Of a stretch of 64,000 bases of DNA, positions 1 to 64,000 are shown piece by piece (the stretch's first letter is position 1; each line of letters opens with the position of its first letter). The notes under the pieces were generated by a model. That model ran no database searches, was not told the DNA's origin, and worked only from the letters and a program-made list of their open reading frames with translations. The DNA comes from Streptomyces sp. SLBN-118 (lineage in GTDB: Bacteria > Actinomycetota > Actinomycetes > Streptomycetales > Streptomycetaceae): the NCBI RefSeq assembly GCF_006715635.1, contig NZ_VFNP01000001.1:310001-374000 (forward strand), written 5' to 3'. Position numbers and translations under genes: made by a program.

Positions 1-4
1 CTGC

Positions 5-2662
5 TCAGGCCGACCGGCCCTCGATGGCGGCGCGTCCCGCTTCGAGTCGGGCGACCGGGACTCGGAACGGGGAGCAGGAGACGTAATCGAGTCCGGCGTC
101 GTGGAAGAAGTGGATGGAGTCCGGGTCCCCGCCGTGCTCGCCACATACACCGATCTTGAGGCCCGGGTGGGCTGCGCGGCCCTCTTCGACGGCTATACGG
201 ATGAGCCGGCCGACGCCGTCCCTGTCGAGCGTCTCGAAGGGCGATGTGGCAAATATTCCCTGGTCGAGGTAGGCGGGGAAGAAGGAGGCTTCCACGTCGT
301 CCCGGGACAGGCCCCAGACGGTCTGGGTCAGGTCGTTGGTGCCGAAGGAGAAGAAGTCGGCGGCCTCGGCAATGCGGTCGGCGGTCAGCGCGGCGCGGGG
401 CAGTTCGATCATCGTGCCGACCGGGCACCGCACAGCGATACCGGACGCGTCCGACACCTCGGCGAGGACACGCTCCGCGGCGGCCCGTACGATCCGCAGC
501 TCCTCGGCCGTACCGACCAGCGGGACCATGATCTCGGCCCGCGGGTCGCCACCTGCCCGCGTTCGCTCCACGACGGCCTCGGCGATCGCTCGCACTTGCA
601 TCTGCACCAGGCCTGGGACAACGAGCCCGAGGCGCACGCCGCGCAGCCCGAGCATGGGGTTGCTCTCGTGCATGCGCGACACGGCCGCCAGCAGCCGCCT
701 GTCGTGGTCCGTCGGGGCGGTGGCCACACGCACGGCGAGTTCGGTGCGATCCGGCAAGAACTCGTGCAGCGGCGGGTCGATGAGGCGGATCGTCACCGGC
801 AGGCCGTCCATGGCGGCAAGGATTCCGGTGAAGTCGCTGCGCTGGAGCGGCAGTAGAGCATCCAACGCCGCGCGCTGCCCGGCCTCGTCCTCCGCAAGGA
901 TCATCGCCTCGACGAGGCTTCGGCGCTCGCCCAGGAACATGTGCTCGGTTCGGCACAGCCCGATGCCCTGGGCGCCGAAGCGCCGCGCACGGGCCGCGTC
1001 CTCGGGGGTGTCGGCGTTGGCTCGGACCTCAAGCCGGCGTACGGCATCGGCCCGTTCGAGGGTTCGGGCCACAGCGCTCGTCAGCGCCCCCTCCTGCTCG
1101 CCGGTCTGAAGGAAGCGCGCCACTGGTGATTCGGTCAGCGGCAGGCCGCCGAGGTGGACCGTGCCTGCCGTGCCGTCCACGGAGATCACCGTGCCTTCGG
1201 CGACCACGGTCCCGTCTGCCGCGGTGAACTGCCGTGCCCGGGTGTCCACCGCGAGTTCCTCGGCCCCGCACACGCAGACCTTGCCCATGCCCCGCGCGAC
1301 CACGGCGGCGTGGCTGGTCTTGCCACCCCGGCTGGTCAGTACCGCCTCCGCCGCGACCATCCCCGGCAGGTCGTCGGGCGTGGTCTCGTTTCGTACGAGA
1401 ATCGTCTTCTCCCCGGCCGCGGCGCGGCGCACGGCTTCGGTGGAGTCGAACACCACTGCTCCGACGGCCGCGCCCGGCGAGGCCGGGACACCGTGTGCCA
1501 GCGGCTGGCCGGTCGCGTCCTCGTCGAAGCGGGGGAACATCAGCCGGGCGAGCTGGTGCCCGCCGACCCGGGCGAGCGCTTCGTCCTCGCTGATAAGGCG
1601 CTCGTCGACGAGTTCGTGCGCGATACGCAGCGCAGCCTGGGCGGTGCGCTTTCCGACCCGGGTCTGGAGCATCCACAGCGTGCCGCGCTCGATGGTGAAC
1701 TCGACGTCGCACAGGTCCCGGTAGTGGCGTTCCAGGGTCCGCAGGTGGTCGCCGAGCTGCAGATAGGAGGACGGGTCGAGGTGCTTGAGCTCCTGGAGGG
1801 GTACGGCGTTGCGGATGCCCGCGACGACGTCCTCCCCCTGCGCGTCGGTCAGGTAGTCGCCGTAGACGCCTCGTGCTCCGGTGGCCGGGTCGCGGGTGAA
1901 GGCGACGCCCGTGCCGGAATCGGGACCGAGGTTGCCGAACACCATCATCTGGATGTTGACGGCCGTGCCCAGGTCATCGGGAATGTGCTCACGCCTGCGG
2001 TAGAGGCGGGCGCGCTCCCCGTTCCAGGAACGGAAGACGGCACGGATCGCCTGGTAGAGCTGTTCGACCGGGTCCTGTGGGAACTCCTCACCGGTCGCCT
2101 CGCGGATCAGCGTCTTGAAGTCGTCGGCCAGCGAGGCGAGATCGTGCGCGTCCAGCCCGGTATCGCTTGCCACACCGCGATCCGCCCTGTGCCGGGCCAG
2201 GGCCTCCTCGAACAGCTCCGGGGCGACACCCAGCACCGTGCGGCCGAACATCTGCAGCAGCCGGCGGTAGGAGTCCCAGGCGAACCGCTCCTGTCCGGTG
2301 GCCTTGGCGAGTCCGCGTACCGATGCGTCGCTCAGACCGATGTCGAGGATCGTCTCCATCATGCCGGGCATCGAGAACCTGCTGCCCGAACGCACGGACA
2401 GCAACAGCGGGTTGTCGCTCTTGCCCAGCTGCCGGCCGACGCGCCGCTCCAGATCCGCGAGTGCCCGGGCGACCTGTACCCCGAGTTCCACCGGTTCCTC
2501 GCCGGCGGCCAGGTACTCGCGGCATGCCTGCGTGGTGACGGTGAACCCCGGGGGCACGGGCAGCCCCAGCCGGGTCATCTCGGCCAGGTTGGCGCCCTTG
2601 CCGCCGAGCAGGTCCGCCATTTCACGGCTGCCCTCGCCGAATCCGTACACGTACTGCCTCAT
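5..2662 (-). CDS. ppdK: Pyruvate, phosphate dikinase
   Basis: Interconverts pyruvate + ATP + Pi and PEP + AMP + PPi in the cytoplasm. At 885 residues it has the full family length: N-terminal ATP-grasp nucleotide domain (opens with GGKGANLAEM), central phosphohistidine domain with the swivelling His in GGKTSHAAVVARG (His451), and a C-terminal PEP-binding TIM barrel ending with the family motif IGVCGEHGGDP. The reading frame is open further upstream, but the ATG at 2662 is preceded by AGGAGG at 8-10 bases and matches the family N-terminus (MRQYVYGFGEG), so I chose it. It lies 25 bp behind a tandem-Usp gene and is probably cotranscribed from the DevR-type box at about 3.7 kb. PEP/pyruvate cycling alongside hypoxia genes suggests PPi-based energy saving; that link is inference. 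Confidence 0.93.
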   Translation of the reverse strand: MRQYVYGFGEGSREMADLLGGKGANLAEMTRLGLPVPPGFTVTTQACREYLAAGEEPVELGVQVARALADLERRVGRQLGKSDNPLLLSVRSGSRFSMPGMMETILDIGLSDASVRGLAKATGQERFAWDSYRRLLQMFGRTVLGVAPELFEEALARHRADRGVASDTGLDAHDLASLADDFKTLIREATGEEFPQDPVEQLYQAIRAVFRSWNGERARLYRRREHIPDDLGTAVNIQMMVFGNLGPDSGTGVAFTRDPATGARGVYGDYLTDAQGEDVVAGIRNAVPLQELKHLDPSSYLQLGDHLRTLERHYRDLCDVEFTIERGTLWMLQTRVGKRTAQAALRIAHELVDERLISEDEALARVGGHQLARLMFPRFDEDATGQPLAHGVPASPGAAVGAVVFDSTEAVRRAAAGEKTILVRNETTPDDLPGMVAAEAVLTSRGGKTSHAAVVARGMGKVCVCGAEELAVDTRARQFTAADGTVVAEGTVISVDGTAGTVHLGGLPLTESPVARFLQTGEQEGALTSAVARTLERADAVRRLEVRANADTPEDAARARRFGAQGIGLCRTEHMFLGERRSLVEAMILAEDEAGQRAALDALLPLQRSDFTGILAAMDGLPVTIRLIDPPLHEFLPDRTELAVRVATAPTDHDRRLLAAVSRMHESNPMLGLRGVRLGLVVPGLVQMQVRAIAEAVVERTRAGGDPRAEIMVPLVGTAEELRIVRAAAERVLAEVSDASGIAVRCPVGTMIELPRAALTADRIAEAADFFSFGTNDLTQTVWGLSRDDVEASFFPAYLDQGIFATSPFETLDRDGVGRLIRIAVEEGRAAHPGLKIGVCGEHGGDPDSIHFFHDAGLDYVSCSPFRVPVARLEAGRAAIEGRSA

Positions 2663-2687
2663 GGGGCTCGGCCTCCTGCTGGGGGTC

Positions 2688-3599
2688 TCAGACGTGCGGG
2701 ACGACGGCCACGGGGCAGCCGACGTGGTGCAGCACCGCATGGGCGACGGGGCCGACGTGGATGCCCAGGTGCCCGGTGCGGATCCGGCGCCCGACGACGA
2801 CGAGGCCCGCCCCGCTCGAGGCGCGCGTCAGCTCGGAGGCCGCCCGGCCTTCGGTGACGGTCCCGGTGACAGTGATCTCGGGGAACTTCTCCCGCCACGG
2901 GTGCAGCGCCGCACTCACGGCGTGTTCGTGCTCGGCGAGCAGTTCCGGGCCGGGCGTCGGGACGAGTTGGCCGATGACGGCATACGGCGGCGGGGCGCTG
3001 AAGGTGTGGATCACGCGCAGCGCGGCAGCACGGTGCTGTGCGACGTCGAAGGCGAACTCGATCAGTTCGTCGCACGGGCTACTGGTGTCGAGGCCGAGGA
3101 CAATGTTCCGGTAGGAGGTCTTGACCGAGTCCCGGTCCGGAGAGGCTCCCTCCGGGGCCGGGAACTGTTCGTCGGCCGCTTCCTCACCGGCGCGTACGAG
3201 GACCACGGGGCGCACCGCCCGCGCGACGACCGCCTGGGACACCGAGCCGACCAGGAACCCTGGGACGCTGCTGAGTCCCCGGGACCCGAGTACCAGCATC
3301 TCGGCCTGCTCGGCCGCCGTGAGCAGGGCGGTGACCGGCGATTCGGCCACCGACTCGTCGGTGAGGTGCAGCGTGGGGTGCGCGGCACGCACGCTGTCGC
3401 TCGCCTGGCTGAGGGTCCGGTGCGCCCAGTAGCGCTGGGTCGTGCCGGCGGGTACGTAGACGGGCGGACGCGGCTGCCACTGCCAGGCGTGCACCAGCCG
3501 CAGCGACAGGCCGCGGCGCAGGGCCTCACGGGCCGCCCAGTGCGCCGCGGCGAGGCTCTCGGGGGATCCGTCGATTCCGGCGACGACGTGTCGATGCAT
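2688..3599 (-). CDS. Tandem universal stress protein (two UspA domains)
   Basis: The 303-residue protein has two Usp domains. The first opens with VVAGIDGSPESLAAAHWA and carries an ATP-loop-like GSRGLSSVPGFLVGSVSQAV; the second opens with NIVLGLDTSSPCDELIEFA and carries VVVGRRIRTGHLG...GPVAHAVLHH. This is the tandem type induced by DosR in mycobacteria and by OsdR in Streptomyces. The ATG at 3599 is preceded by AGGAGG-type bases (CAGGAGGAGCGG); the longer open frame upstream has no such site. It heads an operon with ppdK and diverges from the hydrogenase maturation genes. The shared palindromic box ends 97 bp upstream of this start, nearly the same distance as for the second Usp gene (13626-14528). 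The ligand is not predictable; ATP binding is likely from the G-rich loops. Confidence 0.9.
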   Translation of the reverse strand: MHRHVVAGIDGSPESLAAAHWAAREALRRGLSLRLVHAWQWQPRPPVYVPAGTTQRYWAHRTLSQASDSVRAAHPTLHLTDESVAESPVTALLTAAEQAEMLVLGSRGLSSVPGFLVGSVSQAVVARAVRPVVLVRAGEEAADEQFPAPEGASPDRDSVKTSYRNIVLGLDTSSPCDELIEFAFDVAQHRAAALRVIHTFSAPPPYAVIGQLVPTPGPELLAEHEHAVSAALHPWREKFPEITVTGTVTEGRAASELTRASSGAGLVVVGRRIRTGHLGIHVGPVAHAVLHHVGCPVAVVPHV

Positions 3600-3676
3600 G
3601 ATCCGCTCCTCCTGTGCAGGGCTCCGCTTCGTGCCTTGCCCGTCGAGCCTGGCGCGTGCGCGGTCTGGTTCGCAGG

Positions 3677-3710
3677 GGCCACCCAGACCCTTCCTGGGGC
3701 CCTTCGGCCC
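3677..3710. promoter_or_regulatory. DevR/OsdR-type box pair between usp and hydrogenase maturation operon
   Basis: A perfect 14-bp site GGGCCCTTCGGCCC lies at 3697-3710. A weaker 14-mer (GGCCACCCAGACCC) lies at 3677-3690, with centres 20 bp apart. The 5-4-5 layout equals that of the mycobacterial DevR box (GGGAC-N4-GTCCC). The strong site ends 61 bp before the protease ATG and 97 bp from the divergent usp ATG. Regulator binding is inferred from the motif and from an encoded DevR homologue at 22973. Confidence 0.7.
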
Positions 3711-3770
3711 AACGCTCCCCGGCAGGTCCGCACGCAGGCTGGAGACAAACGCAGTGGAGGGAGAGGAATC

Positions 3771-4310
3771 ATGTCCGGCTCCACGCACTCCGCCCGTATC
3801 GCCATCATCGGGGTCGGCAACGAGTTCCGCCACGACGACGGGGTTGCCTGGGCGGTGATCGCCCGGCTGCGGGAGCGGGCTGCCGGCCGTCCCCTGCCCG
3901 CGGGAACAGTCCTGTCGGTGTGCGACGGCGATCCGGGGCGCCTGATCGGGCTGTGGGAGAACGCGGACCTGGCGGTGGTACTGGACGCCGCGCACGCCCA
4001 TCCGGACCACCCGGGGCGGGTGCACCGACTGGAGCTGGAAGCAACCGAGCTGGGGAGGCCGCACACAACGAGTTCGCACGGGCTGGGCCTCGGTGAGGCC
4101 GTCGAGCTGTCGCGGGCGCTCGGGCGACTGCCCGGTCATCTCGTGGTCTACGCCGTCGAAGGGGCGGACACCTCGCTCGGCACGGGACTGTCGGAGCCTG
4201 TTGCCGCCAGGGTCGAAGCACTCGTCGAACGAGTGGAGGACGAGATCGTCAGCCACCGGGACACGGCCGCCCGCGGCCCCAGCGACGCACGCAGCGGAGG
4301 CCAACCGTGA
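3771..4310 (+). CDS. [NiFe] hydrogenase maturation protease (HyaD/HybD family)
   Basis: This 179-residue endopeptidase would clip the C-terminal tail of the hydrogenase large subunit after nickel insertion. The N-terminus IAIIGVGNEFRHDDGVAWAV has the family's GxGN-x4-DDG signature, whose acidic residue helps sense the nickel. A second acidic/His region (VVLDAAHAH; TTSSHGLGL; VVYAVEGAD) matches the fold. The ATG at 3771 follows GGAGGGAGAGG. Its stop overlaps the GTG start of hypF by four bases (GTGA), showing translational coupling. The cognate substrate is probably the large subunit at 17905-19272, whose C-terminus keeps a removable tail. Transcription probably starts at the palindromic box at 3697-3710. 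Confidence 0.9.
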   Translation: MSGSTHSARIAIIGVGNEFRHDDGVAWAVIARLRERAAGRPLPAGTVLSVCDGDPGRLIGLWENADLAVVLDAAHAHPDHPGRVHRLELEATELGRPHTTSSHGLGLGEAVELSRALGRLPGHLVVYAVEGADTSLGTGLSEPVAARVEALVERVEDEIVSHRDTAARGPSDARSGGQP

Positions 4311-6607
4311 CCGGCGAGCGCGTCGCGCAGCGCATCGAGGTCTTCGGCACAGTCCAAGGCGTGGGCTTCCGCCCGCACGTGCACCGCCTGGCGACCGGCC
4401 TGGAGCTGGACGGCTGGGTGCGCAACGCGAACGGCCATGTGGAACTCACCGTCGCCGGACCGCCCTCCGCACTGCGCGACTTCGTCCACCGGATTCGGCG
4501 CGATGCGCCCCCGCTGGCGGCTGTACGCCGGATACGGGTGACGCACGTCTCCGGCGGACCCCCGGCTCCCGGAACCGGGTTCACCGTCCGCGGCAGTTCA
4601 GCCTCCGCGCCGGACGCGCCCCGCGAGATCCCGCCGGACGCGGCCACCTGTGAGGCATGCCTGCGCGAACTGTTCGATCCTGCCGACCGCCGCTACCGCT
4701 ATCCGTTCATCAACTGCACCGACTGCGGCCCCCGCGCCACGGTCATCCATGATCTCCCGTACGACCGTGCACGCACCTCCATGCGCGGCTTCCCCCTGTG
4801 CCCGCCCTGCGCAGCCCAGTACGCCGATCCCGCCGACCGCCGCTTCCACGCAGAACCCCTGGCGTGCCCCGACTGCGGACCCGTCCTCGCGTGGAACGGA
4901 CTGGCCGGGGAGGACGCGCTGCGCGCCGCCGCGGACGCCGTGGCAGCGGGAGGGATCATCGCGATGAAGGGAATCGGCGGCTACCAACTGGTGTGCGACG
5001 CGGGCAACGCGGCCGCCGTCGCCGAACTCCGCCGCCGCAAGCGGCGCCCCGCGAAGCCGTTCGCGGTGATGGTGCGGGACCTGGCCGCGGTCGAGCACCT
5101 GGCCCGGACCACCCGCACGGAGCGTGGGGTGCTGACGTCCGCGTCGCGGCCCGTGCTGCTCCTCCCCGCCCGTGCCGGGCAGCTGTGCCCCGACGTTCAC
5201 CCCGGAACCGACAGGATCGGGTTGTTCCTGCCCACCACCGGGCTGCATCATCTGCTGCTGCACGATCTGGACCGGCCGATCGTCGTCACCAGCGGCAACC
5301 GGGCGGAGGAGCCCATCGCCATCGACGACGCCGAGGCCCGCCGGAGCCTGGCATCGGTCGCCGACGGCTTCCTCACCCACGACCGGCCGATCCGCGCGCG
5401 CTACGACGATTCCGTGGCCACCGTCGCGGGCCGCACCGTGCTCACCGTCCGCCGAGCCCGCGGCCTCGCCCCCGCGCCCCTGCCGCTCCCCGTCCGCGCC
5501 TCGCTGCCTCTGCTCGCGGCCGGTGCACAGCTCAAACACACCTTCACCCTCGCCGAGGGCAGGCACGCGCACCTCGGCCCGCACGGCGGCGATCTCGCCG
5601 ACGCGGCGACCCTGGACGCCTTTGCGACCTCGTACACCGATCTCCGACGCCTCACCGGCATCACCCCGAGCGCCATCGCCCACGACCTCCACCCGGGGTA
5701 CCTCTCCACACAGTGGGCCCGCTCCTGGCCCGTCGAGCAGCGCATCGCCGTCCAGCACCACCACGCCCACGTGGCCGCCTGCGCCGCAGAACACGGCGTG
5801 CGTGGGCCCTTCGTCGGCGTGGCCTACGACGGGCTGGGGCTCGGCGACGACGGCACGCTGTGGGGCGGCGAGATTCTGTTCGCGGACCTGGCCGGCTACC
5901 GCCGCGTCGGCAGGTTCGCCACCGCATCCCTGCCGGGCGCCGAGGCGGCGGTGCGCCACCCGACCCGGATGGCGCTCGGCTACCTGTATGGTGCAGAGAC
6001 GCTGGGCACGCCCCGGCCCGCGCCCTGGCTGACGAAGCCGTTCACCGAACGGCTCGACCCGAGCGAGGTGCGGTTGGTCCGGGCGATGATCGAACGCGGG
6101 ATCAACTGTCCGCGCGCCTCCAGCGCGGGTCGGCTGTTCGATGCGGCCGCCGGTCTGCTGGGGCTCGGCGACGAGGTGTCGTACGAGGGCCAGGCAGCCG
6201 TCGCACTGGAAGCCGCGGCCGGTGACATCCACACCGACGCGCTGCCGTGGCGGCTGGTCCGGGTCGAGGGCTTGTGGGTCTACGACCCGGTCGCGACCCT
6301 GACCGCACTCCTCGAAGAGCTCGCGTCGGGCGTCTGCGTGCCGCGGATCGCCGCCGCCTTTCACACCGCCATTGCCGAGGCGACCGCCGCACTCGTCGAT
6401 CGCGCCGTTGCCGCAGGGGCGCCGCGGACCGTATGCCTGGCCGGCGGCTGCTTCCAGAACCGGCGGCTGCTCACCGCCGTACGAACACTGCTGCGCGCCC
6501 AGGGTCTGCGCGTACTGGTGGGCAGCGCGGTCCCGGTCAACGACGGCGGCATCAGCTACGGCCAGGCGGCGGTGGCCGCCGCCCGGCTGGCGAAAGCGAA
6601 GGGGTGA
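4307..6607 (+). CDS. hypF: Carbamoyltransferase HypF
   Basis: HypF makes the thiocarboxamide precursor of the cyanide ligands of the [NiFe] active site, from carbamoyl phosphate and ATP, transferring it to HypE. The 766 residues give the complete family layout: N-terminal acylphosphatase domain (VFGTVQGVGFRPHVHRLA), two zinc-finger Cys motifs (CEACLREL...CTDCGPR and CPPCAAQY...CPDCGP, about residues 108-190), a YrdC-like domain (about 200-380) and a C-terminal Kae1-like domain with the metal-binding HHHAHVAA motif and ...CLAGGCFQNRRL. Start is GTG at 4307, overlapping the upstream protease stop. hypC follows six bases downstream, so protease-hypF-hypC is one operon. Confidence 0.97.
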   Translation: MTGERVAQRIEVFGTVQGVGFRPHVHRLATGLELDGWVRNANGHVELTVAGPPSALRDFVHRIRRDAPPLAAVRRIRVTHVSGGPPAPGTGFTVRGSSASAPDAPREIPPDAATCEACLRELFDPADRRYRYPFINCTDCGPRATVIHDLPYDRARTSMRGFPLCPPCAAQYADPADRRFHAEPLACPDCGPVLAWNGLAGEDALRAAADAVAAGGIIAMKGIGGYQLVCDAGNAAAVAELRRRKRRPAKPFAVMVRDLAAVEHLARTTRTERGVLTSASRPVLLLPARAGQLCPDVHPGTDRIGLFLPTTGLHHLLLHDLDRPIVVTSGNRAEEPIAIDDAEARRSLASVADGFLTHDRPIRARYDDSVATVAGRTVLTVRRARGLAPAPLPLPVRASLPLLAAGAQLKHTFTLAEGRHAHLGPHGGDLADAATLDAFATSYTDLRRLTGITPSAIAHDLHPGYLSTQWARSWPVEQRIAVQHHHAHVAACAAEHGVRGPFVGVAYDGLGLGDDGTLWGGEILFADLAGYRRVGRFATASLPGAEAAVRHPTRMALGYLYGAETLGTPRPAPWLTKPFTERLDPSEVRLVRAMIERGINCPRASSAGRLFDAAAGLLGLGDEVSYEGQAAVALEAAAGDIHTDALPWRLVRVEGLWVYDPVATLTALLEELASGVCVPRIAAAFHTAIAEATAALVDRAVAAGAPRTVCLAGGCFQNRRLLTAVRTLLRAQGLRVLVGSAVPVNDGGISYGQAAVAAARLAKAKG

Positions 6608-6612
6608 GCGCG

Positions 6613-6900
6613 ATGTGTCTGGGCATTCCCGGCCGGGTCCTTGAGGTCCACGACTCCGGCGGACTGCGCATGGCGACCGTCGACTTCGGCGGAGTGCGGC
6701 GCGAGGTGTGCCTGGAGTACACCCCTGAGGCCGAGGCCGGAACATACGTCATCGTCCACGTCGGCTTCGCCATCACGACCGTCGACGAGGCGGAGGCCGA
6801 GCGGACGCTCGGGGTTCTGCGCGCGATGGCGGACGCCGTCACCGGCGAGCTGGGCGAGCCGCTGCCGCAGGCTCCTGTGGACCGACCGGAAGCGCACTGA
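6613..6900 (+). CDS. hypC: Hydrogenase maturation chaperone HypC
   Basis: HypC (95 residues) shuttles the Fe(CN)2CO unit with HypD and holds the immature large subunit. The essential N-terminus MCLGIPGRV, whose Cys2 is the ligand, is intact. It is followed by VDFGGVRREVCLEY and VIVHVGFAITTVDEAEA, all typical of the HypC/HupF family. The tail (about residues 70-95) is a little longer than in E. coli. It lies directly behind hypF. The palindromic box pair starts one base after its stop, so the next gene has its own promoter. Confidence 0.96.
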   Translation: MCLGIPGRVLEVHDSGGLRMATVDFGGVRREVCLEYTPEAEAGTYVIVHVGFAITTVDEAEAERTLGVLRAMADAVTGELGEPLPQAPVDRPEAH

Positions 6901-6936
6901 GGGCCGGTCGGCCCCGCTGACTGGCCCGGCCGACCC
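6901..6936. promoter_or_regulatory. DevR/OsdR-type box pair upstream of patA-like gene
   Basis: A perfect site GGGCCGGTCGGCCC lies at 6901-6914 and a near-match GGCCCGGCCGACCC at 6923-6936, centres 22 bp apart. The inner site ends 61 bp before the ATG at 6997, the same geometry as at 3.7 kb and 11.5 kb. It sits immediately after the hypC stop codon. Confidence 0.7.
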
Positions 6937-6996
6937 CTGCGGCCGGCCGCGCTCCCGCCCGAGCCTGGACGTGGATCCCACGAGGAGGGCACTGTC

Positions 6997-9702
6997 ATGA
7001 CGCAGACCCACAGCCCCGCGAGCACCGCCCGGCAGGTGCACGCGCTACTGACGGACGGCAGGACAGTGCGGATACGGCCGGCGGAGCCGACCGATCACGA
7101 CGCCGTCATGGCCCTGTACGAGGGCATGTCGGCCGAGAATCTGCGGCGGCGCTTCTTCACGGTGAGCCACCTGTCCGTCGAACAGGCAGCCGGCCGGCTC
7201 ACTCGGCGCGACCGGTCCGGCTACCGCGCTCTGGTCGCGGAGAGTGACGGGCGGCTCGTCGGACTCGCCGAGTGCGAGGCCATACCGGAATCGACGACGG
7301 CCGAGATCGCACTCAGCATCGCAGACGACTGGCACCACCGGGGCCTGGGCACCTTGCTGCTGGAGCATCTTGTCGACGCCGCCCGCCAGGCGGGCATCAC
7401 CGCTTTCGCGGCGGACGCACTGGCCGAGAACCACGACATGCTGAAAGTGTTCGCCGACCTCGGCCTGCATACGACCCGCCGCTTCGACGGTCCCGAAGTG
7501 CGCTGCACGGTCCAACTCGCCGCGAATGAGGACTACCTGTCCGCGGTCGACAACCGGGCGAGCACCGCCGACGTGGCCAGCCTGAAACCACTGCTGCGGC
7601 CCCGCACGGTCGCCGTCGTCGGCGCGGGCCGAAAGGCAGGCTCGGTCGGCCGGGCCGTGCTGCGCAATCTGCGGACCGGTGGTTTCGCCGGCCGTCTGGA
7701 CGCGGTCAATCCGCATGCGGACGCGATCGAGTGGGTGAGCTGCCACCACTCTGTGGCCGAGCTGTCCTTTCCGCCCGATCTCGCCGTGCTCGCCGTCCCC
7801 GCGGACGCTGTACCGCAGGCTGCCGAGGATTGCGGAAAGCTTGGCGCGAGGGCGCTGCTGGTGGTCTCCTCCGGCCTCGACGCCCAGCAGGCGGCCGCGC
7901 TGCTCGCCACGTGCCGTGCGTACGGGATGCGGCTGGTTGGCCCGAACTGCCTCGGTCTGGCCAACACCGACCCGGATCTGCGGCTGAACGCCACCTTCGC
8001 CGCCGACCGCCCCCTGGCGGGCACGGCCGGAGTCGCCGTGCAGTCCGGAGGGGTGGGCATCGCGCTGCTCGACGGGCTGTCCCGGCTCGGCATCGGAGTG
8101 TCCACCTTCGTCTCGCTGGGCGACAAATACGACGTCAGCGGCAACGACATGCTGCAGTGGTGGGAGAGCGACGGGCGGACCGACCTCGCTGTGCTGCACC
8201 TTGAATCCTTCGGCAATCCGCGCGCGTTCTCGCGCACGGCGCGGCGGGTGGCCCGCACGATGCCGGTCCTGACCGTGGACGCCGGGCGCTCCGAGGCCGG
8301 CCGCCGGGCCGCCGCCTCCCACACCGCGGCGGCAGCCACCCGGACCATGACCCGGCAGGCCCTGTTCACCCAGGCCGGAATCATCGCGACCCGCACGATC
8401 GGTGAACTCCTCGACAGTGCAGCGCTGTTGCACTCCCAGCCGGTGCCGTCCGGCTCCTCGGTCGCCATCGTCACCAACGCGGGCGGGGCAGGCGTACTGG
8501 CCGCCGACGCATGTGCAGAGGCCGGGCTGAGGATTCCCGAGCTCGGCAGCGAGCTGGTCGCCGAGCTGCTGACCGGGCTGCCCGAGGGGGCCGCCGCCAC
8601 CAATCCCGTCGACGCCACCGCCGCCGTCAGCGAGACGCAACTGCAGGAATGCGTCGACCGGCTCGCGGCGCACGGGGCCGTGGACGCCGTGCTGGTGGTG
8701 CTGGTCCCCACCGCGGTTGCCGCGGCGACCGGCGACGTTCTCGTCCGGGCCCTGTCCCCCGGCCCGGACCGCCGTCGCTCCCGAACGGTCGCCGCGGTCC
8801 TGCCCGCCCAGGCGGCGCGGGTGGAGCTGCTGCCGACCGCGGGCGGCGGTTTTGTACCCGCCTACTCCGACGCGGCAGACGCGGCCCGCGCCCTGGCGCA
8901 CGCCGTGACGTACGCACGCTGGCGCGCCCGTCCGGAGGGCACGGTGCGCGAGCTCGCAGACGTGGACACCCCGGCGGCGAAAGGGATGGTCGACGCTTTC
9001 CTCGCCGAACATCCCGACGGGGGCTGGCTCGACCCCCGTGCGACGGCCGAACTCCTCGGCCACTACGGCATTCCGCAGATCCGCTGGGAGTGGGCCGAGG
9101 ACGAAGAGGCCGCCGTCGCCGCCGCGGCACGGCTGGCGGGACCTGACGGGCGGGTCGTGATGAAAGCTCACTGGCCGGGGCTGGTCCACAAAAGCGAACA
9201 GGGAGCCGTCCACCTCGATCTTCAGAATGCCTCGCAGGTGCGGGCTGCATACCGCGATCTGGTCACCCGTTTCGGAGACCTGATGACCGGAGTGGTCGTC
9301 CAGCCGCTCGCCGAACGCGGCATTGAACTGTTCACGGGTGTGGTCCAGGATGAAGTCTTCGGCCCGCTGGTCCTGTTCGGCCTGGGCGGTACGGCGACCG
9401 AGCTCCTGGCCGATCATGCGGCCCGGCTCGCCCCGCTGACCGACCACGACGCCCACGACCTCATTACCTCGCCGCGCTGCGCGCCGCTGCTCTTCGGCTT
9501 CCGCGGCGGAGGCGCCGTCGACCTCGAAGGACTGGAGCAGCTGCTGCTGCGGCTGTCCCGGATGGCCGGTGACCTTCCGCAGCTCGCCGAGGCCGATCTC
9601 AATCCCGTGATCGCCCGCCCGGGCGGCATCACGGCCCTTGACGTCCGCGTCCGGCTTGTCCCGCGGCAAGCCCGCAACCCGTATCTGCGCCGACTGCGCT
9701 GA
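6997..9702 (+). CDS. GNAT acetyltransferase fused to NDP-forming acyl-CoA synthetase domain (PatA type)
   Basis: At 901 residues this is a large protein-lysine acetyltransferase-like fusion. Domains in order: GNAT (about residues 20-170; acetyl-CoA loop IADDWHHRGLGTLLLEHLV), Rossmann CoA-binding (about 190-310; RTVAVVGAGRKAGSVGRAV), succinyl-CoA-ligase-like (about 320-480) and ATP-grasp (about 660-890; GRVVMKAHWPGLVHKSEQGA). His442 in ASHTAAAAT sits where ADP-forming synthetases carry the phosphohistidine. In Salmonella Pat the GNAT domain is C-terminal; the reversed order here is the one described for Streptomyces lividans PatA, which acetylates and switches off acyl-CoA synthetases. It has its own box pair and starts an operon with the CBS and flavodoxin genes. 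Whether the synthetase part is catalytic cannot be judged by eye; in Pat it is regulatory. Confidence 0.88.
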   Translation: MTQTHSPASTARQVHALLTDGRTVRIRPAEPTDHDAVMALYEGMSAENLRRRFFTVSHLSVEQAAGRLTRRDRSGYRALVAESDGRLVGLAECEAIPESTTAEIALSIADDWHHRGLGTLLLEHLVDAARQAGITAFAADALAENHDMLKVFADLGLHTTRRFDGPEVRCTVQLAANEDYLSAVDNRASTADVASLKPLLRPRTVAVVGAGRKAGSVGRAVLRNLRTGGFAGRLDAVNPHADAIEWVSCHHSVAELSFPPDLAVLAVPADAVPQAAEDCGKLGARALLVVSSGLDAQQAAALLATCRAYGMRLVGPNCLGLANTDPDLRLNATFAADRPLAGTAGVAVQSGGVGIALLDGLSRLGIGVSTFVSLGDKYDVSGNDMLQWWESDGRTDLAVLHLESFGNPRAFSRTARRVARTMPVLTVDAGRSEAGRRAAASHTAAAATRTMTRQALFTQAGIIATRTIGELLDSAALLHSQPVPSGSSVAIVTNAGGAGVLAADACAEAGLRIPELGSELVAELLTGLPEGAAATNPVDATAAVSETQLQECVDRLAAHGAVDAVLVVLVPTAVAAATGDVLVRALSPGPDRRRSRTVAAVLPAQAARVELLPTAGGGFVPAYSDAADAARALAHAVTYARWRARPEGTVRELADVDTPAAKGMVDAFLAEHPDGGWLDPRATAELLGHYGIPQIRWEWAEDEEAAVAAAARLAGPDGRVVMKAHWPGLVHKSEQGAVHLDLQNASQVRAAYRDLVTRFGDLMTGVVVQPLAERGIELFTGVVQDEVFGPLVLFGLGGTATELLADHAARLAPLTDHDAHDLITSPRCAPLLFGFRGGGAVDLEGLEQLLLRLSRMAGDLPQLAEADLNPVIARPGGITALDVRVRLVPRQARNPYLRRLR

Positions 9703-9710
9703 GAGGAGCA

Positions 9711-10448
9711 ATGGACATGAAGCACATGAAGATCGGTGCACTGATGGTCGATGACGTCGTCAAGGTCACCTACGACACTCCGTTCAAGGAAGTGGCCCAG
9801 CTGCTCGGCGAGCACCGCATCAGCGGACTGCCGGTGGTCGACGAGGACGAGAAGGTCATCGGGGTGATCTCGGAGACCGACCTGATGGCCCGGCAGGCCG
9901 AGGAACCGGCGCTGGACGAGCACGGACGGCCGCACTGGCTCAGCCGGTTGCACATCTCCAAGGCGCATGATGCGGACAAGGCCCATGCCCGTACCGCGGG
10001 AGCCTTGATGTCCGCGCCTGCCATCACCGTGAGGGCCGAGTCGACCATCGCGGAGGCCGCCAGGACCATGGCGCAGCGCCGGATCAAGCGGCTGCCCGTG
10101 GTCGATGAGGAGGACCGGCTGGTCGGCATCGTCACCCGCCGGGATCTGCTCCAGGTCTTCCTGCGGCCGGACGAGGAGATCCGCCGTGCGGTGGTGGACG
10201 AAGTGGTCGTCAACGCTCTCTGGCTCGACCCGGAAACCTTGACGGTCGACGTGAGCGAAGGCGTCGTCACGCTCAGCGGCCAGTTGGAGCGGCGCAGCGA
10301 CGTACCGATTGCGCTGCGGATGGTCAGCCAGGTGGACGGAGTCGTGGCCGTCGTCGACACGTTGACCTACCGCATGGACGACTCGCATCTGCGGCCCGAC
10401 GAGCCGGCCGTCTATGGCGTCGGCGAGGAGTGGCTGCGCAGGCACTGA
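9711..10448 (+). CDS. CBS-pair and BON domain protein
   Basis: A 245-residue cytoplasmic protein with two CBS motifs (about residues 8-60 and 97-150; each ends in a VIGVISETDLM / LVGIVTRRDLLQVF strand) and a C-terminal BON domain (about 165-235; LTVDVSEGVVTLSGQLERR). CBS pairs usually bind adenine nucleotides, so it may sense energy charge; the BON domain is usually a lipid- or partner-binding module. Start ATG at 9711 follows GAGGAGC, eight bases after the preceding stop, so it is cotranscribed with the acetyltransferase gene. A sister gene of the same architecture lies behind the hydrogenase large subunit (19295). Confidence 0.9.
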   Translation: MDMKHMKIGALMVDDVVKVTYDTPFKEVAQLLGEHRISGLPVVDEDEKVIGVISETDLMARQAEEPALDEHGRPHWLSRLHISKAHDADKAHARTAGALMSAPAITVRAESTIAEAARTMAQRRIKRLPVVDEEDRLVGIVTRRDLLQVFLRPDEEIRRAVVDEVVVNALWLDPETLTVDVSEGVVTLSGQLERRSDVPIALRMVSQVDGVVAVVDTLTYRMDDSHLRPDEPAVYGVGEEWLRRH

Positions 10449-10460
10449 GGAGGTGTCCGG

Positions 10461-10979
10461 ATGAACGCCAGAGTACTTGTCGCATACGGAACGAAGAACG
10501 GCTCGACTGCAGAGATCGCGGGCGTCATCGCCGACGCACTGGAAGGGGAGGGACTGCGCTCCGAAGCCCGGCCTGCCGCGGAGGTCCGCGATGTCCCGGA
10601 GTATGACGCGGTGGTGCTCGGCGGCGCCCTGTACGCGGGCCGCTGGCACCGCGACGCCGTACGCTTCGCCCGCCGCCACGAGCACGCCCTGGCCGAGCGG
10701 CCGGTGTGGCTGTTCAGCAGCGGTCCGCTGGACGCCTCGGCGGGCGAACGCGACATCCCTCCGGTGCGGGGTGCTGCCCGCGCGGCGACCCTGCTGGACG
10801 CCCGGGAGCACGTCACTTTCGGCGGCCGGCTCGAGGAGGGAGCCCGGGGCTTCGTCGCCCGGATGATCGTCAAGCAGGGGCGAGGCGGTGATTTCCGCGA
10901 CATGGAGCGGATACGCGCCTGGGCCCGCGGCATTGCCAAGGAAATCGGAGAAGGGGCGGGGCCGGCGTCGTCGACGTGA
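10461..10979 (+). CDS. Flavodoxin-domain protein (HemG-like)
   Basis: This 172-residue protein begins VLVAYGTKNGSTAEIAGVIADAL, a flavodoxin phosphate-binding loop (T-x-N-G-S-T) for FMN. VVLGGALYAGRWHRDAVRF and WLFSSGPLD match the oxygen-independent protoporphyrinogen oxidase/flavodoxin group. It lies 12 bp behind the CBS-BON gene with an AGGAGG site in between, so it belongs to that operon. A second flavodoxin lies at 12636-13181 on the other strand. The electron partner is unknown; within a hydrogenase island an FMN carrier could link NAD(P)H or H2 to haem or stress metabolism, which is inference. Confidence 0.85.
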   Translation: MNARVLVAYGTKNGSTAEIAGVIADALEGEGLRSEARPAAEVRDVPEYDAVVLGGALYAGRWHRDAVRFARRHEHALAERPVWLFSSGPLDASAGERDIPPVRGAARAATLLDAREHVTFGGRLEEGARGFVARMIVKQGRGGDFRDMERIRAWARGIAKEIGEGAGPASST

Positions 10980-11064
10980 GGCACCCCGCAGAGTTGTCCC
11001 CGCGCGACTCCCGCGCCTGAGGGGCAGCCGGCCTGCCCCAGCACAAGCCGAAGGAGATCGCACC

Positions 11065-11130
11065 ATGACCTGTGTCCACCTGCCGTTCCGCCTCGACCTG
11101 GGCGGCGAGGAACCGGAGCCGCAACGGTGA
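11065..11130 (+). CDS. 21-residue leader peptide coupled to membrane protein
   Basis: ATG at 11065 is preceded by AAGGAG at six to eight bases. It encodes MTCVHLPFRLDLGGEEPEPQ plus one Arg, then TGA. The TGA overlaps the GTG start of the downstream membrane protein by four bases (GTGA), and the downstream GTG has no good Shine-Dalgarno site of its own, so translation of the downstream gene appears to depend on this peptide. No homologue is recognised. Confidence 0.5.
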   Translation: MTCVHLPFRLDLGGEEPEPQR

Positions 11131-11507
11131 TCACCGCACTCGTCGCCGTCTTCCTGATTGCCCACGGCCTTGTCCATCTCGCGGTATGGGCCGGACCTGC
11201 CGGCCCCGAGCGCCCCATGTCGTTCTCGCCGACGCATTCATGGATCCTTGCGGAATCCGGACTGCCGCGGTCGGCGGTCAACATCTCCGCCGTGTCCCTC
11301 GCCGCTGTTACCGCGCTGTTTTACGTCATCGCCGGCGCGGCGGCGGCCGCACACAGCGGTGGCTGGCCAGATGCCGCGATCGCCGCAGCCGTGTCCGGCC
11401 TGGTCCTCAAGGCGGTTTGGTTCAACCCCTGGCTCCTGGTGGGTGTGCTGCTGGACGCGGGGGTCCTCGCCGCCGTATGCGGCCAGTGGCCGGCCTCGCT
11501 GTACTGA
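11127..11507 (+). CDS. Small four-helix integral membrane protein, unknown function
   Basis: The 126 residues contain about four hydrophobic segments (near residues 2-20, 50-72, 80-98 and 100-118) and no obvious catalytic motif. The conserved-looking polar part is HGLVHLAVWAGPAG with His13 and His17, which could bind metal or haem, though I cannot show it. GTG start at 11127 overlaps the stop of a 21-residue upstream peptide. It lies between the flavodoxin operon and the next box pair, and is probably the last gene of the patA-CBS-flavodoxin transcript. I do not recognise the family. Confidence 0.7.
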   Translation: MITALVAVFLIAHGLVHLAVWAGPAGPERPMSFSPTHSWILAESGLPRSAVNISAVSLAAVTALFYVIAGAAAAAHSGGWPDAAIAAAVSGLVLKAVWFNPWLLVGVLLDAGVLAAVCGQWPASLY

Positions 11508-11534
11508 GCTGCGTCGCCCCTCGCTGCGCCGTGT

Positions 11535-11569
11535 GGCCCGCACGGCCAGCCACTGGGGACCTTCGGCCC
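11535..11569. promoter_or_regulatory. DevR/OsdR-type box pair upstream of Acg-like nitroreductase
   Basis: The strong site GGGACCTTCGGCCC lies at 11556-11569; a weaker GGCCCGCACGGCCA lies 21 bp upstream (11535-11548). The strong site ends 59 bp before the GTG start at 11628, matching the other units. Confidence 0.7.
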
Positions 11570-11627
11570 CAGCGGCGCCCGTGGGCAGGACCTGATGCTG
11601 GAGGCAATCCGACGAAGGGAGGCCATC

Positions 11628-12611
11628 GTGTCCGTGCCTGCTCTCGACACCACGACCGTGGCCGCACTGGTGAAGGACGCCACCACCGCACCGTCCATGC
11701 ACAACGCCCAGCCCTGGCGGTTCCGGTTCCTGCGCGACTTGGGCACCGTCGAGATGTACGCCGATCCCGAACGTGCGATGCCGCACGCCGATCCGGCAGG
11801 CCGCGCTCTCCACATAGGCTGCGGGGCCGCGCTGTTCACACTGCGAGTGGCCGCCGTGCATGCGGGCCGGGAGCCGCACATCCGGCTGCTGCCCGACCCT
11901 GATCGCCCTCAACTCCTCGCGGCGGTGGACCTGTCAGCGCCCGCAGTGCCCGGCGGCAGCCTCGCCGAGCTGTACCCCGCCATCGCCCGCCGGCACACCA
12001 GCCGCTACCCCTTCGCGGATACACCGGTCCCCACCTCAGTACGAGACGACCTGTGCGAAGCCGCACGGCTGGAGGGAGCCGAAATGTCCTTCCCGGGGCC
12101 CTGGCACGTGCAGTTCCTGCTGGACCTGGTGGAGGACGCGGAGGGGCTCGACGTGATGGACCCCGACCGTGTCGCCGAGGTGGAGCAATGGACCCGCATC
12201 GGCGCGGAGACGGCTACCGCCGACGGCGTTCCCGAGTACGCCTTCGGGCCTCGCCGACGCGGCGGCAGGGCACCCGTCCGCGACTTCGCTGGCCGGCGCC
12301 ACCCCGCCGACCTGGGCACCACGGACTTCGAGGAGAAGCCCCAGCTCGCCCTGCTGGGAACGCAGACCGACCGCCCCGCTGACTGGCTGCGCGCGGGCCA
12401 GGCACTGCAGCGAGTACTGCTCCGGGCCACCGGCCACGAGCTGGTCGCCTCCCTGACCACCCAGGCTCTCGAACGGCGTGACCTGCGCTGGGCAGCGCGC
12501 GAGCCGCTGTCGGAAATGGCGTACGTCCATCTGACGCTCCGCCTTGGCTACGGCCCCGTGGGCCCGACGAGCCCTCGCCGGCCGGTGCGGGACGTACTGG
12601 ACTTCGTATGA
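11628..12611 (+). CDS. Acg-like nitroreductase family protein
   Basis: A 327-residue member of the Acg group (Mycobacterium tuberculosis Rv2032), which has the nitroreductase fold with a lid over the FMN site and is strongly induced by DosR in hypoxia. The N-terminus AALVKDATTAPSMHNAQPWRF is the family hallmark (PSxHNxQPW), and the C-terminal half has the second nitroreductase repeat (GHELVASLTTQALERRDLR). The open frame starts at ATG 11595, but the GTG at 11628 has GAAGGGAGG seven bases upstream and aligns with the family start, so I use it. It converges on the flavodoxin gene at 12636. Acg-type proteins may sequester flavin rather than reduce nitro groups; activity is unknown. Confidence 0.88.
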   Translation: MSVPALDTTTVAALVKDATTAPSMHNAQPWRFRFLRDLGTVEMYADPERAMPHADPAGRALHIGCGAALFTLRVAAVHAGREPHIRLLPDPDRPQLLAAVDLSAPAVPGGSLAELYPAIARRHTSRYPFADTPVPTSVRDDLCEAARLEGAEMSFPGPWHVQFLLDLVEDAEGLDVMDPDRVAEVEQWTRIGAETATADGVPEYAFGPRRRGGRAPVRDFAGRRHPADLGTTDFEEKPQLALLGTQTDRPADWLRAGQALQRVLLRATGHELVASLTTQALERRDLRWAAREPLSEMAYVHLTLRLGYGPVGPTSPRRPVRDVLDFV

Positions 12612-12635
12612 CCCCCCACTCCGGGCAGCGCGTAC

Positions 12636-13181
12636 TCATTCGGTGACGAGGCCGGCGGCCCAGGCCTTGGCCCGGTCGAGTTCCCCTTCCCGCAGCGGGC
12701 CTTCAGTGTCCTCGATGATGAAACCTTCAGGTTCGGTGATCAGTTGGTAGCCATGACTGCGCAGCCTGCGCGCTATGGCGTGTGCGGCGCCGCCGGCCAG
12801 ACGGAAGTCCGCACGGGTGTCAAAGGCTGCGGCGCGGGCACCGTTGCCGGTCTTGGACAGGCCACGGAACCAATCCCGAACCCCCGGGCCCTCCGCGCCC
12901 TCCTCGGGCTCGTGCCGGGGTTTCGCCTGGTCTTTCTCGCCCTCCTTCTGCTCGGCCTGCAGCCCCATCTTCCGGCTGAGGCCTGACGTCATGCCCCGCA
13001 TATGGGTCGGCCCTCCCACGACCAGCAGGTCTGCCGCCCCGACTCGCTCCGGGGTCGCCTCGTCCACTCTCAGACACTCGATCTCGGCGTCCGGCCGGGA
13101 CTCGCGCACACCATCCGCGATCGCCGCGGCGACCTGGCTCGTATTGCCGAACAGACTCTCGTACACGATCGCGACACGCAT
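12636..13181 (-). CDS. Flavodoxin
   Basis: The 181-residue protein starts MRVAIVYESLFGNTSQVAAA, a clear flavodoxin FMN phosphate loop (SLFGNT). VVGGPTHMRGMTSGLSRKMG follows, the second FMN loop region. A charged low-complexity insert (about residues 72-95, rich in Glu, Lys and Gln) separates the halves. The ATG at 13181 lies seven bases after the stop of the 97-residue gene upstream, and the GGAGGAGATGAG site overlaps that stop, so both are one operon under the box pair at 13539-13573. It may carry electrons for the neighbouring flavoproteins or hydrogenase; the partner is not shown. Confidence 0.88.
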   Translation of the reverse strand: MRVAIVYESLFGNTSQVAAAIADGVRESRPDAEIECLRVDEATPERVGAADLLVVGGPTHMRGMTSGLSRKMGLQAEQKEGEKDQAKPRHEPEEGAEGPGVRDWFRGLSKTGNGARAAAFDTRADFRLAGGAAHAIARRLRSHGYQLITEPEGFIIEDTEGPLREGELDRAKAWAAGLVTE

Positions 13182-13187
13182 CGCGTC

Positions 13188-13481
13188 TCATCTCCTCCAG
13201 AACCTCGGGCGTCCGCGGATGCGGACCGTGTCGTCCCTGCCGCCTTCCTGACCGCCTGAAGCGTTGCGCGCAGCGACGCGCGGCGAGACGGGCGTCCGGT
13301 GAAGGCCGAAGCGCGCCGTGGACGCCGGATCGGTGCAGGCAGTGCGAGCCTCGTAGATGAGCAGAGACCGCTCCCCGGGTTCTCGCCCGAAGGCCACCCA
13401 GGGCTGGTCCTGCTCGCCGACGGTGTCACCGTTCAACAGCAGTGGCGCGGCGGCCGCGTCGATGGCCGCGTCGGCGTTCAT
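13188..13481 (-). CDS. 97-residue protein of unknown family in hypoxia regulon
   Basis: ATG at 13481 follows GGGAGG at eight bases. The palindromic box at 13539-13552 ends 58 bp upstream, the standard distance of this regulon, and the stop is coupled to the flavodoxin start; these three points make it a real gene. The protein has an Ala-rich start (MNADAAIDAAAAPLLLNGD), a central PWVAFGREPGERSLLIYEAR segment, and a basic C-terminus rich in Arg and Gly. I do not recognise a family. It has no membrane segment and no Cys pair. The C-terminal 30 residues may be disordered. Confidence 0.6.
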   Translation of the reverse strand: MNADAAIDAAAAPLLLNGDTVGEQDQPWVAFGREPGERSLLIYEARTACTDPASTARFGLHRTPVSPRVAARNASGGQEGGRDDTVRIRGRPRFWRR

Positions 13482-13538
13482 GAGGGCCTCCCAGAGCCGG
13501 TACCTCCCATGTGAAACCGGGTGGGGCTCCGGGCGCGA

Positions 13539-13573
13539 GGGCCGAATGGCCCGCGCCGCGGGTCACCCGGGCC
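13539..13573. promoter_or_regulatory. DevR/OsdR-type box pair for minus-strand unknown-flavodoxin operon
   Basis: The perfect site GGGCCGAATGGCCC lies at 13539-13552; the partner GGGTCACCCGGGCC lies at 13560-13573, centres 21 bp apart. The inner site ends 58 bp from the ATG at 13481 (minus strand). On the plus strand it is followed only by the 3' end of the next Usp gene, so it can serve only the minus-strand operon. Confidence 0.7.
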
Positions 13574-13625
13574 ACCTCTCTTCATGGCCGGTCGGCGCAG
13601 GGTCGTGGGACTCGCTCAGGTGGCC

Positions 13626-14528
13626 TCAGTCATGAGACACGATCGCCACGGGGCATCCGGCACGGTGCATGAGCGCGTGGGCGACCCGACCGGTGTGCGT
13701 TCCCATCGAGCCCGGGCGCACCCTGCGGCCCACGGCCAGCAGGCCCGCTCCCTGGGCAGCCTCAAGGAGTTGTTGGACGGGCCGGCCTTCCGCCACCAGC
13801 TCGTGGACCTCCACCGCCGGGAACTTCTTCCGCCAGGGCTCGAGTGCCGACGCGAGGGCCCTTGACGCCTCGGCGCCGGACTCCGCCCGAGCTCCGGCGT
13901 CCATGGGGCCCGGCGCGTAGCCCGAGGCGTGGGGGAAGTCCCAGGCGTGGACAGCCTGCAGGGGCGCTTGGCGCCGGGCCGCCTCGTCGAAGGCGAACTC
14001 GATGAGCTCACCGCAGGGACTCGACGGGTCGATGCCAAGGACCACAGGTCCGTGTGGCGTGAGCGTGGAGGCCCCTCCGTCGGGGCTGGGCACGTTGTCG
14101 CCCCCGGTGACCGTGCCGGTTCGTACGAGGACCACCGGCCGCCGCGCATGAGCCACGACCGCCTGGGCGACCGAGCCGACCAGGAAGCCGCCGACACCCC
14201 TGAGGCCGCGGCTGCCGAGTACCAGCACCTCGGCGGCCTCGGCCTCGGCCAGCAGCCCGGCGGGCGCGGGCCGCGCGATCACGTCCGCGCTGATGCGGAG
14301 GTGGGGATGGCGCTCGATCAGCCGGTCCGCCGCATGGCTCAGAGTGCGGCGCGCACGGTCCCGCGGGACCTGAAGCTCCGGCAGGGTCGCGTCGTCACCC
14401 GCCATGCCTTCCCAGGCGTGCACCAGGCGCAGGGGCCGCGCGCGCAGCAGGGCTTCCCCCGCCGCCCAGTCCGCGGCAGCCAGGCTCTCAGGGGATCCGT
14501 CGATTCCCACGACGACCGGTCGAAGCAT
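13626..14528 (-). CDS. Tandem universal stress protein (second copy)
   Basis: A 300-residue protein with two Usp domains: the first opens VVVGIDGSPESLAAADWAAG with LGSRGLRGVGGFLVGSVAQA, the second opens VVLGIDPSSPCGELIEFAFD with AVGRRVRPGSMGTHTGRVAH. It is a clear paralogue of the Usp protein at 2688-3599. The open frame extends far upstream, but the ATG at 14528 is preceded by GGAGGTGCGG and aligns with the paralogue. It diverges from the hydrogenase operon; the two boxes at 14624-14658 lie between them, the near one 95 bp from this start, close to the 97 bp seen for the first copy. Confidence 0.9.
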   Translation of the reverse strand: MLRPVVVGIDGSPESLAAADWAAGEALLRARPLRLVHAWEGMAGDDATLPELQVPRDRARRTLSHAADRLIERHPHLRISADVIARPAPAGLLAEAEAAEVLVLGSRGLRGVGGFLVGSVAQAVVAHARRPVVLVRTGTVTGGDNVPSPDGGASTLTPHGPVVLGIDPSSPCGELIEFAFDEAARRQAPLQAVHAWDFPHASGYAPGPMDAGARAESGAEASRALASALEPWRKKFPAVEVHELVAEGRPVQQLLEAAQGAGLLAVGRRVRPGSMGTHTGRVAHALMHRAGCPVAIVSHD

Positions 14529-14623
14529 GATCCGCACCTCCGTCCCGCTCAGCTGTGGGGGCTCGCACCTTCCATCACGTAGCGAGGCGGGGTGCGACAC
14601 ACGGTGCTGTCCTTCCCCTTTCA

Positions 14624-14658
14624 GGGCCGAACGACCCAGGCGAAGGGCCGGGCGGCCC
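14624..14658. promoter_or_regulatory. DevR/OsdR-type box pair between usp and hydrogenase operon
   Basis: Two near-perfect sites lie here: GGGCCGAACGACCC (14624-14637) and GGGCCGGGCGGCCC (14645-14658), centres exactly 21 bp apart, i.e. two helical turns. The right one ends 66 bp before the first hydrogenase gene and the left one starts 96 bp from the usp ATG. This is the clearest pair in the window. Confidence 0.75.
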
Positions 14659-14723
14659 GTAGTAGCGGTGCGGCGTCTGCCGGACGCTGAGGTTGTCAGC
14701 CTCGTCACATCCAGGGGGACGAC

Positions 14724-15863
14724 ATGGATGAGAATCCTGCAGTCGCCGTACTCGACAGGACCGGACTCGACGCGCTCATCAGGCTGCTCGTCTCGCAGGG
14801 GCGCACTGTCGTCGGACCCACTGTCCGGGACGGAGCGATCGTCCTCGCCGAGCTGGCCTGCGCCGACGAGCTGCCTTTCGGGTGGGGCGTCGAGCTGGAG
14901 GCCGGTCACTACCGGCTGCGCCCGCGCGACGACGGGGCGGCCTTCGCGCACAGCGCGGGGCCCCATTCGTGGAAGACGTTCCTGCACCCGCAGCGGGAGA
15001 AGCTGTGGAGCGCGGACCGTGGACCCGACGGCGAGCTGACGGTACAGGCCGAAGAAGCGCCTTCGAGTTCGTATGCATTTCTGGGCGTACGGCCCTGCGA
15101 TCTGAGGGCCATCGCGATCCAGGACCGGGTACTGGCCGGCGGCCGGTTCCGCGACGACGGGTACGCCGGGCGGCGCGCGGGCGCGCTGCTGATCGCCGCC
15201 GAGTGCACCGAGCCCGGGGCCACGTGCTTCTGCGCCTCCATGGGCTCCGGGCCCGCAGCCGATGCGGGCTTCGATCTGGCGCTCACCGAGATCGTGGACG
15301 GTGCCGGGCATCGTTTCCTCGTACGCACCGGAAGTGAGGAAGGCGCGGCGCTGCTCGCGGACATTCCGCACCTGCCCGCAGACCCGGGGACCGAGGCCGA
15401 CGCACGCGCCGCCGTCGCCGGAGCCGCAGACCGGATGGGCCGGTCCGTGCCGCCGGTCGACCTGCGGGCGCTTATGGGCGCGAGCCTGGACGCCGAGCGT
15501 TGGGACGAGGTCGCACAGCGCTGCCTGACCTGCGGAAACTGCACCATGGTGTGCCCGACCTGTTTCTGCACCACCACCGAGGACGTCACCGATCTGACCG
15601 GCGACCACGCCGAGCGGTGGCAGCGCTGGGATTCCTGCTTCGACCTCGACTTCTCCTATCTGCACGGCGGACCGGTCCGCGCCTCCACGCGCAGCCGCTA
15701 CCGCCAGTGGCTCACACACAAAGTCGGCACCTGGCACGACCAGTTCGGCAGCTCCGGCTGCGTGGGCTGCGGCCGCTGCATCGTCTGGTGCCCTGTCGGC
15801 ATAGACCTCACCGAAGAGATCACGGCACTCAACGAGGAACTCCAGCAAGAGGCAGGCCGATGA
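14724..15863 (+). CDS. hyhB: Group 3b [NiFe] hydrogenase beta (Fe-S) subunit
   Basis: This 379-residue electron-transfer subunit resembles the beta subunit of sulfhydrogenase and anaerobic sulfite reductase subunit A. Two [4Fe-4S] motifs sit near the C-terminus: CLTCGNCTMVCPTCFC and CVGCGRCIVWCPVG. An earlier cysteine cluster (FLGVRPCDLRAIAIQD; CFCASMG) is typical of the family. It relays electrons between the small subunit and the flavin subunit. ATG at 14724 follows CAGGGGGACGAC. Its TGA overlaps the next ATG (ATGA), so the operon is tightly coupled: beta, cNMP-domain protein, gamma, small, large. Confidence 0.93.
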   Translation: MDENPAVAVLDRTGLDALIRLLVSQGRTVVGPTVRDGAIVLAELACADELPFGWGVELEAGHYRLRPRDDGAAFAHSAGPHSWKTFLHPQREKLWSADRGPDGELTVQAEEAPSSSYAFLGVRPCDLRAIAIQDRVLAGGRFRDDGYAGRRAGALLIAAECTEPGATCFCASMGSGPAADAGFDLALTEIVDGAGHRFLVRTGSEEGAALLADIPHLPADPGTEADARAAVAGAADRMGRSVPPVDLRALMGASLDAERWDEVAQRCLTCGNCTMVCPTCFCTTTEDVTDLTGDHAERWQRWDSCFDLDFSYLHGGPVRASTRSRYRQWLTHKVGTWHDQFGSSGCVGCGRCIVWCPVGIDLTEEITALNEELQQEAGR

Positions 15864-16315
15864 ACACGACCACGATGATGCGGGCGATGCCCGCCGAGCA
15901 CCGCAACCAACTGCTGCGCATCGCTCGCGAGGTCAACTTCCCGCAGGGAACCCGCATCTTCGAGGAAGGCAGGCGGGCAGACCGTTTCTGGATCATCCGC
16001 TCCGGCACGGTCACCCTCGACATGCATGTACCGGGCCGCCCGGCGGCCATCATCGAGAACCTGGGCCTGGACGAGCTCGTCGGCTGCTCCTGGCTGTTCC
16101 CGCCCCACACCTGGCAGCTGGGCGCACAGGCGACGAGCCCGGTGCGCGCCTACGAGTTCGACGCAACTGCGGTGCGCCTGATGTGCGAGACCGACCCCGA
16201 ACTCAGGGCAGCGGTCGCCCAGTGGGTGGGCCAGGTGATCGCCCACCGGCTGCAAGCGGCCAGGACCCGGCTGCTCGACCTGTACGCCCCCTACGGCAGC
16301 GGCAGCCCTCGATGA
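15860..16315 (+). CDS. Stand-alone cyclic-nucleotide-binding-domain protein inside hydrogenase operon
   Basis: The 151 residues consist of one cNMP-binding beta-roll: GTRIFEEGRRADRFWIIRSG (CRP-like strands), AIIENLGLDELVGCSWLF in place of the phosphate-binding cassette, and two C-terminal helices. There is no helix-turn-helix, so it is not a CRP-type transcription factor. It overlaps the genes on both sides by four bases (ATGA at each end), so it is made in step with the hydrogenase subunits and is probably a subunit or modulator. The canonical R-x-A-S/T phosphate-binding residues are not obvious, so it may bind another ligand. A similar gene occurs, as far as I recall, in mycobacterial group 3b operons. 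Confidence 0.85.
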   Translation: MNTTTMMRAMPAEHRNQLLRIAREVNFPQGTRIFEEGRRADRFWIIRSGTVTLDMHVPGRPAAIIENLGLDELVGCSWLFPPHTWQLGAQATSPVRAYEFDATAVRLMCETDPELRAAVAQWVGQVIAHRLQAARTRLLDLYAPYGSGSPR

Positions 16316-17127
16316 CCGCGCCCCCAGTGCCGTACCGCGTGGTACGCCGCCGTCCCGAGACCGCCGACACGATCACGCTCAGGCTGTCGCCGGCCGGCCC
16401 CGACGCGCTGCCCGCGTTCGCACCGGGGCAGTTCGCCATGATGTACGCCTTCGGGGTGGGCGAGATCCCGGTTTCGGTGTCCGGCATCCACGGCCCGTCC
16501 CTCGAACACACGGTGCGTGCCGTCGGTGCGACCTCTGGGGCATTGCACGCATTGCTGCCCGGAGACAGGGTGGGACTGCGCGGCCCCTTCGGCACCGGCT
16601 GGGAGCTGGAGCGGGCGGCCGGGCAGGATGTCCTGGTCGTCGCGGGCGGCATCGGGCTGGCTCCGCTGCGCCCGGTGATGGTCGCCGCGCTGGCCGACCC
16701 GGGCCCGTACAGGAGGCTGAACCTGCTGGTCGGCGCCCGCAGCCCGGACGATGTCGTCTTCCATGAGCAACTGCGGCACTGGGCGCACCGCCGCGGCCCG
16801 CACGTGGCCGTCACCGTCGACCGGGCGGGCCGGGACTGGCACGGCGGGGTCGGGGTCGTCACCACGCTGCTGAACGGCGCCCGTTTCCAGCCCGACCGGA
16901 CGACGGCGTTCGTCTGCGGCCCCGAGGTCATGATCCGCGCAGTCGCCCGCGAACTGCTTCACCGCGGGCTGCCGGCGGAGCGAATCAGGGTCTCGCTGGA
17001 GCGGAACATGCGCTGCGCGACCGGGCACTGCGGACACTGCCAGCTGGGACCCGTCCTGCTGTGCCGCGACGGTCCGGTCCTCGGCTACGACCGCGCCGAA
17101 CCTCTCCTCATTGTAAGGGAGTTGTGA
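16312..17127 (+). CDS. hyhG: Group 3b [NiFe] hydrogenase gamma (FAD/NAD(P), 2Fe-2S) subunit
   Basis: The 271-residue diaphorase subunit belongs to the ferredoxin-NADP reductase / dihydroorotate dehydrogenase electron-transfer family. The FAD domain (about residues 1-100; [20 protein letters not shown]) is followed by an NAD(P) domain ([28 protein letters not shown]) and a C-terminal [2Fe-2S] site C-x4-C-x2-C ... C ([17 protein letters not shown]). It exchanges electrons with NAD(P)H; group 3b enzymes usually prefer NADP. The start ATG at 16312 overlaps the preceding stop; a longer in-frame start at 16183 would overlap the cNMP gene and lacks family similarity. Confidence 0.93.
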
Positions 17128-17128
17128 G

Positions 17129-17908
17129 ATGGACACTCCGACGCTCGCCGCTCCTACCCTGGCGATCTGGAAACTGGCCTCCTGCGACGGCTGCCAGCTC
17201 ACCCTGCTGGACTGCGAGGACGAACTCCTCACCCTGGCCGGGCAGGTGGAGATCGCCCACTTCCTGGAGGCATCGAGCGCGGTAAGGCCGGGTCCGTACG
17301 ACCTCTCCCTGGTCGAGGGCTCGGTGACTACGGCCGCAGACGCCGAACGTGTCCGCGCCATCCGCGCCGAGTCGCGCCGGCTGGTGACGATCGGAGCCTG
17401 CGCCACGGCCGGCGGCATCCAGGCCCTGCGCAACTTCGCGGACGTCGAGGAGTTCCGGCGCACCGTCTACGCCCGGCCCGACTACATCGACACGCTGAGC
17501 ACCTCCACCCCTGTCTCGGCCCATGTGGACGTCGACTTCGAGCTGCGCGGCTGCCCCATCGACCGAGGCCAGCTGCTGGAAGTCATCACCGCCTTCCTCA
17601 CGGGCCGCAAGCCCGACATCCCCAACCACAGCGTGTGCTTCGCCTGCAAGCGGCGCGGCACGGTCTGCGTCACCGTCGCCCACGGCACGCCCTGCCTGGG
17701 GCCTGTCACCCACGCGGGCTGCGGAGCGATCTGTCCGGCGTACGGACGCGGCTGCTACGGCTGCTTCGGCCCCTCCGGATCGGTGAACCTGACCGCCCTG
17801 ATCCCGCTGCTGCACCGCGACGGCATGGATGACCGCGATGTGGAGCGGCTCCTGCGCACCTTCAACGCCGCCGCCTTCGACCGGGAAGCGAAGGAGGCCA
17901 CGCCGTGA
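17129..17908 (+). CDS. hyhS: Group 3b [NiFe] hydrogenase small subunit
   Basis: The 259-residue small subunit carries Fe-S clusters that take electrons from the active site. The proximal cluster ligands are seen in [17 protein letters not shown] (Cys19, Cys22), in IGACATAGG and in RGCPIDRGQ. Further cysteines follow in [23 protein letters not shown] and [12 protein letters not shown], as expected for three clusters. There is no Tat signal peptide, so the enzyme is cytoplasmic, in line with group 3b. ATG at 17129 is one base after the gamma-subunit stop, preceded by AAGGGAG. It overlaps the large-subunit GTG by four bases. Confidence 0.95.
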
Positions 17909-19272
17909 CGCATCGTGGATCGAGAGTCCTGCACGTCGGCTCGCTCTCCCGCGTGGAGGGCGAGGGCGCCCTCCACGTACACATGCACGAGGGACGGGTC
18001 ACCGAGACGCGACTGCAGATCTACGAGCCGCCCCGCTTCTTCGAGGCGTTCCTTCGCGGCCGTGCGTACACCGAGCCGCCCGACATCACCGCCCGGGTGT
18101 GCGGAATCTGCCCGGTCGCATACCAGATGAGCGCCTGCCGGGCCGTCGAGAACGCCTGCGGGGTGGACGTCGACGGACAGCTGGCAGAGCTGCGACGGCT
18201 GCTGTACTGCGGCGAGTGGATCGAGAGCCAGGTCCTGCACATCTATCTGCTGCACGCCCCGGACTTCCTCGGCTGCGACGGAGCCATCGACCTGGCCCGC
18301 GCCCACCGCGGCCACGTCGAGCGCGGACTGCGCCTGAAGCAGACCGGCAACGCCATCCTCGAACTGCTCGGCGGGCGCGCGATCCATCCGGTCAACGTGC
18401 GCCTCGGCGGCTTCCACCGGGTGCCTGCCCGCGCCGAACTGCGGCCGCTCGGCGAGCGGTTGCGTCGCGCCATGGACGACGCCTGGGCCACCGTCCGCTG
18501 GGTGGCCGGCTTCGACTTCCCGGACGCCGGCTGCGACAACGTACTCCTCGCCCTCACCGAGCCCGGCCGCTACGCCATCGACGCGGGCGTCCCGGCGGCG
18601 ATGGCTGCCCCGAGCACGCACGGGCTCCCCGCCGACACCACACGGCGACTGCCGATTCGCACCTTCCCCGTCTCGGCCTTCACGAAGGAGGTCGTCGAAC
18701 ACCAGGTGCCCCACTCGACTGCCCTGCAAGCCACCCTGCGCGGAGAGCGCCACCTCACCGGCTCGCTCGCCCGCTACGCCATCAACGGCAAACTCCTCTC
18801 CCCCACCGCCGTCGAAGCGGCCAAGGAGGCCGGACTTGGCGACCCGCTCGCCGGGACGGTGTGCCGCAACCCCTTCCGCAGCATCCTCGTACGGGCCGTG
18901 GAGGCGCTGTATGCCGTCGAGGAGGCACTGCGGATCGTCGAGGCGTACGAGCCCCCGCCCCGTCCGCACATGGAGGTGACGCCCCGTGCGGGCACCGGTC
19001 ACGGTGCCACCGAGGCGCCCCGGGGTCTGCTGTACCACCGCTATGTCCTGGACGCCGAAGGCACCGTCACCGACGCCGTGCTCGTCCCGCCCACCGCCCA
19101 GAACCAGGCGGCGATCGAGGAGGACCTGCGCCGCCTGGTCCAGGACGAGTCCGACCGGGGCGGGGGCACCGACGCCGAGCTCACAGCACTGTGCGAGCGG
19201 GCCATCCGCAACCACGACCCTTGCATCTCCTGCTCGACCCACTTCCTTGACCTGACCCTCCATCGCAGCTGA
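17905..19272 (+). CDS. hyhL: Group 3b [NiFe] hydrogenase large (catalytic) subunit
   Basis: A 455-residue catalytic subunit with both Ni-binding CxxC pairs: [11 protein letters not shown] (Cys66, Cys69) and [10 protein letters not shown] (Cys440, Cys443). After His446 a nine-residue tail (FLDLTLHRS) remains; it is the expected target of the maturation protease at 3771. The N-terminal [10 protein letters not shown] motif is also intact. Group 3b enzymes are bidirectional, oxidising H2 or discarding reductant as H2, with NADP(H); some also reduce sulfur. Start is GTG at 17905 in the GTGA overlap. The CBS-BON gene follows 22 bp downstream and is probably part of the same transcript. Confidence 0.96.
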
Positions 19273-19294
19273 CCGTCCGGACCAGGAGGGCACC

Positions 19295-19981
19295 ATGCAC
19301 GGCACCCCGCACAACGTGAGCGATGTGATGACCCACACCGTCGTCGCCGTCAGCCGCGACGCGACGTTCAAGGAAATCGTGCAGACCATGGAGCGGTGGA
19401 AGGTCAGCGCCCTTCCCGTCCTGGAAGGCGAGGGCCGGGTGATCGGCGTCGTCTCCGAGGCCGATCTGCTGCCCAAGGAGGAGTTCCGGGAGAGCGACGC
19501 GGACCGCTACACCCAGCTGCGGCGACCGCCCGATCTCGCCAAGGCCGGAGCAGTGACGGCCGAGGAGCTGATGTCCGCCCCCGCCATCACCACCCACCCG
19601 GGCGCGACCCTCCCACAGGCCGCACGGATCATGGCGCAGCGCAAGGTCAAGCGACTGCCCGTCGTCAACGACATAGGCATGCTCGAGGGCATCGTCAGCC
19701 GCGCCGACCTGTTGAAGGTCTTCCTGCGGGACGACGAGGACATCGCCGAAGAGGTCCGCAAGGACGTGGTGTCCCTCCTCTTCCCGATGCAGCCGGAACC
19801 CGTCCGGGTAGAGGTGGAAGACGGCGTGGTGACCCTCACGGGGCGCATCCGCGACACCGCCCTCGTACCCGTCGCAGCCCGCCTGGTGCAGGCCGTCGAG
19901 GGCGTGGTGGACGTGGAGTTCGACCTGACCAGTCCGCACCGGCACCCCGACCCGGCCGAAGGCGCACAGGCTTCGCAATGA
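19295..19981 (+). CDS. CBS-pair and BON domain protein (second copy)
   Basis: The 228-residue protein has the same architecture as the one at 9711: CBS1 (about residues 8-58, ending [11 protein letters not shown]), CBS2 (about 88-142, [14 protein letters not shown]) and a BON domain (about 155-220, [18 protein letters not shown]). ATG at 19295 follows AGGAGG. Its TGA overlaps the hypD ATG (ATGA), placing it between the hydrogenase structural genes and hypD-hypE in one operon. A nucleotide-sensing role in controlling hydrogenase output is plausible but unproven. Confidence 0.9.
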
Positions 19982-21084
19982 AGTACCTCGACGAGTACCG
20001 CGATCCGGCTCTCGCCCTGCAGCTGCTGGACGAGCTTCACCGGACCGCGACCGCGCCCTGGCAGATCATGGAGGTCTGCGGCGGGCAGACGCACACCCTC
20101 GTCCGCCAGGGCATCGACGAACTGCTGCCCGCCGGCATCCGGATGGTGCACGGGCCCGGCTGCCCCGTTTGCGTCACCCCGCTGGAGACCCTGGACCGGG
20201 CCATGGCCGTCGCCGCCCGCCCCGGAGTGATCCTCACCAGCTTCGGGGACATGCTGCGCGTCCCCGGCAGCAGCACCGATCTCCTCTCGCTGCGCGCCAG
20301 GGGCGCGGACGTCCGGGTCGTCTACACACCCATGGACGCCGTACGTCTGGCCGCCGAACTCCCGGACCGCGAGGTCGTCTTCCTCGCCGTCGGCTTCGAA
20401 ACCACCGCACCCGCCAACGCCATGGCGGTGCTCCATGCCTCCCGCCTGGGCCTGTCCAACTTCAGCATGCTGGTCAGTCATGTCCTCGTGCCTCCGGCCA
20501 TGACGGCCCTGCTGGAGTCGCCGGACTGCGAGGTTCAGGCCTTCCTCGCCGCCGGACACGTGTGCGCGGTCATGGGATGGACGCAGTACGAACCGATCGC
20601 CGCCCGCTATCGGGTCCCCATCGTGGTCACCGGCTTCGAGCCGCTCGATCTGCTGGAGGGCATCCTCATGGCCGTCCAGCAACTGGAGCGCGGGCAGCAC
20701 ACGGTGGAGAACCAATACGTGCGGGCCGTGCGCCGCTCCGGCAACACCGAGGCCCAGGACGTCCTGCGCCGGGTCTTCCAGGTCACCGACCGGTCCTGGC
20801 GCGGCATCGGCACCCTGCCCGCCAGCGGTCTCGAACTCACGGATGAATACGCAGAATTCGACGCGGCACAGCGCTACGACATCGGCGGGATGCGCCCCGA
20901 AGAACACCCCGAGTGCATCGCAGGCGCGATCCTCACCGGCGCGAAGCTGCCCACCGACTGCACGGCCTACGGCGTGCGCTGCACGCCCCGCCATCCGCTC
21001 GGCGCGCCCATGGTCTCCGCCGAGGGTACCTGCGCCGCCTTCCACGCGGCGGGCCGAACGAGGCAGGCAAGGAGCCCGGCATGA
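19978..21084 (+). CDS. hypD: Hydrogenase formation protein HypD
   Basis: A 368-residue Fe-S scaffold on which, with HypC, the Fe(CN)2CO group is assembled. Family motifs are intact: [16 protein letters not shown] (active-site Cys), [34 protein letters not shown] and the C-terminal cysteine cluster [10 protein letters not shown]...GTCAAF. Start ATG at 19978 overlaps the CBS-BON stop and its own TGA overlaps the hypE ATG. Confidence 0.97.
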
Positions 21085-22151
21085 CCTCCGACGCGAACCC
21101 CTACTTGACCAGCCTCAACTGCCCTGTCCCGTACGCGGAGAGCGAGCGCGTACTCCTCGGCCACGGAGCCGGCGGGCGGCTGACTGCCGAACTACTGGAA
21201 GACATGATCCTGCCTACCCTCGACGGACCGCAGGAGCAGCCGGGGCCACTCGAAGACGCCGCGCTGCTCCCCGACCATCCCGAACTCGTGGTGAGTACAG
21301 ACAGTTTCGTCGTCAGCCCGCTGTTCTTCCGCGGCGGCGACATCGGCTCACTCGCCGTGCACGGCACGGTCAACGACCTGGCAATGCGCGGCGCCTGGCC
21401 CATCGCACTGACGGTCGCGCTGATCATCGAAGAGGGCCTTGAACTCTCCCAACTCCGTTCCGTGCTCACCTCCCTGGGCAAGGCAGCCCGCGAAGCGGGA
21501 GTCCCGGTCATCACCGGGGACACCAAGGTCGTCGGGAGGGGCGCCGCGGACAAGATCTTCATCAACACCACGGGGGTCGGCCGCGTGCTCTCTTCCCTCC
21601 GCCCCTCCGCCGCCCTCGCCCAACCCGGTGACGCGATCCTGCTCTCCGGCCCCATCGGACTGCACGGCACCACTGTGCTCAGCACCCGCGAGGGGCTGGG
21701 CTTCGAAGCCGACATCGCCTCCGACTCGCAACCCCTTCACCGGCTCGTACGCGCCATGGCCCGCCTCGGCGGCGATGTGCACACCTTGCGCGACCCGACC
21801 CGGGGAGGACTGGCCGCGGCACTCAACGAGATCGCCCGCGATGCACGGATCGCCGTCGAGATCGAGGAGAGCGCCCTCCCCGTACCCACACCCGTCGCCG
21901 CCGCCTGCGATCTGCTCGGCCTGGACCCGCTGGTGGTGGCGAACGAGGGCTGCCTGGTCGCCTTCGTCGCACCATCGGCCGCCGACGAGGCGCTGGCTCT
22001 CATGCGGACCCAGCCGGAGGGCTCGGGAGCGGTACGCGTCGGGCAGGTACCGCGCGAGGGGCAGCCCGGCCGAGTGGTCATCCGGACCCTGGTCGGCGCC
22101 CGCCGGGTGGTGGACATGCCGCTGGGCGAACTGCTCCCGCGGATCTGCTGA
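21081..22151 (+). CDS. hypE: Hydrogenase maturation protein HypE
   Basis: HypE (356 residues) dehydrates the thiocarboxamide on its C-terminal Cys to the thiocyanate used as CN donor. The chain ends with the required LPRIC, the functional cysteine being the last residue. The PurM-like ATP fold is shown by [20 protein letters not shown] near the N-terminus, [19 protein letters not shown] and [16 protein letters not shown]. It is the last gene of the hydrogenase operon; CCGCC-TCCTTG-GGCGG at 22220-22235 could form a weak hairpin behind it. No hypA or hypB follows. Confidence 0.97.
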
Positions 22152-22882
22152 GACCAGCCACCCGCAGCGCGGGCGAGACTGACACGGTACGGCCACAGGA
22201 AGCGGCCGGACACGTACCACCGCCTCCTTGGGCGGGGTGCCGCGCCACGACGCACCGGGCTCAGCAAGGGCTCGCTCGGCCAGCGGCTCGAATCGACAGG
22301 TCCCGTCAGGCGCACCCAAGACGAGAGGCGAGCGCCCCGAGGTCACCCCCGGCGGAAGCTCGGCGCGAAAGGCAGGGGCGCAGGCCCTCGGAGTGGCGGC
22401 CGCCAGGTCCGTCTTGGTCTTCCAGAGCGAACTCCGGCCGGAGCCCTCCGTCCCGGGCCGCGAGGGGGCTGGAGGGGTCAGCCGATGGTGCGCCCCCGCC
22501 CCGGCCTGATCTGGTCCCGCTCCTCACCCCAGCGCTCGGTGGTCCGCTCGGGTCGCCCGCTGCGCCCTCCAGCTGCTCACGATGACCATCACACCGCCGA
22601 CGGCAGCACGAAGGTACCCGCATGCGCGACCTTCAGGGTCGCCTCCTGGGGCGACTGGCTCAGCCACCAGACGTCGCGGTCATCCGTCCACACCCGACCG
22701 TCGTACCGCCGTGGTGCCTGTCGCCACCTGGGCCGTTCCGGTGCGCACGGCTTCTCCGAAGCGGTCCAGCGCGCATTCGACAGGACACGGTCGGTGTCGG
22801 GCCGCAGGCCGGACGCCGCCGACGCGAGGGGCCGCTGGTCCGTGGTCGGCAGGCCAACCGGGGCCTCTCACAGGCCCGACTA
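22152..22882. other. Intergenic stretch, possible small remnant on minus strand
   Basis: No convincing gene. On the minus strand, in the frame ending with TGA at 22589-22591, a short coding-like run (YDGRVWTDDRDVWWLSQSP then ATLKVAHAGTFVLPSAV) looks like the C-terminal tail of a lost protein whose upstream part is out of frame. The rest shows only GC-driven open frames. The weak hairpin at 22220-22235 may end the hydrogenase transcript. Confidence 0.3.
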
Positions 22883-22896
22883 GGGCCGGTCGGCCC
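22883..22896. promoter_or_regulatory. DevR/OsdR-type box upstream of the response regulator
   Basis: A perfect palindrome GGGCCGGTCGGCCC, identical to the one at 6901-6914, ends 77 bp before the ATG at 22973. No clear second site lies 20-22 bp away, though loose half-sites (GGGCC at 22861-22865, GGCCC at 22873-22877) do. Autoregulation is the simplest reading. Confidence 0.65.
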
Positions 22897-22972
22897 TGGT
22901 ACTCCTGCCCTGATAGGGCAATGATCGTCTCAGCAGTCGCAGTGCGGGAGAGATCACAACCGAGGGGCCCTC

Positions 22973-23674
22973 ATGACCGAGGTACGGACATTCACTGCGG
23001 AGGATCCGGTACGGGTGTTCCTCGTCGACGACCATGAGGTCGTACGCCGTGGACTGACTGATCTCCTCGACGCCGAGCCGGACATCACTGTGGTCGGTGA
23101 CGCGGGCAGCGTCGAACAGGCGCTGGCGCGCGGACCGGCGCTGCGCCCACACGTGGCCGTGCTCGACGTGCGCCTGCCTGACGGCGACGGTATCGGCGTG
23201 TGCCGCGAACTACGCAGCCGCATGCCGGAGTTGGCCTGTCTGATGCTGACTTCGTTCGACGACGAGGACGCCCTGCTGGACGCGATCATGGCCGGCGCCT
23301 CGGGTTATGTGCTCAAACAGATCAAGGGCTCCGACCTGGTATCGGCTGTGCGCACGGTCGCTTCGGGCCAGTCCATGCTCGATCCCGCTACGACGGCCCG
23401 GCTCATGAGCAGCCTGCGGGCGGAGCCGAACGACTTCGAGCCCATGCCGGGCGCGCTGGCGGGCCTGTCCCCGCGTGAGCGGGACATTCTCGCGTTGATC
23501 GGAGAGGGGCTCACCAACCGGCAGATCGGCAAGCGACTGTATCTGTCCGAGAAGACGGTGAAGAACCACATCTCCCGCCTGCTGGCCAAGCTGGGCGTTC
23601 ACCGCCGCGTCCAGGCCGCGGTCCTGGCGACCCAGCTGGAGCAGCACGAGGTCCCGGGCCACCCGTCCCGCTGA
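22973..23674 (+). CDS. DevR/DosR/OsdR-like response regulator (NarL family)
   Basis: A 233-residue NarL-type regulator that closely resembles mycobacterial DosR. Receiver domain residues 12-130: acidic pocket Asp19/Asp20, phospho-acceptor Asp65 in [11 protein letters not shown], Thr93 in LMLTSF, Lys115 in GYVLKQIKG. LuxR-type HTH at about 164-222: [20 protein letters not shown], then [20 protein letters not shown]. The match to DosR is notable in [13 protein letters not shown] and in [13 protein letters not shown]. No histidine kinase lies beside it in the window, so its sensor is elsewhere (GAF-haem kinases of the DevS/OsdK type are the candidates). It is the best candidate to bind the palindromic boxes in this island, including the one in its own promoter. 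Confidence 0.93.
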
Positions 23675-23768
23675 AACGCCGAGAGCGCATGGCCCCCAAG
23701 TTTTTGGGCTCGCTCCAACGGCGGGTCAACTCGCCGAGGGCCTGCCCGTGCGCTTCACAGTGGGTGGC

Positions 23769-24443
23769 TCAGCTGGCCGTGCCATGCCCCAGCTTCCTGG
23801 CCCACTCCTGCACTTCGGGTTCGGCCAGGGTGGTGCCCAGCCAGTCGTGGTCGAGGCCGGCTCCTGGTAGGGACGGTACGACCGCGACGTAGAGCCCGGC
23901 GGCACGTGCCGAGGCGATGCCTGTGGCCGAGTCCTCGAAGGCGACGGAACGCTTCGGGGCCACACCGAGTGTCTCGCATGCCGTGAGGTAGAGCTCGGGT
24001 GCAGGCTTGGGGGAACGTACCTCGTCGGCGGCGAACGAGTGGGTGAAGCAGTCGGTGAGGCCGGCCGACCACAGCGCCGCGTCGAGCAGTTCCCGGGGGC
24101 TGTTGCTGGCTACCGCGATGGGCACCGCTGCCCGGCAGGCGCGCACCAGTTCTGCCGCTCCGGGGAGGGCTGCGGCTCCCCGGGAGAGCTCCTTGCGGAC
24201 CCTTGTGAAAAGTTCGGCCGCGAGTTCGGCTCCGGCGCCGGGGCGGCCGAGGTAGTGGGCCATGGCGTCTCCAGCGGCCTCCAGGGTTCGGCCGATGAGC
24301 AGGGCTTTTTGTTCGGGGCCGAAGGGATGGCCGTGCGCGGCGAAGATGGCCCTTTCTGCAACGGTCCAGCATGCTTCGGTGTTGACCAGCAAGCCGTCGC
24401 AGTCGAAGACCACGGCCTCGATGCTGGTGGGGAGCGAGTACAT
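23769..24443 (-). CDS. HAD superfamily hydrolase (beta-phosphoglucomutase-like)
   Basis: A 224-residue HAD phosphatase with all four motifs: VVFDCDGLLVNTE (I, nucleophile Asp), IAVASNSPRELL (II), SPKPAPELYL (III, Lys) and SVAFEDSATGI (IV). The cap insertion after motif I is the helical subclass-I type, as in beta-phosphoglucomutase and phosphoglycolate phosphatase. Substrate is not predictable. ATG at 24443 follows AAAGGACACCTG. It points towards the response regulator gene, with a short unassigned gap between them. Confidence 0.88.
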   Translation of the reverse strand: MYSLPTSIEAVVFDCDGLLVNTEACWTVAERAIFAAHGHPFGPEQKALLIGRTLEAAGDAMAHYLGRPGAGAELAAELFTRVRKELSRGAAALPGAAELVRACRAAVPIAVASNSPRELLDAALWSAGLTDCFTHSFAADEVRSPKPAPELYLTACETLGVAPKRSVAFEDSATGIASARAAGLYVAVVPSLPGAGLDHDWLGTTLAEPEVQEWARKLGHGTAS

Positions 24444-24524
24444 GCAGGTGTCCTTTCGCTGTGGGTCATGCGGGGTTGCCCGTGCGGCGGCTGTCGGTGG
24501 TCTTGTGGTTGCGCCACCGCTGCC

Positions 24525-25198
24525 TCACTGCCCGAGCGCGAGCCGGATACCGAAGGCGGCGATGACCGTGCCGGTGACGCGGTCGAAACAGCGGCGGGCC
24601 GAGAGCCGTTGCAGGCGGTCCCGGAGCCGTCGCGCGCATGCGATCAGCGCGCGGGCGCAGACGACGGCCAGGAGGATGTGAACACCGGCCAGGAGCACGC
24701 CCAGAGCAATGTGCGAGGTTCCGGTGGGGATGAATTGCGGGAGCACAGCAACGTAGAAGGCGCCGATCTTCGGGTTGAGGAGATTGGTCGCGATGCCTTG
24801 CCGCCGGCCGCCGAGCAGCTCATCGTCGGCGCCTCTCCCGGCGTCGGTCCCGGCCCCGGTACCGGTCCCCCGGCCTTCGCTGTGTGCGGGCTGTTGCTTG
24901 ATGAGTGGCGCCAGGTGGCCCACAGCAGCCTGCCGCCCATCCACACCAGGTACGCGGCCCCGGCCCAACGAAGAGTCTCGTATGCGAGGTGAGATGCCGT
25001 CAGCAGCGCGGTCGCACCGAGCGAGGTGAGCGTGCCCCAGACCAGCGTGCCGCTCTGGATGCCGAGGACCACGCCCCAGGCGCGACGCCGGTGTCCGAGC
25101 GCCGCGGTGCGCAGGATGAGAGCGGTATCAAGTCCGGGGGTGAGCGTGAGGAGTCCCACGATCAGGGCGAAAGTCCCTATCGCGTCAACGGTGATCAT
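24525..25198 (-). pseudogene. LysE/RhtB-family exporter with frameshift
   Basis: The start frame (ATG 25198, MITVDAIGTFALIVGLLTLT) encodes the N-terminal half of a LysE translocator: TPGLDTALILRTAALG, GVVLGIQSGTLVWGTLTSLG and AGAAYLVWMGGRLLWATW. The C-terminal half (RQGIATNLLNPKIGAFYVAV, LPQFIPTG, up to the TGA at 24525-24527) lies in another frame. The switch falls in the polar linker at about 24850-24910, in a GC-rich run. The intact family size is about 205-215 residues, so with the frame restored the protein would be full length. Either a recent mutation or a sequencing slip; both halves are well kept. Confidence 0.8.
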
Positions 25199-25240
25199 GA
25201 ACGAACACCCTAAGCCGGACGCCATGGAACGTCCACGATC

Positions 25241-25258
25241 CTGCCCGAAATCGGGCAG
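25241..25258. promoter_or_regulatory. 18-bp perfect palindrome upstream of lysE-like gene
   Basis: CTGCCCGAAATCGGGCAG is a perfect inverted repeat (8-bp arms, AA centre). It ends 43 bp upstream of the minus-strand lysE ATG (25198) and lies 242 bp before the coiled-coil gene on the plus strand. It is not followed by a T-run, so an operator is more likely than a terminator. The binding protein is unknown. Confidence 0.5.
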
Positions 25259-25500
25259 AAATGGCGGCATTCACCGCTGGGTTTGCGCATCACACCCCAG
25301 ACGGCGAGCCTGAGACAGGCCACCGGGCGATCGAGCCGCCCCGTCCACCCCCACCCGGACCCCCACTGGAACGAGGACGGAGCGGCGCCGCTTGTTGTAC
25401 GCCGCGAGCGGGTCGCCGGGGCGCTGAACCGAAGTTGCCGGTCGGACACGCGCCAGGGATCGTTGCCAGTGGAGGGATTGCCCCGGGAAGGAGACAGCCA

Positions 25501-25923
25501 ATGGCTCTGTCTGACACCCTCACCACCCTTGCCGAGCGGGCCAAGGCCGCCGAAGATCACGTCTCCCGGGCCACAGCCCAGAACCGCGAGCAGGTGCAGG
25601 CCGCGGTTGACAGGGCACGCGAAGACGCCCAGGCCCAAGCCGCCAAACTCCAAGAGTCGGCGCGCGGTGCCGAAGCGAAGATTTCGCAGTGGTGGGCCGA
25701 GATGCAGCAGAACTGGCGCGACCACACGGCCGAGGTGAGCAGAGACATCGCGACCCGCAAGCAGGAGCACAACGCGGCTCGTGCGGCCCACGAGGCCGAT
25801 CGGGCGGAGGCGGATGCTGTCGCCGCGGTCGAATTCGCGTTGGCCGCCATCGAAGAGGCAGAGTACGCGGTCCTCGATGCCCAGTTGGCCCGCATGGAGG
25901 CTGACGAGAAGGCAACCGGATAG
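25501..25923 (+). CDS. Coiled-coil protein of unknown function
   Basis: A 140-residue, Ala/Glu-rich protein predicted as almost entirely helical: heptad-like AAEDHVSRATAQNREQVQAA, then KLQESARGAEAKISQWWAEM, then a long Ala/Glu helix to the end. WW at about residue 62 and a lack of signal or membrane segment suggest a cytoplasmic, apolipoprotein-like or cytoskeletal helper. ATG at 25501 follows GGAAGGAGAC. Homologues are common in Streptomyces, but I know of no function. Confidence 0.75.
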   Translation: MALSDTLTTLAERAKAAEDHVSRATAQNREQVQAAVDRAREDAQAQAAKLQESARGAEAKISQWWAEMQQNWRDHTAEVSRDIATRKQEHNAARAAHEADRAEADAVAAVEFALAAIEEAEYAVLDAQLARMEADEKATG

Positions 25924-26046
25924 CGCCCCGACGGCATCGCCAAGCGGGCCGCCCCGGACGATCACCGGAAGCGGCCCGCTTCGTATGAGGGGGACGGGAC
26001 GGGGGCCGGAGGAGGCCACGCAGTTGTGTTGCGCGGCACGGATCCC

Positions 26047-26310
26047 TCAGTGGCGCACCACGGGTTCCGGCGGGATCCCTGGCCGGTCCTTCGGCAGCAG
26101 CAAACTCAGGGCACCCGGCCGGATTCCGCACAGGACGGGGAGGGGTAGCCGTACAGGTTCGCCGTCGATGCCCGCGTCCAGATGCCGCACGTCACCGTGC
26201 AGCGTGATGCCGGGAGCCGACCAGACGACAACCCCTTCCGGGCAGGGCCGATGGTCGTGCGGGAACCTCAAGCCGTGCGCACGGCACCGCCAGGGGCGTG
26301 CATCGGCCAG
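26047..26310 (-). pseudogene. C-terminal remnant of a diacylglycerol kinase-like protein
   Basis: In the frame ending with the TGA at 26047-26049 the translation reads VVVWSAPGITLHGDVRHLDA, then GIDGEPVRLPLPVLCGIRPG, then ALSLLLPKDRPGIPPEP. This is the characteristic C-terminus of YegS/diacylglycerol-kinase catalytic proteins (DGE..., PL.V.I.PGAL..L.P). The ATP-binding N-terminal domain is missing; upstream of about 26310 the frame turns into low-similarity sequence overlapping the PAS-SpoIIE leader. Probably a deletion remnant. Confidence 0.7.
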
Positions 26311-26451
26311 GTCTCGCACACCTTCGGCAGCGCCGTGGGGCCTCGGCCAGGTGCATGGGGCCAACGAATGAAGGCGGGCGAGCGCGGACACTGGATCGCT
26401 CCTAGATTGGAAGGGCGGATAGTCGCACTGACAAGCGACGGACAGCGTGTG

Positions 26452-27687
26452 ATGAACCTGGATATCGATTTCACGGCGTTCTTCGACGCCACACCGAGCC
26501 CGTGCCTGGTGCTGGACACGGACCTGGTGATCCGGTACGTCAACCCGGCATGCGTGAGGATCACCGGGCTGACCAAGGACGAGTTGGTTGGGAAGTACTT
26601 GTTCGACGTCCTGCCGGAAAATCCCGGAATCCGCGGCGACGCAGGACGGAATCTCAAAGCGTCACTGAACCGGCTTGTGGACACCGGGAAGCCGGAAACC
26701 GCGGTGCTGCAGCGGTACGAAGTTCCCCGCCCCGACCAGCCGGGCGGCTTCGAGGAGCGATGGTGGTCGGTGATCCACACCCCACTCTGTGGACCTGGCG
26801 GCACGGTGAAGTGGATCATCCAACAGGTGGAGGACGTCACGGCCTTCGTCCACTCACTCCGTGCACATCAGCTCAGCGAGGAGAGAACTGAGCAGGCGAA
26901 GGGCATGTCGGCCGAGCTCTACGCGCGGGCTGGCGAGCTTGACCGATTGAACCAGGAACTGCGTCAGGCCCATGCCCGTGAACAGCAGGTCGCCGTCACC
27001 CTGCAGGAAGCCATGCTCTCCGTCCCCGACCTGGACCAGCACGGCAACATCGCCGTGCGCTACCTGCCGGCGACCGCGTCACTGAATGTGTGCGGCGACT
27101 GGTACGACGTCGTCGACCTCCCACCCGACCGCTACGCCGTGGCCGTCGGAGACGTCGTCGGCCACGGCCTGCACGCGGCAGCCGTCATGGGCATGCTCCG
27201 CAGCGCCCTGAGCGCCGTCATCCGCGCCCTCCCCAGCCCCGCCCAGGCCCTGGAAGTCCTCGGCCTGTATGCCCGCTCCGTGGACGGCGCGATGGCCGCC
27301 ACCGCGGTCAAGGCACTCATCGACACCCGCAGCAAGCTGATCATCTACAGCAACGCCGGACACCCACCGCCGATCCTGCTACACCCCGACGGGACCTGCG
27401 AACAGCTCGACCAAGCCACCGATCCACCGCTCGGCGCACGCGAGCACCATGTCCCCCGCCCACAGGCCGGCCTCGCCTACACCCCAGGAGACACCCTCGT
27501 GCTGTACACCGACGGCCTCATCGAACGCCGCGGCGAGGACATCGACACCGGCCTGGAACGCCTGACCACAGCCCTGGCCCAGGACCGAACCCTCCCCCCT
27601 GACCTGCTGGCCGACGCGCTCCTGGACCGCCTCGGCGTCGGTGATGGCGCCCCCGACGACATCGCTCTCGTCATCATCCGCCTATAA
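26452..27687 (+). CDS. PAS domain-SpoIIE/PP2C phosphatase
   Basis: A 411-residue signalling phosphatase. A PAS domain (about residues 1-125: FFDATPSPCLVLDTDLVIRY, VNPACVRITGLTKDEL) is joined by a helical linker (about 130-185, Glu/Gln-rich) to a SpoIIE-type PP2C domain (LNVCGDWYDVVDLPPDRYAV; VGDVVGHGLHAAAVMGMLR; SNAGHPPPILL; LVLYTDGLIERRG; GAPDDIALVIIR). Metal ligands in GDWYD, GDVVGHG and PDD are intact. Such proteins act on anti-sigma-factor antagonists or wHTH partners. The frame is open from 26182, but the earlier part overlaps the diacylglycerol-kinase remnant, so I start at ATG 26452; GTG/ATG choice is not settled by a strong ribosome site. A small wHTH gene follows. Confidence 0.85.
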   Translation: MNLDIDFTAFFDATPSPCLVLDTDLVIRYVNPACVRITGLTKDELVGKYLFDVLPENPGIRGDAGRNLKASLNRLVDTGKPETAVLQRYEVPRPDQPGGFEERWWSVIHTPLCGPGGTVKWIIQQVEDVTAFVHSLRAHQLSEERTEQAKGMSAELYARAGELDRLNQELRQAHAREQQVAVTLQEAMLSVPDLDQHGNIAVRYLPATASLNVCGDWYDVVDLPPDRYAVAVGDVVGHGLHAAAVMGMLRSALSAVIRALPSPAQALEVLGLYARSVDGAMAATAVKALIDTRSKLIIYSNAGHPPPILLHPDGTCEQLDQATDPPLGAREHHVPRPQAGLAYTPGDTLVLYTDGLIERRGEDIDTGLERLTTALAQDRTLPPDLLADALLDRLGVGDGAPDDIALVIIRL

Positions 27688-27709
27688 GGCGGTTGGAGGG
27701 GCAGGCAGC

Positions 27710-28009
27710 GTGCATCAGCAGTCAGGGTGGAGCTTCCTCACCGGCCACGCCCGCATGCTCCTGGTCGTCGCACGCGATCCCGCCGCCTGCCTCTGCGACA
27801 TCGCCGCGGCCTGCCACATCACCGAACGCACCGTGCGGGGCATCGTCGTGGGCCTCGAACAGGCCGGCTGTCTCAGCAGGGAGCGGCACGGACGGCGCAC
27901 GCGGTACACGCCCCGCTGGACGGCGCGCGGCGACAAGCCGGTCCCGGGCGGGCGGAACAGAACCGGGCCCAGCCCCGCCGCCCCTTGTACCGCCTTGCCG
28001 CCATCCTGA
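27710..28009 (+). CDS. Small winged-helix (MarR-like) regulator
   Basis: A 99-residue protein whose first 70 residues form a winged HTH: WSFLTGHARMLLVVARDPAA, then CHITERTVRGIVVGLEQAGC, then a wing RERHGRRTRYTPR. GTG at 27710 follows GGTTGGAGGGG and lies 22 bp after the phosphatase gene, so they are likely cotranscribed. Related Streptomyces proteins usually continue with a conserved GRRNRYTVHPDRPFRHP-like tail; here the tail after about residue 70 is Pro/Gly-rich and unlike it, so the C-terminus may have been altered by a frameshift. Confidence 0.65.
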   Translation: MHQQSGWSFLTGHARMLLVVARDPAACLCDIAAACHITERTVRGIVVGLEQAGCLSRERHGRRTRYTPRWTARGDKPVPGGRNRTGPSPAAPCTALPPS

Positions 28010-28092
28010 ACGGGCAACGCCCTTCCCGGCGTTGGCGGCCGTCTGCAGCATCCTGAGGCCCTTCGCGCTCCGGGGGAGCCGGGCGGTACGGG

Positions 28093-29031
28093 TCAGGCGC
28101 CCGCCGCCACCTCCGTCAGCCAGGCGTTCCAGTCGCTCTCGTAGTCCAGCGAGGTGAGGAAGGAACGCGCGGCGGTCCAGTCACCGGTGCGGTAATGGCC
28201 GAGCACGGTCGCGACGTCGGCCGGGTGCCTCTCGACCATGTAGCGGGCGGCGAGGTAGCCCCAGTTGTAGGTGCGGTTGACGTCGCTGTTGGCGTAGGTG
28301 GTGTCGAACAGCGTGCGCAGCGAGTACGTGTGCTTGCCGGCCTCGGCCACCGCGTTGGCGTAGGTGACGCCGCGGTAGGAGTAGGAGACGTACTCCGCGA
28401 TGCCCTCGCCCCACCACACGGTCGGGGTGGTCTGACTGGCGCTGAAGTCGCCGTACAGGTCGAAGCGGCCGTCAAGGTAGTGGGTGTACTCGTGGTTGAG
28501 GTTCCAGATCTGCCAGCCGGGGCTCACGTCGGTGCGCTCGTAGCATATGAACCGCGGCTGGTTGCCGGCCTTGGCCGGATCTCCCTCCAGGTACATGCCG
28601 CCGTTGTTGGTGTCGATGCCGTAGATCTTCCGCGCGTAGGCCTTGTAGTCGGCGCTCGAGTTGAAGACGTCGACCTCCAGGGTGGTGTTGTAGTCGTTCG
28701 CGACCGGTCCCGAGTCCTTGACCACGCTGTGGAAGTAGGCGTCCTGGTTGGCCAGGCTCGCGCAGGTCGCCGTCAGTTGGGCGTTGGTCATCTCCTGGGC
28801 CCGTATGCGCAGTGACGGGCTGCAGTCGTGGACGATCGGAAGGATCCGCGATTCCAGTCGCCCGCCGCTGGTCCCGGTCGCGCCGGGGACGCCCTTGGCG
28901 CTGCCGTGGGCCGGGCGCTGGCCCGGATCCGCGAAGACGTGGTCCGGCGGGGGCTCGGCCTGAGCGGCCTGGGCGGGGGCGGCTGCGGCGGCCGCGATGA
29001 GCAGTGCGGTGGCGATGGCCATGGCGCGCAA
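28093..29031 (-). CDS. Secreted minimal M9-type collagenase/metalloprotease
   Basis: A 312-residue secreted zinc protease. Signal peptide of about 23 residues (basic start, then ATALLIAAAAAAPAQA), Gly/Pro linker, then the M9 catalytic core: NLNHEYTHYLDGRFDLYGDF (HExxH) and WWGEGIAEYVSY, whose Glu is the third zinc ligand of gluzincins. Classical Streptomyces and clostridial collagenases exceed 700 residues with activator, PKD and binding domains; here only the peptidase core and its helper remain. The TTG at 29031 has AGGAG seven bases upstream (AGGAGTGAATC), while the ATG three codons later is too far from it, so I choose TTG. Confidence 0.82.
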   Translation of the reverse strand: MRAMAIATALLIAAAAAAPAQAAQAEPPPDHVFADPGQRPAHGSAKGVPGATGTSGGRLESRILPIVHDCSPSLRIRAQEMTNAQLTATCASLANQDAYFHSVVKDSGPVANDYNTTLEVDVFNSSADYKAYARKIYGIDTNNGGMYLEGDPAKAGNQPRFICYERTDVSPGWQIWNLNHEYTHYLDGRFDLYGDFSASQTTPTVWWGEGIAEYVSYSYRGVTYANAVAEAGKHTYSLRTLFDTTYANSDVNRTYNWGYLAARYMVERHPADVATVLGHYRTGDWTAARSFLTSLDYESDWNAWLTEVAAGA

Positions 29032-29139
29032 GATTCACTCCTGGGGATGGGAGGAGGGGCCCGTCCGTGAAGGGCTGCGCAGTAAAATGGCACATGTCAC
29101 ATGGCTTTTCAATGCTCTTCACAAGGATGTATCGAGCCG

Positions 29140-29559
29140 TCAACTCCGCGCCGGGCGGGCCGATGGAAGTTCTCCGCAGCCGCAGGGGGCGGGAAGAGAG
29201 ACATGGCTGCACAAGCCGGACGTGCCCAACGGCGGTCGCCACGGGCCGTCTGCTTCCCGTGGCAACACGATGAACGCCGTGCCCTTGGTCAGGTCAATGC
29301 TGGAGCGGGGCGGCGCACCGTCGCTCTCGTCGTCCCGCCGCAGCAGCTCCACCCGACGCTGCTCCAGTTCCACCGACTTGTTTCCGTTCACGACCGCCGT
29401 GAATTCATCGAAGGCGGTATTCGACAACGACCGCCCCGTGCGCCGGCGTAGCCACGGGATCAAGCCCAGCCCCGCGAACCATCGCCACGCGCTCTCCACC
29501 AGGGCGAACAAGGCCAGCAGACACGCGAAGGCCGGGAATGACAGGAGCCAGATCGTCAC
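29140..29559 (-). CDS. DUF6191-like membrane-anchored protein
   Basis: This 139-residue protein has one N-terminal membrane segment (residues 3-22, IWLLSFPAFACLLALFAL), then LIPWLRRRTGRSLSNTAFDE, LEQRRVELLRRDDESDGAPP and SSIDLTKGTAFIVLP. The last two are the hallmarks of the small Streptomyces family I know as DUF6191. GTG at 29559 follows GGGGGACC. The natural end of the family is just after AFIVLP; the extra 35 Pro/Cys-rich residues here suggest a lost stop or frameshift near the 3' end. Confidence 0.7.
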   Translation of the reverse strand: MTIWLLSFPAFACLLALFALVESAWRWFAGLGLIPWLRRRTGRSLSNTAFDEFTAVVNGNKSVELEQRRVELLRRDDESDGAPPRSSIDLTKGTAFIVLPREADGPWRPPLGTSGLCSHVSLPAPCGCGELPSARPARS

Positions 29560-29756
29560 AGATGGTCCCCCATCGTCCGCAACCCAGTTGACTGACGGAG
29601 GGGTCGGCGTCGTCCCCGTCGGACGCGCGGACTGCCCCTCGTCCGACTCCTTGGACTCGTCTCGCTGATTGCCATGGGATCACTGTTCTGGATCCGCATC
29701 CCGCAGGGATCAGGCCGGCGTATGATCCGCTTCCCCCATGCGGCGGAGGCGCTGCC

Positions 29757-29933
29757 ATGGGGATCCACCGCATCGTGGAGTGCCGTGGGAACCAACCACC
29801 ACGCAGGGAACACCGCTTCGATGGCAGGCGCACCATCCTGCCGGACCGGCCCATGACGATGTCGCCATGCTTCTGCTGCGCTGTCGCGAATAGTCAAGGG
29901 CACGTCAAATGGGCAACCACGATGCCGGCATGA
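29757..29933 (+). CDS. Possible 58-residue small protein
   Basis: ATG at 29757 is preceded by GGAGG at the ideal distance. The product starts MGIHRIVECRGNQPPRREHR and contains a CFCC motif near residue 42. It ends 24 bp before the marR start on the same strand. No family is recognised and no other evidence supports it. The rest of the gap 29560-29957 shows only GC-driven frames. Confidence 0.3.
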   Translation: MGIHRIVECRGNQPPRREHRFDGRRTILPDRPMTMSPCFCCAVANSQGHVKWATTMPA

Positions 29934-29957
29934 TCAAGCGGCACGGTACAAAGAGGT

Positions 29958-30488
29958 ATGACCCAGCCCCCAGGCGCGCAGGCAGAGAGCGTGAACGACG
30001 TCGACGCTGTCACGCGAGCGGTGCTGACTGCGTCCCGGTTGCTGGTGGCGGTGTCTGCCCGCTCGCTGGCAGCCGTCGAGGACCGTGTCACGCTTCCCCA
30101 GTTCCGACTTCTGGTCGTGCTGTCGACTCATGGCTCCGCCAAACTCGTGGCCCTCGCCGACCTGCTCGGGGTGAAGCCGTCGACGGCGATGCGCATGATC
30201 GACCGGCTCGTCTCAGCAGGTCTGGTGGATCGCCGGACGAATCCCGAGAACCGGCGCGAGACAGTGCTGCGGCTCACCGATGACGGCCATCGGCTGGTCG
30301 AGGACGTCACCGCGCGGCGGCGGGCGGAGATCGCCTCGATCGTGGAACGACTTGCCCCGGAGCAGCGGTCTGCTCTGATCGGGGCGCTGACGGCGTTCAG
30401 CGAGGCGGGCGGTGAACCGCGGGTTCCTGATGAGGGAGCAGGTTTGTATCCGCTCGGCTGGACGGATGCTTCGCCGCTCGGGGGCTAG
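29958..30488 (+). CDS. MarR-family transcriptional regulator
   Basis: The 176 residues show the MarR winged helix: VTLPQFRLLVVLSTHGSAKL, ALADLLGVKPSTAMRMIDRL, VSAGLVDRRTNPENRRETVL (wing with the D-x-R motif) and a C-terminal dimer helix. ATG at 29958 follows AAAGAGG. It stands alone; the target is not obvious. A TTGCA-type palindrome lies 177 bp downstream of its stop (30665-30677). Confidence 0.88.
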   Translation: MTQPPGAQAESVNDVDAVTRAVLTASRLLVAVSARSLAAVEDRVTLPQFRLLVVLSTHGSAKLVALADLLGVKPSTAMRMIDRLVSAGLVDRRTNPENRRETVLRLTDDGHRLVEDVTARRRAEIASIVERLAPEQRSALIGALTAFSEAGGEPRVPDEGAGLYPLGWTDASPLGG

Positions 30489-30817
30489 ATCAGCGTGCCA
30501 CCGCGCGGCTCGACCCGAAATGCATGTCGCCGATCGGCGCGCCTTCACACTCCACAAACAGGGGAGGCCGGTGACGGTCAGTCACGTGGACTCAAGCTGC
30601 GTCACCGTGCCAGTGCCCGCTCCCGTCCAGGGGCCGACCCTCAACCAGCCCCCCGCACGCATCATTGCACAATGCAAAGGTCCATTGCCAGGGCTCAACA
30701 GCCCCGGGAATCCGCTCGTCTCTCACATGCCGGACTGGGCCCTGGAACGGGTGCGGGCTCCGCAGGACCGGGCGACGGCCACCAACCGGTGGCGATGCCC
30801 GGTCCCGGCGCCGTCCT
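30489..30817. other. Convergent gap with TTGCA palindrome
   Basis: No gene seen between the two convergent neighbours. TTGCACAATGCAA at 30665-30677 is a 5-3-5 inverted repeat of the type bound by MarR-family regulators. It is embedded in a locally A/T-richer patch (30655-30700). It is not positioned as a promoter of either neighbour, so it may be left from a lost gene. Confidence 0.35.
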
Positions 30818-31513
30818 CTACTTCGGCCTGACGGCGGCCTCGACCTCCTGGAACGTCTTGGGGTCGACCAGGCCGGTGTCCTCCAGTACTTCCAGGTGAT
30901 CCAGGACGGTCTGGTTGGCCTGGCGGGCATGACGGCGGATCAGGTCGTTCTGGGTGGCCGCCCGCACCTCGCCGATGGTGGCGAAGATCTTTCCGTGCGA
31001 AGCGCGCAGCAGATTGGCGAAGAGACGGTCGAATTCGTCCCCTTGGGCTTCGTCGAGCTGCTTGACCCACCCTTGCTGCTCGGGCGTGGCCTCGTTCGGC
31101 AGCTCGACGCCGAGGATCTTGGCATCCTCACGGACGAGTTGGTCGAGTTTGCTGTGTCCGTCGAGGAGATGGAGTCCCGCGCGCCGAACGGCATCGCTGG
31201 ATGCGTGCGTCTGGGCCAGCCGCCCGGCCGGAATCTCCCACAGCCCGGCTTGGCGTACCTTCACCAGAAAAGTGCGATCCACCTGTGTCACGGGCTGAAC
31301 CCCGCCCTGCGCGCTCTGCCCGGATGTGTCTGAAGCGTCGTAGTGGCCGCCGCTGTGCTGTGGCAGCCCCGCGTTCAACTGGTCGGCCGAGGCTTCCCCG
31401 CCACTGCCCCGGATCGCTATCAGAACGGCGGCGACAACGGCGCACGCGGTAGCAATGACCGCGATGGTCCGCATCGAAACCCTGGACGGTGTTGCGCGTC
31501 GGCTCGGACGCAT
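30818..31513 (-). CDS. DUF4142 protein, membrane-anchored or secreted
   Basis: The 231-residue protein has an N-terminal membrane segment (about residues 16-33, IAVIATACAVVAAVLIA) and a helical DUF4142 domain (about 75-225): DRTFLVKVRQAGLWEIPAGR, LLDGHSKLDQLVREDAKILG, DRLFANLLRASHGKIFATIG. The domain is a ferritin-like four-helix fold found in many exported Streptomyces proteins of unknown role. The frame is open to 31666, but the ATG at 31513 is preceded by GGGAGG at six bases. Stop is TAG at 30818-30820. Confidence 0.85.
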   Translation of the reverse strand: MRPSRRATPSRVSMRTIAVIATACAVVAAVLIAIRGSGGEASADQLNAGLPQHSGGHYDASDTSGQSAQGGVQPVTQVDRTFLVKVRQAGLWEIPAGRLAQTHASSDAVRRAGLHLLDGHSKLDQLVREDAKILGVELPNEATPEQQGWVKQLDEAQGDEFDRLFANLLRASHGKIFATIGEVRAATQNDLIRRHARQANQTVLDHLEVLEDTGLVDPKTFQEVEAAVRPK

Positions 31514-31753
31514 GATGCCTCCCGGTTCGGCATAGAGAGCTCTTTCCTTCATGTCGACGGGAGCAGGCATTTCACGGCGGCTGGCACGGCACGCACCCAG
31601 AGATACGGATGGGACCACCGGGATGTTCAGCAAACGGGGTTGGTCCTCAATGCAGGCCGTCCACACGACACATCACGATCCGCAGCGGCCACGGGAATGC
31701 CGTGCACGGATCGGCTCCCGGGATCTTTGTTCGAGACGGTAGGTTTCTGCGTC

Positions 31754-32149
31754 ATGCCTCTTCTGACCTACACCATGGAGTACTTCGACGAGAGTTCCGC
31801 GCGTCTGCGGAAGTGGGGGGCCGTCCTGCTCGCCGCCACTGGAGCCCTGTGGCTCTGGTTCGCCGTTCTGCTGTTCACGCCCTACACCGTCGATCAGGCG
31901 CAGGGCAGCCCCGCGGACTGCGACTCTCGGCTCTTCACTGACCGGCGGGAAGCCAACGAGCTGGCCGCCGGGGGCGGCCGGTGTGAAGCCGAGCGCGACT
32001 GGCCCGAGCTGCTTGCGGTCCTGGGCGCCTCGATTCCGACAGCCATAGCCGGCACAGCCGTCTTTGCGACAGGCATGACCAGCATCCGCATCAACCGGCA
32101 CCTTTCCGAGGTGGTCCACGCCATCACGCCGCAGGACACCGCTTCCTGA
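31754..32149 (+). CDS. Two-TM membrane protein of unknown function
   Basis: A 131-residue protein with two membrane helices (about residues 21-43, WGAVLLAATGALWLWFAVLL; and about 85-108, LLAVLGASIPTAIAGTAVFA). A short extracytoplasmic loop between them holds two cysteines (SPADCDSRLF; GGGRCEAERDW), possibly a disulfide. ATG at 31754 is weakly supported by AGGT upstream; an internal Met at residue 8 is the alternative. Family not recognised. Confidence 0.6.
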   Translation: MPLLTYTMEYFDESSARLRKWGAVLLAATGALWLWFAVLLFTPYTVDQAQGSPADCDSRLFTDRREANELAAGGGRCEAERDWPELLAVLGASIPTAIAGTAVFATGMTSIRINRHLSEVVHAITPQDTAS

Positions 32150-32262
32150 TACACCACAACCCGACTCCAGGGTGCACAACGCGCTCAGTCGAACACGGGC
32201 AGTTGGGCGTGCAAGCTGGCTATGATCCGATCTTCGCGTACTGGAAACGGGGTGGCTCACCA

Positions 32263-32480
32263 AAGACTGTGGCGAGCCTGCTCGCGGTGTACGCCCACCC
32301 GGACGACGAGTCCCTGTGCTCAGGCGGCGCCGGTGCCCGAACCGCTGTCGTCACGGCCACTTGGGCCCCGGACACCCCGCGCGCTGCAGAACTGGCCGAG
32401 GCGCTCCAGATCCTCGGCGCCGGCAAGCCACGGCATGACCGGCCACCCCGACCACGTCCACACCCACCGAGTGACCGTGC
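32263..32480 (+). pseudogene. PIG-L/LmbE-type deacetylase remnant
   Basis: One frame gives SLLAVYAHPDDESLCSGGAG, then RTAVVTATWAPDTPRAAELA, the N-terminal zinc-binding part (AHPDDE) of GlcNAc-PI/mycothiol-type deacetylases. A shifted frame at about 32438-32490 gives TGHPDHVHTHRVTVLAVQAA, the second zinc motif (HPDHVxxH). The 60 or so residues normally between them are missing and the C-terminal half is absent. Deletion plus frameshift; non-functional. Confidence 0.75.
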
Positions 32481-32793
32481 TTGCCGTCCAGGCAGCCGGG
32501 CACGGTCAGCGACTGGCCTTCCGAGGCCACCAGCAGGTGGGCGAGCGCCCGGCCGGCTGCCGCGTCCCACCGCGGGCTCCATGACCACCAGGGATTCGAC
32601 CCCAGCCGCGATCCCCACGTGGCGATCGGCTCGAACGGGGGCGTACCTCTCCCCTCCGCCGTCAGCTTCCTACCGGGAGCCTCGTTGCTGCCACACCCGG
32701 CCTCGATCCCCCTGTCCACCCGATCGTGATGAGTTTCCGCGCCCGCGCCCGTCACACCTACGACGGGACACGACGAGGCGGAAGGATGACGTG

Positions 32794-33792
32794 ATGAGTG
32801 CGGACACGCGGTTGGAGGAGCTGGGCGTGAGCGGGCTGGGCGAGGTCGACGAGCCGACATTCTCGGGACTGGCGGAGCGGCACCGGCGGGAGCTGCACGT
32901 GCACTGCTATCGGATGCTCGGGTCGTTCGAGGACGCCGAGGACGCCGTGCAGGAGACGTTCCTCCGTGCCTGGCGGCGGCGGGAGACCTTCGAGGGGCGG
33001 TCGACCTTCCGGGCCTGGCTGTACCGGATCGCCACCAACGCCTGCCTGGACCTGCTCGCCAAGTGCCGCCCGGAGCCTGCGACCGGCGGCGAGGTGCTGT
33101 GGCTACAGCCCTACCCGGACCGGCTGCTCGACGAGCTGCCCGCGGGCGACTCGGACGAGCCGGAGACCGTCGCCGTCGCGCGGGAGACGATCGAGCTGGC
33201 GTACCTGGTCGCAGTCCAGCACCTCGCGCCGCGCCCACGGGCCGTGCTGATCATGCGGGACGTGCTTGCCTGACCGGCGAAGGACGTCGCGGAGCTCCTC
33301 GGGGACTCCGTCAACTCCGTGAACAGCGCGCTGCCGCGGGCCCGCGCCGGCATGCGGGAGCACCTGCCCGCCGAGCGGCAGGACTGGACCGGCGGCGAAC
33401 AGGACGCCGGGACGCGCGAGCTGGTGCGCCGCTTCACCGAGGCCAGCGTGGCCACGGACGTCGACGGGCTCGCCGCGCTGCTGCGGGACGACGTCCGCTG
33501 CTCGATGCCGCCCACGCCGGGCCTGTACGTCGGCCGCGACGCGGTGGTGAACGACTGGGTCGAGAGCGGCTTCGAGGGCATGAAGGGCCTGCGTGCCCTC
33601 CTCACCTCCGTGAACCGGCAGCCCGCCGTCGCCTTCTACCTCTGGCGGAAGCGGGAGGGCGCGTACCTGCCGCTGACGATCGACGTCTTGCGCGTCACCG
33701 GCGGCGCGATCACTGAGATCGTCACGTTCCACGACGACCAGTTCCCGCGGCTCGGGCTGCCGGAGCGCCTGGCGGCGGACGGCACGGAGTAG
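32794..33792 (+). pseudogene. ECF sigma factor with C-terminal SnoaL domain, interrupted by in-frame TGA
   Basis: ATG at 32794 opens a sigma-70 ECF protein of the SnoaL-fused type. Sigma2 region: RHRRELHVHCYRMLGSFEDA, EDAVQETFLRAWRRRETF, FRAWLYRIATNACLDLLAK. Sigma4 starts LAPRPRAVLIMRDVLA and is cut by TGA at 33271-33273, then resumes in the same frame (KDVAELLGDSVNSVNSALPR) and runs through a complete SnoaL-like domain to TAG at 33792. Relatives have Trp at the stop position (RDVLGW-A-KDVAELL), so TGG changed to TGA. The rest is unbroken, so the mutation is recent or the TGA, followed by C, is read through at some level. Confidence 0.85.
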
Positions 33793-33797
33793 TCCCG

Positions 33798-34177
33798 GTG
33801 TGGACGCTCGCGCTGCGCGGTGGCGCGCGTGTCGCGGCGGTCGCGGCGGAGTGGTGCGACGCATTCGGCGTCGTCACCCGCGGGCGGCTTCGAGGTCCCC
33901 GATGGTGGCGCGACGATCCCGTTGTCCGGGTTCGCCGTCGTGACCGGCTTCTTCTCGGTCGTGGGCATCGTCATTGCCGTCGCTCTTCTTCGTTGGAACG
34001 CTCGACCCGCCGAGCGTCGTGTGGACGGCAGTGTCGCTGACCGCGATCTCGTTGGTCCCGCCCCTCCTCTCCGGGGCAAACACCGCCACCACCACCGCCC
34101 TCCTCGGGCTACACCTCGTCCCTGCGACGGTGATGATCCCCACCCTGACGCGGAGCCTCCGCACCCGGACCGATTGA
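33798..34177 (+). pseudogene. DUF6069-like membrane protein, frameshifted twice
   Basis: Three successive frames rebuild one small membrane protein directly behind the sigma gene: GTG 33798, WTLALRGGARVAAVAAEWCD; then from about 33890, TIPLSGFAVVTGFFSVVGIV and IAVALLRWNARPAERR; then from about 34015, VWTAVSLTAISLVPPLLSGA and LGLHLVPATVMIPTLTRSLR to a TGA at 34175-34177. The order of helices and the VWTAVSLTAISLV segment match what I know as DUF6069. Two frameshifts make it non-functional as read. Confidence 0.7.
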
Positions 34178-34782
34178 CGATCCCGCACTTTCGCATTACC
34201 TGCTGGCTCGGCTGGCGGTTCATCAGAGTGGCAGCGCTGCCCTGTGCATTGAGATTGCCCCGGTCGCCCTGGTCGCCTCGCGCCTGCAGGAGGAAGGCTC
34301 CACACGCCTGGCCGATTGGCCCGACGCCGGACCCCGCGTCGGCGGGGAGGACGGTGCCGACCCCCGGCCTCGGTTCCGTCAAGCCGGAACACACCAGCCA
34401 GTCCGGCGGTGAAGGTGACCGACATGCTGAACTCCTCCTCGGAAAGGGTGGGTGGTCTCGACTGCGGCGGGAGTGCCACTCCCCCACCGCAGCCGAGAGC
34501 CTGAGCAGCCCCGCGGCTCCTCCGGCCGGAGTTGTCAGAGCTCTTCGAGGCTGGCCAGCAACGCCAGGACCTTGTCCTTGCTCAGCGGCACCGTCTCGCC
34601 CACGGCGTCAGCACCACCGATCAACGCTACGAACGGGGCGGCCGGCCACGCCTGCAGGGCGCGCGGCTGCGTCGTTGCCTGCGGATACCGTGCGCGGCCT
34701 ACAGGGAATCACCAGGCATGTGTCGCACGTTCGGAGGCTCGCCGTGCATGCGCTCGAGGTGAAGGCTCCGTACGGTGACCGG
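34178..34782. other. Decayed stretch with unassigned coding-like fragments
   Basis: No intact gene. On the plus strand up to TGA 34410-34412 a fragment reads DDPALSHYLLARLAVHQSGS, then AALCIEIAPVALVASRLQEE, but lacks a start. On the minus strand a frame ending at about 34537 reads ALQAWPAAPFVALIGGADAV, then GETVPLSKDKVLALLASLEE and a stop, which looks like a true C-terminus. A minus ATG at 34425 (MSVTFTAGLAGVFRLDGTEA) has a perfect GAGGAGG site but loses sense after about 25 codons. I cannot name any of the three families. Confidence 0.35.
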
Positions 34783-35328
34783 ATGGACAGTTCTGTCGTC
34801 TTCAACGTCGCGACCACGGGCATCGCCGTCGTCGCAGTGGTGACTTCCATCGTGTTCAGTGCGCGGCAGGCCCGCATCGCGCGGCACGCCAACCACATAT
34901 CGGTGATGGTCGACTTACTCCAGGAGTTCCGGTCTGCCGAGTTTCACGAGCAGCACGACTACGTGTGCACGCGCCTGGGGGCGGAGCACGACCCGGAGGC
35001 TGGAGTGCGCGGGTTGCCCGGTGAGGCCAAGACGGCCTTCTACAGCGTCGTGTACTACTACCAGTCCTTCGCCAACCTCGCCGTCTTCGGGCTGCTCGAC
35101 GAAACCCTGATGGTCACGGTCCTGCGGACCCGGATCGTCTCGGTCTGGCAGGCAGTCCGGCCGTTCGTGGAGCGGGAGCGGGAGTTGCGGGGCGAGGGCG
35201 GCGGAGGAACGTATATGTCGATCTTCGAGGAGCTGGCCCGACTGGCGGCAGAGCTGCCGCCGGAGCACGTCCGCAACCGGATGACCGAGAACCGACACAG
35301 ACTGACGCGCCTGGGGCGACGTACATAG
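34783..35328 (+). CDS. Membrane-anchored DUF4760-like protein
   Basis: The 181-residue protein has one N-terminal membrane helix (about residues 5-25, VVFNVATTGIAVVAVVTSIV) and a cytoplasmic helical domain: ISVMVDLLQEFRSAEFHEQH, YSVVYYYQSFANLAVFGLLD, LRTRIVSVWQAVRPFVERER. This layout resembles DUF4760 proteins of unknown function. ATG at 34783 has only a weak ribosome site (GAGGTGAAGG lies 17 bases upstream), so an in-frame GTG further upstream is possible. Confidence 0.7.
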   Translation: MDSSVVFNVATTGIAVVAVVTSIVFSARQARIARHANHISVMVDLLQEFRSAEFHEQHDYVCTRLGAEHDPEAGVRGLPGEAKTAFYSVVYYYQSFANLAVFGLLDETLMVTVLRTRIVSVWQAVRPFVERERELRGEGGGGTYMSIFEELARLAAELPPEHVRNRMTENRHRLTRLGRRT

Positions 35329-35429
35329 TGTTGAAGTCGCGGTAACGCCGGGCCCGGTGGAGCGGGGAGGCGGAGCAGTCGCTCAGGCACCAGCGCAGGC
35401 CCCAGGAAGTCCCGGCCCGCGGTTGCGGG

Positions 35430-35685
35430 TCGGGACGGACACTGCCGACGCCGGACAAGGGTGGCGATGCCGCGCCACTGTTTCAAGCGGTATGCAACCG
35501 CTCGACCATAGGCGCTGCCTGTACGCCTCACGGCCGAAGGCGGGTGGCCGGCCGCCACGGCTGCCTTGACGCGGTCGGTGACCCCGTGGGTCCCACTGAA
35601 ACGGGGATCACCGCTCGTGAGACCGGCCAGGCAGATGATCGCGGCCCGCTGGTAACGGGGGGCGACGCCGCGCCACTGTGCTTTG
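35430..35685 (-). pseudogene. IS5-family transposase C-terminal remnant
   Basis: Read on the minus strand directly after the VWA stop, one frame gives DKAQWRGVAPRYQRAAIICL, then AGLTSGDPRFSG; further on, SAYGRAVAYRLKQWRGIATL. Both QWRGxA units match the C-terminal end of IS5-type DDE transposases (ERCFNRLKQWRGIATRYDK...). No catalytic DDE residues, start or inverted repeats remain. The double QWRG suggests two overlapping remnants. There is no other gene in the gap 35329-35685. Confidence 0.6.
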
Positions 35686-37077
35686 TCAGCTGATGGTGAC
35701 GACGCGCGCCCAGGGCGGCGGGGTGTCCGGGACGTAGTCGGGGTTCTCCTCGACCACGGCGCGGGCGGGACGGGGGAAAAGACCGACGACGGTGCGGCAG
35801 GGCGGCTGCGTGGAGGGCCACGGCGTCTGACCGTCTGTCAGGGCGACGATCACGTCCGGGCATGGCCGAGAGCGGAGCGCCCGGGCAAAACCGGAGCGCA
35901 GATCCGTTCCCCCGCCGCCGATCAGCTCGATGTTCTCGGCGCGGCAGAGCGGGACGGCGACCCCGGCCGCCGCGTCGCAGGAGATCACCGAGACCAGGTC
36001 GCGCCGCCCGCCCACCGCCCGTGAGATCGCCGCCACCTCCAGCAGCGCGCTGCCCAGCTCGGCGTCGCTCACCGACCCGGACGTGTCGACCACGACACAG
36101 ACCCGGGGCGGCGTACGGCGCAGGCTCGGCAGGAGTACCCCGGGGACACCGGCCGAGCGCCGGGAGGGACGCCGGTAGCTGAAATCCTCGCCCACCCCCG
36201 GCGCACCCGTCGCCGAGCGGACCGCCGCCCCCAGCAACTGTCGCCACGGCTGCGGCGGATGGAACGCCTCGTCCGCCCATCGGCGCCACCCCTCCGGCGC
36301 GTCGCCGGGTCGGCCCTTGATCCCCTCTGCGACCCTGAAGCGGACCGCGTCCCGCTGCTGCCTGCTTAGCCCGTGTGCCCCGTCGGGCCCCAGCTCCCAC
36401 GGCCGGTCCTGCCCGTCGGCACCGCTGCCGCAGTCCAGCCAGGCCAGGTCCGCGGCGAGCCCGGACATCGAGGCCGTCCGCAGGTAATCCTCCATCAGCA
36501 GTCCGTCGGGCAGCCGCAACAGCGACGGCAGCACCGCCCCGGCAGGCAGGGGCAGACCGTCACCGTAGATGTCGTCGTTGATTTCGAAGTCGGCGGCGAT
36601 GTTCCGCCGCAGCCTCCCCCAGCCTTCGGCCGGGGGGACCCCCATCTCGCTTCGCTCACCCGGCCCGTGCTCCTCGTGCTCCCGCGCATACCGCTCGCCC
36701 CGCCCGTGGTGGTCCCGGAGCAGATGGGAGACCTCATGCACCCAGACGCCCGCCAGCTCCTCCACCGGGGTGCGCGCCACGAAGCCGGGTGAGACATAGC
36801 AGCGCCAGTGCGCGTCCACCGCCATCGTCGGCACCGACCAGTCCTCCACCACGTGCAGCGCGAAGAGCGCGCTGGCCAGGTAGGGACGGACCTTCACCGC
36901 GTGCAGCCGGGCGGCCAGCAACTTCTCCATGTCCAGCGGGAGTCCTGGCCGGCCGACCGGCCCGCCGGAGCCGGCCAACGGCCTCGACACGGTGGGCCGC
37001 AGCGGGCGCGGCGGCGCGGGTCGGGACATCGGGCGCGGCAGCGGGTGCGGCCCCAGTCGCTTCGCGTCCCCCGTCAT
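35686..37077 (-). CDS. VWA domain-containing zincin-like protein (DUF2201 type)
   Basis: A 463-residue protein. The N-terminal half is a metallopeptidase-like domain (about residues 45-230) with GVWVHEVSHLLRDHHGRGER (HExxH) and RNIAADFEINDDIYGDGL. The C-terminal half is a VWA domain (about 335-463) with VCVVVDTSGSVSDAELGSAL (MIDAS DxSGS), GGGGTDLRSGF (Thr ligand) and VIVALTDGQTPWP (Asp ligand). It follows a MoxR-type ATPase gene, the usual partner, as in BchI/BchD or NorQ/NorD pairs that remodel or insert metal into target proteins. ATG at 37077 overlaps a TGA in the frame that should end the ATPase. Confidence 0.88.
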   Translation of the reverse strand: MTGDAKRLGPHPLPRPMSRPAPPRPLRPTVSRPLAGSGGPVGRPGLPLDMEKLLAARLHAVKVRPYLASALFALHVVEDWSVPTMAVDAHWRCYVSPGFVARTPVEELAGVWVHEVSHLLRDHHGRGERYAREHEEHGPGERSEMGVPPAEGWGRLRRNIAADFEINDDIYGDGLPLPAGAVLPSLLRLPDGLLMEDYLRTASMSGLAADLAWLDCGSGADGQDRPWELGPDGAHGLSRQQRDAVRFRVAEGIKGRPGDAPEGWRRWADEAFHPPQPWRQLLGAAVRSATGAPGVGEDFSYRRPSRRSAGVPGVLLPSLRRTPPRVCVVVDTSGSVSDAELGSALLEVAAISRAVGGRRDLVSVISCDAAAGVAVPLCRAENIELIGGGGTDLRSGFARALRSRPCPDVIVALTDGQTPWPSTQPPCRTVVGLFPRPARAVVEENPDYVPDTPPPWARVVTIS

Positions 37078-38377
37078 CGGCGCGCCCCCGTCGCACGCCC
37101 GCCGTCGGCCGCCACGGCCCGCCCACCGACCGGTCCGCCCGCCGGGCGAGACCGACCACCCCGGTCAGCCGCTCCACCGCCTCCGGAACCTCCCAGTCCT
37201 CGCGCCGCAGCGCGGCGAGCGCCGTCGCCGGGGCGACGAGCAGGTCCGGGGCGCCGGTCTCCAGCGCCCGGACCAGCACCGCCCAGCCCGCCTCCCACCG
37301 CTCCCGCTCTGGCTGCGTCCCGACGGCGGCAACCACCGCTTCCAGCGCCGCCTGACGCAGATCGCCCCGCACCGGCAGCTCGGCGCAGGCCGGATCGGCC
37401 AGCAGCGACTCCGGATCCGGCAGGTCCATCCGGTCCAGATGGGCGAGGAGTTCGAGCCCCGGCCCGTCCCCCACCGCGCCCCGCACCAGCAGCGCCAGCA
37501 CCTCCCGGGAGACGGAGGCCGCCGTGCCGAAGGCCAGCAGGGTCAACGCAGCCTCCCAGCTCCGGGGCGAGGGCCAGGCACCGCCGCGCTGCGTCTCGGT
37601 GCCTGACAGCCGGTGGATCAGCGTCGGCCGGGCTTCCAGGAAGCCGCAGACCGCGCGCCGGGCGAAAGCAACCGCCTCCGGCAGCCGTTCCGGCACCAGG
37701 TGGGGCAGCTCCGCCCGGGGCCAGACCCCGCCCAGCCCGCGCACCACCACCTCCCGGTCGTGCACCCAGTACAGATGCACGAAGCGGTTGGCCAGCGGCG
37801 GGCTCAGCTCCCACCCGTCCGCCGCCGACGCGCGCGGATTGGCGGCGGCCACGATCCGTACTCCCGGGGGCAGTTGCAGCGCACCGACCCTCCGCTCCAG
37901 GACGACCCGGAGCAGTGCGGCCTGGACAGCCGGGGTGGCGGTGGAGAGCTCGTCCAGGAAGAGCAGCCCCCGGCCGGCCTGCACGAGCTCCACCGCCCAC
38001 TGCGGCGGCGCCATCGGCACCCCCTGGACCGCCGGGTCGTCGCCCACGATGGGCAGCCCGGAGAAGTCGGACGGCTCGTGGACGCTGGCGATAACGGTCG
38101 TCAGCGGCAGGTCCAGGGAGGTGGCGAGATGCGTCAGGGCCGCGGTCTTGCCGATGCCCGGCTCGCCCCAGAGCAGCACGGGCAGGTCGGCCGCGACCGC
38201 CAGGGTGAGCGCTTCAAGCTGCTCGTCGGGGCGCGGCTCGATGGTGGTCGTTCGTAGGAGGGTCAGGAGGTCGTCGGCCAGGGCGAGGTGGCTACCGGTT
38301 CCGGATGCGCCGGCAAGGGTGGGTGCGGGCGTGCCTGCGGCCGGGATCAGGGCGGACGGGAGGGTGCTTGAGGTCAT
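37074..38377 (-). CDS. MoxR-family AAA+ ATPase
   Basis: AAA+ ATPase with Walker A VLLWGEPGIGKTAALTHLA (about residues 70-88), Walker B GRGLLFLDELSTATPAVQAA, sensor 1 VRIVAAANPRASAADGWEL and arginine-finger region PPLANRFVHLYWVHD. It is the motor partner of the VWA protein downstream. ATG at 38377 is spaced well from AGGTG; the two earlier in-frame starts are too close. The start frame actually stays open to 36734, running 344 bp out of frame through the VWA gene; a shift of one base at about 37100-37130 would instead end it at 37074 (ATGA overlap), the normal arrangement. I give the latter end; the frame break may be a mutation or a sequence error. Confidence 0.8.
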
Positions 38378-38484
38378 GGGCATCACCTGGGGTGGGATAA
38401 GGGAACGGGACGGCCCGTCCCGGATGACGTGGGAGCGGCGCGGAATGCGCAGGGCGGGAAGGGGACTTCGGTGGGGGCAGCTGG

Positions 38485-39978
38485 TCAGCAGGTCAGGCCG
38501 GTGCGGGGCCGGGCCCGACCGCTCCGCTTGCGGCGCATTGCGAGAGGGGTACGGCGGTCGAGCCGGGCACGGTGGCCCGCTTCCGCGTGACTGATGCCCG
38601 GGGCGTTCCTGCCCCGTACCGCACCGGCACCGGGGTGCACGGCGACCAGCCCCGAGCGGAAGAGCCCGTGGTAGATGCGGCGGGCCGCGGCCGACTCCAG
38701 TTCCTCCCGGAGCGGCCCGTCGCGCAGGACCGCACCGGGACCGAGCAGTCCCACGACCACGGCCAGTGCCCCGGCGACGTCACCGTGGCCGAGCCTCTCC
38801 CGGACCGCAGGCAGTGCCTCCGGGGTGCGGTGCACCGCGTCGATCGCCCGCAGGCAGGGCAGTGCCGGACCGCCAAGCGCCACCAGCAGCCCCTCCCGGC
38901 GCAGTTGGGCCGAATCGTGATCGATCGCTGTCAGCACCCCGCCCCGCAGCGCGATCCGGTGGACCTCGCCCCGGCACTCAACCCGGTGCGGATCGCCGGG
39001 CTCGGGGGCGCGGTCGGCCACCGGTGCAGAGGTGGACGCCGCCAGCGCTACGGCGACGAGCGGATGCAGCCGTTCGGCCGTGACCAGCCCGGCCCGCAGC
39101 AGCTCCAGATCCGGAAGGACCCGTGCCGCCGCCTCCGGTAGCACCGGAAGCGCGGCGACCTCCTGCGGCGGCAGCGCCTCCCCAAGCGGCCGGAACGTCG
39201 GGGCATGGCTGTCGTCGGGGGCCACGAGTTCGAGCACCGCGCGGCTTCGCGTACCGAGCCGCACGGTGAAGGCCCCGCGAGGGCGCCCCTCGGCCAGCAA
39301 CAGCAACTCTGCCTCGGCTGCCCAACGTGCCTGCGCCCACGGGGAATCGTGGACGGTGCGCCGATCGGGCCGATCTGGCAGGACTGGCCGGCTGAGTGCG
39401 CCGGGCCGGTCGGGAGGCGCCATGGACGACGGCCCGCCCGCACCGCACCGTCGCGCCAGTTCGCCGCTCCGCCCGGAGTCCCAGAGATGCCGGTGCAGGT
39501 CGAGCCGGAAACGCCGGTCGGGATGCGGGTGCGGGTAGTGCCCGGGGGCGCTGTCCCCGGGCACCTCCCACAGGGCCAGGGACATTCGCTGTCCGGCGTC
39601 CGCCCAGGCCGGCGGTGTCCGCACCACCAGCTGAAGCGGCGTGGCGCCGGAACTCCGGTAGCGGGCCAGAGGGATGGTGAGGCCGGGCCGGAGCCGCCCG
39701 TCGGGGGCGATACGAGGCATGTGCCAGCGGAGCAGATCCGGCGCCAGCCGACGCAGATCTGCACGGAGGTGGGTGACGAGATCGGTGCCGTGGCGGTCGC
39801 GCACGGCGCGCAGGTCGAGATCAACGTCGATCCGGGCGGCGGCGCAGGCCCCCGCCCAGTCGCCGACCGCACGCCGTGCGGTCGCGGTCTCGATCATGGA
39901 CGGTGGCACGGCGTACTCGCGCACGCGCTGCCACATCAACAGGTGGGCCGGAATGTCGTTCGCGAAGTGATGTGCCAT
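38485..39978 (-). CDS. Unknown protein of MoxR-VWA operon
   Basis: A 497-residue cytoplasmic protein upstream of the MoxR ATPase on the same strand. The N-terminus (AHHFANDIPAHLLMWQRVRE) is helical; a middle part is rich in Pro, Arg and His (about residues 150-215); the second half is Ala/Leu-rich with AWADAGQRMSLALWEVPGDS, ARVLPDLELLRAGLVTAERL and VAGALAVVVGLLGPGAVLRD. I see no catalytic motif. ATG at 39978 follows AAGGTGAG; a GTG two codons earlier is possible. Its position suggests a substrate adaptor or target of the MoxR-VWA pair. Family not recognised. Confidence 0.72.
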   Translation of the reverse strand: MAHHFANDIPAHLLMWQRVREYAVPPSMIETATARRAVGDWAGACAAARIDVDLDLRAVRDRHGTDLVTHLRADLRRLAPDLLRWHMPRIAPDGRLRPGLTIPLARYRSSGATPLQLVVRTPPAWADAGQRMSLALWEVPGDSAPGHYPHPHPDRRFRLDLHRHLWDSGRSGELARRCGAGGPSSMAPPDRPGALSRPVLPDRPDRRTVHDSPWAQARWAAEAELLLLAEGRPRGAFTVRLGTRSRAVLELVAPDDSHAPTFRPLGEALPPQEVAALPVLPEAAARVLPDLELLRAGLVTAERLHPLVAVALAASTSAPVADRAPEPGDPHRVECRGEVHRIALRGGVLTAIDHDSAQLRREGLLVALGGPALPCLRAIDAVHRTPEALPAVRERLGHGDVAGALAVVVGLLGPGAVLRDGPLREELESAAARRIYHGLFRSGLVAVHPGAGAVRGRNAPGISHAEAGHRARLDRRTPLAMRRKRSGRARPRTGLTC

Positions 39979-40416
39979 CAGCACTCACCTTGTGCGAACG
40001 ATTCCCCCAATCCGTACGAGGAGAAGTTCTTCATCTCCGGCATCGTAACCCATGGCGATGACGATCTGTCCCGCCCTATCCGAGAACACCTGCGCAAGCG
40101 TGGCATCCGGGCGGTGATCCCGGGCCCCGGTGGACCAGTGAAGTCACCGGCTGCGTGGGGAAGCCGGGACGGCAGCCATGCTCTTCGACCGCCAGGCATA
40201 CAAAGCAGCGCAACACAGTCGAGCGGTCATCTTGGTCCCACCGATGTCGAGTGCTCCGTACACGAGCGGATCCATTCCTTGTCTCGGTACTTGTGCGGAC
40301 AGGCGTCACCGCGCCCGAGGTCAACAACGTTTTCTACGGTCTGACCGGTTGCCGTCCCGTGCCGTCGCGCGCCCCGGGACAACCCGCCGGGGCGCGCGAC
40401 GTTGAGGGTCGGTGGG
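39979..40416. other. Gap with IS5-type transposase fragment
   Basis: At 40178-40245 (plus strand) the frames give MLFDRQAYKAAQHSRAV and, one base shifted, HTKQRNTVERS. Together they read FDRQAYKQRNTVERS, the conserved block that precedes RLKQWRG in IS5-type transposases. No flanking inverted repeats or catalytic part remain. The fragment is in the opposite orientation to the one at 35430-35685. Nothing else was recognised in the gap. Confidence 0.5.
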
Positions 40417-41526
40417 CTACTTGGTGAGCGGGGACAGCTTGGGGTCGTTGGCGTAGGACTCGGCCGCGTTCTCCTTGGTCACGATGACCGGCGGGAGGAG
40501 GTAGGCCGGGACGACCTTGGAGCCGTTGTTGTAGGACTTGGTGTCGTTGATCTGCGGCTTGTCGCCCTTCTGCAGGGACTTGACCATGTTGATGGTCTCG
40601 GCGACGAGCTTGCGGGTGTCCTTGTTGATGGTGGAGTACTGCTCGCCAGCCATGATCGACTTCACCGACTCGGCCTCGGAGTCCTGACCGGTGACGACCG
40701 GGACCGGCTTGCCGGCGCCCTTCACGGAGGTGAGGATCGCGCGGGCGAGGGTGTCGTTCGGTGAAAGGACGCCGTCGAGCTTCTTGGCCCCGTTGTAGGT
40801 CGAGGTCAAGAGCGAGTCCATGCGCTGCTGGGCGTTTTCGGCCTTCCAGCCCTGGATCGCGGTCTGCTTGATGTTCGTCTGACCGGACCCGACAACGATG
40901 TCACCCTTGTCGATCAAAGGCTTGAGGACAGCCATCGCGCCGTCGAAGAAGACCTTCGAGTTGTTGTCGTCCGGCGAGCCGGAGAACAACTCGATCGTCC
41001 ACGGGCCCTTCGGCTTCTTGGCCTTCATACCGTCGAGGAGGGCCTGCCCCTGCAGCTGGCCGACCTTGAAGTTGTCGAAGGCGATGTAGTAGTCGACGTC
41101 GGCCGTGTTGGTGATGAGGCGGTCGTAGGCGATGACCGTCGCACCGGCCTGCTTGGCTTGTGCCACCTGGGTGGCGAGCTGCGAGGCGTCGGTAGCGCCG
41201 ACGACGATCACCTTGGCGCCCTTGGTGACCATGGCGGAGATCTGCGACTGCTGGTCCGCGACGGTGGTCGAGGCACCCGCGTACTGCACGTCGGCCTTGA
41301 AACCCGCCTCCTTCAGGCCGTTGGTGAACAGGTCACCGGCGAGCACCCAGTTCTCCGAGGTCTTCGCCGGCAGCGCGACACCGACGAGGGAGTCCTGCCC
41401 GAAGCCCTTGGCGTCGGTGCTGCCGGTGCCGGTGGAGCCTTCGCGTTCGTTGGAGCACGCCGTGCCCACGGTGAGCAGTGCGACGGCGCCGACCGCGGCG
41501 ATGCCTCTGGTGATGATTCTGCGCAT
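40417..41526 (-). CDS. chvE: Multiple-sugar ABC transporter substrate-binding lipoprotein (ChvE type)
   Basis: A 369-residue lipoprotein: signal with lipobox AVALLTVGTACS (Cys lipidated), then a two-lobe sugar-binding fold. DNFKVGQLQGQALLDGMKAK, TIELFSGSPDDNNSKVFFDG, VLSPNDTLARAILTSVKGAG and PVVTGQDSEAESVKSIMAGE match Agrobacterium ChvE closely, including the NDTKSYNNGSKVVPAYLL end. ChvE-type proteins bind several aldoses (glucose, galactose, xylose, arabinose). It is the last gene of the mmsA-mmsB-chvE operon, 106 bp behind the permease. In S. coelicolor a xylFGH locus lies beside rok7B7; this locus is similar in make-up but the similarity is closer to ChvE. Confidence 0.9.
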   Translation of the reverse strand: MRRIITRGIAAVGAVALLTVGTACSNEREGSTGTGSTDAKGFGQDSLVGVALPAKTSENWVLAGDLFTNGLKEAGFKADVQYAGASTTVADQQSQISAMVTKGAKVIVVGATDASQLATQVAQAKQAGATVIAYDRLITNTADVDYYIAFDNFKVGQLQGQALLDGMKAKKPKGPWTIELFSGSPDDNNSKVFFDGAMAVLKPLIDKGDIVVGSGQTNIKQTAIQGWKAENAQQRMDSLLTSTYNGAKKLDGVLSPNDTLARAILTSVKGAGKPVPVVTGQDSEAESVKSIMAGEQYSTINKDTRKLVAETINMVKSLQKGDKPQINDTKSYNNGSKVVPAYLLPPVIVTKENAAESYANDPKLSPLTK

Positions 41527-41632
41527 GGTGAGTTGAGCCCTTCGTGCGGATGCTGTTGCCGGGAGTGGTGTGCTGCGGGTATTGGCGGTGTGGGCGGGGC
41601 CTGACGGCTCGGCCGGCGAGTGGGTGGTGCGG

Positions 41633-42922
41633 TCAGCCTGCGACCAGCGTCTTGTCGGGGTCGGGAGCCGGGCCCGCCGGGCCGACCGGTTCTTCCCGAC
41701 GGAAGGGGCGCATGAGCGACCCGATGATCGAGAAGCGGCCCTGGCGCTTGTTGTAGACGTCGAACGCGACGGCGAAGAGGAGGACCAGACCCTTGATGAT
41801 CTGGACCATGTCGGAGCCGACGCCCTCCAGTTGAAGGCCGTTGTTGAGCAGCGCCATGACCAGGCCCCCGACGATCGAGCCGCTGATGGTGCCGAGCCCG
41901 CCGGAGACGGCCGCGCCACCGATGAAGACGGCCGCGATGGCGTCGAGCTCCCAGCTCAGGCCGTCCTGCGGGCCGGATGCCGCGGACCGCGCCACGAAGA
42001 TCATGCCGGCCAGGGCGGCCAGTACGGACATGTTCATCATGACGACGAAGTTGACCCGCCTCAGCTTCACACCGGACAGCTCGGCCGCGCGGGTGTTGCC
42101 GCCGACGGCGTAGATGTGGCGCCCGCCGATGGTGTTGCGGGTGTAGTACGAGTACGCGAGCACCAGGACGATGAGGATGATGCCGGAGATCGGCAGGCTG
42201 GTGCCGATACGGCCGCCCGCGAAGCGCAGCGTTGCGAAGACGATGACCCCCAGCATCACCGCGAGGCGGATCCCCGTGATCCACAGGGGAGCCACGTCGG
42301 CGTTCATCTCGCGGCGGGTCTGCCGCGCCTTCCACTCGCGCCACACCATGCCGGCGCAGGCCGCCAGTCCGAGCAGCAGGGTCAGGTTGTTGTATCCGGT
42401 GTTCGGCCCGACCTCGGGCAGGAAGCCCGCTCCGATCTCGCGGAAGTGCTCGGGGACGGGCACTGTGTCGGCGTTGCCGATGTACTGGTTGCCGCCGCGG
42501 AACAGCATCATCCCGGCCAGGGTGACGATGAACGCGGGCACTCCGACGTAGGCGACCCAGAAGCCCTGCCAGGCGCCGATCAATGCGCCGACGAGGAGGC
42601 CGAGGGCGATGCCGAGGGGCCACGGGAGCGAGTACTCCTCCATGGCCTTGGCGACCACGATGCCGGTGAACGCCGCGACCGAGCCGACCGAGAGATCGAT
42701 GTGCCCGGCGACGATCACCACCAGCATGCCGATGGCGAGAATCAGGATGTAGGAGTACTGGCTGACGACCGCGATGAGGTTGCCGGAGGTGAGGGTCAGC
42801 CCCCCGGTCCAGATCTGGAACAGCAGGACGATCGCCACGAGGGTGAAGATCATGCCGAACTGGCGGGCGTTGGAGGTCGCGCCTCCGAAGAGGTTCTTCT
42901 GCAGGTCTTTGATTCGGCTCAT
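41633..42922 (-). CDS. mmsB: Multiple-sugar ABC transporter permease
   Basis: A 429-residue permease of the ribose/xylose type with about ten membrane helices. Marker segments: [20 protein letters not shown] (family signature), [40 protein letters not shown], and [20 protein letters not shown]. The central loop with [13 protein letters not shown] is the insertion typical of MmsB/XylH proteins. ATG at 42922 overlaps the stop of the ATPase gene (ATGA), so both are coupled. The C-terminal tail is Pro-rich and cytoplasmic. Confidence 0.93.
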
Positions 42923-44466
42923 GAGGTCGGGCTCTTCTTCATCGCGGTCATCTGCTTCATCAGCACTTCGGGGTCGGCGTCGCGGCGCGGGACCTCGCCG
43001 GTGATGGTGCCTTCGAACGCCGTGTAGATGCGGTCGCACAGTCCGATGAGTTCGGGCAGCTCCGAGGAGATGACGATGACGCCCTTCCCCTGGCTCACGA
43101 GCCGCTGGATGATCCCGTAGATCTCGTACTTCGCACCGACGTCGATGCCGCGGGTCGGCTCGTCGAGGATCAGCAGGTCGGGGTCGGTGAACATCCACTT
43201 CGCCAGCACGACCTTCTGCTGGTTGCCGCCGGAGAGCTTGACCACGCCCTCGTCGACGCTGGGCGTCTTGATCCTCAAGCTCGTGCGGTATTCCTCGGCG
43301 ATGCGGTACTCACGCACCGGATCGATGACACCGCGTTTGGCGATCTTCGACAGTTTGGCGGCCACCATCGAGGTCTTGATGTCGTCCAGCAGGTTGAGGC
43401 CGATGGACTTGCGGTCCTCGCTGACGTAGGCGAGGCCGTGGCGGATGGCGTCCGTCACCGACTTCAGCTGGATCTCCTCGCCGTCCTTGAAGACCCGGCC
43501 GGACAGGTAGGTACCGTAGGAGCGCCCGAACAGGCTCATCGCGAGTTCGGTGCGTCCGGCCCCCATGAGGCCGGCGAAACCGACGATCTCGCCGCGTCGG
43601 ACATGGAAGGTCGACCCCTTGCACACGAGCCGTTCGTCGGAACTGGGGTGGCGCACCGTCCAGTCACGGACCTCGAAGAAGACCTCCCCGATGTCGGGCG
43701 TGTGGTCGGGGAACCGACTGCTGAGCTCGCGGCCGACCATGCCGCGCACGATGCGGTCCTCGTTGACGCCGTCCGCCTTGACGTCGAGGGTCTCGATGGT
43801 GCGGCCGTCGCGCAGGATCGTGATGCTGTCGGCGATCGCCTCGATCTCGCCCAGCTTGTGCGAGATGATGATCGAGGTGATGCCCCGCTCCCGGAAGCCG
43901 CGCAGCAGGTCGAGCAGGTGCTGGGAGTCGTTCTCGTTCAGGGCCGCGGTCGGCTCGTCGAGGATGAGCAGCTTCACGTCCTTCGCGAACGCCTTGGCGA
44001 TCTCCACGAGTTGCTGCTTGCCGACACCGATGTCTTTGATGAGCGTGTCGGGATCCTCCCGGAGCCCGACCTGTTCCATCAGTTCCAGCGCCCTGCGCCG
44101 GGCGGCCTTCCAGTCGATCCCGCCCCGCCTGCGGGGTTCGTTGCCGAGGAAGATGTTCTCGGTGATCGATATGCCCGGTACCAGCGCCAGCTCCTGGTGG
44201 ATGATGACGATCCCGGCTTGTTCACTGGCCCGGATGTCATGGAACCGCATCTGCTCGCCGTGGTAGACGATCTCGCCCGAGTAGCTGCCGTGCGGGTGAA
44301 CGCCGCTCAGCACCTTCATGAGGGTGGACTTGCCGGCACCGTTCTCCCCGCAGATCGCGTGGATCTCGCCGTCTCGGACGGCCAGGTTGACATCGGCGAG
44401 CGCTTTGACGCCGGGGAAGGTCTTGGTGATCGACCGCATCTCCAGCAGGGTCGGCGCCTGGCTCAT
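42919..44466 (-). CDS. mmsA: Multiple-sugar ABC transporter ATP-binding protein (double ATPase)
   Basis: A 515-residue protein with two ABC ATPase cassettes. First: Walker [18 protein letters not shown]-loop [13 protein letters not shown], signature-like [14 protein letters not shown], Walker [14 protein letters not shown]. Second: degenerate Walker [17 protein letters not shown] (normal for this family), signature [14 protein letters not shown] and Walker [15 protein letters not shown]. It energises sugar uptake with the permease and ChvE-type protein downstream. ATG at 44466 diverges from the ROK gene; 216 bp lie between. Confidence 0.95.
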
Positions 44467-44602
44467 GGGCAGGACTCCGCACTGCTCAGGCCGCGCCGAG
44501 CGCTCGGGTCCGAGCCTTCGGCGGTGCGGGGTTTCGTGGACATCAGCTTGCCTCCGATGGCACTGCGGGGTGCCTCGTTTCCGGGGGTTACGACTGCGTG
44601 CG

Positions 44603-44635
44603 GGGACACTAAATCCATTTGTTTTACTAAGTCAA
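44603..44635. promoter_or_regulatory. A/T-rich direct repeat in the mmsA-ROK divergent promoter region
   Basis: Within an otherwise GC-rich intergenic region, ACTAAATCCATTTG and TTTTACTAAG contain ACTAA twice, 18 bp apart (44608 and 44626), in an A/T-rich patch. ROK repressors usually act on such A/T-rich repeats in the shared promoter. Binding here is inferred only from position and composition. Confidence 0.4.
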
Positions 44636-44682
44636 GGGCCTGAGGATATGTTTGCCCGGGGTCAATCAGAGAGGACCGGGAC

Positions 44683-45927
44683 GTGCAGCAGGCAGGAACG
44701 AACCTCCCCAAAGTGGGCCGGTACAACCGGGCGGTGGTCCTGGACCAGATCCAGCTGGTCGACGGCATCAGCCGGGTGGAGATCGCCCAGCAGACCGGCC
44801 TCACCCCGCAGACGGTCTCCGGCATCGTGCGCCGCCTGCTGGACGAGGGCATCGTCCGGGAGGACGGGGCCAGCCGGGTCGCCAGCGGTGGAAAGCCCCG
44901 CACCACGCTGCGGCTCAACGCGGAGGCGGGCAGCGCCGTCGGACTGCACTTCGACCCGATCGAACTGACCTGCTCCGTTGTCGACCTGCGCGGACAGCCT
45001 CTGGTCGTCAAGAAGCGCCCCACTCCGCCCGGCATCGACCCGTCCCAAGCGGTGACGGCCATGGCCGAGCTGGTCGCCGAGGTGCTGGGCGAAGCGGACG
45101 TCCCGCGCGACAAGGTGCTCGGTCTGGGACTCGCCACCCCGGGACCCATCGACCAGGAGCTCGGCATGATCGTCACCCCGCCCCAACTCGCGCACTGGAC
45201 CCGGGTGCCCATGCAAAAGCTGCTGAGCGATGCCACCGGACTGCCGGTGACAATGGACAACGACGCCACCGCCGCCGCGGTCGGCGAACGCTGGTCCGGC
45301 GCAGGCAAGGGCGTGGCGAACTTCGCGTACTTCTTCTTCGGCACCGGCATCGGCGGTGGCCTGATCCTCAACCACCAGGTCTACAGGGGCGGTTCGCTTA
45401 ACGCCGGAGAGTTCGGCCACTCGTCGGTGCTGCCCGAAGGGCCGGAATGCTACTGCGGCAACCGGGGCTGCCTGGAGCGGCTGGTCAATCCCTCGGCGAT
45501 CGTGGCCGAGGTGCATCGCCGACTCGCCGACCGGCCCCGAGACGACAGTGAGCTGTCGCAAGCCTTCGACCGGAATCCGGCGTCGGTCGACCATCCCGCG
45601 ATCCGGCTCGCCGCCGCTGCCGACGACCCCGTCGCCGCCGCCGTCATCGACGAGGCCGCGGAACGCGTCGCCTCGGTCGCTGTCAGCATCGCCAACTTCA
45701 TCGACGTGGATCTCATCGTTCTCGGCGGTCACGGCATCCAGCACGTGGAGTCGCGCTACGTCGACGTCGTCGCCTCGGCGCTGGCAACCCGACCACTGTC
45801 CCGCAGCATCCGGGTCGTCGAGGTCAAGGCGTCGCCCCTCGGTACGGACGCCGCCGTGGTGGGCGCTGCCGCGCTCGTACTGCACTCGACGTACTCGCCG
45901 CAGCTGTCCGCTCTTCTCGCTCATTGA
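44683..45927 (+). CDS. ROK-family transcriptional regulator
   Basis: A 414-residue ROK protein: N-terminal wHTH (about residues 12-70; GISRVEIAQQTGLTPQTVSG, IVRRLLDEGIVREDG), then a sugar-kinase-like fold with VLGLGLATPGPIDQEL, NDATAAAVGERWSGAGKGVA, FFFGTGIGGGLILNHQVYRG and the zinc motif CYCGNRGCLERLV. It is divergent from the mmsA-mmsB-chvE operon and probably represses it until sugar binds. S. coelicolor Rok7B7 sits in a similar place and also affects carbon control and antibiotic output; orthology is likely but not proven here. GTG at 44683 follows AGAGAGGACC. Confidence 0.92.
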   Translation: MQQAGTNLPKVGRYNRAVVLDQIQLVDGISRVEIAQQTGLTPQTVSGIVRRLLDEGIVREDGASRVASGGKPRTTLRLNAEAGSAVGLHFDPIELTCSVVDLRGQPLVVKKRPTPPGIDPSQAVTAMAELVAEVLGEADVPRDKVLGLGLATPGPIDQELGMIVTPPQLAHWTRVPMQKLLSDATGLPVTMDNDATAAAVGERWSGAGKGVANFAYFFFGTGIGGGLILNHQVYRGGSLNAGEFGHSSVLPEGPECYCGNRGCLERLVNPSAIVAEVHRRLADRPRDDSELSQAFDRNPASVDHPAIRLAAAADDPVAAAVIDEAAERVASVAVSIANFIDVDLIVLGGHGIQHVESRYVDVVASALATRPLSRSIRVVEVKASPLGTDAAVVGAAALVLHSTYSPQLSALLAH

Positions 45928-45935
45928 ACGCAATC

Positions 45936-45950
45936 CGGGGCGCAGCCCCG
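45936..45950 (+). terminator. Compact hairpin behind the ROK gene
   Basis: CGGGGC-GCA-GCCCCG is a perfect 6-bp stem with a three-base loop, nine bases after the ROK stop codon. There is no T-run, as is common for Streptomyces terminators. Short GC-rich hairpins also arise by chance in this genome. Confidence 0.45.
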
Positions 45951-46234
45951 CGGTGCCAGAGCCCCGCACGAACGACCGCGCCGCTCCCCGGTGTCGGCGG
46001 TTTTCGAGGCGCGGCCCCTGCGGTCCGAGCGCCGAGGTCATCTCGCGGCGCAACGTCGGCTCGCGGATCGCGGGCTTGCCCTGGCACTGCAGGGCCAAAA
46101 GGTACTACTGATGACCATCCTCGCAGGCGCTTGCCCTTCTCGACGCGGCGCACGCCCGGCTCGATGCAGAGCGCGCCGAACTGAGGCAGGCCAGGGAGGC
46201 CGCCCATGCCATCTCCAGCGAGCCCATCGAAGAC

Positions 46235-46618
46235 GTGCGCGTGTCGGACTCGATGAGCGTCTCCGAACTCGCCATCGCCCTGGGTGTGCGCCCTTCGACG
46301 TTGCGGCACTGGCATGCGCAGGCTCTCGTCATCCCGGACCGCGACCCCGTGCGTGGAACGCGGCGATACACACCGACTCAGGTGCGGGATGCGCGGATCG
46401 TGCATCAGCTGCGCAAGGCCGGATACCGCATCACGTCCCTTCGGGCCCTCATGCCGGAGCTGCGGCGCACCCGCCGATCGGAGGATGTCGCCTCGGCGCT
46501 TGCTGCCAGGGACGCCAGCATCACTGCTCGGTCCAAAGCCCTCCTCGACGGTGCCGCCGCACTGAGTGCTGTGCTCTCCATTCACCAGGCAAACGGCCGG
46601 ATCGCCGGCCCGTCATAG
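46235..46618 (+). CDS. MerR-type regulator, N-terminally truncated relative to family
   Basis: 127 residues with a MerR HTH (MSVSELAIALGVRPSTLRHW; PVRGTRRYTPTQVRDARIVH) and a C-terminal helix region ending ARSKALLDGAAALSAVLSIH. The same frame stays coding-like upstream of GTG 46235 (SQALALLDAAHARLDAERAE, LRQAREAAHAISSEPIEDV) back to a TGA at about 46110, where it stops. Relatives I know carry a further 90-100 residues before this, so the gene has lost its 5' end by deletion. A short product from the GTG could still bind DNA. No strong ribosome site is seen. Confidence 0.6.
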   Translation: MRVSDSMSVSELAIALGVRPSTLRHWHAQALVIPDRDPVRGTRRYTPTQVRDARIVHQLRKAGYRITSLRALMPELRRTRRSEDVASALAARDASITARSKALLDGAAALSAVLSIHQANGRIAGPS

Positions 46619-46863
46619 GTGCCGGCGCCGGCAAGAAAAGCGGGGACGCCCCGCTGCGGCTGATCGTCTTCATGGAGCGGCCACCTGCGCCGCACTCACC
46701 CTCGGTGGTGGCGCCTGGCTGGCGGGTCTGCTGTAGCGGTCTGAGGCGCGATCCAGAATTCTTGGAGTTCGGCGGCCCTTGGATGTCGAGAACGTGCCAC
46801 CGACTCCGTCCCAGGGACACCAGCGGCCACCACCGGCCGCTTGAGGAAGAAGGAGAAACCAGC

Positions 46864-47304
46864 ATGGCGATTCAGCGGATGGACAACGTCGGCATCGTCG
46901 TCGAGGACATGGATGCCGCCATCGCGTTCTTCGTGGAACTCGGTATGGAGCTGGAGGGCAGGGCGGAGGTCGAGGGCCTCTTCGCCGACCAGTGCACCGG
47001 ACTCGACGGCGTCCGTTGTGACATCGCGATGGTCCGGACCCCGGACGGTCACAGCCGGCTCGAGCTGGCGAAGTACCGCAGCCCCGCGGTGATCGGCGCC
47101 GGGCCGCGCAACCGGCCGCACAACACTCTTGGCACGCACCGCGTCATGTTCGCCGTCGACGACATCGAGGACACCGTTGCCCGCCTGCGCCCTCACGGCG
47201 CCGAACTCGTCGGCGAGATCGCCCGGTTCGAGGACAGCTATCTGCTCTGCTACATCCGCGGCCCGGAGGGCATCATCGTCGGACTGGCCGAGCAACTGCG
47301 GTGA
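46864..47304 (+). CDS. VOC (glyoxalase/bleomycin-resistance) family protein
   Basis: The 146-residue VOC protein has paired beta-alpha-beta-beta-beta modules: MDNVGIVVEDMDAAIAFFVE, SRLELAKYRSPAVIGAGPRN, HRVMFAVDDIEDTVARLRPH and LCYIRGPEGIIVGLAEQL. Putative metal ligands are His/Glu in these strands (SRLEL, THRVMF, EGIIVGLAE). ATG at 46864 follows GAAGGAGAAACC. Substrate unknown. It stands between the truncated MerR and the rifamycin-resistance locus. Confidence 0.88.
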   Translation: MAIQRMDNVGIVVEDMDAAIAFFVELGMELEGRAEVEGLFADQCTGLDGVRCDIAMVRTPDGHSRLELAKYRSPAVIGAGPRNRPHNTLGTHRVMFAVDDIEDTVARLRPHGAELVGEIARFEDSYLLCYIRGPEGIIVGLAEQLR

Positions 47305-47532
47305 GAGACGGACAGGTCAGCAACTTCGCCGCTCTCCATGCTCTGTTGCCTGCTTCCGGCGTACTCCGGCTGCCCTTGTTCGATAGGGACATGAGGTCCA
47401 CCACGCCATCAGTCCCCAGATCCCGTACGCGGCGCGCCACCGCCTCGCGAGAAGCTTGTCAGTTCCATTGGACGGCAAAGGCAAAGGCAAGGAGAACTCT
47501 CTCCTTGCCACTCTCAACGTATAGCGCGCTGG

Positions 47533-47551
47533 GGGGCTTGCCGCAAGGCCC
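47533..47551. promoter_or_regulatory. Rifamycin-associated element (RAE)
   Basis: The 19-bp inverted repeat GGGGCTTGCCGCAAGGCCC matches, except for the central base, the element known upstream of rifamycin-inactivation genes in actinomycetes (GGGGCTTGCGGCAAGGCCC as I recall it). It lies 57 bp before the glycosyltransferase-fragment start and 325 bp before the phosphotransferase gene, and should confer rifamycin-inducible expression. Confidence 0.8.
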
Positions 47552-47608
47552 GGGCCACAGCGCAGAATCGTTGGCCGATGCCACAACCTGCGGAAATGGG
47601 GGCACGAC

Positions 47609-47779
47609 GTGCGTGTGTTGTTGTCGACGTATGGGGGACGCGGTGACGTCGAACCGGTGGTGAAACCGGCAGCGCAGTTGCAGTTGTTGCGCGTGCTCGG
47701 CGCGGAGGTACGGGGTGCGCGCCGACCGACCCGGCGGCGCGGCCGGCCGACTCGTCAGAGGAAAGGCAAGAAGAGTTGA
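47609..47779 (+). pseudogene. N-terminal fragment of an MGT-type (rifamycin?) glycosyltransferase
   Basis: GTG at 47609, preceded by GGGGG, opens VRVLLSTYGGRGDVEPVV then AQLQLLRVLGAEVRGARRP, the N-terminus of family-28 macroside-type glycosyltransferases (RVLLSTxGxRGDVEP...LGAEVR). After about 37 residues similarity ends; an Arg/Lys-rich run leads to TGA at 47777-47779. The position straight behind an RAE suggests it was rgt, a rifamycin glycosyltransferase, now reduced to its first exon-sized piece by deletion; this identity is inference. The rph gene follows 97 bp later. Confidence 0.65.
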
Positions 47780-47876
47780 GGACGCGCTCGACAAGAAGTT
47801 CGACAAAGTTGGGGGCGCCGGTGATTCGATCGGCCACCGCAGTGCAACGGCGCACGGCTGCCTCGGAGGTCTCGCA

Positions 47877-50474
47877 ATGATCGAACAGTACGTGCTGGAC
47901 CTTCAAGAGGTTGACGAGACGCAGGTCGCCGTCGTTGGCGGCAAGGGAGCGCACCTGGGCGGGCTGTCGCGGATCGAAGGCATCCGCGTGCCGGGTGGCT
48001 TTTGCGTGACGACGGACGCCTTCCGGCGGATCATGGCGGAAGCGCCGTCGATCGACGACCGGCTCGATCAGTTGTCGCGCTTGAGCCCGGACGACCGGGA
48101 GGCGATCCGCACGCTCAGCGCGCAGATTCGCCGGACCATCGAAGAGATTGCCATCCCGGGCGATCTCGCGGCGGCGATCACCGGCGCACTCGTCCAGCTC
48201 GGCGAGCAAGCCGCCTGCGCCGTCCGATCCAGCGCGACGGCAGAAGACCTCCCGACAGCCTCCTTTGCCGGCCAGCAGGACACGTACCTGAACGTCGTGG
48301 GGCCGACGGCGATCCTCCAGCACGTCAGCCGGTGCTGGGCCTCCCTGTTCACCGAGCGGGCCGTGACCTACCGCCAGCGTAACGGCATCGACCACCGTAC
48401 GGTCCACATGGCCGTGGTCGTGCAGCAGATGGTCTTCCCGGAGGCGGCCGGCATCCTGTTCACGGCCGACCCCGTCACGGGCAACCGGAAGGTCGCCACC
48501 GTCGACGCCGGCTTCGGCCTCGGCGAGGCCCTGGTCTCCGGCCTGGTGAACCCGGACGTCTTCACGGTGCGACAGGGCGAAGTCGTCGCCAAGGCGATCG
48601 CCGCCAAACAGCGTGCCGTTCACGCCCTGCCCGCCGGCGGTACGCAAGAGGTGGCGATCGACTCGCAGCGGCAGGAGCAGCCGACACTGACGGATGAGCA
48701 GGTCGTACAGCTCGCGCAGCTCGGGCGGCGGATCGAAGCGCGTTTCGGCAGCCCGCAGGACATCGAATGGTGCCTGGTCGACGATGACTTCCAGATCGTT
48801 CAGAGCCGGCCGATCACGACGCTGTTTCCCATCCCCGAGACCGGCGACCAGGAGAATCACGTCTACGTCTCCGTTGGTCACCAGCAGATGATGACCAACC
48901 CCATGAAGCCCCTGGGGTTCTCGATGTGGCAGCTGACGGCCTTGGTGCCGATGCACGAAGCCGGCGGGAGGCTGTTCGTCGACGTCACCCGGCGCCTGGC
49001 CTCGCCCGCGAGCCGCGCCGGCCTCCTGGACGTCATCGGGAGAGGCGATCCCCTGGTCAGGGACGCTCTGGAGACCGTACTCGACCGCGACGATTTCGTC
49101 CCGTCGCTCCCGGACACGGGTCCGGGCGGGCCGTCGGCCGGCGGAGCGTCCGCCCCGATCGAGACCGATCCGGCCATCGTCACCGAGCTGATCGAGCGCA
49201 GCCAGGCGTCCATCGACGCCCTGGAGCACGACATCCGGACGAAGACCGGACCGGCGTTGTTCGACTTCCTGCTGGGGGCCTTCGAGGAGCACAAGCGAGT
49301 CCTCAGTGACCCGCTGAGCATGCAGGCGATCATGGCGGGGATGGAGGCCACGTGGTGGCTCAACGACAAACTGCACGAGTGGCTGGGCGAGAAGAACGCG
49401 GCTGACACCCTCACACTGTCAGCCCCCGACAACATCACCTCGGAGATGGGACTGGCGCTGCTCGACGTCGCGGACGTGATCCGCCCGCAGCCGGAGGTCG
49501 TGTCGTTCCTGCAAGGCGTCGAGGACGAGGGCTTCCTGGACGAGATGGCGAAGCTCGCGGGCGGGACCGAAGCGCGCGACGCCATCGAGGCCTACCTCGA
49601 CCGGTACGGAATGCGCTGCGTCGGCGAGATCGACATCACGAGGCCACGCTGGCGCGAACGGCCCACCACGCTCGTGCCCGTGATCCTCGACAACGTCAGG
49701 AACTTCGAGCCGGGCGCCGCCGAGCGGCGCTTCGAGCAAGGGCGCCAGAAGGCGCAGAAGAAGGAACATGACGTGCTGTCACGCTTGCGGGCCCTGCCGG
49801 ACGGGGACCAGAAAGCCGACGAGGCCAAGCAGATGATCGACCGGGTCAGAACCTTCATCGGGTACCGGGAGTACCCGAAGTACGGAATCATCAGCCGCTA
49901 CTTCGTCTACAAGCAGGCCCTGCTGGAGGAGGCCGAGCGCCTCGTGCTGGCCGGCGTGCTTCCTGAGAAGGAGGACGTCTTCCACCTCACGTTCCAAGAA
50001 CTCCACGACGTCGTGCGCTCGAACCAGGTGGACGAGGGGCTCATCCAGCAGCGCAAGGACGCGTTCCGGTCGTACCACGCCCTCACTCCGCCCCGGGTGC
50101 TCACATCGGAAGGTGAGGCCCTCACCGGGGCGTACCACCGCGACGACGTGCCGGCCGGCGCCCTGATCGGCGTACCGGTTTCCGCCGGGACCATCGAGGG
50201 ACGGGCCCGCGTCGTCCTTGACATGGCGCAGGCCGATCTCGAGGCGGGCGACATCCTGGTCACGCCGTTCACGGACCCCAGCTGGTCACCGCTGTTCGTC
50301 GGAATCGCGGGCCTGGTGACGGAGGTGGGCGGCCTGATGACCCATGGCGCGGTGATCGCCCGGGAGTACGGGTTGCCGGCGGTCGTGGGCGTGGAGCAGG
50401 CCACCCGGCTGATCCGGGACGGGCAGCGGCTCCGCGTGCACGGAACCGACGGGTACGTCGAGATCCTTGCTTGA
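47877..50474 (+). CDS. rph: Rifamycin-inactivating phosphotransferase
   Basis: An 865-residue dikinase-like enzyme that phosphorylates the ansa-bridge hydroxyl of rifamycins using ATP, giving AMP + Pi. Layout: ATP-grasp (about residues 1-320; VVGGKGAHLGGLSRIEGIRV, SSATAEDLPTASFAGQQDTY), rifampin-binding helical domain (about 330-755) and phosphohistidine domain (about 765-865) with GGLMTHGAVIAREYGLPAVV, catalytic His823. Length and the MEATWWLNDKLHEWL-type helical domain fit RPH rather than PEP synthase. ATG at 47877 follows GGAGGTCTCGCA. The RAE upstream (47533-47551) supports the drug-resistance role. Confidence 0.93.
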   Translation: MIEQYVLDLQEVDETQVAVVGGKGAHLGGLSRIEGIRVPGGFCVTTDAFRRIMAEAPSIDDRLDQLSRLSPDDREAIRTLSAQIRRTIEEIAIPGDLAAAITGALVQLGEQAACAVRSSATAEDLPTASFAGQQDTYLNVVGPTAILQHVSRCWASLFTERAVTYRQRNGIDHRTVHMAVVVQQMVFPEAAGILFTADPVTGNRKVATVDAGFGLGEALVSGLVNPDVFTVRQGEVVAKAIAAKQRAVHALPAGGTQEVAIDSQRQEQPTLTDEQVVQLAQLGRRIEARFGSPQDIEWCLVDDDFQIVQSRPITTLFPIPETGDQENHVYVSVGHQQMMTNPMKPLGFSMWQLTALVPMHEAGGRLFVDVTRRLASPASRAGLLDVIGRGDPLVRDALETVLDRDDFVPSLPDTGPGGPSAGGASAPIETDPAIVTELIERSQASIDALEHDIRTKTGPALFDFLLGAFEEHKRVLSDPLSMQAIMAGMEATWWLNDKLHEWLGEKNAADTLTLSAPDNITSEMGLALLDVADVIRPQPEVVSFLQGVEDEGFLDEMAKLAGGTEARDAIEAYLDRYGMRCVGEIDITRPRWRERPTTLVPVILDNVRNFEPGAAERRFEQGRQKAQKKEHDVLSRLRALPDGDQKADEAKQMIDRVRTFIGYREYPKYGIISRYFVYKQALLEEAERLVLAGVLPEKEDVFHLTFQELHDVVRSNQVDEGLIQQRKDAFRSYHALTPPRVLTSEGEALTGAYHRDDVPAGALIGVPVSAGTIEGRARVVLDMAQADLEAGDILVTPFTDPSWSPLFVGIAGLVTEVGGLMTHGAVIAREYGLPAVVGVEQATRLIRDGQRLRVHGTDGYVEILA

Positions 50475-50534
50475 CCGACCACACCGAGAAGCCCAATCCG
50501 TAGCTTGCGACCGAACAACGCCAAGCAACTTGGT

Positions 50535-51279
50535 GGCATGGGCCGGCCGGGATCGGCAAGACCGCGCTCGCCCTGCACCCCGCCCACCGAGCGGCGGACC
50601 ACGGCTGGTTCCCCGGCTGTGTGCTCTTCGTTCCCCTGCGCAGCTACGACCCGGCCGGACCGGTCACTGCCGAACAGGCGCTGGGGGCGCTGCTACGGGC
50701 GCTGGGTGTACGCAATGACGACCTACCGCCGCCCCTTGAGGAACGGGCGTCTGTACCAGTCGGAACTGGCCCGCCGCGCGGATGGGGACGGGGCAGTCCT
50801 CCGGTCGCCGACGACGCATCCGGCGCCGCGCAGGTCATGCCTCTGGTTCCCGCTCGCTGCGAGCACCGGCTTCTGGTCACCTCGCGCCATACCTTGGCCC
50901 CCCTGCCAGCCCGTCTGATCGCCATCGGAGAACTCGCCCCCCGCCCCGCAGCCGGCCTCATCTCCGGCAGCGTCACCCGCGCCCCGCGCTGCAAGAAGCA
51001 GGCCGGCTCGAGGCCGCCGCCGTCTACCGTGCCTACGCAGACCCTCAGGGCGAGGCCGAAGCCCGGGGCAGACTCGGCCGCGCCCTGCTGGAACAGGGGC
51101 AGTTCGACCAGGCCATTGATGCATTCTCCCGAGCCGCTGCCCTCTTCGGCGCAACCGCCGACCGGAAGATGGAGGGCACGGCATGGACTGACCTGGGCAT
51201 CGCCCTGGCAAGAGTCGATCGCCTCTATGAAGCCTTCGTTGCCCACACCACGGCGCAGTGGGCGCAGGGCACGCAGTAG
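50535..51279 (+). pseudogene. NB-ARC/TPR regulator remnant
   Basis: Starting about 60 bp after rph, one frame gives GIGKTALALHPAHRAADHGW (Walker A), FPGCVLFVPLRSYDPAGPVT and LLRALGVRNDDLPPPLEERA, followed after a gap by ARCEHRLLVTSRHTLAPLPA; these are NB-ARC motifs of SARP/AfsR-type regulators. A shifted frame from about 50995 gives AGRLEAAAVYRAYADPQGEA and GQFDQAIDAFSRAAALFGAT, a TPR tail, ending at a stop near 51279. The N-terminal DNA-binding part, Walker B region and most TPRs are missing. Confidence 0.75.
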
Positions 51280-51776
51280 TCGGCCCTCCCGTGGGGAGCC
51301 GGGAGGGACGGCTGGCCCCCGCTCGCCACAGGCGAGCGGGGTGCGCACAGCATGCACCTGATTCAGCCATTGCGGTAGAGGAGAGACCGGAAACCGTCAT
51401 CGGCTGTCTGCTGGCGTTCGGCGCATGAGTCACGCCTGACGCGGCGCGTGCGGCCGCTGCCTGGTGCGCAGCGAGCGCCTGCGGGAAGTGGTGGACGCCA
51501 TCTCCCGTGTCGCTATGCGCGGGCGCGCGGCACTGGCATCGCCGGGGCTCGTCGGCGATGCCGCACAGGATCTCGCATCAAGGTGGCCTGGGACGCCTCC
51601 GTACACCGCCCTCGCGACCCACCGCAGTGGAGCGAGATACCGGTACGGCCAGAAACAGGGCCGCCCGTGGCCGTCCCGGCGCTGGGCGGTAGCCTGATCG
51701 CAGCGTCCGCCACCAGCCCGCGCTGCGGTTTCCGTATCCCATTGCGCACCACCCTCACGCAGGAGGATGTTCCGCC
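51280..51776. other. Intergenic stretch without a recognisable gene
   Basis: A plus-strand frame at 51464-51640 (RSERLREVVDAISRVAMRGR) looks mildly coding but has no clear start, end or relative. Nothing else seen. Confidence 0.25.
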
Positions 51777-52556
51777 ATGCACCGCGACCGCAGTATCGCC
51801 GCCTGGATCCGCCGCTACCGGCCGCGGCCGAACGCCTCGGTGCGGCTGGTCTGTTTCCCGCACGCCGGGGGCTCGGCGGTGGTCTTCCACCCCTGGGCAG
51901 CGGCCTTCCACCCGGACGTGGAGATACTCGCCGTCCAGTATCCGGGCCGGCAAGACCGGCTTGCCGAACCGCGCGTCGAGGACCTCCCGGAGCTGGCCAA
52001 ACAGGTGCTGCCGGCTCTGCGGGCCGCGGTCGGCGACGGCCGGTACGCGCTGTTCGGACACAGCATGGGCGCCACCCTCGCATTCGAGGTGGCCCGGCGG
52101 CTGGAGGCCGAAGGCGACGGCCCCGAGCTGCTGGTTGCATCGGCTCGTCGAGCCCCCTCCCGACAACGCGCCGTGCTGGTACACCAGCTTGGCGACGCCG
52201 ATCTGACCACGCACATTGCCGAGCTGAGCGCCACCAACAGCCGTCTGATGCAAGACCCCCGGGCGAGGGACATGATCCTCCCGACCGTCCGCAGCGATCT
52301 GCGGGCGATCGAGACGTACCGCTGCCCACCGGGCCTCGCGCTGCGCACGCCCATCCTGACGATCATCGGAGACAACGACCGCTGGACCACGCTCGAGGAG
52401 GCGGAGGCCTGGGCCAGGCACACGCGGGGTGGCTTCGAGCTGCGTGTGTTGCCCGGCGGGCACTTCTATCTGGACGAGCAGGAGGCTCAGGTGCGCCAAC
52501 TGGTCTCCGCGCGCCTCCGCTGCGAAGCATCGCCGGTTGATCCGGCAGTACGTTGA
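51777..52556 (+). CDS. Type II thioesterase (RifR/GrsT family)
   Basis: A 259-residue alpha/beta hydrolase of the editing thioesterase type, which removes stalled or wrong acyl groups from PKS/NRPS carrier proteins. LVCFPHAGGSAVVFHPWAAA (oxyanion strand), LFGHSMGATLAFEVARRLEA (nucleophile Ser in GHSMG), a conserved Asp in ILTIIGDNDRWTT and catalytic His in LPGGHFYLDEQE. ATG at 51777 follows AGGAGGATGTTCCGCC. No PKS, NRPS or carrier-protein gene is in the window, so it is an orphan; its partner may be elsewhere or lost. Confidence 0.92.
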   Translation: MHRDRSIAAWIRRYRPRPNASVRLVCFPHAGGSAVVFHPWAAAFHPDVEILAVQYPGRQDRLAEPRVEDLPELAKQVLPALRAAVGDGRYALFGHSMGATLAFEVARRLEAEGDGPELLVASARRAPSRQRAVLVHQLGDADLTTHIAELSATNSRLMQDPRARDMILPTVRSDLRAIETYRCPPGLALRTPILTIIGDNDRWTTLEEAEAWARHTRGGFELRVLPGGHFYLDEQEAQVRQLVSARLRCEASPVDPAVR

Positions 52557-52924
52557 CGTTTGCGGCAACTGGCACGCTGGCTGCGGGCCCCGGCTCCACC
52601 GACCCCGACCTCGGCCCGGGCGACGTCCGGTGAACGTGTGCCTGGCCGACCCGGAGGACCGCGAGTTCTGCGTCCTCGTCCCATCCTGACGCGGAGCATT
52701 GACGACACCCCGACACGTGAGCCTTGTGTGCTCGTGCGCCATGACTCCGGGTGGCGGGCTGCGGCGCCTCGGTCGATTCGGGCGGCAAGAGCTTGCGTGT
52801 CGGGGCGAGATCAGCTCGCTCGCCGACATCAGCACTCAACTCTCCAACTGAAGCGCCAAGTGCCGGAGATCAGCTCTGCGCTCCGGGGGACCTCGTTGGG
52901 TCGAGTTACTTGGCGACCAGCAGG
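52557..52924. other. Gap with a tiny VOC-like C-terminal fragment
   Basis: At about 52629-52688 a plus-strand frame ends VNVCLADPEDREFCVLVPS and a stop, which resembles the C-terminus of VOC proteins (LADPEGNEFCVL). Only about 20 residues remain. No other gene is apparent. Confidence 0.35.
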
Positions 52925-53488
52925 CTAGCGCGCCACGCGGTAGCGGAGGTAGACGACTCTCGAGCTGAAGGTGCGGGTCTCGACGAGTTCGAGATCCACC
53001 CGGCGCTCGCGCTGGGGAAAGAATGGAATGCCACCGCCAACCAGCACCGGGTGGACCACCGCCCGGTACTCGTCGATCAGACCCAACGCCGCCGCCTCAG
53101 CGGCGAGAGTCGCGCCGCCGATCGCGATGTCGCCCTCACCCGGCTCGGCTCGCAACCGCTCGATCTCCTCCGCCAGGCCGCCGGAGGCCAGGCGGGCATT
53201 GCCCTGCACCGCCAACAGCGTGGTGGAAAACACCACCTTCGGGAGCGGCTTCCAGATCGCGGCCCACTCGAGCTCTGAGTCGTCGAGCGACGGATCCTGG
53301 TCGGCGGTCTCCCAGTACAGCATCGTCTCGTACAGCCGCCGCCCCAACAGGTGAACGCCGACCTCTCGAATCTCGTCGATCCAGAAGCGAAAGACCTCCT
53401 CGTCGGGCGCCGTCCAGCCGAAGTCGCCGTCCGGCCCGACGATGTAACCGTCGAGTGAAACGTTCATCGAATAGGTCACGCTGCGCAT
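52925..53488 (-). CDS. RibD C-terminal/dihydrofolate reductase-like protein
   Basis: A 187-residue NADPH-dependent reductase fold: MRSVTYSMNVSLDGYIVGPD, LLGRRLYETMLYWETADQDP, KVVFSTTLLAVQGNARLASG, GEGDIAIGGATLAAEAAALG and IDEYRAVVHPVLVGGGIPFF. This is the small YyaP/YwjB-like group of RibD-C proteins; substrate unknown. The frame is open to 53578, but ATG 53488 has GGAGGACTACTG directly upstream. It is a single-gene unit. Confidence 0.9.
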   Translation of the reverse strand: MRSVTYSMNVSLDGYIVGPDGDFGWTAPDEEVFRFWIDEIREVGVHLLGRRLYETMLYWETADQDPSLDDSELEWAAIWKPLPKVVFSTTLLAVQGNARLASGGLAEEIERLRAEPGEGDIAIGGATLAAEAAALGLIDEYRAVVHPVLVGGGIPFFPQRERRVDLELVETRTFSSRVVYLRYRVAR

Positions 53489-53862
53489 CAGTAGTCCTCC
53501 GGGTGACGGGATCGACAGTACGACCGCCGGACGCCGCAAGACTGATCGCGACTCGCGGGATCCCCTGGGCCGAGTCACTTCAAGAAATCATTTAGTTGAG
53601 AAAACCTCACTCGCAACTCGCGGCTGGTTGCAACAAGCGTGACCACTTGGTGCCATCAAGCGAATCCCGTCGACCAGAAACCGCCGACTCACCCCGCCCC
53701 GCTGCTTCCAACCATCGTGTCCAGGCTCGCTGGACCTCGAAACCCCAGGGCCTCGTCCCGCCGGAGCGTGACGAGGCCCTCGTCGCGGCGGAGCCGTCCC
53801 CCGTGGAGGTGTCCCCTCCCCGCGTTACCGTCGCAAGTCCTCCGCAGAAGATTTCGGGGCCG
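53489..53862. other. Gap without recognised gene
   Basis: An A/T-richer patch at 53576-53612 may be the promoter of the minus-strand reductase gene. The inverted repeat GGGCCTCGTCCCGCC...GACGAGGCCC (about 53749-53781) could form a hairpin between the neighbours. Nothing coding seen. Confidence 0.3.
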
Positions 53863-54321
53863 TCATCCGTAGGAGACGTAGCAGTTGACCCCGTCGGACT
53901 CCCGGTAACAGTGCGCGTTCTCGTTGTCGCGGATCTTGGTGTAGACGTTCGCACCGATGCGGTGCCACGTGCCGTGCATGTTGAGCCAGTAGCTCTCGTA
54001 CTGGAGCGTGAAGGCGTCGGTGTCGTTCCAGACGGTCCAGCTGTAGGTGCGGCCGTTCATGCTGGCGGTCTTGCAGTTGCCGCCGCCGTTGACGTACTTG
54101 CTGCCGTCGTTTCCTCCGTTCCAGTTCCAGATCGAACAGTTGCTGCCGAAGCCCACGTTGTGATCCCGGATGTCCTTGGCGATCACGAGGTTCTGGATGC
54201 TGTCGTGGCGGATCACATCCCCGCCGACGACGGCGTGGGCCGGGCCGGCGGTTGTCAGGAGCAGGGCCGATCCTGCCGCCACTGTTACGGCGGCACCCCG
54301 GACTGCTGCGCGCATGCTCAT
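53863..54321 (-). CDS. Small secreted protein with disulfide-type cysteines
   Basis: A 152-residue exported protein: signal peptide (VRGAAVTVAAGSALLLTTAG, cleavage near PAHA-VVGG), then a Trp/Tyr/Asn-rich mature domain with four cysteines: GFGSNCSIWNWNGGNDGS, GGGNCKTASMNGRTYSW, and ENAHCYRESDGVNCYVSYG. Pattern and size suggest a beta-rich, disulfide-bonded extracellular protein; I do not recognise the family. ATG at 54321 follows GGGGGGAAG at about eight bases. It is a single-gene unit. Confidence 0.8.
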   Translation of the reverse strand: MSMRAAVRGAAVTVAAGSALLLTTAGPAHAVVGGDVIRHDSIQNLVIAKDIRDHNVGFGSNCSIWNWNGGNDGSKYVNGGGNCKTASMNGRTYSWTVWNDTDAFTLQYESYWLNMHGTWHRIGANVYTKIRDNENAHCYRESDGVNCYVSYG

Positions 54322-54794
54322 AGTGTGCTTCCCCCCTGGTGTCGCGTGCGGGACGCTGCGGATGGGTGGTCGGGCCGCGGTGGAGTACGCCGGTCTCGCT
54401 GGTCTCGGCTACGGCTCGGCCGGGGCCCGATACTTGCAGCCTCCGGCGCCGCGGCACCACGAAGGCACGGGAAGTTGGAACGCCTGAAACGCCAACCGCG
54501 CCTCACGCTGGGGGAATCCGGGACGCTGGAACACCCGGAACCCGGCGGATGCACGCCCTCGCGCTGCCGAGGGCGGTCGGCAGGCGGCATATCCGCGGGC
54601 CGCGTGTGAACTTGCCGGGCGGGCCGGGCTCGGTGATGGGACGGGACGGGACGGAGATGCGACCAGGCATGAGGCCACCGCGTCATCCGAGAGCACGCGG
54701 CCCGTGTCGCACGCCGCTGTGCCCGCTGTGCCCGCTGTGCACCGGCAGCGAAAGTCGCGTGCCGGTTGACGGAGCACGGTGATAGACAGCCGGT
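54322..54794. other. Gap between divergent genes, nothing recognised
   Basis: 473 bases between a minus-strand secreted protein and a plus-strand gene. Only GC-driven open frames. A triple short tandem repeat of TGTGCCCGC type occurs at about 54719-54740. No clear operator seen. Confidence 0.3.
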
Positions 54795-55606
54795 GTGGAA
54801 ATGACTCTGGAGTTCTCCGTCCTGCTGCAGTTGATCGACGAACGGTCGGTCGCGTTCCGGGGCGCGGTCACCTCCGCGCCCAGCCTCGACGTGCAGGTGC
54901 CGACCTGCCCCGAGTGGACGTTGTTCGATCTGGTGCAACATCTGGGCGGGGTGCACCGCTTCTGGGCCACCACCGTCGCTGCAGGGCCTGCCGACGCTCC
55001 CCCGGCCGAGACCGCGTCGGAGGGCGCACCGGTTGTGCCCCAGGAGCGCGAGGCCCTGCTCGCCTGGTCGGCCGAGTCGACGAAGCAGTTGCTGAACGCA
55101 CTGCGCCAGGCCGGCCCGGGTCGCGGTTGCTGGACGTGGTGGGGTCCGTCGGAGTCGCCGCAGACCTCCCGTGCCGTCGCCCGGCACCAACTCCAGGAGA
55201 TCGCGGTGCACACCTACGACGCCCAGATCACCCTGGGCTCCCCGCAGCCGCTGCCGGAGGAAGCGGCACTCGACGGTGTCGACGAGTTCCTGTCCACCTG
55301 CTGCGCATGGACAAGCGCCTGGCCGCACAAGCCCGCTGCCGTCGACTTCCACGCCACCGGGGACGCTCCTGGCGGCTCTCGCTTGCCGCCGACGGCGCAC
55401 GGACCACCCGACTCCCCACGCCCGGCACAAGGCCCGCCACCGCTGCCGGCAGTAACCCGGCCCCGGAGTCCGCCGCCGCCTCCGCCAGGGGCACGGCCAG
55501 TGCGCTGGTCCTCGCCCTGTACGGCCGAATTCCGGTGGACTCCCTGAAGCTCGACGGCGACCGACATCTCTTCGACCTGCTCCAGGCCTGGGAGCCGGAG
55601 GAGTAG
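54795..55606 (+). pseudogene. Maleylpyruvate isomerase-family (mycothiol-dependent) protein with frameshift
   Basis: Start frame (GTG 54795 or ATG 54801) encodes a DinB/MDMPI-like domain: PSLDVQVPTCPEWTLFDLVQ, HLGGVHRFWATTVAAG, AVARHQLQEIAVHTYDAQIT, PEEAALDGVDEFLSTCC. At about 55358, in a run of four G, the frame is lost; the next frame continues sensibly (RSWRLSLAADGARTTRLPTP, ALVLALYGRIPVDSLKLDGD, LFDLLQAWEPEE) to TAG at 55606. One extra G would restore a protein of about 270 residues, so this is a single-base deletion or a homopolymer error. Confidence 0.82.
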
Positions 55607-56093
55607 GACATGACGATGCGTCACCTCGTGCGCCCCGAGGGCATGATTTGCGCGAACGGCTACCTGCGCTCGACCGCCCCGCCGGACGTTGCCCAAGTCC
55701 GGAGCCGTGGGCGACGCCGCCTCGGACGATCACCAGTTTGATACCGCGCTCCACGGCAGGCGACGGTACCGAGGGGGGCGCGGACTACTACTCGTAGAGG
55801 CTCTGGCCGCGGTGGGCTGGAGCTACCGCTAGGGCTGGCACGCGAGCAATGCCGCCACATGCTCGCTGAAGTCCTCCTGGGGCGTGAAGAAAGGCGAGTT
55901 CAGCATCGACGACCTGCTTCTGACGGCGACCGCAATAGGCGGTCTCGGTGTCCAGGTCGCCCAGTGGTTGGGACCTGCCCTCGACCGCACGCGCGAACAA
56001 GTCGCCGATCGGCACGCACCGTTCGCCCTGCGCATGGTCGTCGCCGACAGATGAACGCCCGCCCCCCGTCCACCTCTGCGCCGAGGAGCAACC
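55607..56093. other. Gap without recognised gene
   Basis: A minus-strand frame over 55829-56113 contains MLNSPFFTPQEDFSEHVAAL near its end and looks mildly coding, but no start, partner or family is evident. Otherwise nothing seen. Confidence 0.25.
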
Positions 56094-56339
56094 ATGCGAC
56101 CGGCCGTCGTCACCCGTCACGGCGCCGTTCGTGGCATCACCGGCCGGCACGGCACCACCGGTTTCAAGAATATCCCTTACGCCTCATCGCCGACCGGGCC
56201 GCTCCGCTTCGCCTCACCTCGCCCACCAGCCGCATGGAACGGGAAACGCGCCGACGCCTACGGCCCCACCGCCCCCAAGCATCCCTTCGCTCCCCCGCTG
56301 GACCGTCTCATCCCCGAGGCCGACCCGCACCTGCCGTAG
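56094..56339 (+). pseudogene. N-terminal fragment of a type-B carboxylesterase
   Basis: ATG at 56094 follows GAGGAGCAACC. The 81 residues PAVVTRHGAVRGITGRHGTT, GFKNIPYASSPTGPLRFASP and AYGPTAPKHPFAPPLDRLIP match the start of para-nitrobenzyl-esterase-like carboxylesterases (usually about 500 residues). The frame stops where relatives continue with EDCLNLNVWTP, so catalytic Ser, Glu and His are all lost. The sequence downstream belongs to another gene. Confidence 0.75.
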
Positions 56340-56427
56340 CCCCCTCACGAAACTCGCCGCTCGTGGGTACGGCCGTGCCCGACCCATGGCAGCATGGCGG
56401 CAATGGCGGGCTGTTCCGGGGGATTTC

Positions 56428-56964
56428 ATGACTGTCATCATCGGCCTGGTCGGGGTGGTGCTGGGCGGCCTGATCGGCGCCGTGACCAGCTACGTGACCA
56501 ATCGCTCCAGCATGCTCATCGAGCTGGAGCACTCCTACGACGTGGCCCTGCGGGACAAGCGGCTGGAGCGCTACCAGGTGCTGTTCCACCTCTCCGAGTG
56601 CATCCCGCGGCGCTGGCGGCCCGGCACCGAACCGACGCGGGCACGCCTGCTGGAGTTCTGGAACACCTTCCACGACTGGTACTTCGGGCCGGACGCAGGC
56701 GGCATGTTCCTGACCAAGACCGCGAAAGCCTGCTACCTGAACCTGCAGAACGCCCTGATCGACGTGGCCCGCGAGGACACGACCGGGACACCTTCCGCCG
56801 AGCCGCTCACCGAAGCGGAGTCGCGGCTACTGCGAAGTCTCGCCAGCGAACTGCGTCACCAGCTCGCCGAGGACGTGGGCGCCTCACATCCGCCCCGGCT
56901 GCGCTGGTCCCGCGTGGACAAGACCGTGGAAGGACCGGAGCCGACCACGATCCCTGTCCCGTGA
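56428..56964 (+). CDS. Membrane-anchored protein of unknown function
   Basis: A 178-residue protein with an N-terminal Gly-rich membrane helix (residues 2-24, VIIGLVGVVLGGLIGAVTSY) and a soluble helical domain: ELEHSYDVALRDKRLERYQV, LFHLSECIPRRWRPGTEPTR, FHDWYFGPDAGGMFLTKTAK. This general plan resembles the protein at 34783-35328, but the sequences are not obviously related. ATG at 56428 follows GGGGGATTTC. Function unknown. Confidence 0.75.
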   Translation: MTVIIGLVGVVLGGLIGAVTSYVTNRSSMLIELEHSYDVALRDKRLERYQVLFHLSECIPRRWRPGTEPTRARLLEFWNTFHDWYFGPDAGGMFLTKTAKACYLNLQNALIDVAREDTTGTPSAEPLTEAESRLLRSLASELRHQLAEDVGASHPPRLRWSRVDKTVEGPEPTTIPVP

Positions 56965-57560
56965 CGCCGCAGTTGCCGGTGACGACCCTGGACCGGTGCG
57001 ACTGCCTCTGACGTGGTGCGCCGGTGGGTGGGGCGCTGTGCCCTTCGCCTGCACGGCAGGGAAGTTACGCAGGCGGGTGGCCTCGGGCTTGAGCGCGGCG
57101 CGGACGGCGTCTCCGCGGGAGGCAACCACACGTCACACTGGGCGAGTTCACCCGGCTCATTGCCGGTCCGTGACACCGGTCCCTGGCTCGACAGACCGGC
57201 CTCAGCTCAAGCGGCCAGGACCGGGCGGCCCGCAGCCGGCCCCGTACGCACCCAAGTGCCCAGGCAGGGCTACGCGAGCAGCAGCTGGCAGATCGGGCTG
57301 TCTGATCCGGAGGCAGCCACGGATCTTCTGGACCTCGGGGCGCGCGATCGGGTACGAACTCGGCGGAGGCCCGGCTGACCCACCAGCCCACATGGCCGCG
57401 GGTCGGCGCTGAAGCCGTCCTCAGACTCCGTGTTCTGACAGACAACGGCGGTTTCCAAGAGAGAGTCTGGGGCCGACAGCTCGCCCGTGAACGCCTGTAT
57501 CCCCACCCACGAGCTCCGATACCAACTCACGACCTGACCTCGATCTTCGGGCAGCGCAGG
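56965..57560. other. Gap without recognised gene
   Basis: About 600 bases with only GC-driven frames on both strands. No repeats, RNA gene or transposase motif recognised. Confidence 0.3.
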
Positions 57561-57692
57561 CTACGCCCGTCGTGGGTTCACCCGGCAGTTGGTGTGGAGG
57601 TACCCGGCGGGGCCGTTCGTGAAGTCGTAGATCGCGACCGTCCGGGCGTCCTCCAAGGAATCTGCCGGGCGGATCAGGAACCTCAAGGGCAT
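57561..57692 (-). CDS. Possible 43-residue small protein or C-terminal fragment
   Basis: The frame from ATG 57692 to TAG 57561 reads MPLRFLIRPADSLEDARTVA, then IYDFTNGPAGYLHTNCRVNP, and looks more like real protein than a random frame. It may be the tail of a larger lost gene or a small peptide. No ribosome site is evident and no family is recognised. Confidence 0.3.
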   Translation of the reverse strand: MPLRFLIRPADSLEDARTVAIYDFTNGPAGYLHTNCRVNPRRA

Positions 57693-57804
57693 GGAACTAG
57701 ATGATCAATTCCCAGGGATGCCTGCGGAGGGTGCGGGGTGGGCGGCGGCCGAAGCCACCGTGAGACGGTCAGGCGGCGGGCTGCCGACCCGTGGCGGCGG
57801 GCGG

Positions 57805-58194
57805 TCAGGCGTCAGGGTCGACTTCGGGGTGCGTGAACCGCACGGGCTTGCCCAGCGACCGGGCGTAGGCGATTTCGGCTCGGGTGCTGTCTCCGATGTA
57901 GTCGCCGACTACGAGCACCTCATCAGCGAGCCGGATCTTCGCCCGGTGCAGATCGTCGAGTCGAACCTTCAGCGCCTCGGCCTCGACGGGATCGGACCAG
58001 AGTTCGTGCGGCGACTTCATGTCACAGCCCGGTTTGACGACAATCTTTCCGGCTTTGGTCTCCCGCAGATCGGCCTCGTTCATCTCGGTCATGAAGCGGG
58101 TGGAGCCGCAGATCACGACGATACGCGGGAGGCTCAACAGCTTCTTCGCGTCGGCGAGCTTCTCCTCGGGGGTGAGCAGTTGCGGGTATGACAC
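57805..58194 (-). CDS. Nucleoside 2-deoxyribosyltransferase-like protein
   Basis: The 129-residue protein has a Rossmann-like core: LPRIVVICGSTRFMTEMNEA (CGSTRF), VVKPGCDMKSPHELWSDPVE, HRAKIRLADEVLVVGDYIGD (DEVLVV) and STRAEIAYARSLGKPVRFTH (E-I-x-YA). These are the motifs of nucleoside 2-deoxyribosyltransferase-like and DUF4406 proteins, which often come from phages and act in nucleotide salvage. GTG at 58194 is preceded by AGGAGGAACCA. The open frame upstream overlaps an IS remnant and is ignored. Confidence 0.85.
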   Translation of the reverse strand: MSYPQLLTPEEKLADAKKLLSLPRIVVICGSTRFMTEMNEADLRETKAGKIVVKPGCDMKSPHELWSDPVEAEALKVRLDDLHRAKIRLADEVLVVGDYIGDSTRAEIAYARSLGKPVRFTHPEVDPDA

Positions 58195-58264
58195 TGGTTC
58201 CTCCTGGTGGCGTGGTCCAAGGGGTGCCTGCGGAGACGAGAACGAGGGTGTCCAAGATCGTTTT

Positions 58265-58415
58265 GTGACGAACGACGTGGACACCCTCGCGACAGCACTC
58301 TATGCGACGACCGACGACCTGCTGAAGGAGCATCCCGACGTGGCGCCGTGACGCCCGCCGGTCGGCATTACGCCCCGCCTGCGCGATGCCGAACTGGTCA
58401 CCCTCGCCACGCTGC
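58265..58415 (+). pseudogene. IS982-family transposase N-terminal remnant
   Basis: GTG at 58265 gives VTNDVDTLATALYATTDDLL then KEHPDVAP and a TGA; the same frame continues RPPVGITPRLRDAELVTLAT. IS982 transposases begin MTNDLDTLLTALYVKIDD...L.DAELV.LAVMQALLG, so this is the first 50 residues, with TGG changed to TGA after DVAP. It ends at about 58415, exactly where the minus-strand LysR fragment begins. No catalytic domain or terminal repeats were found. Confidence 0.65.
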
Positions 58416-58831
58416 AGAGCTCGACACCGGACACCTCGAAGGCGACCTCGCGCCGCAGACCGACCGCCGCGAACGCCTGGTCCGGCTGGGCACGAGCGGC
58501 GCTGCCGTCGGCGAAATCCACAAACACCTCTTCGGCGAGGGAGCGGAGATCCACCTCGTGTTCCGTGGCCAGCGGGTGGCCCGGGGCGACTACCGCGAAA
58601 TGCCGCCCGTGGTCCCAAGGACTGGCGGGCAGCAGGCAGGAACGCCTGCCCGGCGGTGGTCAGCCGCACCCGGCGGCTGGTCCGATCGAACAGCCGGGCG
58701 CCCAGCTCCTTCTCCAGCCGGGCCACTTGGTGGCTGAGCGCGGACTGGACGATGTGGCGCTGCTCGGCGGCGCGGGTGAAGCTGGCGGTCTCCGCCACGG
58801 CGAGGACATAACCCATCTGCTGAAGATCCAT
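58412..58831 (-). pseudogene. LysR-family regulator, internally deleted and truncated
   Basis: ATG at 58831 opens a LysR HTH: MDLQQMGYVLAVAETASFTR, QSALSHQVARLEKELGARLF, DRTSRRVRLTTAGQAFLPAA. At about 58622 the frame is lost; the next recognisable part, in another frame, is DHGRHFAVVAPGHPLATEHE, then VDLRSLAEEVFVDFADGSAA and LRREVAFEVSGVELCS, from the effector domain. About 60-70 residues between them are missing, and the C-terminus ends at the IS982 remnant. It is divergent from the VOC gene at 59027, which it probably once controlled. Confidence 0.78.
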
Positions 58832-59026
58832 AGGTCAATCGTGAAACGAGCTGAATCAGATGACAAACATGCGTTGGACCAATGAATGCCGGCTCGGCGA
58901 TGCTCACACCAGGGGCAGGCCACGACAGCCGGTGACCAGCCACCGCAGAACGGCGAGGTCCGGGGCCGCCGGCCCCCCTCGTACCACCATCGGCGCCCCG
59001 GGCGCCCCGACCCCGCGGAGATACCC

Positions 59027-59416
59027 ATGCGCGTGATCGCCTTCGACCATCTCGTCCTCAACGTCGCCGACATCGAGCGTTCGCTCGCCTTCTACACCGG
59101 CTCTCTGGGCCTGCAGCCAGTGCGGGTGGAGGAGTGGCGGGCCGACAAGGTCCCCTTCCCGTCCGTGCGGGTGAGCGCGACCACCATCATCGACCTCGTC
59201 GAGGAGCCCGCCGAGCGACCGGAGGGCTCCAATGTCGACCACATCTGCCTGGTGGTCGAGCCGCTCGACTGGCAGCAGGTCATCGATTCCGGCGTCTTCA
59301 CGGTGCTGGACGGTCCCGACGAGCGCTTCGGCGCCCGGGGCACCGCGGTCTCCCTCTATGTGCAGGACCCGGACGGCAACACTGTGGAACTGCGCTGGTA
59401 TCCGCAGGACGCATAA
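59027..59416 (+). CDS. VOC family protein (glyoxalase-like, virulence-type)
   Basis: The 129-residue VOC protein: MRVIAFDHLVLNVADIERSL, AFYTGSLGLQPVRVEEWRAD, NVDHICLVVEPLDWQQVIDS, GTAVSLYVQDPDGNTVELRW. His8, His71 and Glu124 are positioned as metal ligands. ATG at 59027 follows CGGAGATACCC. It is divergent from a broken LysR gene and followed by a good terminator. Substrate unknown. Confidence 0.9.
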   Translation: MRVIAFDHLVLNVADIERSLAFYTGSLGLQPVRVEEWRADKVPFPSVRVSATTIIDLVEEPAERPEGSNVDHICLVVEPLDWQQVIDSGVFTVLDGPDERFGARGTAVSLYVQDPDGNTVELRWYPQDA

Positions 59417-59468
59417 GAATTTTCCCACGGCGGCCCATTGGTGTCGGCGGTCAGGTAACTATTCATAA

Positions 59469-59511
59469 GTGACCGGGTTTTCATCCGCGCAGGCCCCCCG
59501 GTCACCTTTTT
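59469..59511 (+). terminator. Rho-independent terminator behind the VOC gene
   Basis: Perfect 9-bp arms GTGACCGGG (59469-59477) and CCCGGTCAC (59497-59505), a 19-base loop, then CTTTTTC. The T-run follows the plus-strand arm, 53 bases after the VOC stop. Confidence 0.7.
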
Positions 59512-59571
59512 CGTGGCTCCGCAATGGGGCCTCCGGCCTTCGGGTCCGGCATGACTTCCCCCCCTTGTTGT

Positions 59572-60147
59572 TCATGATCCGGGGGGTGGTGTCACCGGGC
59601 CCGGAGGCATCGACGGACCGCTGATGAGGGGCTTGAGCACCGGCTTCACCCAGCGCTCGCCCCCGGAGCGGGCGCACTGCTTCACCCTGGCCTGACATCT
59701 CTTGCAGACCCGTCCATGGCCGTAGAACTGTTCCAGGCACTGACGACAGGTAAGCCACGTAGCGCGGCAGCGACTGCACTTCACGCTTGTCCCGCGGAAC
59801 TGTTTGCCGCACGGGCATACACGGTCCTGACTGGCACTGCTATCTCCCCCATTGCGGCGCCCCCGATCCCCCAACCCTTGAAGTGCTGGAATTCTGAGAG
59901 GGGATGGTGCTACCGCCTCAATGGCGCCTTCCTGTAGCCGAGTTGGCAGCTCCGCTCCCGGGTTTCTGGAGCCGTGAGCCCGGATCAAGGCCTCGGTAGC
60001 GAGAGGCCGAGCATTCTGCGGGCACCACAGATGCCGGCAGCCGCCGTAGACGTGAAGCCGGAGACTGCGCCGACTGGCCGCGAGATCAGGCAGTTCGGCT
60101 CTTCGTGCCGCACCGTGCGGGACTGTCGCCGGGCCGGCACGCCACAC
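59572..60147 (-). CDS. Zinc-ribbon-like protein, start uncertain
   Basis: In this open frame the last 90 residues carry five C-x2-C pairs: RVCPCGKQFRGTSVKCSRCR, TWLTCRQCLEQFYGHGRVCK and RCQARVKQC. The pattern suggests a zinc-ribbon repeat protein. The first 100 residues of the frame look non-coding and the only ATG is at 60147; a GTG or TTG nearer 59850-59900 is the more probable start. TGA falls at 59572-59574. Treat the 5' end as unknown. Confidence 0.4.
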   Translation of the reverse strand: MWRAGPATVPHGAARRAELPDLAASRRSLRLHVYGGCRHLWCPQNARPLATEALIRAHGSRNPGAELPTRLQEGAIEAVAPSPLRIPALQGLGDRGRRNGGDSSASQDRVCPCGKQFRGTSVKCSRCRATWLTCRQCLEQFYGHGRVCKRCQARVKQCARSGGERWVKPVLKPLISGPSMPPGPVTPPPGS

Positions 60148-60221
60148 GGTTCGCCCTCGCCCTGTCCTGGCCCACCGTTGCAGGCCGTGTCTGCGGCGCC
60201 CGCCGGTCCGAAGAGGGGGGT

Positions 60222-60614
60222 TCAGTCCAAGAGCACGCCGGGGTTGAGGATGCCGTGCGGGTCAAGGGCATGTTTGGCGGCGCGCAGGGCGAGAGCGAAG
60301 GGTTCGGGGCGTTGGCGGTCGTAGCCCGGGCGGTGGTCCCGGCCGACGGCGTGGTGGTGGGTGATGGTGGCCCGGTAGCGGTGGAGGATGTCGCCCGCGA
60401 CGGACTTGAGGTCGTCCCAGACGGCGACTTCGTCGCCGGGCCTGCCGGCGGCGAGCACGGTGAAGTAGGGGGCGGCACCGTCGGGGTAGACGTGGGTGAG
60501 GCGGCAGTTGACGGTGGCGGGGTGGCCGGTGATGTGACGTGCGGCGGTGCCGACCTCGGTGCGGACGGCGGAGCGGACACGGGAGGTGCTGGGCGCGGGC
60601 ACGGGGTGAGTCAT
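60222..60614 (-). pseudogene. C-terminal fragment of an FAD-linked oxidase (AGPS-like)
   Basis: From ATG 60614 the 130 residues contain NCRLTHVYPDGAAPYFTVLA, GDEVAVWDDLKSVAGDILHR, ATITHHHAVGRDHRPGYDRQ and AKHALDPHGILNPGVLLD. This is the C-terminal cap of alkyldihydroxyacetonephosphate-synthase-type FAD oxidases (HHHAVGRDH...LDPxGILNPG). The FAD-binding domain, about 350 residues, is absent. The start sits just beside the TetR operators, so a deletion has placed the tail under that promoter. Confidence 0.72.
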
Positions 60615-60646
60615 CGTTCGGTACTCCAGTGGTTGCCACCAGGAAC

Positions 60647-60675
60647 TTACCTTGAGGTAATTTACCGTAAGGTAA
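60647..60675. promoter_or_regulatory. Tandem 14-bp TetR-type operators
   Basis: TTACCTTGAGGTAA (60647-60660) and TTACCGTAAGGTAA (60662-60675) share the palindrome TTACC-N4-GGTAA, centres 15 bp apart, in the divergent promoter region 10-39 bases before the tetR ATG. TAATAT at 60673-60678 may be part of a promoter. Autoregulation by the TetR protein at 60686 is the simplest reading. Confidence 0.75.
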
Positions 60676-60685
60676 TATCGATCTC

Positions 60686-61306
60686 ATGACCACCCCCAAA
60701 GGCACGGCCGGCACCAAAGGTGTCCCGCGGGCCCGCCGAGAGCAGCAGATCGTGGCCGCGGCCACCGAGGAGTTCGGGCGTCACGGCTACTCCGCAGCGT
60801 CTTTGGCCGCCATCGCCGGGCGCGTCGGCGTCACCAAGACGCTGCTGCATCAGTACTTCGGCGCCAAGCAGGACCTCTACCTCGCGTGCCTGACCCCGGT
60901 CGGCGACCAACTACTGGACGCGATGCGCATTGCCATGACGCAGGGCCGAGGCACCACACCGCACACACCACTGCTGGTGCTGCGCAGCATCTTCACCGCG
61001 TTGGAGGGCCGGCGCGAGGCATGGTTCGTGCTCTACGACACCTCGCTGCCCCTCGACAGCGGGCCTGCCCGCGCCGCCGAGCGCTACCGGACCGCCATCG
61101 ACCAACTCGCCGCGACCGGCACCGCCGAGCTGCTGCGCGCGGCGGGATCTACGGACCCACTCGACGCGGACGCGCTCAAGTACGCATGGCGAGGCCTGGT
61201 CACCGCCCTGGTCCGCTGGTGGATCAACCACCCCGACCAGACGCCGGACGCGATGGCTGAACGCTGCGCCCGCCTCTTCGCCCTCACCGGCAGAGCCTTC
61301 GACTGA
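60686..61306 (+). CDS. TetR-family transcriptional regulator
   Basis: A 206-residue TetR protein. The N-terminal HTH (about residues 17-63) reads RREQQIVAAATEEFGRHGYS, AASLAAIAGRVGVTKTLLHQ, YFGAKQDLY; the helical ligand domain follows, ending WRGLVTALVRWWINHPDQTP. It is divergent from the FAD-oxidase fragment, which it would have controlled together with itself through the tandem TTACC-N4-GGTAA operators. ATG at 60686 has little spacer from the second operator (10 bases), so repression would block the ribosome-binding region as well. Confidence 0.92.
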   Translation: MTTPKGTAGTKGVPRARREQQIVAAATEEFGRHGYSAASLAAIAGRVGVTKTLLHQYFGAKQDLYLACLTPVGDQLLDAMRIAMTQGRGTTPHTPLLVLRSIFTALEGRREAWFVLYDTSLPLDSGPARAAERYRTAIDQLAATGTAELLRAAGSTDPLDADALKYAWRGLVTALVRWWINHPDQTPDAMAERCARLFALTGRAFD

Positions 61307-61684
61307 AGCCCTGCCCGAGGCCGAAGGCCGACCCCGAGCCACTCCGGGCTCCGACTCGGTACACGGAGGCGGAACACCACCATGCCGGGGGCTACCGCTT
61401 GCCCGTCCATGTCGAGGCGGAAGGTGCCGCAGGGAAGGCGCACTTCGGACCGGTGGCAGTCACTCCGGCAACTCCCACCACCCAGCTACACCGTCCCACC
61501 CCACGAACTGCCGCAGTTCCCTGCGCTGGCGCAGCCGAACCAGCTCCACCGCCCGCGCGGACATGTGCGTCAGGTCGTTAGCGGCGCCCCAGCAGACTGA
61601 CGCTGGACGCGCGGTCCAGCCCTGGACCGTCGTAGTCCGCGTGCACGGGTACGCCCTCCACTCGATCCCCTGACGGACGAGTGC
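61307..61684. other. Gap with a minor coding-like minus-strand frame
   Basis: On the minus strand up to a TGA at about 61468 the frame reads NDLTHMSARAVELVRLRQRR, then ELRQFVGWDGVAGWWELPE. It looks like a real protein end of about 40 residues, but no start or family is known to me. The rest is GC-driven noise. Confidence 0.3.
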
Positions 61685-62119
61685 TCAGGACGGCTCATCG
61701 GGCAGCAGCCCCAGCTGCCCCAAGAAGTCCATCTCGTCGAAGTAGAGCCGGTAGTCGACGATCCGGCCGTCCGCCACGGTGGCGATGTCCACCCCGCGGA
61801 TTCTGATCTCCTTCTGCGTCGCGGGAAGAGTCTCCCCGGAGGTCAGATGCAGCGGCCCGGTGTTCCTGCCGCTGAAGAACCCCTCGTCGATGGCTGTGTC
61901 GCCGGCCTCGTACGCGTGCAACGACTCGAATCTGGCTTCGGGGACCGCCTCCGTCATCTGCCGCCAGTACTCCACGATGTTGTCGCGCCCGCGGATCTCC
62001 CCCTCGTCGGGGGTGACAGCGATCGCGTCCTCGGCATACAACTCAGCGATGACCTTCAGATCCGGGTGCGTGGTGAGCGCATCCGTGAGCCGGTCCATGA
62101 CCTCACGAGCCTGTCCCAT
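61685..62119 (-). CDS. SnoaL-like polyketide-cyclase/NTF2-fold protein
   Basis: A 144-residue NTF2-like protein: VMDRLTDALTTHPDLKVIAE, LYAEDAIAVTPDEGEIRGRD, NIVEYWRQMTEAVPEARFES, GVDIATVADGRIVDYRLYFD. It has the fold of SnoaL and related small enzymes; many members have no known activity. ATG at 62119 follows a perfect GAGGAGGTGGATC. The frame is open further upstream without support. Confidence 0.88.
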   Translation of the reverse strand: MGQAREVMDRLTDALTTHPDLKVIAELYAEDAIAVTPDEGEIRGRDNIVEYWRQMTEAVPEARFESLHAYEAGDTAIDEGFFSGRNTGPLHLTSGETLPATQKEIRIRGVDIATVADGRIVDYRLYFDEMDFLGQLGLLPDEPS

Positions 62120-62202
62120 GATCCACCTCCTCAGCTGCGGATCACCCACTTCATTTTCCCACCACGGCCGCGCACGAGCAGACCGGAGAACGAGAGATAC
62201 GC

Positions 62203-62383
62203 GCGGTGCTGCGGGCGACGCGGGGGCCGTCGTGCTCGCGGATGAGCTGCAGCGCGGAGTCATACATGGCGCTGAAGGCCGATGTGGTCGTCACCCCCCG
62301 GTCGGTCACGGCCAAGCTCTCTGGGCGCAGGCGCACGTCGGCGTACCGGCGGGCGAACCGATCCGCGAACAGCCACTCAGTCT
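62203..62383 (-). pseudogene. GlxA/AraC-type (DJ-1 domain) regulator fragment
   Basis: The frame downstream of the hydrolase stop on the minus strand reads WLFADRFARRYADVRLRPES, then LAVTDRGVTTTSAFSAMYDS, then ALQLIREHDGPRVARSTARI. This matches the end of the DJ-1/PfpI-like domain of GlxA regulators (ADRFARRYPxVxL...VTTAAAFSAMYDLAL...REHxGxxVAR). The N-terminus, AraC HTH and start are missing. It sits between two intact genes as a deletion remnant. Confidence 0.65.
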
Positions 62384-63244
62384 CTAGGAACGGTTAGCTG
62401 TGGTTCCGTACTCGCCGTGCGTTTGCAGATGGTCGAGCAGCAGGCGGTTCAGCGTCTCGGGCGCCTCCTCGGGGACCCAGTGGCTGATGCCCTGGAGGGT
62501 CTCGAACCGGTACGGCCCGTTGATCCACTGCCCCGTCTCCTGCGCGGCGGCCTCGCCGAACGCGCTGTCCGCGGTGCTCCAGACGTACAGGGTGGGCACG
62601 TCGATGGGGCCGATCGCGCCGTCAGGGCGGCCGGCCCGGTACCAGTTCAGCGCCGCGGTGAGAGCGCCCGGCTGGGACAGGTGTTGCACGTAGGCGTCGG
62701 CACTGGCCTGCGGGATCTTTCCGGCGTACGCGGCGCGAAGCTCCGAGGCGTCGTTGGTGAGCATGCGTTCTTCGGTCGCGGGCGTGTCGCGCCAGTCGAT
62801 CATGTAGCGCGATCGTTCGCGCTGGTCCTGATCGGTGCGCAGGGTGGTGGCCAGAGCCCTCGGGTGAGGGGTCGAGACAACCGTCAGGGTTCGTACGCGG
62901 CCGGGGTTGGCAGCGGCGGTCCACCACGCCACCGCGCCTCCCCAGTCATGGCCGACCAGGTCGAACGACGCCCAGCCCAGTTCGTCCGTGATCGCGACCA
63001 CATCGTCGACCAGGACGCTCATGCGGTAGTCCTCGGCGCGTTCGGGGCGGGCCCCGGGCGAGTACCCACGCTGGTCGGGCGCCGCCACCCGGTAGCCGTG
63101 CGCGGCCAGCACCGCGATCTGCCGTTGCCACACCAGACCCGTCTGCGGGAAGCCGTGCAGCATCAGCACCGGGCGGCCCTTGGGCGGACCCGCCACGAAC
63201 GCGTCGAAGACGCCCTCGGCAGTGGAGATGCTCAACTCAGTCAC
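62384..63244 (-). CDS. Alpha/beta hydrolase (epoxide hydrolase/haloalkane dehalogenase-like)
   Basis: A 286-residue hydrolase: GRPVLMLHGFPQTGLVWQRQ (HGFP oxyanion motif), RVAAPDQRGYSPGARP, FDLVGHDWGGAVAWWTAAAN (nucleophile Asp in GHDWG), VPTLYVWSTADSAFGEAAAQ (acid) and ETLQGISHWVPEEAPETLNR (His). Asp as nucleophile points to an epoxide-hydrolase or dehalogenase-like enzyme rather than an esterase. GTG at 63244 follows GAGGGGGGCATC. Substrate unknown; an epoxide-hydrolase gene also begins at 63758. Confidence 0.92.
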   Translation of the reverse strand: MTELSISTAEGVFDAFVAGPPKGRPVLMLHGFPQTGLVWQRQIAVLAAHGYRVAAPDQRGYSPGARPERAEDYRMSVLVDDVVAITDELGWASFDLVGHDWGGAVAWWTAAANPGRVRTLTVVSTPHPRALATTLRTDQDQRERSRYMIDWRDTPATEERMLTNDASELRAAYAGKIPQASADAYVQHLSQPGALTAALNWYRAGRPDGAIGPIDVPTLYVWSTADSAFGEAAAQETGQWINGPYRFETLQGISHWVPEEAPETLNRLLLDHLQTHGEYGTTANRS

Positions 63245-63344
63245 GATGCCCCCCTCATACCGACTGGTCGGTCAGCCTTCCGCCCTGGATATGGATTGTC
63301 AAGGCCGAGAGCACCGCCTTCCCGCAACGGCAGCCGAGTGCCGA

Positions 63345-63589
63345 CCTGACGCGTTCATCCGCCGCAACGCCCGCGGTATCGCCGACCTTCAGGCTCGGGG
63401 GGTCGCAGACCGTGAGGTCGATCCGATGATGGCCTCCCGTGCACTGTCCGGCTGGTCAGCGTCATGGCCTACAACGCCTTCACGCTCGGTGAAGGTCAAG
63501 CAGAAGGTGAACCGGTGGACTTCGAGGAACTCGTGTCCACGGTCACCCGGCTCTGGGCGAACGCCCTGCGGTTCCCCGGCCACCGCTGA
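63345..63589 (+). pseudogene. TetR regulator C-terminal remnant, frameshifted
   Basis: One frame reads AFIRRNARGIADLQARGVAD, then REVDPMMASRALSG; from about 63450 the next frame reads SVMAYNAFTLGEGQAEGEPV, then DFEELVSTVTRLWANALRFP and TGA at 63587-63589. Together this is the C-terminal end of a TetR protein (ADREVDPxMASRALSGMVxxMAY...DFEELVxTVTRLWANAL). The DNA-binding half is gone. Confidence 0.7.
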
Positions 63590-63718
63590 TCCGGCAGAAG
63601 GCCGGCCGAACGGAGCCTGCCGCCTGCGACCGTTCGGCGATCTTGGATCCTGGCGCCGGCCGGCGAACGAGGACCAGCTTGCGTGAACGCCACGCTCTCC
63701 CGAGTGCCAAGCTGTTGA

Positions 63719-63733
63719 GGACAATAGTTGTCC
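63719..63733. promoter_or_regulatory. 15-bp operator-like palindrome before the epoxide hydrolase gene
   Basis: GGACAATAGTTGTCC is a perfect inverted repeat (6-bp arms, TAG centre) 24 bases before the ATG at 63758. This form is common for TetR operators. The adjacent TetR remnant suggests its regulator has been lost. Confidence 0.6.
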
Positions 63734-63757
63734 GCAAAGCTGTCTACCGTCAGGGGC

Positions 63758-64000
63758 ATGGCAGACAACAGCGCACACCAGCAGATCCGGCCGTATCGAA
63801 TCGAGACCGACCAGTCGCAGCTAGACGACCTCCGCGAGCGGCTGGCCCAGACCCGCTGGCCCGATGAACTTCCGGGCGCAGCCTGGGCATACGGCGCATC
63901 GCTCCCGTACATCCGCTCCCTTGCAGAGTACTGGAGCAGCGGCTACGACTGGCGCAAGCATGAGGCACAGCTCAATGAGTACCCGCAGTTCCTCACCGAG
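63758..64000 (+). CDS. Epoxide hydrolase, N-terminal part (runs off the window)
   Basis: ATG at 63758 opens 81 residues up to the window edge: IRPYRIETDQSQLDDLRERL, AQTRWPDELPGAAWAYGASL, PYIRSLAEYWSSGYDWRKHE and AQLNEYPQFLTE. This is the EHN domain that precedes the alpha/beta hydrolase core in microsomal-type epoxide hydrolases. The CAGGGGC upstream is a modest ribosome site. The catalytic domain lies beyond position 64000. Confidence 0.88.
   Translation, partial: MADNSAHQQIRPYRIETDQSQLDDLRERLAQTRWPDELPGAAWAYGASLPYIRSLAEYWSSGYDWRKHEAQLNEYPQFLTE

Follow-up and report, generated by a model that had tools for sequence, protein, structure and literature searches.

The GC-rich palindromes at one end of a 64,000-nucleotide stretch of the Streptomyces sp. 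SLBN-118 genome (the window, C1:310001-374000; coordinates without the C1 prefix count from its first base) are best read as OsdR/DevR boxes of the Streptomyces hypoxia/dormancy regulon that work by class II activation, with the hydrogenase end of the regulon in the window. We give this reading a probability of about 85%. The window is one end of an island of about 130 kb (C1:200-336 kb) that holds 36 strong boxes and also encodes two DevR-type regulators, a DevS-like kinase, two NarG-like enzymes, a V/A-type ATPase, and the hydrogenase. The 14-mer palindrome GGGCC-N4-GGCCC is likely only part of the working unit, which is larger and includes a partner box and a start element at a fixed distance. 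Most likely, the regulon itself is of the ordinary, known OsdR/DevR type, and the hydrogenase is its cargo.

Identity and enrichment of the palindromes

The consensus of the S. coelicolor OsdR box is AGGGCCGATCGGCCCT, and several of its targets have been tested by EMSA (Urem et al. 2016, PMC5069765, in the portion available to us). Sites were scored with a symmetrised matrix built from the 26 sequences in Table 1 of that paper, one of which is present twice and which are mostly predictions, some of them EMSA-tested; the matrix is independent of the genome studied here. The palindromes match it, which strongly supports the proposal of the initial annotation that they are DevR/OsdR-type boxes, and boxes upstream of orthologues, a DevR-type regulator, and the promoter geometry described below lend this further weight. 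Exact copies of the 14-mer stand at 3697, 6901, 13539, 14645, and 22883, and variants with one mismatch each at 11556 (GGGACCTTCGGCCC) and 14624 (GGGCCGAACGACCC), all of them as annotated; a further strong box at 6-21 (score 14.2), within the end of the PPDK gene, was absent from that list. The annotation had seen no equally good sites between 23.7 and 64 kb, and this region indeed has no exact copy and one matrix site scoring at least 11 (51304, score 11.9). Strong sites thus occur beyond the island as well.

How the site is defined matters. When up to two mismatches were allowed, the 14-mer gave 209 matches against 202 +/- 15 in shuffled sequence, which is chance level, and this definition was dropped. 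The exact 14-mer shows no genome-wide excess either, being rarer than its reversed control (103 against 161). The case therefore rests on the better site definition given by the matrix and on position. Fifteen of the 103 exact copies fall within C1:202-333 kb, which is 1.7% of the genome. Relative to a control of 800 kb of the same genome, evenly placed, positions 1-23,700 of the window hold 8 matrix sites scoring at least 11 where 0.65 are expected (P 4.5e-7) and 6 scoring at least 13 where 0.15 are expected (P 1.3e-8). Across C1:200001-336000 there are 36 sites at the lower threshold against 22 in the whole control, a 9.6-fold difference per base, and at the higher threshold the 136 kb of the island hold 22 against 5, which is 26-fold denser. 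Gene calls from a codon-based finder made for this analysis place 31 of the 36 island sites between genes and 5 in coding DNA, in an island that is 86% coding; 10 of the 22 control sites are in coding DNA. The island thus stands far above the 800-kb sample, and the equal density in coding DNA that the initial annotation had named as the contrary outcome was not seen there. Its idea of one local regulon proved too narrow, since strong boxes continue for about 108 kb upstream of the window, as far as C1:202 kb.

A hydrogenase gene cluster

The window opens with a PPDK gene (5-2662, minus strand; Pfam PPDK_N and PEP-utilizers), which comes after the tandem universal stress protein gene usp1 on the same strand (2688..3599, minus; Pfam Usp). 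On the plus strand follow hydrogenase maturation genes for a HycI-type protease, HypF, and HypC (3771..6900; Pfam) and genes for an acyl-CoA ligase with a GNAT domain, a CBS-BON protein, and a flavodoxin (6997..10979; Pfam/NCBIfam). Beyond a 126-codon ORF without a Pfam match (11127-11507) lies the gene of an FMN oxidoreductase (nitroreductase) of the Acg (Rv3131) family (11628..12611, plus), which starts at GTG 11628 and, scanned from 11634, scores above the cut-off of NCBIfam NF047509. A flavodoxin-like gene (12636-13181) and a second tandem universal stress protein gene, usp2 (13626..14528; Pfam Usp), are both on the minus strand.

The [NiFe] hydrogenase operon (14724..22151, plus; Pfam/NCBIfam) encodes an Fe-S (beta) subunit, a cNMP protein, flavin (gamma), small (delta), and large (alpha) subunits, a CBS-BON protein, HypD, and HypE. 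Its large subunit keeps the motifs CGIC and DPCISC, and the closest solved structure is sulfhydrogenase 1 alpha (E 4e-59); these Ni-ligand motifs and the alpha-beta-gamma-delta gene set are of the sulfhydrogenase type. The subunits score far below the NCBIfam equivalog cut-offs for sulfhydrogenases 1 and 2 (the best models being ShyA/HydA, ShyD/HydD, HydB/ShyB, and related ones), so the enzyme is better called a relative of sulfhydrogenases. By homology, it probably belongs to group 3b.

Conservation in relatives

Boxes recur upstream of orthologues. We counted boxes scoring at least 11 within 300 bp upstream of genes in a set of 80 named loci that ranked best among 565 confirmed ones, and all frequencies in this section refer to these. 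A box precedes the first hydrogenase gene in 30 of 77 cases, hycI in 19/69, the acyl-CoA ligase gene in 14/18, the two Usp types in 28/58 and 16/38, and the nitroreductase gene in 7/20. Lower frequencies were found for devR (3/11), PPDK (2/8), the CBS genes (8/43 and 5/45), the flavodoxin genes (1/14 and 0/3), and the cNMP gene (5/72). Genes inside operons are almost free of boxes: hydG 2/79, hydD 0/79, hydA 0/79, hypC 0/31, hypF 0/27, hypD 1/37, and hypE 0/37. Permuted matrices gave means of 0-3.5%, with single ones reaching 36-47% for the acyl-CoA ligase, Fld1, and cNMP genes. The box upstream of the first hydrogenase gene goes with gene layout, being present in 22 of the 31 loci where hypD lies at most 3 kb after hydA and in 8 of the other 46. 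No box of at least 11 was found there in 47 of the 77 loci, including the closest relative (L036), and seven more loci with hypD after hydA have no box of even 9 at this place.

Paired boxes and a putative spaced start element

The strong boxes often have partners. Of the 216 island positions that are 20-22 bp away from a strong box, 20 carry a second box (score at least 3), against an expectation of 0.5 and with mutual strong pairs entering twice; none was found at any position 9-19 bp away. Around 245 non-redundant boxes of the relatives, partners at 20, 21, 22, and 23 bp number 29, 29, 19, and 13, against 1.2 expected for each. In the genome outside the island, 57 boxes scoring at least 9 have 5 partners at 20-22 bp, so that a few of these boxes may be real. 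Pairs of two exact 14-mers in 199 Streptomyces genomes show no clear spacing peak, 11 of the 46 tabulated among the pairs listed being at 20-22 bp; this search returned many low-complexity arrays, and the 46 pairs exclude the evident ones. The lack of a peak may arise because the partner box is usually weak.

Downstream of the gene-proximal box lies a second regular feature. A first promoter scan, which took as proximal the box of at least 9 nearest the gene, gave a blurred picture and was redone with weak partners. Among 139 sequences, aligned on the proximal box and oriented by annotation, 46 have A at +24 with T at +28, against 2.9 expected; of roughly 4,200 letter pairs tried, this one stood out most. 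Orientation was not used in three further analyses. The word A..CTG around 546 non-redundant boxes of the relatives, taken in both orientations, peaks at +24 with 29 occurrences against a mean of 2.9 per position, and has further peaks at +45 (22) and +46 (12), as pairing predicts; no clear peak was seen around the 43 boxes of the island itself, nor around 91 control boxes. Expectation maximisation on 1178 box orientations recovered [C/G]A-n-g-c-T-G-[G/A]-A at 23-25 bp in 14% of them, so that the element reads [C/G]ANGCTGGA, 23-25 bp beyond the gene-proximal box. Finally, a search for boxes with ANGCTGGA at a distance of 11-40 bp downstream gave 146 matches in 101 of the 199 Streptomyces genomes, which are mutually related and may overlap the species of the 80 relatives. 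Gaps of 24, 25, and 26, counted from the 14-mer, hold 36, 40, and 9 of these, i.e., 85 of the 146, and every other gap 2.3 on average.

The spacing is shown more weakly by actinomycetes beyond Streptomyces: in other genera of the class, 17 of 51 matches fall at gaps 24-26 where 10% are expected (P 5e-6; 197-genome search). Searches at fixed gaps in 150 genomes (gap 25 in 94 genomes with 174 matches, gap 20 in 74, gap 30 in 47) were set aside, because their reversed-pattern controls were of similar size and gap 20 had recurrent matches in coding DNA; we rely instead on the gap distribution in the 199 genomes. Near the boxes, TANNNT, TTGAC, and GTT show no clear peak.

The element points towards genes. 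At 137 boxes between co-directional genes, elements of at least 5 bits face the gene start in 53 cases and the 3' end in 7 (P 8e-10). It also goes with pairing: 277 strong clusters divide into 102 with partner and element, 21 with the partner only, 50 with the element only, and 104 with neither, an odds ratio of 10 that is inflated by the two chances a paired box has of showing an element. In the part of PMC6448022 available to us, the -10 of M. smegmatis promoters is usually ANNNT, whether or not a T precedes it. If the A is taken as -11 and the T as -7, the proximal box is centred at -43.5 and the distal box near -64.5. Given that the element is a -10, the boxes are thus paired with the proximal one over the -35 position, which is the arrangement of class II activation.

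Promoters predicted around the hydrogenase genes

Two divergent intergenic regions of the window appear to fire in both directions, and the list of transcription units therefore differs from that of the initial annotation. Between usp1 and hycI, a strong box (3696..3711, score 13.2) is proximal for hycI-hypF-hypC, and a weak one (3675..3690, score -1.0), 21 bp from it, is proximal for usp1 on the minus strand and distal for hycI. The -10/discriminator-like element AGGCTGGA (3736..3743, plus) predicts a start at 3747, 24 nt before ATG 3771. On the minus side, 24 bp from the weak box, AGGCTCGA (3643..3650, minus) predicts a usp1 start at 3639, 40 nt before ATG 3599; at 6.2 bits it is under the 99% null of 6.7. 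Between usp2 and the hydrogenase operon stands an array of three boxes: a weak one, proximal for usp2 on the minus strand (14603..14618, score 3.4), a strong middle one (14623..14638, score 12.3), and a strong one proximal for the hydrogenase operon (14644..14659, score 11.0). The element ACGCTGAG (14684..14691, plus; 9.3 bits) predicts a hydrogenase start at 14695, 29 nt before ATG 14724, and GTGATGGA (14571..14578, minus; 8.8 bits), with G where A is usual, a usp2 start at 14567, 39 nt before ATG 14528.

Two further promoters face one way. The strong distal box before the acyl-CoA ligase gene (6900..6915, score 18.8) equals in all 16 letters the box listed for SCO0204 in the portion of the source available to us; it is followed at 22 bp by a weak proximal box (6922..6937, score 3.8) and by AGCCTGGA (6962..6969, plus; 10.6 bits), with a predicted start at 6973, 24 nt before ATG 6997. 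The nitroreductase gene has a weak distal box (11534..11549, score -1.0) 21 bp from a strong proximal one (11555..11570, score 13.8), and the element ATGCTGGA (11595..11602, plus; 11.3 bits) predicts a start at 11606, 22 nt before GTG 11628. The predicted leaders of these six genes, which include the hydrogenase and maturation operons, are thus 22, 24, 24, 29, 39, and 40 nt long, and since leader length lay outside the fit, their consistency supports the -10 assignment.

The proposal that each of the six units is headed by the box of a dormancy-type gene needs amending at 13539, and for the acyl-CoA ligase gene after 6901 it is tentative. The strong box at 13538..13553 (score 14.7) has no convincing target: the -10-like element reaches just 3.3 bits, the box faces a 97-codon ORF, and the flavodoxin-like gene is about 360 bp off. 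The box before devR (22882..22897, score 20.5) is near perfect, single, and without a partner, and its -10-like score is 1.0. Both devR boxes of the island share this top score of 20.5, and both stand alone with a poor element. The devR genes of two relatives (L053 and L068) look similar; the other devR genes examined have weaker boxes or none. The autoregulation of devR may thus use a different geometry.

Candidate regulators and sensor kinase

The regulator encoded at 22973..23674 (plus) aligns with M. tuberculosis DevR over residues 13-230 (E 9e-79), and its D65, T93, and EKTVKN (at 193) are the counterparts of D54, T82, and the recognition helix in that protein. We take these to be the phosphorylated Asp, the cooperativity Thr, and the recognition helix. 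D54 and T82 are also given in the portions of PMC3029386 and PMC4973870 available to us. By its sequence, this is a NarL-type regulator of the DevR family with conserved Asp, Thr, and recognition helix. A second DevR-type regulator at C1:223306-224049, in the same island, is 79% identical to it, so the protein of the window cannot be named the sole binder of the boxes.

At C1:297173-298888, the island encodes a protein whose GAF domain resembles those of DevS (E 2e-44) and 2vzw (E 4e-47), which on sequence similarity is a DevS/DosT-type kinase with a heme-type GAF domain. A GAF-HisKA_3 protein near C1:201-202 kb is a second kinase-like candidate, the scanned piece of which lacks a HATPase domain. 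Regulator and kinase are adjacent in one operon in S. coelicolor (PMC5069765, in the portion available to us), whereas here they are apart and there are two regulators: the kinase gene is about 36 kb from the devR of the window, and the next gene after this devR is on the opposite strand.

Discussion

The observations fit a mechanism in which the DevS-type heme-GAF kinase would sense the loss of oxygen (or NO) and phosphorylate a DevR-type regulator, two dimers of which would bind cooperatively to boxes 20-23 bp apart, about two helical turns. The proximal box, its centre near -43.5, would replace the -35 element, as in class II activation, and RNA polymerase would be recruited to a weak -10 with the first T missing and a G-rich discriminator, [C/G]ANGCTGGA. 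In the divergent regions, one box array would serve both promoters, each outer box being proximal to one of them. The output would comprise Usp proteins, the Acg flavin protein, the acyl-CoA ligase, and a soluble [NiFe] hydrogenase together with the proteins that mature it; these products would get rid of reductant and conserve energy in the absence of oxygen.

Other readings of the sites have to be weighed. A GC-rich palindrome whose arms are 4 nt apart is able to fold, and the one at 6901 begins directly after the hypC stop codon, so these sequences could be RNA hairpins, i.e., terminators or leader structures, and not protein sites. We find this very improbable. At 3696 and 14623 the boxes sit between divergent genes and precede a start on either side, a setting that leaves no room for a terminator; transcripts from the predicted starts would not include the boxes, which lie upstream of them; and hairpins give no reason to expect pairing at 20-23 bp or a start element at a fixed distance. 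That last element could itself be read by a special sigma factor, the boxes merely modulating a separate promoter class. The A is preceded by C or G in 86% and by T in 13%, and TANNNT hardly occurs downstream of the boxes (5 times in 121 sequences over 74 positions), as this would have it. However, activator-dependent promoters often carry weak -10 elements. M. smegmatis promoters, too, commonly have ANNNT without the preceding T (PMC6448022, in the portion available to us), and we regard a special sigma factor as unlikely.

Which protein serves the boxes is another matter. They might be real and yet belong mainly to the regulator at C1:223306-224049, that of the window having another task. 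The two proteins are 79% identical, each gene is preceded by a box scoring 20.5, and neither is adjoined by a visible kinase gene. On the other side, several relatives (L037, L053, L068, and L088) have a DevR gene within the hydrogenase cluster or close to it, and we hold this division of labour to be possible but doubtful. Our preferred reading remains that of OsdR/DevR boxes acting by class II activation.

The letters of the M. tuberculosis DevR box differ from those found here, and the M. smegmatis hydrogenase Hyh belongs to group 3b. In the portions of PMC3029386 and PMC4973870 available to us, M. tuberculosis DevR/DosR binds a strong and an adjacent weak box cooperatively, like the pairs seen here, its proximal box overlaps the -35, as we propose for the island, and tgs1-Rv3131 has boxes common to divergent genes, as in the window; unlike here, these portions give no fixed distance from box to -10. 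Hyh is a dos-regulated hydrogenase, important in hypoxia (PMC8125079, in the portion available to us), and parallels the hydrogenase of the window from another genus and with another gene order. The nearest system is OsdR/OsdK (DevR/DevS) of S. coelicolor: what was available of PMC5069765 gives the same 16-bp box, an autoregulatory site of osdR at a distance similar to that of the devR of the window, and, as here, Usp, nitroreductase, PPDK, and nitrate reductase genes near the regulator. The pair of sites listed there for SCO0517 (-248, -268) has 20-bp spacing; a word search found no discussion of pairing in the portion available, and the words hydrogenase, tandem, and spacing are absent from the main text. 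Partial texts also have S. coelicolor DevR binding upstream of narG2 (PMC4766573) and S. lividans genes of the OsdR region co-expressed with osdR (PMC6302529), the available portion of the latter using 'hydrogenase' once, with no clear statement on a hydrogenase gene found. In the open-licence literature, outside which many journals lie, our searches turned up neither a hydrogenase under OsdR control nor a fixed spacing between box and -10 for Streptomyces.

We lean towards the view that the hypoxia regulons of Streptomyces, and probably those of other Actinomycetes, share one composite promoter, made of boxes phased 20-23 bp apart and placed 23-25 bp before an activator-only [C/G]ANGCTGGA, that devR genes have another type with a single near-perfect box, and that the composite drives this island of about 130 kb. 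This gives a testable description of the promoter that extends past the box. The predicted transcription starts are predictions at the level of a single base, and the box pair with its spaced start element would be a sharper signature than the box alone, both for telling real targets and for predicting starts. A hydrogenase of Streptomyces would thereby be tied to the dormancy regulator, as it is in M. smegmatis.

Both devR genes of the genome, that of the window (22973-23674, forward strand) and its paralogue (C1:223306-224049, on the same contig, C1), carry the identical 16-letter box, at 22882-22897 and C1:224107-224122, respectively. These two OsdR/DevR-type sites are near perfect and single, whereas the boxes of the other targets are paired. 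Between hypE and the devR gene of the window lies an ORF of 132 codons (22485-22880), which has no match in Pfam. No HypA or HypB genes were seen among the scanned genes of the hypoxia island. A further strong box (6-21, score 14.2) lies within the PPDK gene, at its 3' end, and a start element, looked for in both directions from this box, was not found.

Strong boxes also adjoin two genes of the island for large NarG-like molybdopterin oxidoreductases, in the stretches of island DNA L016 (15784-19497, reverse strand) and L017 (3826-7521, forward strand). In the stretch L018 (13308-17671), consecutive genes encode a NuoF-like protein and a molybdopterin oxidoreductase bearing Fe-S domains; the pair is formate-dehydrogenase-like. 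Within the island but outside the window, subunits A and B of a V/A-type ATPase, an enzyme unusual in bacteria of this kind, are encoded at L019:10773-13897 (C1:260773-263897; Pfam ATP-synt_VA_C). The genes of these subunits belong to a run of genes, upstream of which the matrix scan placed a strong box (C1:256775, score 12.5).
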